A stretch of DNA of 23,953 nucleotides from a virus: positions 1 to 23,953 of IMG/VR virus record IMGVR_UViG_3300003324_000042. One strand, written 5' to 3'. Below the pieces are notes generated by a model. It searched no databases. It saw only the letters and a program-made list of their open reading frames with translations, and was not told where the DNA came from. Every line of letters begins with the position of its first letter. Positions within the stretch are counted from its first letter, which is position 1. The translations under genes and the position numbers were made by a program. Below are positions 1 to 23,953 of this stretch, piece after piece.

Positions 1-3000
1 GGAGCCATACCTCGAATCCACGTATAGTAGAAAATGAATCGCCTAGCGTATTTAGATTCCGCCGCCGCCAAATCAACTGCTGTAGGCGACCATTTCCTTA
101 CGAACTTGGTTGCGAATTCAACAGCATCATCAAGGTTGCGAAATTGCCGAGAGCGTAGAGCCCCTATAAATAGGGCGCCGCGCGTCCACGTATCCCGGTT
201 AGCAGTAAACTTATTAAGACTATATGGATTCTTCATTCCGAACTTAGGACGCAAAGGGTTAGCGAGCCGGTCAATTCCAGTCGTAACCTTATTAACCCCA
301 CGAACGAAAGCATTACCTCCTGTTCCAAGACCTCCCAAAGGATCGGTGAGGAAATCTTCTGCCATACCGCCCAAGTGAGCGGGAAGTGCAATACCATTTG
401 CCTGCATAATATCATACAGTTGCTTATCGGTAATCTTACCACCGCCACCAATGTTTCCAAAGAATCGCGTCGGGGATTCCATATCAGAACCGATTTTGAT
501 TTCTCCGGCAATATCTTGAACACGCTGGAACTTCTGAAATTCTGACAGTTCTTCGATATCTCCCACAGCATGCTTAAGAACCATTGCTGATTCTACATAC
601 AACTTGCTCTGAGAACCCTTAAAACCAATAGTATGCAATGCAAGGTTATTACGCCAAGTATCGCCGATCACTGACATAAGGTGGTGGCCCGGCTTCAGCG
701 TAGTCTGAGTCATTTTCAGAGTGCTGATAGTAGGGTCCATAACCTTAGTTACGAATGTATGCAATGCCGTACCGGGCTTAAATGAGCGGGATTCCGTCAT
801 TAGCCGACCGATATGAACCATTTCATCAATTACATACTGTGGGTAATACTTCGACGTATCAATAAGCGGGAATAGTGGATTGAGATTCTTAGGGTCCACT
901 ACACGCTTCATTGGAACGCCGTCAATTACACCGCCAACATCAGAACCGAAGTGCCTAGTAAAGGACGCGCCAATTGAAATGTCCTCAGACGTTTTAACCA
1001 TTGCGCCCATAAGTTTAGACATAAAATCTTCGACGTGCGTAATATCCCATTCTTTCCAGACTTGGTTCATTACTTCCGGTGTAGCATCCACAGGAACCTT
1101 ATATGAATCATTAAATCCGACGGACTTAAGAATCCTATTAAAGTGCGCAGGACCAACAGAGTTACGAGACAAGAAGTTGACCTTATTAGGATCAAACATC
1201 TGATTCATAACCTGTTCGACTTCACGAGCTACTTCTGTGGTTGCAGGTCCAGTCTGAACTTCCTTCATGGCAATACGGAGCATTTCAGGAGTATATCCCT
1301 TAGCCCGCCAATTCCTGATAATACCGTGGAATCCTGTCATAAGAAGCTGAGAGGCGTGCGAACTGGATTCAATCACATCAAAGGTCTTATTCAAACCAGT
1401 GCGCTTATTGAACCAACGGGAAGCTCCATACTTACGGTACAGAATATCCTTATTCAATTCGCGCATTGTAAGGTCGAACAGAATCTCAGTGTTAATCGTA
1501 TCCAGAGGCTTAGTCATTTCAGCGGCAATATCAGGATCAAGCCTATATGCCGCCGCATTGTTAGCCGCCGCATCACCTACGCCATTAACGTTCCTATTGA
1601 GCGCGCTGGCATGAGCCATTTCATCAGCATTTACAACAGACATACGGACAGTATCCGCATTCTCTCGCAATAGCTTTGCCGCTTCAGGATCGGTAATAGT
1701 AGCCAGTCGAGGATGAACTACGAGTTCAGAGAGGAAATCGCCAATAGAACCTGTATCCAGCGCTTCAAGAACCTTTGCCGAATACTCTGCCGAAGCCTCA
1801 CCAATTTCTTTGGCAACAGTTCCGCCAAAGACAGAAGCATTGCGCATATTAGTATTGATAAGGTTAGAGATAATACTCGGCTGACCATCAGCCATACCCT
1901 TCGTGAACTTATTGATAAGCTCCAAAGGAATATCCTGAAGGCGCTTAGAAGCTACCTTTTCAAATTCCTTAGGAGACTGCTTTTTGGCCAGTTCTACTAC
2001 AGACAGCTTTTCAGCCTGAGACTTAGCTTCCTTGAAAGCCTGAAGATAGGTTGTCTTGTATTCCTTATCCAGCGTCTGAAGAACAGCTTCATGGTTCTTA
2101 TTGATAGTCTTAATGTCAAGGTTATGTTCGATTTCCCGAATACCCTGAACATGCTTTCCATATTTACCCTGAAGAGAATCCAGAGCATTAAGAACCATAG
2201 CCTGAACATCAATCTTACCTTCAGGAGTCAGCTTAGTTGCAGACCTAGTAAGAACCTCAGCAAGGTCCAATACCGTAGACGGCAGATATTCCTGAATAGG
2301 CTGTTTGAATGCCTTTTTACCGTGGATATATTTAACCCGGTCGGCTTTAGACATAGCTCCGAATACGTCAGAAGGAGCCAGCCTTACGGCCAGCTTATCT
2401 CCCTGCATAGCCATATTGGTCAGATGTGGATCAAAACCAGCCAGCCTAAGCCGGTCGTCAATATCCTTCAGCGTAATCATAAACGCATCATCGTATTGAG
2501 CCTGAGTTTTGAACTTCATATCCCTTAGAGCCTGAGTGACCCTATCAATACGGTAAAGAGCAGACTGAGTATTGTATTTGGTTTCAAACTTTGCACCTTT
2601 CAAGTCTTTTGCAGCACTAGCACCACGGCGAGTACGGCGGGGACCAGCAGGAGCACGCTGAATATCAATAGTCTCTTTAAATATATCGTCCGCGAGATTG
2701 CGTAGCTCAGTGCCCCGAGGATGCATAGCAAGCTCAATTGCAGACTGCTTATAACGACTCTCAAGGAATTTCCTACTCTGCTCTGGATTAGCCGGAGTCT
2801 TAGCAGAAAGAATATCAGCAGGTGTGAATCCTTCTCCGGGAATAGCCAATTTGCCATGACCAGATACGCCGATCCAAGGCAAAGGGGTCTGACCCGTTCG
2901 CTTAGTTCCGTATTTACTAATATTCTTAGCCGCTTGTTTGAATTCGTCTGTGGACGAGAACGACCTAATAAACCGAGCAATCTCCTTTGGATCGTCAGTT

Positions 3001-4406
3001 CCTATGTGTTCGTATAGAGGCGCAACAGCAGACTTAGGAATAGTCCCATTACCAATATCACGAGCGATTGAGCGCAAATCTCCCACAGAGGTAACATCTG
3101 CAATATCCTCCATCTTAGAGCCTTGCTTAATAAGCGGTACATGCTCATAGCGGACGCCCAAATCAGTAAACTCAGAGTTCTTAACCTTCGCGATATCAAT
3201 ACCTTTAGCCGCTTTTGCGGCCAGCATAGTGGATACGTTATGGATTTGCTCAGGAGTATATACAGGCTTCCTATTGGTAGTCCTGAATTCGCCGAGAGAA
3301 TCTACAAGCTTTTCAGCGAATGTAGGTTCCTTTACCGACGAGAGGCCCACAACTTGCGGATCATATTTATACTTTTCAGGAGCAGTCTTAACGTTATCAA
3401 CGATATCAGCAGGGACAGTATCAGGAGTAGATTGGTCCAACTTTGACGCCAGTGTAGCCATATCACTGTCGGTAAGTTCGTCCAAATGCGCCGCAATTGC
3501 TCCTTCTTTATCGTCCATTGTTTTCGCAACGGCGCGCAATACAGCCGGTCGAAGCGTTTGCAGATTCTCCACAATATACCGCGCCTTTGCAGCATCGTCT
3601 GCATTCCGCATTTGACGCTTTGCAATACGCGACTGTTGTATATCGTATTGTTCCTGACGATATTTATTAAGTTCTTCACTTGCATTCTTCTTTACATTAC
3701 CCCAACGAGTATCCGCTACAGACTCGCTGAGTGCCCCTGTGCGCTCCGCAAGGGCCTTCTCGGCACTGAATGCCTTAGAGCCTCTAACAGCGCCTCTGGT
3801 GGCCGCTGTGGCCGCTCCCAGCCCTACTACATTCGTCGGGTCCAGCAGAATATCGCCAGCCAAGCCTCCCCAGAACTGGACATTACGAGATTCCGGGGAT
3901 TCAGTATCTATATTGGCTCGCTTTTGAAGATTCTTAACAGTATCTGACATAGTAGCTACGTCATTTGCATTACCAGCGGCGGCAGAAAGACCGTTAATCA
4001 AACCAGCAGATACAGCACCGCCGAATCCGCCAGCATTACCAATATAATCAGCCGCACCACCAAGCAAATCACCGCGTGCCATAGAAGCCGCGGCATCTGC
4101 AATAGCCTTTTTACGGTCCTCGTCAGTCTTAGTAACGAAGTTTGCGTAATTGCCGACTGAATATGTTCCCACAGAAAGAGCATCCAATATCCCCTTGATT
4201 ACAGGAGTATTGATTACATCTTCCCACCAATTGCCACTGCTATTAGAGGGCGCGTTTGTAGTAGGCAATGGTGAACGCGAGGCGGCACCAGCTACCGCAT
4301 TGGAGCCCATATTCCCAGTTCTCATAGGAATAGAAACTGCCGGTGCGATAGCCGGTGCCGTTGCCTTACGTCGGCCGTATACTCTCTGATAGAAGTCCTC
4401 AGCCAA
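1..4406 (-). CDS. Giant internal virion / ejection-type protein (C-terminus off window)
   Basis: This frame stays open from a TTG at 4404-4406 to the window edge: 1468 codons with no stop when read through on the minus strand. I chose the TTG because the mRNA reads AAGGGG, six bases, then TTG, just after the upstream stop; no ATG lies between. Residues about 108-150 and 178-210 are Gly/Ala-rich and could insert in a membrane, the second containing DILLDPTNVVGLG. The middle is Lys/Glu/Gln-rich and helical. Near residue 1238 is PGHHLMSVIGDTWRNNLA, and at the window edge RRFIFYYTWIRGMA. I associate this pair (a 'P-x-H-h-x-x-x-I-G-[DN]-T' block, then an aromatic 'FYTW' block) with very large phage structural or polyvalent proteins of unknown activity. 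The gene follows two internal-protein-type genes in a podovirus-like operon, so a virion protein ejected with the DNA is the best inference. I saw no polymerase or lytic catalytic motif. The true length is unknown. Confidence 0.85.
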   Translation of the reverse strand, partial: MAEDFYQRVYGRRKATAPAIAPAVSIPMRTGNMGSNAVAGAASRSPLPTTNAPSNSSGNWWEDVINTPVIKGILDALSVGTYSVGNYANFVTKTDEDRKKAIADAAASMARGDLLGGAADYIGNAGGFGGAVSAGLINGLSAAAGNANDVATMSDTVKNLQKRANIDTESPESRNVQFWGGLAGDILLDPTNVVGLGAATAATRGAVRGSKAFSAEKALAERTGALSESVADTRWGNVKKNASEELNKYRQEQYDIQQSRIAKRQMRNADDAAKARYIVENLQTLRPAVLRAVAKTMDDKEGAIAAHLDELTDSDMATLASKLDQSTPDTVPADIVDNVKTAPEKYKYDPQVVGLSSVKEPTFAEKLVDSLGEFRTTNRKPVYTPEQIHNVSTMLAAKAAKGIDIAKVKNSEFTDLGVRYEHVPLIKQGSKMEDIADVTSVGDLRSIARDIGNGTIPKSAVAPLYEHIGTDDPKEIARFIRSFSSTDEFKQAAKNISKYGTKRTGQTPLPWIGVSGHGKLAIPGEGFTPADILSAKTPANPEQSRKFLESRYKQSAIELAMHPRGTELRNLADDIFKETIDIQRAPAGPRRTRRGASAAKDLKGAKFETKYNTQSALYRIDRVTQALRDMKFKTQAQYDDAFMITLKDIDDRLRLAGFDPHLTNMAMQGDKLAVRLAPSDVFGAMSKADRVKYIHGKKAFKQPIQEYLPSTVLDLAEVLTRSATKLTPEGKIDVQAMVLNALDSLQGKYGKHVQGIREIEHNLDIKTINKNHEAVLQTLDKEYKTTYLQAFKEAKSQAEKLSVVELAKKQSPKEFEKVASKRLQDIPLELINKFTKGMADGQPSIISNLINTNMRNASVFGGTVAKEIGEASAEYSAKVLEALDTGSIGDFLSELVVHPRLATITDPEAAKLLRENADTVRMSVVNADEMAHASALNRNVNGVGDAAANNAAAYRLDPDIAAEMTKPLDTINTEILFDLTMRELNKDILYRKYGASRWFNKRTGLNKTFDVIESSSHASQLLMTGFHGIIRNWRAKGYTPEMLRIAMKEVQTGPATTEVAREVEQVMNQMFDPNKVNFLSRNSVGPAHFNRILKSVGFNDSYKVPVDATPEVMNQVWKEWDITHVEDFMSKLMGAMVKTSEDISIGASFTRHFGSDVGGVIDGVPMKRVVDPKNLNPLFPLIDTSKYYPQYVIDEMVHIGRLMTESRSFKPGTALHTFVTKVMDPTISTLKMTQTTLKPGHHLMSVIGDTWRNNLALHTIGFKGSQSKLYVESAMVLKHAVGDIEELSEFQKFQRVQDIAGEIKIGSDMESPTRFFGNIGGGGKITDKQLYDIMQANGIALPAHLGGMAEDFLTDPLGGLGTGGNAFVRGVNKVTTGIDRLANPLRPKFGMKNPYSLNKFTANRDTWTRGALFIGALRSRQFRNLDDAVEFATKFVRKWSPTAVDLAAAESKYARRFIFYYTWIRGMA

Positions 4407-4426
4407 CTTAAACCCCTTAATGAATC

Positions 4427-5782
4427 TTAAAGATTCGCATAGTTAGTAGCGATCTGAGCCGCCATAACATCGTTAATACCGTATTGCTGGCCATACTTTT
4501 TAATAAGAGAAGCCATATATGCCGAACGGTTTGCGTCAGGAGGTACTGCCTGCATTTCAGGTGAAGTTAGAACCTGAGACAGAACCTGAGTTGCAATCTG
4601 TCCCTGATCCTGTCCATATGTCGAAACAAGATCATTAGCCAAATTGGTAAATCCCATAGGCTGTGGCATATTCTTCATCTGTTGCAGTGCAAGATCATTA
4701 GCATACTTTTCACGCTGGAATGCTTGATCTTCCATTTGCATACTCTGACCAAATAGATCGTTATAACGCTGACGATCAAAGTTACGATTCTGTTGCCAGT
4801 TATCGTAATCAGCCTGCTGTGCCTGCTGAATCATCTGGTTCTTAGCGTTATTGTAATCGCTATTCGCTTCTGCTTCAGCCATACCCAATTGACCCAGAAT
4901 ACCCTGCAATTGCTGAGCCAAAGCCGCTCGCCTTTCAGCACCCTGCTGACCTATAGAGTTAGCAACTGTCTGATTATAAGCAAGATTGGTAGCACGATCA
5001 CCAACAGCATTAGCGCGCTCTGCGCCGCCACGAGAAGTAATACTAGCAATACCCTGATTATAAGCCGAGTTATCTGAGGGAGTCGCGCCCGAAGCTTCAA
5101 TACCCAAGTTCTTAAGCATTGCAACGCGCTCTGCTTGTTCTTTTGCTTTTTGGGCATTAAGTGCTTGGACTGCCTGATCCTGATTAGATTGAAGCCCGGC
5201 AATTTGGTCATTGGCAATATCATTGAACGTAGCCTTGCCAGTGGTTTCAACGTCTCGTTTCATTGCATCATGCATATTAGCGATGTTCTGATCCGAAACG
5301 CTGAAGTTGTTATTGGCATTCGTCCTAATACCAGCAATAGATGAAAGACGAGATTTAAGAGCCTGATCCAATGCGCTTGTATCAACATTCCCCTTGAAAC
5401 CGCCATATGGATCATCAAGCCTATCCAATAGCTGTTCCATAAGAGAAGGTTCATGCGGAGCTTCTGGTAATGGCGGATTCAAACGAGGATCCATTTGCGC
5501 TTTCTTAGCCGCATACATATCATCTGGAACCTGTCCAAATGCCTGAGCTTTTTGTTCCGCATAGTTACCCGCTGGCCAGCCAGTAAAGGGTGTTTTATTA
5601 GAAACAGCCGATTTTGGCTGAGCGGGCCTACCATATTCACGCTCGAATTTAGGTTCATTCATCCTGCGGTCATATTCAGGCATACCAGAACCGGGATGGA
5701 GAACCTGTTGCCGCTTCTTTTCATCAAGCGGTTTAAACAGGTCCTCCCACCAGTGGCCAATTTGGCCCCAAAGATCGACCAT
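4427..5782 (-). CDS. Internal virion-type structural protein, Gln/Asn-rich coiled coil
   Basis: 451 residues. Two ATGs are adjacent (5785 and 5782). AGGAG sits only two bases before the first and five before the second, so I prefer 5782; the difference is one residue. The N-terminus is Trp-rich and amphipathic (LWGQIGHWWEDLF), followed by a Pro-rich polar stretch to about residue 110. A long, highly polar helical region then runs to about residue 350, dominated by Gln, Asn, Ala and Arg, with the look of a coiled coil. No cysteine or enzymatic motif is visible. It lies between a second coiled-coil protein and the giant frame, with eight bases to the upstream stop, so the three probably form one structural module. 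Internal core or ejection protein is inferred from context and composition only; a tail-appendage role is possible. Confidence 0.75.
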   Translation of the reverse strand: MVDLWGQIGHWWEDLFKPLDEKKRQQVLHPGSGMPEYDRRMNEPKFEREYGRPAQPKSAVSNKTPFTGWPAGNYAEQKAQAFGQVPDDMYAAKKAQMDPRLNPPLPEAPHEPSLMEQLLDRLDDPYGGFKGNVDTSALDQALKSRLSSIAGIRTNANNNFSVSDQNIANMHDAMKRDVETTGKATFNDIANDQIAGLQSNQDQAVQALNAQKAKEQAERVAMLKNLGIEASGATPSDNSAYNQGIASITSRGGAERANAVGDRATNLAYNQTVANSIGQQGAERRAALAQQLQGILGQLGMAEAEANSDYNNAKNQMIQQAQQADYDNWQQNRNFDRQRYNDLFGQSMQMEDQAFQREKYANDLALQQMKNMPQPMGFTNLANDLVSTYGQDQGQIATQVLSQVLTSPEMQAVPPDANRSAYMASLIKKYGQQYGINDVMAAQIATNYANL

Positions 5783-5790
5783 CATATCTC

Positions 5791-6621
5791 CTAGAAGTTA
5801 TTAGCGTCTTTGAGTGCCTGATCTGCGGCCATACGCTGAAGTGCCGCGCGCCTTGCATTACCACGACCAATGGTATTCTCAGACCGATAATCAGCCAAAT
5901 CATTATCTGCCTGATTCTTATTGGTAGTTTGAATCTTACCAATATTGGTACGAGCATCGCGGAAACGTCCCGCATTCTGTTCTTTACTCTGGTCGAATAG
6001 ACCCGAATAAGAAAGACCGCGAGCCGCGAAATCCTCACCCAAAGCATTCTGAGCGACGCCTTCGTTGCGGTTAGTCATTGAAGTAGCATCAGCCGCATCC
6101 TGATCGAATACCTGCTTACGCTTTGTAATACGGTCAATAAAGGACTGCAAAGCCCTATCATATTCACCGATTTGCGCGGCATAATCAGAATCTCCGCCGA
6201 GCCATTTATTCTGCTCGGCAATCTTTGCTGTGGGACCAAGCTTTGAATACCATTCAGCACCACCTACTACAGGAGGCGGGGGAGGCGGTGGTGCAGAAGG
6301 AATACCAGCACCAATACTATTTCCCAATGCTCCACCATCACCGGGGCCAAAAGGCTGGAATGGCATTGTTTGAGCAGGAGCCTGCCATGCAGGAGCGGGA
6401 GCTTGATATACCGGCTGAGGATTCCATTGAGCCTGATAAGACGGAACGGAAATAGGAGCGGCATTAGTACCAGCACCCTGCGACCATTGTTTAGTAACAC
6501 CGCTTTGAGTGGCTACCCTCGGAGCATCGTAATGAAGCTTTACGGGAGCCGCTTTAATAGGCGGCGCAGGTGGCTTATAAGCCTGATTACCCATATCGGA
6601 TAGTTGCACACGAGCAACCAT
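5791..6621 (-). CDS. Pro-rich / coiled-coil structural protein (internal virion or tail-associated)
   Basis: 276 residues from ATG 6621. A longer in-frame start at 6777 exists but would overlap almost all of the 72-aa gene upstream. The 6621 start has GAAGAAGG seven bases upstream and overlaps nothing, so I use it. The N-terminal half (to about residue 115) is low in charge and rich in Pro, Ala and Gln, ending in a run of seven prolines (APPPPPPPVV). The C-terminal half is charged and helical, with an FAARGLSYSGLFDQS segment of a type I recognise in many phage structural proteins and an Arg/Ala-rich tail. The shape resembles a flexible arm joined to a coiled coil. It is placed between the nozzle-like gene and the other internal proteins. 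The exact role is unknown. Confidence 0.75.
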   Translation of the reverse strand: MVARVQLSDMGNQAYKPPAPPIKAAPVKLHYDAPRVATQSGVTKQWSQGAGTNAAPISVPSYQAQWNPQPVYQAPAPAWQAPAQTMPFQPFGPGDGGALGNSIGAGIPSAPPPPPPPVVGGAEWYSKLGPTAKIAEQNKWLGGDSDYAAQIGEYDRALQSFIDRITKRKQVFDQDAADATSMTNRNEGVAQNALGEDFAARGLSYSGLFDQSKEQNAGRFRDARTNIGKIQTTNKNQADNDLADYRSENTIGRGNARRAALQRMAADQALKDANNF

Positions 6622-6622
6622 T

Positions 6623-6841
6623 TTAAAGCCTTCTTCCCTTATTTGCCTGTCGAAGCAATAAGTTTCGCTTAACGTTGTTGGTTGTGTCTCTTTGTAAATA
6701 CCCTGCGGGATTAACAGAGCCAGCACCAAACTGAGGACTGGGAGAAGTACCATTATAAATACGACTCCCAGTTGCATACCTGTTTGCTAGAGTTCCCGGT
6801 TTATTGGGGTCTAGACGCTTCATTGCCCCAAAACTTGCCAT
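6623..6841 (-). CDS. Small conserved-type basic protein (72 aa)
   Basis: 72 residues, rich in Gly, Ser, Arg and Asn, with no long hydrophobic stretch. The centre reads GSRIYNGTSPSPQFGAG, then VNPAGYLQRD, and a basic helical tail. I recognise a VNPxGYxxRD core followed by a basic helix from small proteins in actinophage structural operons, from memory only; no function is known to me. GGAGG lies 12 bases before the ATG, a longer spacing than usual. The stop is two bases before the next ATG, and that gene's ribosome site lies inside this one's last codons, suggesting translational coupling. The close fit between neighbours and the codon pattern support a real gene. Confidence 0.65.
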   Translation of the reverse strand: MASFGAMKRLDPNKPGTLANRYATGSRIYNGTSPSPQFGAGSVNPAGYLQRDTTNNVKRNLLLRQANKGRRL

Positions 6842-6859
6842 GACTTACATTATCCTCCA

Positions 6860-8947
6860 TTACGTCGAAGAGTCAACGACCTCTTGTTTAGTGGCAATAT
6901 ACGTGGTGAGGCTAAAGAACTTAACATCACCAGTTGGCTTATTACCCATCGTTGACATTCTAATAACGTAGGATATCTGCCTGAATCGCAATGCCTTTCC
7001 AAGCTTCTTGAAATAACGTCCGTTTTCGGATGCAACCGTATCTGCTTCCAGAATATTGGTTACATCGAATGAGACATTAAGCCAGCTTAGTGGGTTTCCC
7101 CACAGACCTTGTTGAAGCTGAGCATGTGTATATGCCTGCAAATCTCCCCATGTAATAGGAGCTACCCTAGAAACCGGGCGAACTTCAGTCAAAACGTCCC
7201 TAAACGTCTTAACGTCAATACCAGCCCAGAATAGCTTCTTAAAGTTACCGGGAGTCTTGTAGTCATAGCTCTTGGTTTGGAAATAACAGTCGATATACTC
7301 CACAGCAGACGGCTGATCTGGATATGTATCCGTAATCCTCATTACATTGAACGGGGATACGGCCGATTTCCTAATAAAAGTCGGTGAATCAATAGTTATT
7401 GCGCCAGCAGCATTGAGCCGTATTCCAACACGAGCAAGAATAGCCCCAGCAGGAGCAGTAAAATCGAAGGACTTAAGACCTGTAGTATTAAACGAGGCCG
7501 ACGTACTAGTGCTTGTCGAACCGTTTGCGAGAAGATACACAACGTCGATAACACAAGCAACGTTAGTAGCGCTGACATTAACGCTAAAGGTAAACTGTTG
7601 TGAAGTAGCCACTCTAAGATCATATTCAGTATCCGATCCCGTAGTGTTGAATTTAAATGTAGGAGTACCGGCAGTTCTGGTGATAGTTACATTAGGAGTA
7701 GCATACGTAACTGTAGCTCCAACCACAGCCGCCCTAGCCGCTTTAATAACAGGATCAAGAAAGCTGAAATCCTGAATCATATTGGCAGATACAGACTGGG
7801 CAGTTCCTCTTGAAGCCGCATAAAACTGCGAAGGGGAAGCTGAATTGGAATCAGAAGGCATTTCATACCATCTGCCGGGAGTACCGCTATATGTCCGCCA
7901 TTGGCTCCATGCTTTTGTATCCACAGAAAAGCAATACAGAGCATTAAAATACCGAACGAGCAAACGCCTATTGACGATACTTAGCTCAACGCCTACAGCC
8001 GTCGAATCGACCCCAAGTGCATCTTCATCAAACAAGACGAAACGATTGATTTGCGTGAAATTGGAGTTGACCATTTCGTAGACACGACCTTGGTCGTATA
8101 CATACATATAGTTCTCGAATTCCACGACGGCATTTTTACCGGCACAACCGACATTACCTGAAATCTTATCCACAATACCTTGTGAGGGTTTAGAGGGATA
8201 AGCAAATCGCCAAGTACCGTCTGTTTTGAATACGATAAGGTTATTGAAGCTAGGCACCAGCGCGGTAATAAATCCGCCTTCACCGGGAGCAACATCAAAG
8301 AAATCAGAAGCGCCCCATGTTTCTGGGTGCGGACCTGTCGCGTCAACTGTCGAGAAGAATACCCTGTCCCCATTTAGATTTTCGCCTGTTCCAGATACCC
8401 ATAGCCGGGTTTTCCAGCTAATCATTACGGAACCTTTGGGCATGGATGCAATAGCAGAGCCGCCTACGCCAGAGCCTTTCTTCCAACGGAAACCAGTATC
8501 TGTTGCTGAAGATTCCACATTAAAATATAGCCAGTCCTTGAACTGAACCATAGACGTGACCTTATTAATAAGGCCGACACTGTTCTTAATTACGGTGATC
8601 GTCTCACCGGTTCCAATTACCCCATTAAGGTAAGCTTTTACAGTAGTATTTACGTTAGTTGTCCCGTCTGTGGGAACAACAACAATCAAATACCATTCTG
8701 TAGAGCTAACCCTATATACACCAAGAATCTCCCAACCAAGAGTATTGGTGGCAGGTAGTGTGGAACCGGCGAGAGCTTCGATAGGAGGTCGAGAAGTTAA
8801 CGCTTCATCGACCGTAACCTCAAAATTAACCAAATCAACGACTTCAGTATCCCTTGCTTCGCCTGCATTGGATACGTTATTAAGGCCGCCAGTAAAAGGA
8901 CCAATGGTTACGGCAGTCTTGCTATAAACCTGCTTAGAACCTGCCAT
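6860..8947 (-). CDS. Tail nozzle / tail tubular protein B-like protein
   Basis: 695 residues, almost entirely beta-strand-like and rich in Thr, Val, Ser and Asn. The N-terminus has a FTGGLNNVSN segment followed by an E..DLVNFEVT...LTSRPP pattern, which resembles the opening of podoviral tail-nozzle proteins (T7 gp12-like: 'GGLN ... L.N ... G.L..RPG'). Repeated aromatic-flanked strands in residues about 60-370 fit a beta-propeller-like body. The later part contains a Ser/Thr-rich beta region that may be an inserted jelly-roll. It starts in a TAATG overlap with the adaptor gene, the usual neighbour of a nozzle gene. The length is within the range of such proteins. The family call is by pattern and position; sequence identity to T7 is not claimed. 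Confidence 0.7.
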   Translation of the reverse strand: MAGSKQVYSKTAVTIGPFTGGLNNVSNAGEARDTEVVDLVNFEVTVDEALTSRPPIEALAGSTLPATNTLGWEILGVYRVSSTEWYLIVVVPTDGTTNVNTTVKAYLNGVIGTGETITVIKNSVGLINKVTSMVQFKDWLYFNVESSATDTGFRWKKGSGVGGSAIASMPKGSVMISWKTRLWVSGTGENLNGDRVFFSTVDATGPHPETWGASDFFDVAPGEGGFITALVPSFNNLIVFKTDGTWRFAYPSKPSQGIVDKISGNVGCAGKNAVVEFENYMYVYDQGRVYEMVNSNFTQINRFVLFDEDALGVDSTAVGVELSIVNRRLLVRYFNALYCFSVDTKAWSQWRTYSGTPGRWYEMPSDSNSASPSQFYAASRGTAQSVSANMIQDFSFLDPVIKAARAAVVGATVTYATPNVTITRTAGTPTFKFNTTGSDTEYDLRVATSQQFTFSVNVSATNVACVIDVVYLLANGSTSTSTSASFNTTGLKSFDFTAPAGAILARVGIRLNAAGAITIDSPTFIRKSAVSPFNVMRITDTYPDQPSAVEYIDCYFQTKSYDYKTPGNFKKLFWAGIDVKTFRDVLTEVRPVSRVAPITWGDLQAYTHAQLQQGLWGNPLSWLNVSFDVTNILEADTVASENGRYFKKLGKALRFRQISYVIRMSTMGNKPTGDVKFFSLTTYIATKQEVVDSST

Positions 8948-9609
8948 TAGTAATCACTGTCCCCCGGCAAAAGAGTAATAGTCGGATAGGTATTCTGCTC
9001 AGATTGAGTCCTGTTAGCCAGTTTCTGCATCGAAATCTCGAATTGCTGGTCATATGCCTGAGCCGCTTGAAAGTTTTCATCCATATTCATAGCCTGCTTC
9101 ATTACATAAGTAATAATGGCATTGAAATAGGAATCTGGAACCGTCAATACGTCACCAGTAGACTTGTTTTCTGGGGGACGGGCTAAAAAAAAGTCCTGTA
9201 AACCGCCAGTAAGACTCGTTTGAGGAACTGGCCAAAGGTTTAGAGTGCCTGCGTATTCATACCAGAACGTTGGAGTGCCGTTATTCTGACTGGAAGTATT
9301 CCGAATGATGTATTCCTGCGCAGATTGAAAGCTCATATTACGCAAAATCTGCCCATCATAGTGGACAGACCGTACAATTTCGATATTCGGAATGGATGCA
9401 AGGATTGGATATTGGTATGTCCCAGCAGTGACGTTAATAGAAACAACCGTGGCATTGATTTCAGGATTGTTCATAATAACTTCACGCTGGGCATCGTCTA
9501 CCCAACGAATAATATCCGAGTCTGTAAGCTGAACACCAGATTCGTCACCGAATTGACGTTTAACCGTAATCAGTACGTCTTGTACTGTTTTAGTCTTTCT
9601 CTCGATCAT
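8947..9609 (-). CDS. Head-tail adaptor (connector) protein
   Basis: 220 residues. The N-terminal 50 residues (VQDVLITVKRQFGD..., LTDSDIIRWVDDAQREVI) match the helical pattern of gp6/gp4-type phage adaptors, in which a short helix precedes 'D.....WlN.aq.ev'. A central beta region follows, then LARPPENKSTGDVLTVPDSYFNAIITYVMKQA, the typical late segment where a 'vP..y..ai..yv...A' helix packs against the ring. Such proteins form a dodecameric ring below the portal that receives the tail nozzle. It overlaps the preceding 158-aa gene by 20 bases and the nozzle gene by one, so all three are probably co-translated. Confident on role class, less on exact family. Confidence 0.75.
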   Translation of the reverse strand: MIERKTKTVQDVLITVKRQFGDESGVQLTDSDIIRWVDDAQREVIMNNPEINATVVSINVTAGTYQYPILASIPNIEIVRSVHYDGQILRNMSFQSAQEYIIRNTSSQNNGTPTFWYEYAGTLNLWPVPQTSLTGGLQDFFLARPPENKSTGDVLTVPDSYFNAIITYVMKQAMNMDENFQAAQAYDQQFEISMQKLANRTQSEQNTYPTITLLPGDSDY

Positions 9610-10066
9610 CGTTCAATCCTAGCGTTGGGTAGCTGTTTTCACTACCAATCTTATGCCCATTCAACTTGAATGTATGCTTATTTGAGTGAGCAACGGTATG
9701 AATAATATCAGCCCGTTCATCACTGCGTTCACGCGCCGCCTTAGCACGCTGTTCTTCCTCGAATTTGATTTGCTTCTGGAGCTTGTCCCATACATCAATT
9801 CGCTGGCTATCATGTTCCCACAGCCAATTGAAAATATAAGCTCCATGAACCATAAACTGGTGCATGCGATGGATAATGGCGATTTGATTACCCATTCTAT
9901 CAATCTGCACAATAGCGAACGGGCGGTCGTCGTCTGGGCCTCGATCTTCTGGTGGAATCCATGCTAGCGAAAGGTTAGGATATTTATCGTTCAATTCCTG
10001 AGCGAGATTAATCATTTCCTGACTTAGCTGAAAACCCTGCCCGGCGAGCCAAATCTGATCTGCCAT
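9590..10066 (-). CDS. Unknown 158-aa protein upstream of the adaptor
   Basis: I start this at ATG 10066 (MADQIW), which has AGGA eight bases upstream. A GTG at 10099 would add 11 residues but overlaps the 48-aa gene and has a poorer ribosome site. The N-terminal half carries LSLAWIPPEDRGPDDDRPFAI and a beta-like segment. The middle is aromatic and His-rich (HRMHQFMVHGAYIFNWLWEHD). The C-terminal third is a charged helix with many Glu, Arg and Lys, then a polar tail. It is soluble-looking, with no catalytic motif I can name. Position before the adaptor and overlap with it suggest a virion assembly or structural role. Similar proteins exist in actinophage operons as far as I remember; their function is not known to me. 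Confidence 0.75.
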   Translation of the reverse strand: MADQIWLAGQGFQLSQEMINLAQELNDKYPNLSLAWIPPEDRGPDDDRPFAIVQIDRMGNQIAIIHRMHQFMVHGAYIFNWLWEHDSQRIDVWDKLQKQIKFEEEQRAKAARERSDERADIIHTVAHSNKHTFKLNGHKIGSENSYPTLGLNDDREKD

Positions 10067-10074
10067 TTCAAATC

Positions 10075-10221
10075 CTACAATTCTTTGAAAGCCTTCCACT
10101 GTCCTTGAACAGTAGCGCGTATTACTGAGCGTAGAGAGAAGTAAAGCATTACCGCCATTCCAGCGGTAATGCCCACTTCCGTTCCAATTAGCGCGTATAC
10201 CTTTGTTGGCACATCGCGCAT
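10075..10221 (-). CDS. Small single-pass membrane protein after the endolysin (48 aa)
   Basis: A 48-codon frame that fills the gap between the endolysin stop and the next gene. It starts at ATG 10221, five bases past the endolysin TGA, and ends with TAG at 10075. One hydrophobic segment spans about residues 8-30 (Val-Tyr-Ala-Leu-Ile, then Gly/Ala/Met-rich, ending Leu-Tyr-Phe). It is preceded by a short polar N-terminus with Arg and Lys and followed by a basic, Trp-containing tail. This gives an N-out or N-in single-pass protein of the size of small holins or holin partners. AAGTGA before the start is only a weak ribosome site, so coupling to endolysin translation is likely. The next gene's AGGA lies across this stop codon. 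Function inferred only from the lysis context. Confidence 0.6.
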   Translation of the reverse strand: MRDVPTKVYALIGTEVGITAGMAVMLYFSLRSVIRATVQGQWKAFKEL

Positions 10222-10226
10222 TTTAA

Positions 10227-11126
10227 TCACTTAATAAAGACGTACTTGTCGGCGCCGTAATTAGTGATTACACAAGCTGATGAAGCCTTAACAGCAACTT
10301 CCAAACGGGCAGAAGCAAGAAGCGGAGACTTGAATGGTACAGTTCCTGCAAAGAACCCATCATCATCACCCTTAATTTCTACCGGGAAATAGCCGGAAAG
10401 ATTTCCGTCATTTGTGCGAATAAATACCTGAACCTGAAGAGACTGTCCAGTGGCAAGTCCTTCACCACGGAAATACAAATTGCAGTCGTAGTAACCAATA
10501 CCAAGACCATCGCCTGCAAGATTCCAATTGCTGGTATTATCTGATTCAGGCAGGAATACCTGAGAGCCAGCGCCAAGAGAAATCCTCTTGGTTGAATTGT
10601 CGCGAATATATTTGAGGTCCACAATTTCCCCTGTCGGAGGCTTTGGTGCAATAGGAGTAGGAGTAGGCGCTGTATATGTTTGCGCCATTTTATCCAACCT
10701 AGCTAAATCCCAAGCTCCCGGGCAAGCTGTTGGATACCAGTAGTTATGGGGCCTGAGAGGCTTTTTCCCATATGTAGCGTTCATAAATGCCAAAGTTTCA
10801 GCAACCGCGGCATAATCCGCATCAGAACCTTCTGGTCGGCATTCAAATCCCACTGAAGTACGATTACCAAGAGCGTTACCAGCATGCCAAGCGGCATCCC
10901 AAGGGTTTACCAGACAGTTAATACGTCCGCCTGAAACATTGAAATGCGCGCTAGTACCGCCGGGACCATTAACGAAGAAGTTATTAACTCCGTCGTGTGT
11001 CTGGCCGAACGACCCCCAGTGGTGAATTGTATACCAATCAATAGTTCTGGGTCCGCCATATACTAGTGGAACTTGATTCTGTGGCGTAAACCCTTTTGCG
11101 GTAAGTGATTCATCAATTACCGTCAT
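10227..11126 (-). CDS. Endolysin: N-acetylmuramoyl-L-alanine amidase (Amidase_2/PGRP fold) with C-terminal beta domain
   Basis: 299 residues. The N-terminal ~150 residues are a zinc amidase that cuts the lactyl-L-alanine bond of peptidoglycan. TIHHWG gives the first zinc His (H35), and RPHNYWYPTACPG gives H127 and C135 with the eight-residue spacing seen in T7-type lysozyme. SAHFNVSGGRI, the WHAG block and GFEC follow the usual fold order. A Pro/Thr-rich linker (about 152-166) leads to a C-terminal domain (167-299) that is all beta, with alternating aromatic and polar residues and no recognised cell-wall-binding repeats. It may bind wall carbohydrate. GAGGT precedes the ATG at good spacing. 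Neighbours on both sides are small membrane proteins, consistent with a lysis cassette. No signal peptide is visible, so a holin is expected to release it. Confidence 0.92.
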   Translation of the reverse strand: MTVIDESLTAKGFTPQNQVPLVYGGPRTIDWYTIHHWGSFGQTHDGVNNFFVNGPGGTSAHFNVSGGRINCLVNPWDAAWHAGNALGNRTSVGFECRPEGSDADYAAVAETLAFMNATYGKKPLRPHNYWYPTACPGAWDLARLDKMAQTYTAPTPTPIAPKPPTGEIVDLKYIRDNSTKRISLGAGSQVFLPESDNTSNWNLAGDGLGIGYYDCNLYFRGEGLATGQSLQVQVFIRTNDGNLSGYFPVEIKGDDDGFFAGTVPFKSPLLASARLEVAVKASSACVITNYGADKYVFIK

Positions 11127-11142
11127 TATAATTACCTCTGGA

Positions 11143-11514
11143 TCAATGATCCCCGGTCATAGTGGACCGTTTCTGATCGTGCTTAATCCGCTCTTGTGTA
11201 GCGAACTTGTATTTATAATATCTAAGCACCTGAGCCTTGTAAATTCCAATGCCCATACCGATAATAGATAGGTCAAAAGCCACCAATCCGAATATGATAA
11301 GGGGTTGCCTGAAAGGCATGCCGGGTACTAAGAACCGGAAAATTGTAATACCAAGAAGGATTACGATTGCGGTCAGCAAACCCCAAATATACCGTCCAGC
11401 TGAATACTTATACCAAGGTGCAAGTGCTGAATATCCGAGCCATACAACAAAAGTTGAACAGCCACCGATAATCGTAAGCAATCTAGACCAAAAAACAAAC
11501 GTATTAACGTCCAT
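11143..11514 (-). CDS. Multi-pass membrane protein, holin candidate
   Basis: 123 residues with three hydrophobic segments at about 12-31, 43-64 and 70-92, and a basic, hydrophilic C-terminal tail from about residue 93. Between the first two is APWYKYSAGRYIWG. A 'PWW/Y....GR' loop before the second helix is a pattern I know from small membrane proteins of actinophage lysis regions. It is directly upstream of the endolysin (16-base gap) and overlaps the end of the 65-aa gene by 11 bases. GGGG lies six bases before the ATG. Of the several small membrane proteins here, this multi-pass one is the most classical holin shape, but the operon holds three other candidates and the sequence cannot decide between them. 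Confidence 0.7.
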   Translation of the reverse strand: MDVNTFVFWSRLLTIIGGCSTFVVWLGYSALAPWYKYSAGRYIWGLLTAIVILLGITIFRFLVPGMPFRQPLIIFGLVAFDLSIIGMGIGIYKAQVLRYYKYKFATQERIKHDQKRSTMTGDH

Positions 11515-11701
11515 CTTTAACCCCTAGTGCCTTTCTCCAGTCTCTTGCGAAGTGATTATCGGCTCGCATCGAAAGCAAATCCTGTGTAAGCGATTTAGCT
11601 TCCTCCAAATCTTTCTTCGACTTTTCCAATTGTGCGTCCGCTTCACGAGATTTCATTAAAGCGTTAGGAGGAAGTCGGACTTTATGATGAAAAAAGCCCA
11701 T
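11504..11701 (-). CDS. Small coiled-coil protein of the lysis region (65 aa)
   Basis: 65 residues. A short N-terminus with RLPPNAL is followed by a continuous charged helix (ADAQLEKSKKDLEEAKSL) and a conserved-looking end, MRADNHFARDWRKALG. The pattern 'RxPPxA, charged helix, R..NHFA..' is one I recognise from small genes next to lysis genes in many actinophages; no function is established to my knowledge. It starts in a TAATG overlap with the 90-aa membrane protein gene and its end overlaps the next start, so the three are translationally coupled. It may form a complex with the neighbouring membrane proteins through coiled coils. Confidence 0.7.
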   Translation of the reverse strand: MGFFHHKVRLPPNALMKSREADAQLEKSKKDLEEAKSLTQDLLSMRADNHFARDWRKALGVKDGR

Positions 11702-11973
11702 TATTCTTCCTCTTTTTGTTTCGCAATATCCCTAACGGTTTCGACGGTCTGTTTTGTCACTTTAGCGCCCTCTTTCAGCAGATCAAGAGCTTCAGCCTGA
11801 TTTGCAATAGTCACGTCTTTAGTTTCGACAAGACCTCGGAAATACTCCATTAGCTTAATCATGTTGCTATGCTCCCGACGAGTCACCAGCAACCCAGTCG
11901 AGAGCATTACCACAACAATTACAGGAGTAATACCGTTTGCCCAGATACCCTCTGGGATCGCAGTAAAATCCAT
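11701..11973 (-). CDS. Membrane-anchored coiled-coil protein of the lysis region (90 aa)
   Basis: 90 residues. One transmembrane segment lies at about 13-31 (GITPVIVVVMLSTGLLV), followed by RREH at the membrane border and a long charged helix to the C-terminus. The predicted layout is a short outer N-terminus, one helix, and a cytoplasmic coiled coil. Such one-helix proteins are common before actinophage endolysins and are often proposed as holins or holin partners. It lies nine bases after the 188-aa gene and overlaps the 65-aa gene's start by one base. Role inferred from layout only. Confidence 0.7.
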   Translation of the reverse strand: MDFTAIPEGIWANGITPVIVVVMLSTGLLVTRREHSNMIKLMEYFRGLVETKDVTIANQAEALDLLKEGAKVTKQTVETVRDIAKQKEEE

Positions 11974-11981
11974 AGCCCCAC

Positions 11982-12548
11982 CTACGGCAATAGTACGAAA
12001 TAAATAATACTTGCTCCAGAAGTTAGAGAAGCATCCGTAATAGTGGCGGGAAGATCAGTCTGCGCCGAATATGCGGCCATATGCGGAGCTTGGAAAACTT
12101 CTGATGCCGGAGCACCGTTATTTCCCACCATTGTCGGAGTAGCCACCGCAGTAACAACCAAAAGTCCTACTGCATAGCGAGTACCCTTATACTTAGTAAA
12201 GGGTGCTGAAAGGGCCTTTGTATATACAGTATTGGTTGCGGCCAATAGAGTAGTGTCATTTGGAGTTGAAGCTACAAGAGTCAAATCTCCAGTCGCATCA
12301 TCTACCTGATAAATACCTACCCTAACAAGCGTAGGAGTAGCCGCCGCCGCAGTACCTCCAGAAATCATTCTGACCTGCGTTACGGTTTCTGTTTTACCGG
12401 CCGTAAAGAAAGTCATACGGAGAGAGCCAGAAGAAGTTGAAAGACCTGTAGATTGAATAGCTTTTCGACTATATACAGATTCTCCCACAGAAAGGGTGGA
12501 GTCGTCGTATTGCAGACGAGTTGCTTTGTCGTAATCCATCGTTGGCAT
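11982..12548 (-). CDS. Beta-rich structural protein after the capsid gene
   Basis: 188 residues rich in Thr, Ala, Val and Ser, with strands separated by Gly and Pro turns (MTFFTAGKTETVTQVRM, TPTLVRVGIYQVD, YAVGLLVV). This is the profile of a jelly-roll or fibre-head domain. There is no transmembrane segment and no catalytic motif. AAGGAC lies five bases before the ATG. It comes directly after the major capsid gene, but a strong hairpin separates the two, so its expression level may differ from that of the capsid protein. A capsid decoration protein, or a receptor-binding or adhesion domain, would fit; the sequence does not choose between them. Confidence 0.65.
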   Translation of the reverse strand: MPTMDYDKATRLQYDDSTLSVGESVYSRKAIQSTGLSTSSGSLRMTFFTAGKTETVTQVRMISGGTAAAATPTLVRVGIYQVDDATGDLTLVASTPNDTTLLAATNTVYTKALSAPFTKYKGTRYAVGLLVVTAVATPTMVGNNGAPASEVFQAPHMAAYSAQTDLPATITDASLTSGASIIYFVLLP

Positions 12549-12568
12549 TTGAAGTCCTTATATACACG

Positions 12569-12603
12569 AATAGGGGAGCAGGGGTTATCCCTACTCCCCT
12601 ATT
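12569..12603 (-). terminator. Strong hairpin between the capsid gene and the 188-aa gene (attenuator or partial terminator)
   Basis: The arms AATAGGGGAG and CTCCCCTATT pair perfectly over 10 bp. After one C/A mismatch, AGGG pairs with CCCT, around a five-base loop. On the transcribed strand the hairpin is followed by CGTGTATAT, not by a run of T, so it is not a textbook intrinsic terminator. It may slow or partly stop polymerase after the capsid gene, protect the capsid mRNA 3' end, or be an RNA processing site. It is almost symmetric, so it would also form in a plus-strand transcript. Confidence 0.7.
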
Positions 12604-12619
12604 ACTAGGTGTCCGGCCC

Positions 12620-13816
12620 TTAGGTCAGAATGTCCTCGGTGATACCGGAGATAAGGCCGTGAGTATTACGGCGGCGAGTACCCATTTCAGAGTATTCGTA
12701 CAGCGTAGCTTCCCAAGCGTCGAACTTACCTGCGGAAGTACGCTTCTGTTGCCACATAGAGCCAGAACGGTCCATGAACTTATATCCACCATTGTTGTAA
12801 ATAGTGATGGACTTTTCATCAATGTACTGTGCTGTACCTGCGGGGCAGTCAATATCAGCAATCATAGGGATTTCGCCCTGAGATGCCGACTGGAATGCAA
12901 CTCCGCTAAAGCCGCCTTCAAACTTCGTAGTATTAACGAAGCGCTTCTGAGACTGCAAAAGCGAGAAATATGCACGCTGTACGCCGAGCGTAGTCCAAAT
13001 AACGGAAGTCTTACCGCCGTTAATGTAAATACGGTCAGCCATACGAATCATCATAAGTTCGGAAATAGCACCGGCAGTAGTCTTAACTTCTGCCTTCCAA
13101 ACCGGAACCGTTGCCGGGTCAATCTGATGAAGAATGGTGGTATCCGAAAGAATAGCACCAAGGCCAGTCCATTCACGGCCATACGAACCAGTGCGAACGA
13201 GAATATCGTTTGCAACCGTACCTGTAAGAGTACCGGTAAAGGTTACGTTAAGACCGGAAACGTTTGTTACCACAACACCGGCCTGACGGACAGTAGAAGT
13301 AGAACCGACCATAATGTCATATACACCGTTGATATCAATCTGGCTGACATTCGCAAAAGGAATAACCTGACCAGTTGGACCAGCGGTTGCAACACCACGA
13401 GCACCAGAACCATTACCGAAGAACATACGGTTACGTTCCTTAGAAACGTCCGTCTTAATCCTCGTGGTTTCAAGAGTGAGGGATTCAGCGAAGGACTGGT
13501 AATCCTTATCCGCAAGTTCAATAGCCTGACCAGTCAGTTCAACTGCGGCGTAGTGAGACTTAAGCGGAATAAAGGCTTCACGAGTATCCTGAAAACCTGC
13601 GGTCGGAAGGGCTTCATTCTCATTACGAGAACCAATACCCGAGTTACGCGCAACGTGAATAGGGAAATTCACATACTTACCACCATACTTAGTCGCCGCC
13701 TTAGCGTTCGACTTAATACGGTTATAAGCTTTGGCGTCAGAATTAAGTTGGTCGGTAAGACCTTCCTCGTACACTTCTTTAAGAAGTGGAGCGAGGGTCG
13801 TAAGTGTCTGAGGCAC
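12620..13816 (-). CDS. Major capsid protein (HK97-fold type)
   Basis: 398 residues from a GTG start, with AAGGAG eight bases upstream; no ATG is near. The N-terminal ~50 residues are helical (LLKEVYEEGLTDQL). Then come GGKYVNFPIHVARNSG and the RNENEALPTAGFQDTREA loop, followed by AFIPLKSHYAAVELTGQAI and the long 'spine' helix region around ESLTLETTRIKTDVSKERNR. This order (N-arm, extended loop with acidic residues, spine helix, beta-rich middle) fits HK97-fold capsid proteins found in phages of Gram-positive hosts. It lies directly after the scaffold gene and 12 bases from its stop. A strong ribosome site and a following hairpin suit a highly expressed gene. Confidence 0.85.
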   Translation of the reverse strand: MPQTLTTLAPLLKEVYEEGLTDQLNSDAKAYNRIKSNAKAATKYGGKYVNFPIHVARNSGIGSRNENEALPTAGFQDTREAFIPLKSHYAAVELTGQAIELADKDYQSFAESLTLETTRIKTDVSKERNRMFFGNGSGARGVATAGPTGQVIPFANVSQIDINGVYDIMVGSTSTVRQAGVVVTNVSGLNVTFTGTLTGTVANDILVRTGSYGREWTGLGAILSDTTILHQIDPATVPVWKAEVKTTAGAISELMMIRMADRIYINGGKTSVIWTTLGVQRAYFSLLQSQKRFVNTTKFEGGFSGVAFQSASQGEIPMIADIDCPAGTAQYIDEKSITIYNNGGYKFMDRSGSMWQQKRTSAGKFDAWEATLYEYSEMGTRRRNTHGLISGITEDILT

Positions 13817-13828
13817 TGTATTCGCTCC

Positions 13829-14755
13829 TTATAGGTTCTGACCTTCTGCTAGTTTACGAGCCATTTCCGCAATACGGTCAACTTGCTCGTCCTCTGACAT
13901 AAGGCCGAAAGACTTTTTCTGGTTAGGCTGGCCACCATTACCCGGCATTACTGTCGGAGCATTGGCATTAGCTCGGGAATTACGGACCCGGTTAACCCAA
14001 GTCGCGTAATCCCGATACCCCTCTTCAATAAAGAAGTTTCCATCGCCTCGGGCGTCGCCAATAGCAATTGCTCGCCTGATTACTTCAGCTTTTACATCAT
14101 CATTGAGTTTGCCAACTCTGCTTTCCAAAGCAGCAAATTCATTATTGATTTCTGTCTGGACTCTTTGTTCTTCCTGCTGGCGTTGCAGAGCCTGAGTCTG
14201 ATTTTGCTGAAATTGATTGAACTGCTCTACCTGCTGTTGAAGGGCGATAAATTGAGGATGCTTTGTAATATCGAATTGGCCGTCAGGATTGCCTATATCC
14301 TGTGGGTCATCTTCTTTATTATCTTCAATCTGCTGTTGGCCCTGTCCAGAATTAAATCCAAACCGCTGAGCAAGCTGGTCATATACAGCGCGGGGATTTG
14401 CGTTAATCAAATCGACTAGCTGAAATGCCTTCCGCACGTCCTCGAATTTTACATTATTTTCGAGAAGCGGCTTATATGGAGCGTAATCTGACTGTACCTT
14501 AGCAAAGTTATTGTCCCACTCTTGGAGCTTCGGCATAATCTGCTTATGAAACTCCTGCGGAAGCGGTTCAAGAACTGCATTCCATGCGGGATTAAGCTTT
14601 ACCTCTTTTGTCTCTTCCTGATGATTATCCTGTCCGAAATCGGCAGGTACTCCCAGATCATCAATTTCCCCATTTACGGAGCCGTTCTCTCCGCCCCCAT
14701 TATCTACTTCTGGTTCGATCATAGAGATAAAGGGAAAAATATTCGGAATAAACAT
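13829..14755 (-). CDS. Capsid scaffolding protein
   Basis: 308 residues, acidic and predicted almost wholly helical, with a Gln-rich coiled coil in the middle (QLAQRFGFNSGQGQQQ, then a Gln-rich stretch near 170-195). The C-terminal part contains a Pro/Gly/Asn-rich linker and a final helix, SFGLMSEDEQVDRIAEMARK, of the kind that contacts coat protein. Its place between portal and capsid genes is the standard scaffold position. No protease motif is visible. The ATG at 14755 has only a weak AAAGAAG-like site. An internal ATG at 14722 (MIEPEV) would remove a hydrophobic, unusual N-terminus, so the first 11 residues are uncertain. Confidence 0.82.
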   Translation of the reverse strand: MFIPNIFPFISMIEPEVDNGGGENGSVNGEIDDLGVPADFGQDNHQEETKEVKLNPAWNAVLEPLPQEFHKQIMPKLQEWDNNFAKVQSDYAPYKPLLENNVKFEDVRKAFQLVDLINANPRAVYDQLAQRFGFNSGQGQQQIEDNKEDDPQDIGNPDGQFDITKHPQFIALQQQVEQFNQFQQNQTQALQRQQEEQRVQTEINNEFAALESRVGKLNDDVKAEVIRRAIAIGDARGDGNFFIEEGYRDYATWVNRVRNSRANANAPTVMPGNGGQPNQKKSFGLMSEDEQVDRIAEMARKLAEGQNL

Positions 14756-14806
14756 CTTTACTTCTTTCTGCGCTGTACCTTAAGGCCCTGTCGCTTGATT
14801 AGTAAT

Positions 14807-16963
14807 TTACTGTGGAGGCGCACCTGCGTCAACAGGTGCCTGAGTTTCGGAGAATTGGTTTTCTCCACCCGCATTATTATCATTGCCCATTGGAGCACCC
14901 ATACCGCCGGTATCTCCTTCAGCGCCCAATTGCTGAACCATATCTTCCATCATAACCTTGAATTTACGGTCCTTATGGGCTTGCAAGTGCAATTCAAATT
15001 CGTTCTTGATTTCATCAGGAAGCATTTCGTATTCCTGAGATTTCATGTACCGGGTATGAACCATAATATGAACATCATGCTCGTCCCAGTCATGTACTTC
15101 AACAACTGGCTCATTTCCGAGTTCCATTTGCTGAGAAGCCTGCGGAGATTGCATAGGATCAATACCCATTGGAATACTCTGCTGAGCCATTTCAACAACT
15201 TGAATACGAGCCTGAAGCGTCTGCTGAGGGTCAAGTTCAGACATTGCAACATTTTCGCGCGTAGCCTGCTTTTCATCGACCTCAGTAAGATCATAGTAAG
15301 CCTTCATAGAAGGCAGTTCCATAAGCTTAAGAGCCTGATCTACAGGAATAGCACCGCGAGTCATAAGGTCCATAAACAGAGCGATACGAGCGGCCTTAGA
15401 TACTGGCAGTGAAGAACCGCCCTCAATACGAATATCCGTACCAGACTTTATATCAGACTGGGAAAGATACTTCGCATTGATCTGACCATCCCGGCCAACG
15501 TATTTAATCAGGCGCGCAGAGTCATAAAACTCAATTGCCAATGCGATAGTCTGGTGAGCAACCTTCTTCATAGCATCTTCAATAGAAGAGTGAGTGGTTG
15601 CCATATAGCTATTGTCAGCTTCCTGAAGGAACTGAATAGCCGTACCAGCTGTTACACCAGCAGGAGCATTGCCTTTAGATACTTGGTGCTGACCTGAGAT
15701 ATCTTCAACATCCTGCAAATACCTATCCTGCATCTGCTCGACGAATGCCGGCATTTGCGGAAGAGGAATAGGCTGAGGATATTCAGAACCGGGCTTAATA
15801 TCAATAAGCTGGCCAGTTGCAGAAGTAAACTTATTTGGATCAAGCGAACCAGTCCTATAGAACAGACCCGGCTTAGCCATAAGGTTACGAGCTTCAATCA
15901 GCTGAGAACGAGTCCTATTGATTTCACGCTGAAGAGGAATCAAATCTTCAACAACGGAAGTTCCATAGAACGAACCAGACTGAATTGAATCAATCTTTGC
16001 AAAAGGATATTGCCCATGCTTATAAGGAATTCCTTCTTCATTCGCATCGACAACCAGATCATCAATAAGCAATACCCGCCCGCCCTTTGGAAGTAGAGGC
16101 GTTGCGTTTGGCTTAATCCAAGCCTCTACTACAAGGCAGGAATCTGGAGTGGCCTGATTAGCCTGAGTTGATTTCGTATTGAGATATTGGGTTTCCATAA
16201 TCTCATTTGAAGAAATAACTGTAGGCTTCCAACCTTCACGGTCCATTACCTGTGGGTAATGAATCCTGACCCAATCCAGCGATTTCGTGAAAGCATTGAG
16301 AACATACGGCTGTTCTTCGATATCTTCCAAGAGCAAATCAGGTACCAAAATGTTAAACGGGGAAACACTTGTATAGCAGTGGTCTCCGTATGCCATTTGC
16401 CCATTCGGATCTTCATACTGGTAATCCTTATCCCAATAGGTCTTTATATAACCTACTCCAGTTACGGAACACCACCATGCGGCCTGACGCAATACGCCCT
16501 GAAGATTGAGACGTGTTCTACAGCTGTTAAAGACCGCTTCAGCGGCCTGTGCGGCCATAACGTCAGTCTCTTCATTTGAGGCCGGTACAACCTCAGCTGT
16601 AGGCTCCTGAGAGGTAAGCCTAGCAACCTCAGTACGTACTACAGGCTTGATCCTGTTGATAACCAGCTTGGCTTTATTAGCAGGCAAAGGAATATTGATA
16701 AGCCTGCCACCAATGAAATCTACATATTGTTCGCCCTTATAGAACGACATATTCAGATACCACTGGCGCTTAATTGGGTCCATCTGGTTTTTGCACTTGT
16801 TATACCAGTCTTTTACCAGCTTACCAAGTGCAACGGCATTCTTTACTCCTTCCCGCTCTTTAAGCCTAGCCAAATCTTTTTCAACAGATTCGCCTGAAAG
16901 CACAAAAGCAGGAAGATTAGTCGGCGACGTCGAATCCCTTTGCCCTGAAATAGAGCTTTTCAT
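14807..16963 (-). CDS. Portal protein
   Basis: 718 residues, in the large portal class typical of podoviruses such as P22. After a polar 40-residue N-terminus the sequence reads WYNKCKNQMDPIKRQWYLNMSFYKGEQYV, then NRIKPVVRTEVARLTSQEP, a classic opening of these portals. A clip/stem-like region follows (VTGVGYIKTYWD, VSPFNILVPDLLLEDIEEQPYV). Later come REINRTRSQLIEARN and EDISGQHQVSKGNAPAGVTAGTAI, a signature of phage portals, and a Gln/Met-rich helical C-terminus. The portal forms the dodecameric DNA channel and docks the terminase. GGAGG lies 11 bases upstream, and the start overlaps the preceding membrane-protein gene by 47 bases. Confidence 0.9.
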   Translation of the reverse strand: MKSSISGQRDSTSPTNLPAFVLSGESVEKDLARLKEREGVKNAVALGKLVKDWYNKCKNQMDPIKRQWYLNMSFYKGEQYVDFIGGRLINIPLPANKAKLVINRIKPVVRTEVARLTSQEPTAEVVPASNEETDVMAAQAAEAVFNSCRTRLNLQGVLRQAAWWCSVTGVGYIKTYWDKDYQYEDPNGQMAYGDHCYTSVSPFNILVPDLLLEDIEEQPYVLNAFTKSLDWVRIHYPQVMDREGWKPTVISSNEIMETQYLNTKSTQANQATPDSCLVVEAWIKPNATPLLPKGGRVLLIDDLVVDANEEGIPYKHGQYPFAKIDSIQSGSFYGTSVVEDLIPLQREINRTRSQLIEARNLMAKPGLFYRTGSLDPNKFTSATGQLIDIKPGSEYPQPIPLPQMPAFVEQMQDRYLQDVEDISGQHQVSKGNAPAGVTAGTAIQFLQEADNSYMATTHSSIEDAMKKVAHQTIALAIEFYDSARLIKYVGRDGQINAKYLSQSDIKSGTDIRIEGGSSLPVSKAARIALFMDLMTRGAIPVDQALKLMELPSMKAYYDLTEVDEKQATRENVAMSELDPQQTLQARIQVVEMAQQSIPMGIDPMQSPQASQQMELGNEPVVEVHDWDEHDVHIMVHTRYMKSQEYEMLPDEIKNEFELHLQAHKDRKFKVMMEDMVQQLGAEGDTGGMGAPMGNDNNAGGENQFSETQAPVDAGAPPQ

Positions 16964-17240
16964 CGTCTGTTAATCCTCCCGGTCGCGCACAACGCTCCCT
17001 AAATGCAATTTGATCGTCTGATTCAGGTTCTTCCATAGGAGCAGTCTCTTGCTCTGGCGCAATCTGCTTTAGAATGGCATATGCCTGAAGGTCTTTGACG
17101 CTTAGAAGCTCGCTTTGCTTATGGTTTAAATCCAGCAGACGGATCATCTGTTGATTCTGAGTTCTCAGAACTAGGAACCACATCAGATTCGTCAGAATGA
17201 AGATTCCTATAAAAACCGTCAACGGCAATGTCCAATTCAC
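16917..17240 (-). CDS. Small membrane protein upstream of the portal (107 aa)
   Basis: 107 residues from a GTG start. One transmembrane segment spans about residues 5-26 (LPLTVFIGIFILTNLMWFLVL). It is followed by a polar helical region with coiled-coil character and an acidic C-terminal half, ending in a TDDEKLYFRAKGFDVAD motif. The gene overlaps the previous gene by 122 bases and the portal gene by 47, in different frames. That is unusually deep overlap, but the hydrophobic helix and fit to neighbours favour a real gene. The GTG has GAGG about 13 bases upstream, a weak site, so a later start is possible. Function unknown. Confidence 0.5.
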   Translation of the reverse strand: MNWTLPLTVFIGIFILTNLMWFLVLRTQNQQMIRLLDLNHKQSELLSVKDLQAYAILKQIAPEQETAPMEEPESDDQIAFRERCARPGGLTDDEKLYFRAKGFDVAD

Positions 17241-17520
17241 GGCGAAGCTCTTCCTCTGCCTTTGGCAGTCTATTAACGCGAGACTTAAGATGCTGGATTT
17301 CCTGCATCATTTGAGCTACTTCATCTGTGGTCGCCATACCCAATGTGCGAGCCATTTCGATAATATCATCCTGATGGATATAAACGGACCCGTCATATGA
17401 TTCAAGCGTTACAGCCAGATCAAATACGGGTCCGCGGCTATCCTGATGAATAAGATCGTAAAACGGGCTTGCCATAGGTCGTTCCCACAGAAGGAATCGG
17501 CTACTTCTGAACTCCGTCAT
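17119..17520 (-). CDS. Unknown 133-aa protein with coiled coil
   Basis: I use ATG 17520 (MTEFRSS), which overlaps the preceding gene's last 20 bases; an upstream ATG at 17529 and a TTG at 17541 are alternatives with no better ribosome site. The N-terminal half has FYDLIHQDSRGPVFDLAV and a beta-like SYDGSVYIHQDDIIEMA region. The middle is a coiled coil (VAQMMQEIQHLKSRVNRL). The last ~30 residues are acidic, Ser-rich and disordered-looking. No motif points to an activity. It sits between the terminase and portal genes. Function unknown. Confidence 0.6.
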   Translation of the reverse strand: MTEFRSSRFLLWERPMASPFYDLIHQDSRGPVFDLAVTLESYDGSVYIHQDDIIEMARTLGMATTDEVAQMMQEIQHLKSRVNRLPKAEEELRRELDIAVDGFYRNLHSDESDVVPSSENSESTDDPSAGFKP

Positions 17521-18055
17521 TATCTTCATCTTTCTTTTCAAACTGGTCTAGGAAGGTCGAGTCAATTTCCTCCCTTTGTTCTTCCTGATCCTGACGTACA
17601 TCTTCTTCCTTCTTTTCAAGGTTTTCTTGATGTGTTTCGGATTCAGGATTACGCTCGTCCTCGGCGCCAATTTCATCAACAGTTTCCTGCTTTTCAGATT
17701 TCGGCAATTCAGGAACTTCGCTAAAGCCTTTATCGTCGGCTTCGCGGACCAATAGTTCTTTACGAACTCCCGGGTCCTCTACGTCTACTACTTCAACATT
17801 AGGATCGGGGAAACCTTCACCTTCTACAATTGAAGAGTTGAAATTCTTTTTGGTCAAAGGACGCTGACCTGTAAAGGTCTTTGGCATTTGACGAGGCTGA
17901 TAATCCGGGTCATTCAAAGGAACTTCCGGTACATACTTCTCTTTAACCATATGCTTACGACGTTCTTCCTCATTGTCGTAATCAGCAGTTTCCGCGCCAA
18001 GCGGCATACCACTAGCGTCATAAGGTGAATCGTGCCACGGTTTGCGGCTAGGCAT
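17501..18055 (-). CDS. Acidic, largely disordered protein after the large terminase
   Basis: 184 residues, very rich in Glu, Asp and Lys, with few hydrophobic residues after about residue 90. The N-terminus (PWHDSPYDASGMPL) and the segment YVPEVPLNDPDYQPRQ are Pro/Asp-rich with aromatic residues. The C-terminal half is almost all charged (for example EKKEEDVRQDQEEQREE) and ends with a short possible interaction helix, STFLDQFEKK. It begins in a TAATG overlap with the large terminase gene. Composition suggests a flexible linker or chaperone-like factor in packaging or head assembly; this is inference. No family recognised. Confidence 0.7.
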   Translation of the reverse strand: MPSRKPWHDSPYDASGMPLGAETADYDNEEERRKHMVKEKYVPEVPLNDPDYQPRQMPKTFTGQRPLTKKNFNSSIVEGEGFPDPNVEVVDVEDPGVRKELLVREADDKGFSEVPELPKSEKQETVDEIGAEDERNPESETHQENLEKKEEDVRQDQEEQREEIDSTFLDQFEKKDEDNDGVQK

Positions 18056-19587
18056 TATAATCCCTCAATTCCATAAAGTGTGCTTGACTGATATACCTGA
18101 TAATCAGGAATCGGCGGTGCGTATGGGTTGTAATACGGTACTGAATGTAGCAGATTGGGATTCTTCTGTATATCCGCAATCGCTTCAGGAGTCAGATCAT
18201 CTGTAAGAGTAATGAAATAGCGCAGTGAATCCGGCGCATCATCATTCTTTTTATCAATAGTGACCTTCGGAGCCTTCTTATATTCAAGCTTCTTAGAATC
18301 ATACTGTTCCCAGCGAAGATTCTTCATCTGCTTTTCAAGAGTAGGACAATCCTCTGTATATCCCCAACATGGTCCATTATAGGACATTGTGGTCATATAC
18401 TGAGTCAATTTGGTGACGCCAATATCTACCGATCCCGGCCCTTTCGGTACGCCTTCCACTCCAATAAATATATCGTGTTTCGCATATTCACCGACAATAG
18501 AAGTGCCTGTATGCTCTTTGGTTTGTAGCATCGCAGGGTCACCTGTACGTTGAAAAACTTCCATTCCCAACGGTCGTAATACTTTGTTTTCAAATGCGTG
18601 TACTTCAGCGGCCAAGCTTTCAACTGTTCGCTCGCTTTCTACGATTTCATGAAACGTGGTTATTCGTCCGTTAGGTTCAACGGCGTGCCAAAGCCAAGCA
18701 GCAGGGTGGCGCCAACCAGTATCAAGAGAAGTATAAATGCGCATAGCAGGATGAAGTTGAAAGTTCTTGCGCTTATGGATGTGAGGATCAAATGACTTAT
18801 ATACCAGTCCCTTGATCTGTACGAATGAACCTTCTTTACGTGCCTGTCTGTCCGCTTCATCGACAATGTTCTTAAGAATCTTGGATTTAGCCGTCTCTTT
18901 CAAGTGCGGGTTATCATCCATTGAAACCTTCAATACCAGCGTTTCAGGCCTATTGCCTTCCTCCCAAGGCTGGTAAATAAGGTCAAATACCCAAGTAAGA
19001 CCTTCGACCGGTGTCATTGAAATCCACCAATCACCGTCCGTATCAACCAAACGCAATAGGCATTCCTCCCATACGGACTTAGGAGGTTCTTCATCGAACG
19101 ATACGAAGTGCCTGCTTGTACCTGCGAACTTTTCCAGTTCTTGGTCGTATGACATAAACTCGATAAATGACCCGTCCTTTAAAGTTAGTGTACGTAGATA
19201 TCTGTTGTAACTCTTGTCCCAAGAACGATTTATCAAATATTTGGCTGGCATCCACTTCTTGAACAATGGGAGAATGATCTTTTCCAGACCGTCTACAAAA
19301 GACACACATACCAATCGGCCCCTAATCTCGCCTTCAATCTCGTTTAATTCCGGTCGATATGGATGGGATTTAGTCAAGCGCCAAATACACTCGCAGATGT
19401 TCCCCACTGTTTTACCAGACCTGTTACCGCCGATAAACAGCTTTTCCATAAGGTCTGACTTATGAAACTCATATTGTTTCTCATGTGGATGATATGCGTA
19501 AATGGACTGAACAGAATCGTCCAGCCCATTCACAACTTCGTCGAGCATATCGCTAAGACTCAGAGTTGGTTTCTGACTTCTTGGCAT
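18055..19587 (-). CDS. terL: Terminase large subunit (packaging ATPase-nuclease)
   Basis: 510 residues. The ATPase domain comes first: Walker A FIGGNRSGKT (51-60), Walker B FVSFDEEPP with D165 and E166, and the coupling motif WISMTP (188-193). The RNase H-like nuclease follows: YTSLDTGWRHPAAW with D289, FQRTGDPAM with D350, and KNDDAPDSLRYFI with D449/D450 and D453, the metal-binding acids of this fold. Together with the small subunit it drives DNA into the prohead through the portal and cuts it. AAGGAAG lies six bases before the ATG. The length and motif order are normal. It overlaps the membrane-protein gene upstream by 35 bases. Confidence 0.96.
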   Translation of the reverse strand: MPRSQKPTLSLSDMLDEVVNGLDDSVQSIYAYHPHEKQYEFHKSDLMEKLFIGGNRSGKTVGNICECIWRLTKSHPYRPELNEIEGEIRGRLVCVSFVDGLEKIILPLFKKWMPAKYLINRSWDKSYNRYLRTLTLKDGSFIEFMSYDQELEKFAGTSRHFVSFDEEPPKSVWEECLLRLVDTDGDWWISMTPVEGLTWVFDLIYQPWEEGNRPETLVLKVSMDDNPHLKETAKSKILKNIVDEADRQARKEGSFVQIKGLVYKSFDPHIHKRKNFQLHPAMRIYTSLDTGWRHPAAWLWHAVEPNGRITTFHEIVESERTVESLAAEVHAFENKVLRPLGMEVFQRTGDPAMLQTKEHTGTSIVGEYAKHDIFIGVEGVPKGPGSVDIGVTKLTQYMTTMSYNGPCWGYTEDCPTLEKQMKNLRWEQYDSKKLEYKKAPKVTIDKKNDDAPDSLRYFITLTDDLTPEAIADIQKNPNLLHSVPYYNPYAPPIPDYQVYQSSTLYGIEGL

Positions 19588-19798
19588 TTAGAGCTTCCTT
19601 TTTTGCCTCTGCGGCCTGATCTGCACTAATACTAGAATAGATATTGGCCCACAGGGAGAGAAATATGATATATGGTAAACTGTCTTTCCACCATAAATAA
19701 GCTGGTGGAACATTACATATCATAAATACTGTTGCCCACCAATGCGGACGCGCTTTAAGTGACGGTATGTGTTTACGCAGTCGTGTTATCTGTCGCAC
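19553..19798 (-). CDS. Small membrane protein between fibre-like genes and the large terminase (81 aa)
   Basis: 81 residues from a GTG with a poor ribosome site; it overlaps the end of the 102-aa gene by 26 bases, so coupled translation is likely. The N-terminus is strongly basic (eight Arg/Lys in the first 18 residues). Two hydrophobic segments follow at about 21-36 (WWATVFMICNVPPAYLW) and 41-57 (LPYIIFLSLWANIYSSI), then a Lys/Ala/Glu-rich C-terminal helix. The layout is a two-helix hairpin with both ends inside. Membrane protein between fibre-like and terminase genes is an odd place for a holin; role unknown. Confidence 0.6.
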   Translation of the reverse strand: MRQITRLRKHIPSLKARPHWWATVFMICNVPPAYLWWKDSLPYIIFLSLWANIYSSISADQAAEAKKEALNAKKSETNSES

Positions 19799-20081
19799 CT
19801 AATTGCACCAATGCGTCAATAATACTCACGATTGAAGTTGCAGTTCCACGAGTCCCGCTTAGCGTGAAGCCTTCCAATAACTGAACACTCGTCGAACCGT
19901 CATGATTATGCGACCCCGGAGAAGCTTGATTAGCGCCTGAGCCAAGCGAATGATGATGGCTATTAGCATCTTTATCAAGATCGTCATTGCTGTGGAATTC
20001 ATTTACTGTTCTCGCATCCGGCCTAAGACCAGAATCAACAGATGAACCTTGTCTATTATTGCTGAGTTCAGAACCAGCCAT
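19773..20081 (-). CDS. Fibre-like structural protein with His-rich tip motif (102 aa)
   Basis: 102 residues. The N-terminal 35 residues are polar. The centre reads ANSHHHSLGSGANQASPGSH, continuing into NHDGSTS, with HHH and HNH clusters. A hydrophobic strand (FTLSGTRGTATSIVSIIDAL) then ends the protein. His-x-His clusters in phage fibres can bind a metal ion along a trimer axis, which is known for some tail-fibre tips; applying it here is inference. The protein overlaps the 168-aa gene by one base (TAATG), so the two are likely partners in one appendage. I recognise this HH..LG.G..QA..G.H.HDG pattern from actinophage genomes. Confidence 0.65.
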   Translation of the reverse strand: MAGSELSNNRQGSSVDSGLRPDARTVNEFHSNDDLDKDANSHHHSLGSGANQASPGSHNHDGSTSVQLLEGFTLSGTRGTATSIVSIIDALVQLGATDNTTA

Positions 20082-20587
20082 TATGGGTTACCATCCCATC
20101 GGTATACTAGAAATGCATTAATTTCAGAACCAGTGGGTGCTGTATATGCGGCACCAGAACTATTCAAAAGCAAATCACCGGTTGATTGTTCAACACCGAT
20201 AGCCAATAGCTGACCCTGACCACCGTTCTTATTCATAGAAACGGTTGCAATAGGAAATGCGTGCGGTGCTGTCTGTGGCCTAAACCCAGCAGGCACAAAC
20301 GCAGGCAAATGAGTTGGCGCGGCCGTATTTGCGGCAATAACAATACCACCAGCGTTATCAAAGTCGATACCAATCTCCGCAACTACAATTCCCACAGAAG
20401 CGATTGACAGTCGCGTAAACTTTGAAGAAGTGCCGACCACACTGTTTGTATTGTAAGTGCCGTTTGCCTGTGCACCTAATACCAATGCCGCGTCGATCGC
20501 ATCCATATTATTATTCAGCACACTGAGCGCATATTGCTCCAATGTGGTTGGTTTAACCAGCCCAAGTCGGGTAGTTACTGTACTCAC
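20081..20587 (-). CDS. Fibre / receptor-binding-type structural protein (168 aa)
   Basis: 168 residues from GTG 20587, overlapping the small terminase stop by four bases (GTGA), with AAGGGG eight bases upstream. The N-terminus VTTRLGLVKPTTLEQYALSV followed by LNNNMDAIDAAL is a recurrent opening of phage fibre and minor tail proteins, probably a trimer attachment segment. The rest is beta-rich with Gly, Ala and Thr turns and a closing EINAFLVYRWDG strand, like a fibre-head jelly roll. Its location between the two terminase genes is unusual for a tail gene and may indicate a head or neck fibre. Host-binding role inferred. Confidence 0.65.
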   Translation of the reverse strand: MSTVTTRLGLVKPTTLEQYALSVLNNNMDAIDAALVLGAQANGTYNTNSVVGTSSKFTRLSIASVGIVVAEIGIDFDNAGGIVIAANTAAPTHLPAFVPAGFRPQTAPHAFPIATVSMNKNGGQGQLLAIGVEQSTGDLLLNSSGAAYTAPTGSEINAFLVYRWDGNP

Positions 20588-21279
20588 AGCGTAATCCCCT
20601 TAATAGATTGCGCCTTTAGACGCACAATATCCGTATAACGCCTCAGTTTCTCTGGATCATCACCCAGTATCTCCTGAGCGGCATCAACCATTACTGCAAT
20701 CAGCTGTTGTGCATCAATAGCCTGTTGCTGTGATGGGTTATGTCGTCCTGTAACTTCAAAGAAGAATTTAATTGCATTTAAATCTCCGGCGGCGGCTGAT
20801 TGCGCAAGTGCTGCTTCAGCGAGAGGAATAGCCTCGTCCAGACCTCGACCAGCAATGGCACGAATAGCATCATTAAATTTCTTCTGCTTCATCCATCCGC
20901 GGAATTGCGGTTCTTTAATTCCGAGAGCCTTGAGCTTGCTTCCGAAAGTCCGACGGTCACCGAGATTCGTAAGTAGCGATATACATGCGATTTGTTCGGC
21001 AGTGAGAGCCTCTGAATCGGAAACCTCAATACCACGCTCCGCCATTCCTGACCGGTAATCATCCGTGGCTTTGTATTGCTGTATAGCGGTAATGCTCGGC
21101 CGTACTCCTGCTTTGTGACGTAAAGCCGGGTCCGTGGGCCAATCGTTATATATGTCTTCCGCATTAAACGTCTCTTCTTTAATTGCCCGGTGATAGCTAA
21201 GAATCTGGATATTCAGCTTCTGTTGCATCGTCAGGCTTATGGGCTTTGCAACCGGCACCAAATCCTTAGCTATCGACAT
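20584..21279 (-). CDS. terS: Terminase small subunit (putative)
   Basis: 231 residues, nearly all helical. Residues about 92-142 form a helix-turn-helix-like unit: LTAEQIACISLLTNLGDRRT, then KLKALGIKEPQFRGWMKQKKF. This is followed by GLDEAIPLAEAALAQSAAAG and DLNAIKFFFEVTGRHNP, a helical hairpin and 'A.kf.le..Gr..p' ending that is typical of small terminases of the HTH type. These proteins recognise phage DNA and load the large subunit. The N-terminal 90 residues are an extra extension with no family I can name. It starts in a TAATG overlap with the upstream gene, with AAGGGA 10 bases before. Position ahead of terL supports the call. Confidence 0.8.
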   Translation of the reverse strand: MSIAKDLVPVAKPISLTMQQKLNIQILSYHRAIKEETFNAEDIYNDWPTDPALRHKAGVRPSITAIQQYKATDDYRSGMAERGIEVSDSEALTAEQIACISLLTNLGDRRTFGSKLKALGIKEPQFRGWMKQKKFNDAIRAIAGRGLDEAIPLAEAALAQSAAAGDLNAIKFFFEVTGRHNPSQQQAIDAQQLIAVMVDAAQEILGDDPEKLRRYTDIVRLKAQSIKGITL

Positions 21280-21512
21280 TACTGCTGATCCCTTCTGCCT
21301 GAACTCAGCTTCCCAGCTTTCGCATGCGTGTTAATACTCTTGCCCGACTGCGTAGTTGCCTTAAGACGAACATTAGGAACTACACATTCAGTAGCAGGAA
21401 TACCATTCTTAACGCCGTCAGTTTCAACGTGCGTCCATGTGCCTGCGTTGTTCAGATTGACAATAGCCAGTCCGCAATAGTCGCAAACATCATATGTATG
21501 GGGAGTTCCCAT
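21279..21512 (-). CDS. Small protein with a CxxC site (77 aa)
   Basis: 77 residues from ATG 21512, chosen over an in-frame ATG at 21545 because AGGAGG lies exactly seven bases upstream; the longer form would overlap the 25-aa gene. The sequence has YDVCDYCGLAI, then WTHVETDG and ATECVVPNV. C-x2-C, His and a later Cys could form one zinc site, similar to zinc-ribbon-like domains of small actinobacterial and phage proteins. The C-terminus is basic (Lys, Arg, Ser, Gly). It lies just ahead of the small terminase and overlaps its start by one base. A nucleic-acid or protein contact role is plausible but unproven. Confidence 0.7.
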   Translation of the reverse strand: MGTPHTYDVCDYCGLAIVNLNNAGTWTHVETDGVKNGIPATECVVPNVRLKATTQSGKSINTHAKAGKLSSGRRDQQ

Positions 21513-21516
21513 AGCA

Positions 21517-21594
21517 TTACCTCCTATAATGACCGATGCCGCCAAGCACCAGTATAAGTATCAATAGGATAATGATAATCCAGATCGGGTCCAT
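21517..21594 (-). CDS. 25-aa single-helix membrane peptide
   Basis: A 25-codon frame from ATG 21594 to TAA 21517. It encodes MDPIW, an unbroken Ile/Leu/Val helix of about 15 residues, a GG turn and the basic end GHYRR. AGGTG lies about six bases before the ATG, and its stop codon abuts the AGGAGG of the next gene, so the two are coupled. Tiny Leu/Ile-rich peptides ending in aromatic and Arg residues are common in actinophages as I recall; no function is known to me. It is too short for usual gene calling but fills the gap exactly. Confidence 0.65.
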   Translation of the reverse strand: MDPIWIIIILLILILVLGGIGHYRR

Positions 21595-21614
21595 TGTATT
21601 CACCTACCCTATAT

Positions 21615-22061
21615 TTATTGAAGCCCTCTGATTTGAGCGATGCGCTGAACCAATTGGATCGGCACACCTTTCATCTTACCAGCTGAATACTTCTGAATAA
21701 CATAGGGATGAATCTTCAATAGCTTACAAAATGAATTGATATTATCCGGGACTTTATTCATCCCACAGACGGTCGAGCGCCATTCGTTGAATAGCACATA
21801 GTCGGTGACCATTTGGTTGCCTGTGCTAGGGAGGCGAACTTTAAATAGCTCTGAATCAATCCATCGTTCGTATTCGGATTCGAGTCTGGCTTTTGAATAA
21901 CCAGTGAGATAGTGCAAACCTTCTAATAGAGCAGGCGGCATCGTTGGATACATACCTTGTTCAGCTTTAAGGACTACCTGCTCAGTAATAGCGCATTGGG
22001 ATGCGATCTGCTTCTGAGTTAGATTGAAGTCCTCTCTGATTTGGGTGATATTGTTTTTCAT
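21615..22061 (-). CDS. Helix-turn-helix regulator (XRE-type N-terminus, second C-terminal HTH)
   Basis: 148 residues. Residues about 5-40 read ITQIREDFNLTQKQIASQCA and ITEQVVLKAEQGMYP, a clear XRE/Cro-type HTH in which TQKQIA and the following helix give the recognition unit. A second HTH-like unit lies at about 107-146 (NSFCKLLKIHPYVIQKYSAG, then VPIQLVQRIAQIRG). The middle is helical with a WxxxxF-like core. AAAGG lies eight bases before the ATG, behind a sigma70-like promoter. It is the first gene of the leftward operon, so it may repress its own promoter and the facing rightward promoter, or activate late genes. I cannot tell repressor from activator. No integrase is visible in this window, so lysogeny is not shown. 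Confidence 0.8.
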   Translation of the reverse strand: MKNNITQIREDFNLTQKQIASQCAITEQVVLKAEQGMYPTMPPALLEGLHYLTGYSKARLESEYERWIDSELFKVRLPSTGNQMVTDYVLFNEWRSTVCGMNKVPDNINSFCKLLKIHPYVIQKYSAGKMKGVPIQLVQRIAQIRGLQ

Positions 22062-22093
22062 GGTTAAAGCCTTTGATAGGTGGTGATATGTGT

Positions 22094-22123
22094 ATAGTAG
22101 AGTGTGGTATATGCTATTGTCAA
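22094..22123 (-). promoter_or_regulatory. Leftward sigma70-like promoter of the regulator gene and structural operon
   Basis: On the minus strand: -35 TTGACA (22123-22118), 18-base spacer, -10 TACTAT (22099-22094). A TATACCACAC element begins 12 bases after the start of the -35. The start site would fall about 25-30 bases before the regulator ATG. I see no other convincing promoter before the small terminase, so this could feed the whole leftward operon. Confidence 0.65.
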
Positions 22124-22203
22124 ATGGGGAAAAATTTTTTGGGTAAACGGTAAAGCGTGGCTGGAAATTTTAAAAATTGTCAAGATGGTCAAGTAATAAA
22201 CTT

Positions 22204-22238
22204 TTGATATATCACCAGCATCAGCACTGATATATCAA
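22204..22238. promoter_or_regulatory. Paired palindromic operator-like sites
   Basis: Two copies of the perfect 10-bp palindrome TGATATATCA (22205-22214 and 22228-22237) lie 23 bp apart centre to centre. With one more base on each outer side they form an 11-bp inverted repeat around a 13-base spacer. They lie between the divergent promoters. The nearby HTH regulator is the natural candidate binder. The 8-bp tandem TATATACT at 22266-22281 lies close by. Confidence 0.55.
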
Positions 22239-22307
22239 TACGCGACAATAGATATCCAACTGATCTATATACTTATATACTTTGAATATATCTTATCAAT
22301 TTCCCAA

Positions 22308-22341
22308 ATAGGGTTGTATATGCCCTATACCATGCTAGAAT
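22308..22341 (+). promoter_or_regulatory. Rightward extended -10 promoter within a dyad
   Basis: -35 TTGTAT (22314-22319), 16-base spacer, -10 TAGAAT (22336-22341) preceded by TGC, an extended -10. The dyad ATAGGG/CCCTAT (22308-22313 and 22323-22328) brackets the -35, as an operator would. The TATACCA box begins 12 bases after the -35 start, as in the leftward promoter. The transcript would have a leader of about 100 bases before the first gene, containing AAGGAGG without a nearby start and a short GGGG/CCCC hairpin. Confidence 0.6.
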
Positions 22342-22446
22342 TGATACATAAGGAGGCAAGGAAAGGAATAAGGGGAAAGGCTCCCCAAATAATAAAAGGG
22401 CAGACCCCGAACCAGTAATACAAGACACCCTGAAAGGTTGATTCAA

Positions 22447-22692
22447 ATGGCTAAGCATCGCATATCGTACCGGCAATTGCTTGAAGCTAGGTGGGAGGCT
22501 AAGAAAGTAATCAATGCTCTAAAGCAAATTGAGACTGCTCTCCCGGTCGATATGCATCTTCCTAATCAATGCCAGACTATTCTTAATAAAACCCGTTGTG
22601 CTCTTAGGGATTTCGATTCAATCAAAACAGATTGGCTTAATGAATCAAACCGTAAACAATGGGAATCAGATAACTTTGGAGAGGTATTCTAA
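22447..22692 (+). CDS. Small helical protein, first gene of the rightward operon (81 aa)
   Basis: 81 residues from ATG 22447 with AAAGG nine bases upstream. An in-frame TTG at 22438 would overlap that site, so I reject it. The protein is basic at the N-terminus and helical throughout (YRQLLEARWEAKKVINALKQ), with two Cys (about 42 and 51) and an acidic, aromatic C-terminus (DNFGEVF). No family recognised. It is followed in a TAATG overlap by the 74-aa gene. Its place behind a regulated-looking promoter suggests early expression. Confidence 0.75.
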   Translation: MAKHRISYRQLLEARWEAKKVINALKQIETALPVDMHLPNQCQTILNKTRCALRDFDSIKTDWLNESNRKQWESDNFGEVF

Positions 22693-22916
22693 TGTTTAAA
22701 TTCACAGTCAAATGCAAGGGCGCAGAAACTGAGATTGGTGAATTCCTAGGCTGGCATCAGCTTGAACAATTGGTACATACACAATGCAGTGAATCAGTAT
22801 GGGAGTGGTTTGATTCCCTAATCCGCACAAAGCACTTGCTGGAACTCACAGCGGAGCATCTTGTCACAGTGGCAAGCAACGGCATGACAGTCGTCTATCA
22901 GATCAAGGAGTCATAA
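22692..22916 (+). CDS. Small unknown protein, second gene of the rightward operon (74 aa)
   Basis: 74 residues, starting inside the TAATG overlap with the preceding gene and using its GGAGAGG ribosome site. It begins with a beta strand (FKFTVKCKG), then a GWHQLEQLVH helix, a SVWEWFDSLI helix, and two closing strands (HLVTVASNGMTVVYQI). This gives a small alpha/beta domain. No motif I can name. Probably made together with the preceding protein. Confidence 0.75.
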   Translation: MFKFTVKCKGAETEIGEFLGWHQLEQLVHTQCSESVWEWFDSLIRTKHLLELTAEHLVTVASNGMTVVYQIKES

Positions 22917-22942
22917 ACCGACTAGAAATTTGCCCAATACAG

Positions 22943-22972
22943 TAGACAGCACGCTATACCACACGGTACACT
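22943..22972 (+). promoter_or_regulatory. Promoter of the Lsr2-like gene
   Basis: -35 TAGACA (22943-22948), 18-base spacer, -10 TACACT (22967-22972). The spacer holds TATACCACAC starting 12 bases after the -35 start, in exact register with the leftward promoter at 22123, and both continue with a matching ACATAT after the -10. The boxes are moderate on their own; the shared layout is the main evidence. Confidence 0.5.
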
Positions 22973-23022
22973 AGACATATGGCCACACCGGGCCAGCCCA
23001 AACACAAACAAAGGAAAGTACA

Positions 23023-23688
23023 ATGTCACTCGAAGCAATCAACTGGGATTCTGCCAAAGCCTCCGCAGAGGATGCTCCCGCCGATCTGAAGCTCCTTGAT
23101 ACGGTAGTTCCCGTTTACAATCACATCGTTGATTTGGTTGCACAGTTCAAGAAGGTTGAAGATTTGGACGCCGCGGTCGCAGAAGCGGTTGAATCTTCTG
23201 ATGATGAAGAAGTCAAGAAGTGGAAAGAAGAAGTTGCAAAAGCTGAAAAGCTTATTGCCGCTCGCAATGCACAGATTGACGAAAAGGTTCGCAAGCAGGT
23301 TGAATCCGAAATTGCTCCCGATTTCGATAAAGGCAAGCTCGTTGCGGATTACAATGATTCCCGCGCCGCTCTCAAAAAGAATGGCACTGGTATTCGGGAT
23401 ATGTTCAAGCTTCTTGGATATGTCGAATCTGAGACTTCTCCCGCTGGCCGTGAATCCAATTTCAAGGGCAAGACTGAATCTGGCAAGATTCTTCTTCAGG
23501 TGCTGGATATCCCGAAGCTTGAAGGTGAAAAGGTACAGACCGGCGCATCTGAAGCTGTAAAGGAATTCAACCGTAACGCAAAAGAGTGGGGCCGTAAGAA
23601 TGGCTTTACCGTAGCAGATAAGGGCGCACTTTCTACCGAACTGAAGGAAAAGTATTCAGCCGCCACCAATACGCCTATCCCGTCTTAA
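23023..23688 (+). CDS. Lsr2-like C-terminal domain DNA-binding protein
   Basis: 221 residues, AAAGGAAAG before the ATG. The N-terminal ~50 residues are helical and Ala/Asp-rich. A highly charged helix follows (about 60-95, Glu/Lys, coiled-coil-like). A middle region holds SRAALKKNGTGIRDMFKLLG and an EGEKVQTG stretch. The C-terminus (about 178-215) reads VKEFNRNAKEWGRKNGFTVA, then DKGALSTELKEKY. This follows the actinobacterial Lsr2 DNA-binding pattern 'v..WA..nG..v..rGrip..v..aY'. The RGR minor-groove motif is here KGA, so DNA affinity or specificity may differ. Lsr2 is a nucleoid xenogeneic silencer, so a phage version could bind phage DNA or interfere with the host protein. The gene has its own promoter and terminator. 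Confidence 0.6.
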   Translation: MSLEAINWDSAKASAEDAPADLKLLDTVVPVYNHIVDLVAQFKKVEDLDAAVAEAVESSDDEEVKKWKEEVAKAEKLIAARNAQIDEKVRKQVESEIAPDFDKGKLVADYNDSRAALKKNGTGIRDMFKLLGYVESETSPAGRESNFKGKTESGKILLQVLDIPKLEGEKVQTGASEAVKEFNRNAKEWGRKNGFTVADKGALSTELKEKYSAATNTPIPS

Positions 23689-23701
23689 TAGGCAATAGAT
23701 T

Positions 23702-23728
23702 AGGGCCGTCCAATAGGGCGGTCCTTTT
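23702..23728 (+). terminator. Intrinsic terminator of the rightward operon
   Basis: AGGGCCGTCC pairs with GGGCGGTCCT over 10 bp, with two G-T wobbles, around an AATA loop, followed directly by a T run (TTTTCT). It lies 14 bases after the Lsr2-like gene stop. Confidence 0.85.
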
Positions 23729-23751
23729 CTATGCCCAAAATCGCCTAGAAT
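23725..23751 (+). promoter_or_regulatory. Weak promoter candidate after the terminator
   Basis: TAGAAT (23746-23751) is preceded by ATGCCC (23731-23736), the same two elements found in the rightward promoter at 22314-22341, with a spacing one base shorter. The -35-like TTTTCT lies in the terminator T run. It could drive the gene beginning near 23920. The match is partial and the -35 poor. Confidence 0.3.
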
Positions 23752-23830
23752 AAACCGGGTGGAGCTAAGTAAGCAGGTCGCCTCATATTAAGTTATGCAT
23801 ATAGGGCCACCGGCCCGTCCTCTATCAATA

Positions 23831-23850
23831 TGCTTTCCCACAGAAAAGCA
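23831..23850. repeat. TCCCACAG repeat copy inside a 6-bp dyad
   Basis: TGCTTT and AAAGCA form a perfect dyad around CCCACAGA. This is the only intergenic copy of an octamer found 11 times in the window. The hairpin GGGCC-ACC-GGCCC lies just before it at 23804-23816. Confidence 0.5.
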
Positions 23851-23919
23851 ATAAGCACCCAAATACCCAGCATCGGAATAAATACGCGTGGTACATGCAG
23901 ATTGAATAGGGATATGTTT

Positions 23920-23953
23920 ATGGCAGGTCGGGCGGTTACATACCGAAAATACC
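23920..23953 (+). CDS. Probable start of another rightward gene (partial)
   Basis: ATG at 23920 with AGGGA seven to eight bases upstream, open to the window edge (MAGRAVTYRKY). The same frame is open back to an ATG at 23830, but that start has no ribosome site. Only 11 codons are visible, so no function can be given. Confidence 0.4.
   Translation, partial: MAGRAVTYRKY

Follow-up and report, generated by a model that had tools for sequence, protein, structure and literature searches.

RSF1010 RepB' is a site-specific AEP primase partnered with a RepA-type hexameric helicase, and RSF1010 replicates by strand displacement from two ssi sites at one origin. RepB' (ssiA/ssiB sites, RepA helicase) also provides the closest solved fold (3h20, 3h25) to the primase domain and helical bundle of the phage analysed here, in which, unlike in RSF1010, primase and helicase are fused and at least 20 candidate sites are spread over the genome. 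NrS-1 PrimPol, a phage-encoded AEP primase-helicase, likewise needs an 8-nt template site to make primers: it requires TTTGGTTA or GTG(A/G), begins synthesis mostly at the base immediately 5' of the site and is thought to read it through its helical-bundle domain, and the pRN1 primase uses GTG (PMC8718748, PMC7102993). The NrS-1 genome, however, carries only two copies of its 8-mer, centrally placed, so a site-specific primase need not have dozens, and those papers describe no dispersed family of lineage-private sites for it. T7 gp4 is similar in that it joins primase and helicase and starts lagging-strand primers at defined template words, 5'-(G/T)2GTC-3', with a contribution from 3' flanking bases (PMC12839067); it differs in being of DnaG type and in using a pentanucleotide that is frequent by chance, whereas our phage has a predicted AEP-type enzyme and a long, over-represented word. 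Cluster A stoperators resemble that word in being short, asymmetric and dispersed, with one conserved half and one variable half (positions 9-13 invariant, positions 2-8 tracking immunity, in passages of PMC5559632), but they are described as intergenic and repressor-bound, whereas the sites described below are intragenic, of mixed orientation and do not co-occur with the HTH gene.

An over-represented octamer in a Jasmine-like phage

The window, meaning the whole 23,953-nucleotide stretch that was analysed, belongs to an actinophage, as the original prediction had implied. It is related to Jasmine (Jasminevirus), an Arthrobacter podophage presented in passages of PMC5513430 as a podovirus that has terminal repeats and carries an Lsr2-like gene. 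MCP, portal and tail-like proteins are ~38-51% identical to those of Jasmine, Adat and Casserole (Arthrobacter), DS1 (Cellulosimicrobium) and Shocker (Microbacterium), with lower identity (32%) for the tail-like protein in DS1 and Shocker. The window has its own gene for an Lsr2-like nucleoid protein (23023-23688, + strand), the Jasmine homologue of which sits in the terminal repeat.

Eleven copies of the octamer TCCCACAG had been predicted in the window, and every coordinate and strand proved exact. Three lie on the + strand within the giant late gene (561..568, 3081..3088 and 4167..4174). Two lie on the - strand, at 6228..6235 in a 328-aa ORF (5791-6777) and at 8668..8675 in a 695-aa ORF (6860-8947). 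The remaining six are again on the + strand: 9816..9823; 12483..12490, in a 188-aa ORF (11982-12548); 17483..17490, in ORF 17119-17541; 20390..20397, in a 168-aa ORF (20081-20587); 21761..21768, within the gene for a 148-aa HTH regulator (21615..22061, - strand); and 23836..23843, which is intergenic. Both predicted near copies are there too, CCCCACAG at 7098..7105 (+), a variant also enriched in Jasmine-like phages, and GCCCACAG at 19647..19654 (+), the most frequent form in relatives G006 and G009. A further place, 9171..9178 on the - strand, is polymorphic, reading TCCCCCAG in the window phage and exact TCCCACAG in sister contig G001 (99.6% identical).

The over-representation is real and goes beyond codon use. 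Dinucleotide shuffles of the window gave a mean of 0.53 copies (maximum 4; 0 of 100 reached 11), in keeping with the predicted chance expectation of less than one. Sites inside window genes are read in three frames, scored on CTGTGGGA, the form that a TCCCACAG site takes on the opposite strand, which bears out the claim that the octamer is read in differing frames. Synonymous-codon shuffling across all window genes left 0.70 copies (maximum 4, n=1000) against the 10 observed in genes, so that protein or codon constraint does not explain the word. The excess extends past the window: the complete virus record (30,543 bases, or 30.5 kb, window included) holds 13 copies, ranking TCCCACAG first among its octamers at 11-fold above a third-order Markov expectation, and G001, with 99.57% identity to the window phage across 18,822 bases, contributes another 11.2 kb with 7 extra copies, for a total of 20 in ~41.8 kb.

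The octamer had further been described as lying mostly in one orientation. The count of 9/11 on the + strand is correct, but the bias is not significant in the window (p=0.07), the record (9/13, p=0.27) or the sister contig (10/16, p=0.45), and biases in relatives are mixed or opposite to it. With 10 of the 11 window sites inside genes, and copies almost wholly intragenic and in both orientations across the genomes examined, one-sided stoperators pointing along transcription do not fit, nor does an RNA-level tag, many copies being antisense. The start-associated sequences (SAS) of actinophages, which lie just upstream of start codons in passages of PMC7302621, were set aside because the window sites lie inside ORFs.

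Lineage-private words with a shared half

Relatives retain an enriched octamer, as predicted. Jasmine, Adat and Casserole hold 19-23 copies of TCCCACAG each (~1 expected) and 44-47 copies of CCCACAG each (~3 expected), and TCCCACAG is among the top enriched octamers in Jasmine. Other related contigs have private words of their own, CTTTACAG, CGCTACAG, GGCGACAG, TCCGACAG and CCTACAGG, all of which fit NNNNACAG and read CT|GTNNNN on the other strand; in distant relatives the 3' half is unchanged and the 5' halves differ. Copy numbers are high and sites occur in both orientations across the genomes examined: 45 copies of CTTTACAG in Shocker (0.13 expected), 28 of CGCTACAG in G004 and 56 in G026, 52 of GGCGACAG in G058, 48 of CGCGACAG in G063 and 40 of TCCGACAG in G045. 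DS1 has AGCGACAG, ctEqG8 has CCTACAGG, and GGCTACAG and others are further relatives' words with the shared 3' half. The passages of the phage papers Klyczek 2017 (PMC5513430), Pope 2017 (PMC5559632) and the Microbacterium phage study (PMC7302621) do not report these motifs.

Shocker (L043), G016 and G021 hold two enriched words, CTTTACAG (29-45 copies) and, more weakly, TCCGACAG (13-18 copies). The latter is the word of neighbours of Shocker and its relatives, and the pair is perhaps the relic of a word switch.

Individual sites turn over, since only 6 of 40 homologous places in relatives keep exact TCCCACAG and 15 of 40 keep CCCACAG. The site at 4167 is retained as TCCCACAG in Jasmine and reads GCCCACAG in G006 and G009; that at 3081 reads GCCCACAG in G006 and CCCCACAG in Jasmine; that at 9816 reads GCCCACAG in G002, G005 and G007 and TCCCACAG in G012 and G032; and that at 17483 is retained in L036 and L037. 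At the places homologous to 3081, 4167 and 9816, the first base has changed from T to G in the G006/G002/G005 group, and the same substitution at several sites suggests a concerted change of the word.

The word tracks the primase domain

The window phage has a primase-helicase of 591 aa, encoded outside the window on the overlapping sister contig (L021/L162:3305-5080) and adjoined there by a DNA Pol I gene (4980-6896). That contig also encodes an exonuclease, a Sak4-like ATPase, a small SSB-like protein, a RuvC-like protein and WhiB. In a large clade comprising G017, G027, G028, G029 and their relatives, the primase domain and the bundle-helicase part occupy separate or interrupted frames.

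We compared gene presence and absence over 19 genomes, 16 with the motif and 3 relatives without it. The primase N-terminal domain was present in 16/16 of the former and 0/3 of the latter and was the only tested gene so distributed; HTH, Lsr2, WhiB, SSB, RuvC, Sak4, SNF2, exonuclease, helicase domain and MCP were each mismatched in at least one genome. Every motif-bearing genome whose sequence spans the region has the primase. One motif-less relative amounts to a natural deletion. It is a complete Jasmine-like phage contig (L296-L298; G010:C11) in the Streptomyces griseosporeus JCM 4766 assembly, 46,429 bases long with 51% GC, its start repeated near its end as a terminal repeat. This phage retains TerL, portal, MCP, the giant gene, WhiB, Sak4, exonuclease, SNF2, RuvC and a 361-aa helicase-only protein; its complete contig encodes neither primase domain nor Pol I, which makes dependence on host replication probable, and the contig has no ACAG word, the best being GGAACAG (12 vs 6.4).

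Fetching genomes by primase gave a concordant picture. Among 58 IMG/VR contigs of at least 12 kb, gathered by primase-helicase protein similarity alone, 46 showed clear enrichment of an NNN(N)ACAG word whose 5' half is clade-specific, in a comparison for which the control words GACA and CAGA are poor controls because they overlap the motif itself. Enrichment was weak in some primase-bearing contigs (for example G024, L176 and L237). Single-sequence scans with SNF2 and primase proteins returned few loci.

A reader role for the primase predicts distinct words in phages that combine a related primase-helicase with unrelated virions and hosts. CCACACC is 5.5-6.7-fold enriched in Cozz and Emalyn (Gordonia), JacoRen57 (Mycobacterium), Serbin (Serratia) and Lebethron (Pseudomonas); GCCACAC is 6.5-fold enriched in Knox (Microbacterium; word GGCCACAC), and GGCACAC 6.3-fold in Amigo (word GGCACACC). 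Amigo and Jasmine have the same Arthrobacter strain as host and different words. CCCACAG itself is unenriched in phages of that strain, Arthrobacter sp. ATCC 21022: Amigo has 0 copies (4.2 expected) and, from three other clusters, Maggie has 1 (1.4), Glenn 3 (1.9) and PrincessTrina 4 (2.4). BFK20 (L161), whose gp43 has a Prim-Pol domain, holds 78 copies of GCCGGGG (8.2 expected), an excess to which base composition may contribute. Apart from that of BFK20, the words all contain T-G-T on the reading strand (CCT|GTGGGA, CCT|GTAAAG, CCT|GTAGCG, CCT|GTCGGA, GGT|GTGG). On that strand the sites read CCTGTGGG in Jasmine and GTGTGCC in Amigo. The word tracks the primase domain, independently of host and virion genes.

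Other candidate readers of the word

Pol I is the nearest competitor in this distribution. It is found in 16/16 motif genomes, and in the Streptomyces phage it disappeared along with the primase domain, a case that alone cannot separate the two, and the site might be read by or with Pol I or an unlisted primase partner, for primer hand-off or a replication pause, instead of by the primase domain itself. We consider this unlikely: ctLwi270 has a Pol I homologue (1e-21) and lacks both the primase domain and any such ACAG word, and we know of no 8-nt template specificity for family A polymerases, which counts further against it.

Another phage protein, whether the RecB/Cas4-like exonuclease, Sak4, SNF2, RuvC or the helicase domain, could use the word in recombination or DNA processing, and these genes are indeed conserved in most motif-bearing genomes. 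The Streptomyces relative nevertheless has all five and no motif, and Cozz and Emalyn have a motif without a Sak4 or RuvC match, Emalyn also without an SNF2 match, which makes a reader of this kind quite improbable. WhiB was rejected as reader on its distribution over the 19 genomes, and a resemblance to DnaA boxes was set aside because the word is lineage-private.

The original prediction drew a parallel with stoperators and named the 148-aa HTH regulator as one candidate binder. An HTH repressor would then block transcription from scattered asymmetric sites as in cluster A actinophages, a reading to which the half-invariant word and the HTH protein encoded in the window lend some colour. The gene distribution disfavours it: Jasmine, G006 and G032 share the word and have no match to the HTH gene, and the motif-less Streptomyces relative does have one. 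With the sites lying in genes in both orientations, and no integrase seen in the genome parts examined, we hold a stoperator role to be very unlikely.

The word is short, non-palindromic, dispersed and in both orientations, as would suit a Chi-like site read by host recombination or defence machinery to which the phage adapts, a parallel that had also been suggested; the absence of CCCACAG enrichment from Amigo, Maggie, Glenn and PrincessTrina on Jasmine's host, among the phage genomes compared, and the sharing of CCACACC by phages of Gordonia, Mycobacterium, Serratia and Pseudomonas leave it little credence. Equally implausible is a DNA-architecture site, bound on duplex DNA at even spacing by an Lsr2-like or other structural protein for genome folding or packaging, for although an Lsr2-like gene lies in the window and pooled sites are even in two genomes (see below), Lsr2-like genes were matched only in the window phage, Jasmine and G032 among the genomes compared, and per-strand regularity exceeds strand-shuffled controls.

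Predicted primase structure and a proposed priming model

We built an AlphaFold2 model of residues 1-330 of the window phage primase from an alignment of 38 sequences. The model (pLDDT 89.6) has an alpha/beta domain followed by a helical bundle, and its best PDB matches are RSF1010 RepB' (3h20, 6e-9), the PrimPol of cyanophage S-2L (6zp9, 1e-7) and RepB' with initiator DNA (3h25); the pRN1 primase ranks lower. By this predicted fold, the window phage encodes an AEP primase of RepB'/PrimPol type.

We judge it probable that the phage's own primase recognises TCCCACAG on the template and initiates there, and that it does so for lagging-strand priming over the whole genome. The enzyme would consist of an AEP (RepB'/PrimPol-type) domain and a helical bundle fused to a RepA/RecA-like helicase. 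The template strand of a site would read 5'-CT|GTGGGA-3'; the helical-bundle domain may recognise GT and the next 3-4 bases on exposed single strands, and the primer would begin with A opposite the T just 5' of the recognised bases. With roughly one site every 1-2 kb on both strands, lagging strands could then be primed throughout the genome, and each phage lineage would have its own 7-8 nt word, changing with the primase. We infer that the primase directly recognises the word, starts at the T and serves Okazaki priming.

Across 31 genomes, same-strand gaps are evener than random (Stouffer z -3.9) and evener than after strand-label shuffles on the same positions (z -2.6), although single-genome tests are mostly weak; such evenness would fit a need for regular starts on each strand separately. 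When the two strands are pooled, sites in G000 and G004 are evenly spaced as well, which the priming model does not require.

The word also follows the primase in evolution. The 3-base variable label changes 12 times on the primase tree compared with 22.9 in shuffles (minimum 19), although primase-helicase gene trees are partly confounded with genome trees. Position 288 of the primase (K-F/Y-x-x-R, in the helical bundle) is Tyr in 8/8 primases from phages with G before ACAG in the word, and covaries in the same direction in ~2.8 of 4 independent pairs, a number at which significance is unreachable. Among the main doubts are the weak enrichment in some primase-bearing contigs and the occurrence of close primases whose words differ although no patch that sets specificity could be located. 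The primase of G050/L195 is 57% identical to that of Shocker, yet its word is TCCGACAG, not CTTTACAG, and we found no primase segment separating CTTTACAG users from TCCGACAG users.

More broadly, it seems likely, if a little less so than for this one phage, that phages with RepB'-type primase-helicases have genome-wide, strand-balanced priming sites of 7-8 nt, in a lineage-private, half-fixed and half-variable word that co-evolves with the primase, so that lagging-strand starts are hard-wired and readable from the genome. Primases are usually viewed as using sites of 2-5 nt that chance alone makes sufficiently frequent; the viral primase family considered here seems to have acquired long, rare words, which genomes seem selected to scatter. 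If true, these genomes naturally document primase specificity across many lineages, Okazaki starts would be predictable from sequence, matched primase/word pairs could be used to learn how the helical-bundle domain reads DNA, and programmable priming enzymes are suggested. Such sites might also account for over-represented words in phage genomes that have so far lacked an explanation.

Other repeated words

Further repeated words were seen beside these. In G038 (L182), CACGGTCA/ACCGTGGC words occur ~24 times in 20 kb and are probably a local repeat array, and BFK20 also holds the 11-copy families CAGTTCCAG and TTAGGCTGT. Neither the sister contig nor relatives have a second octamer, GCATTACC/GGTAATGC, among their listed top words. 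The record of the window phage has 11 copies of it against 1.15 expected, at window positions 310, 3967, 4033, 5855, 10146, 10165, 11904, 21088 and 21514 and at record positions 25329 and 28847.
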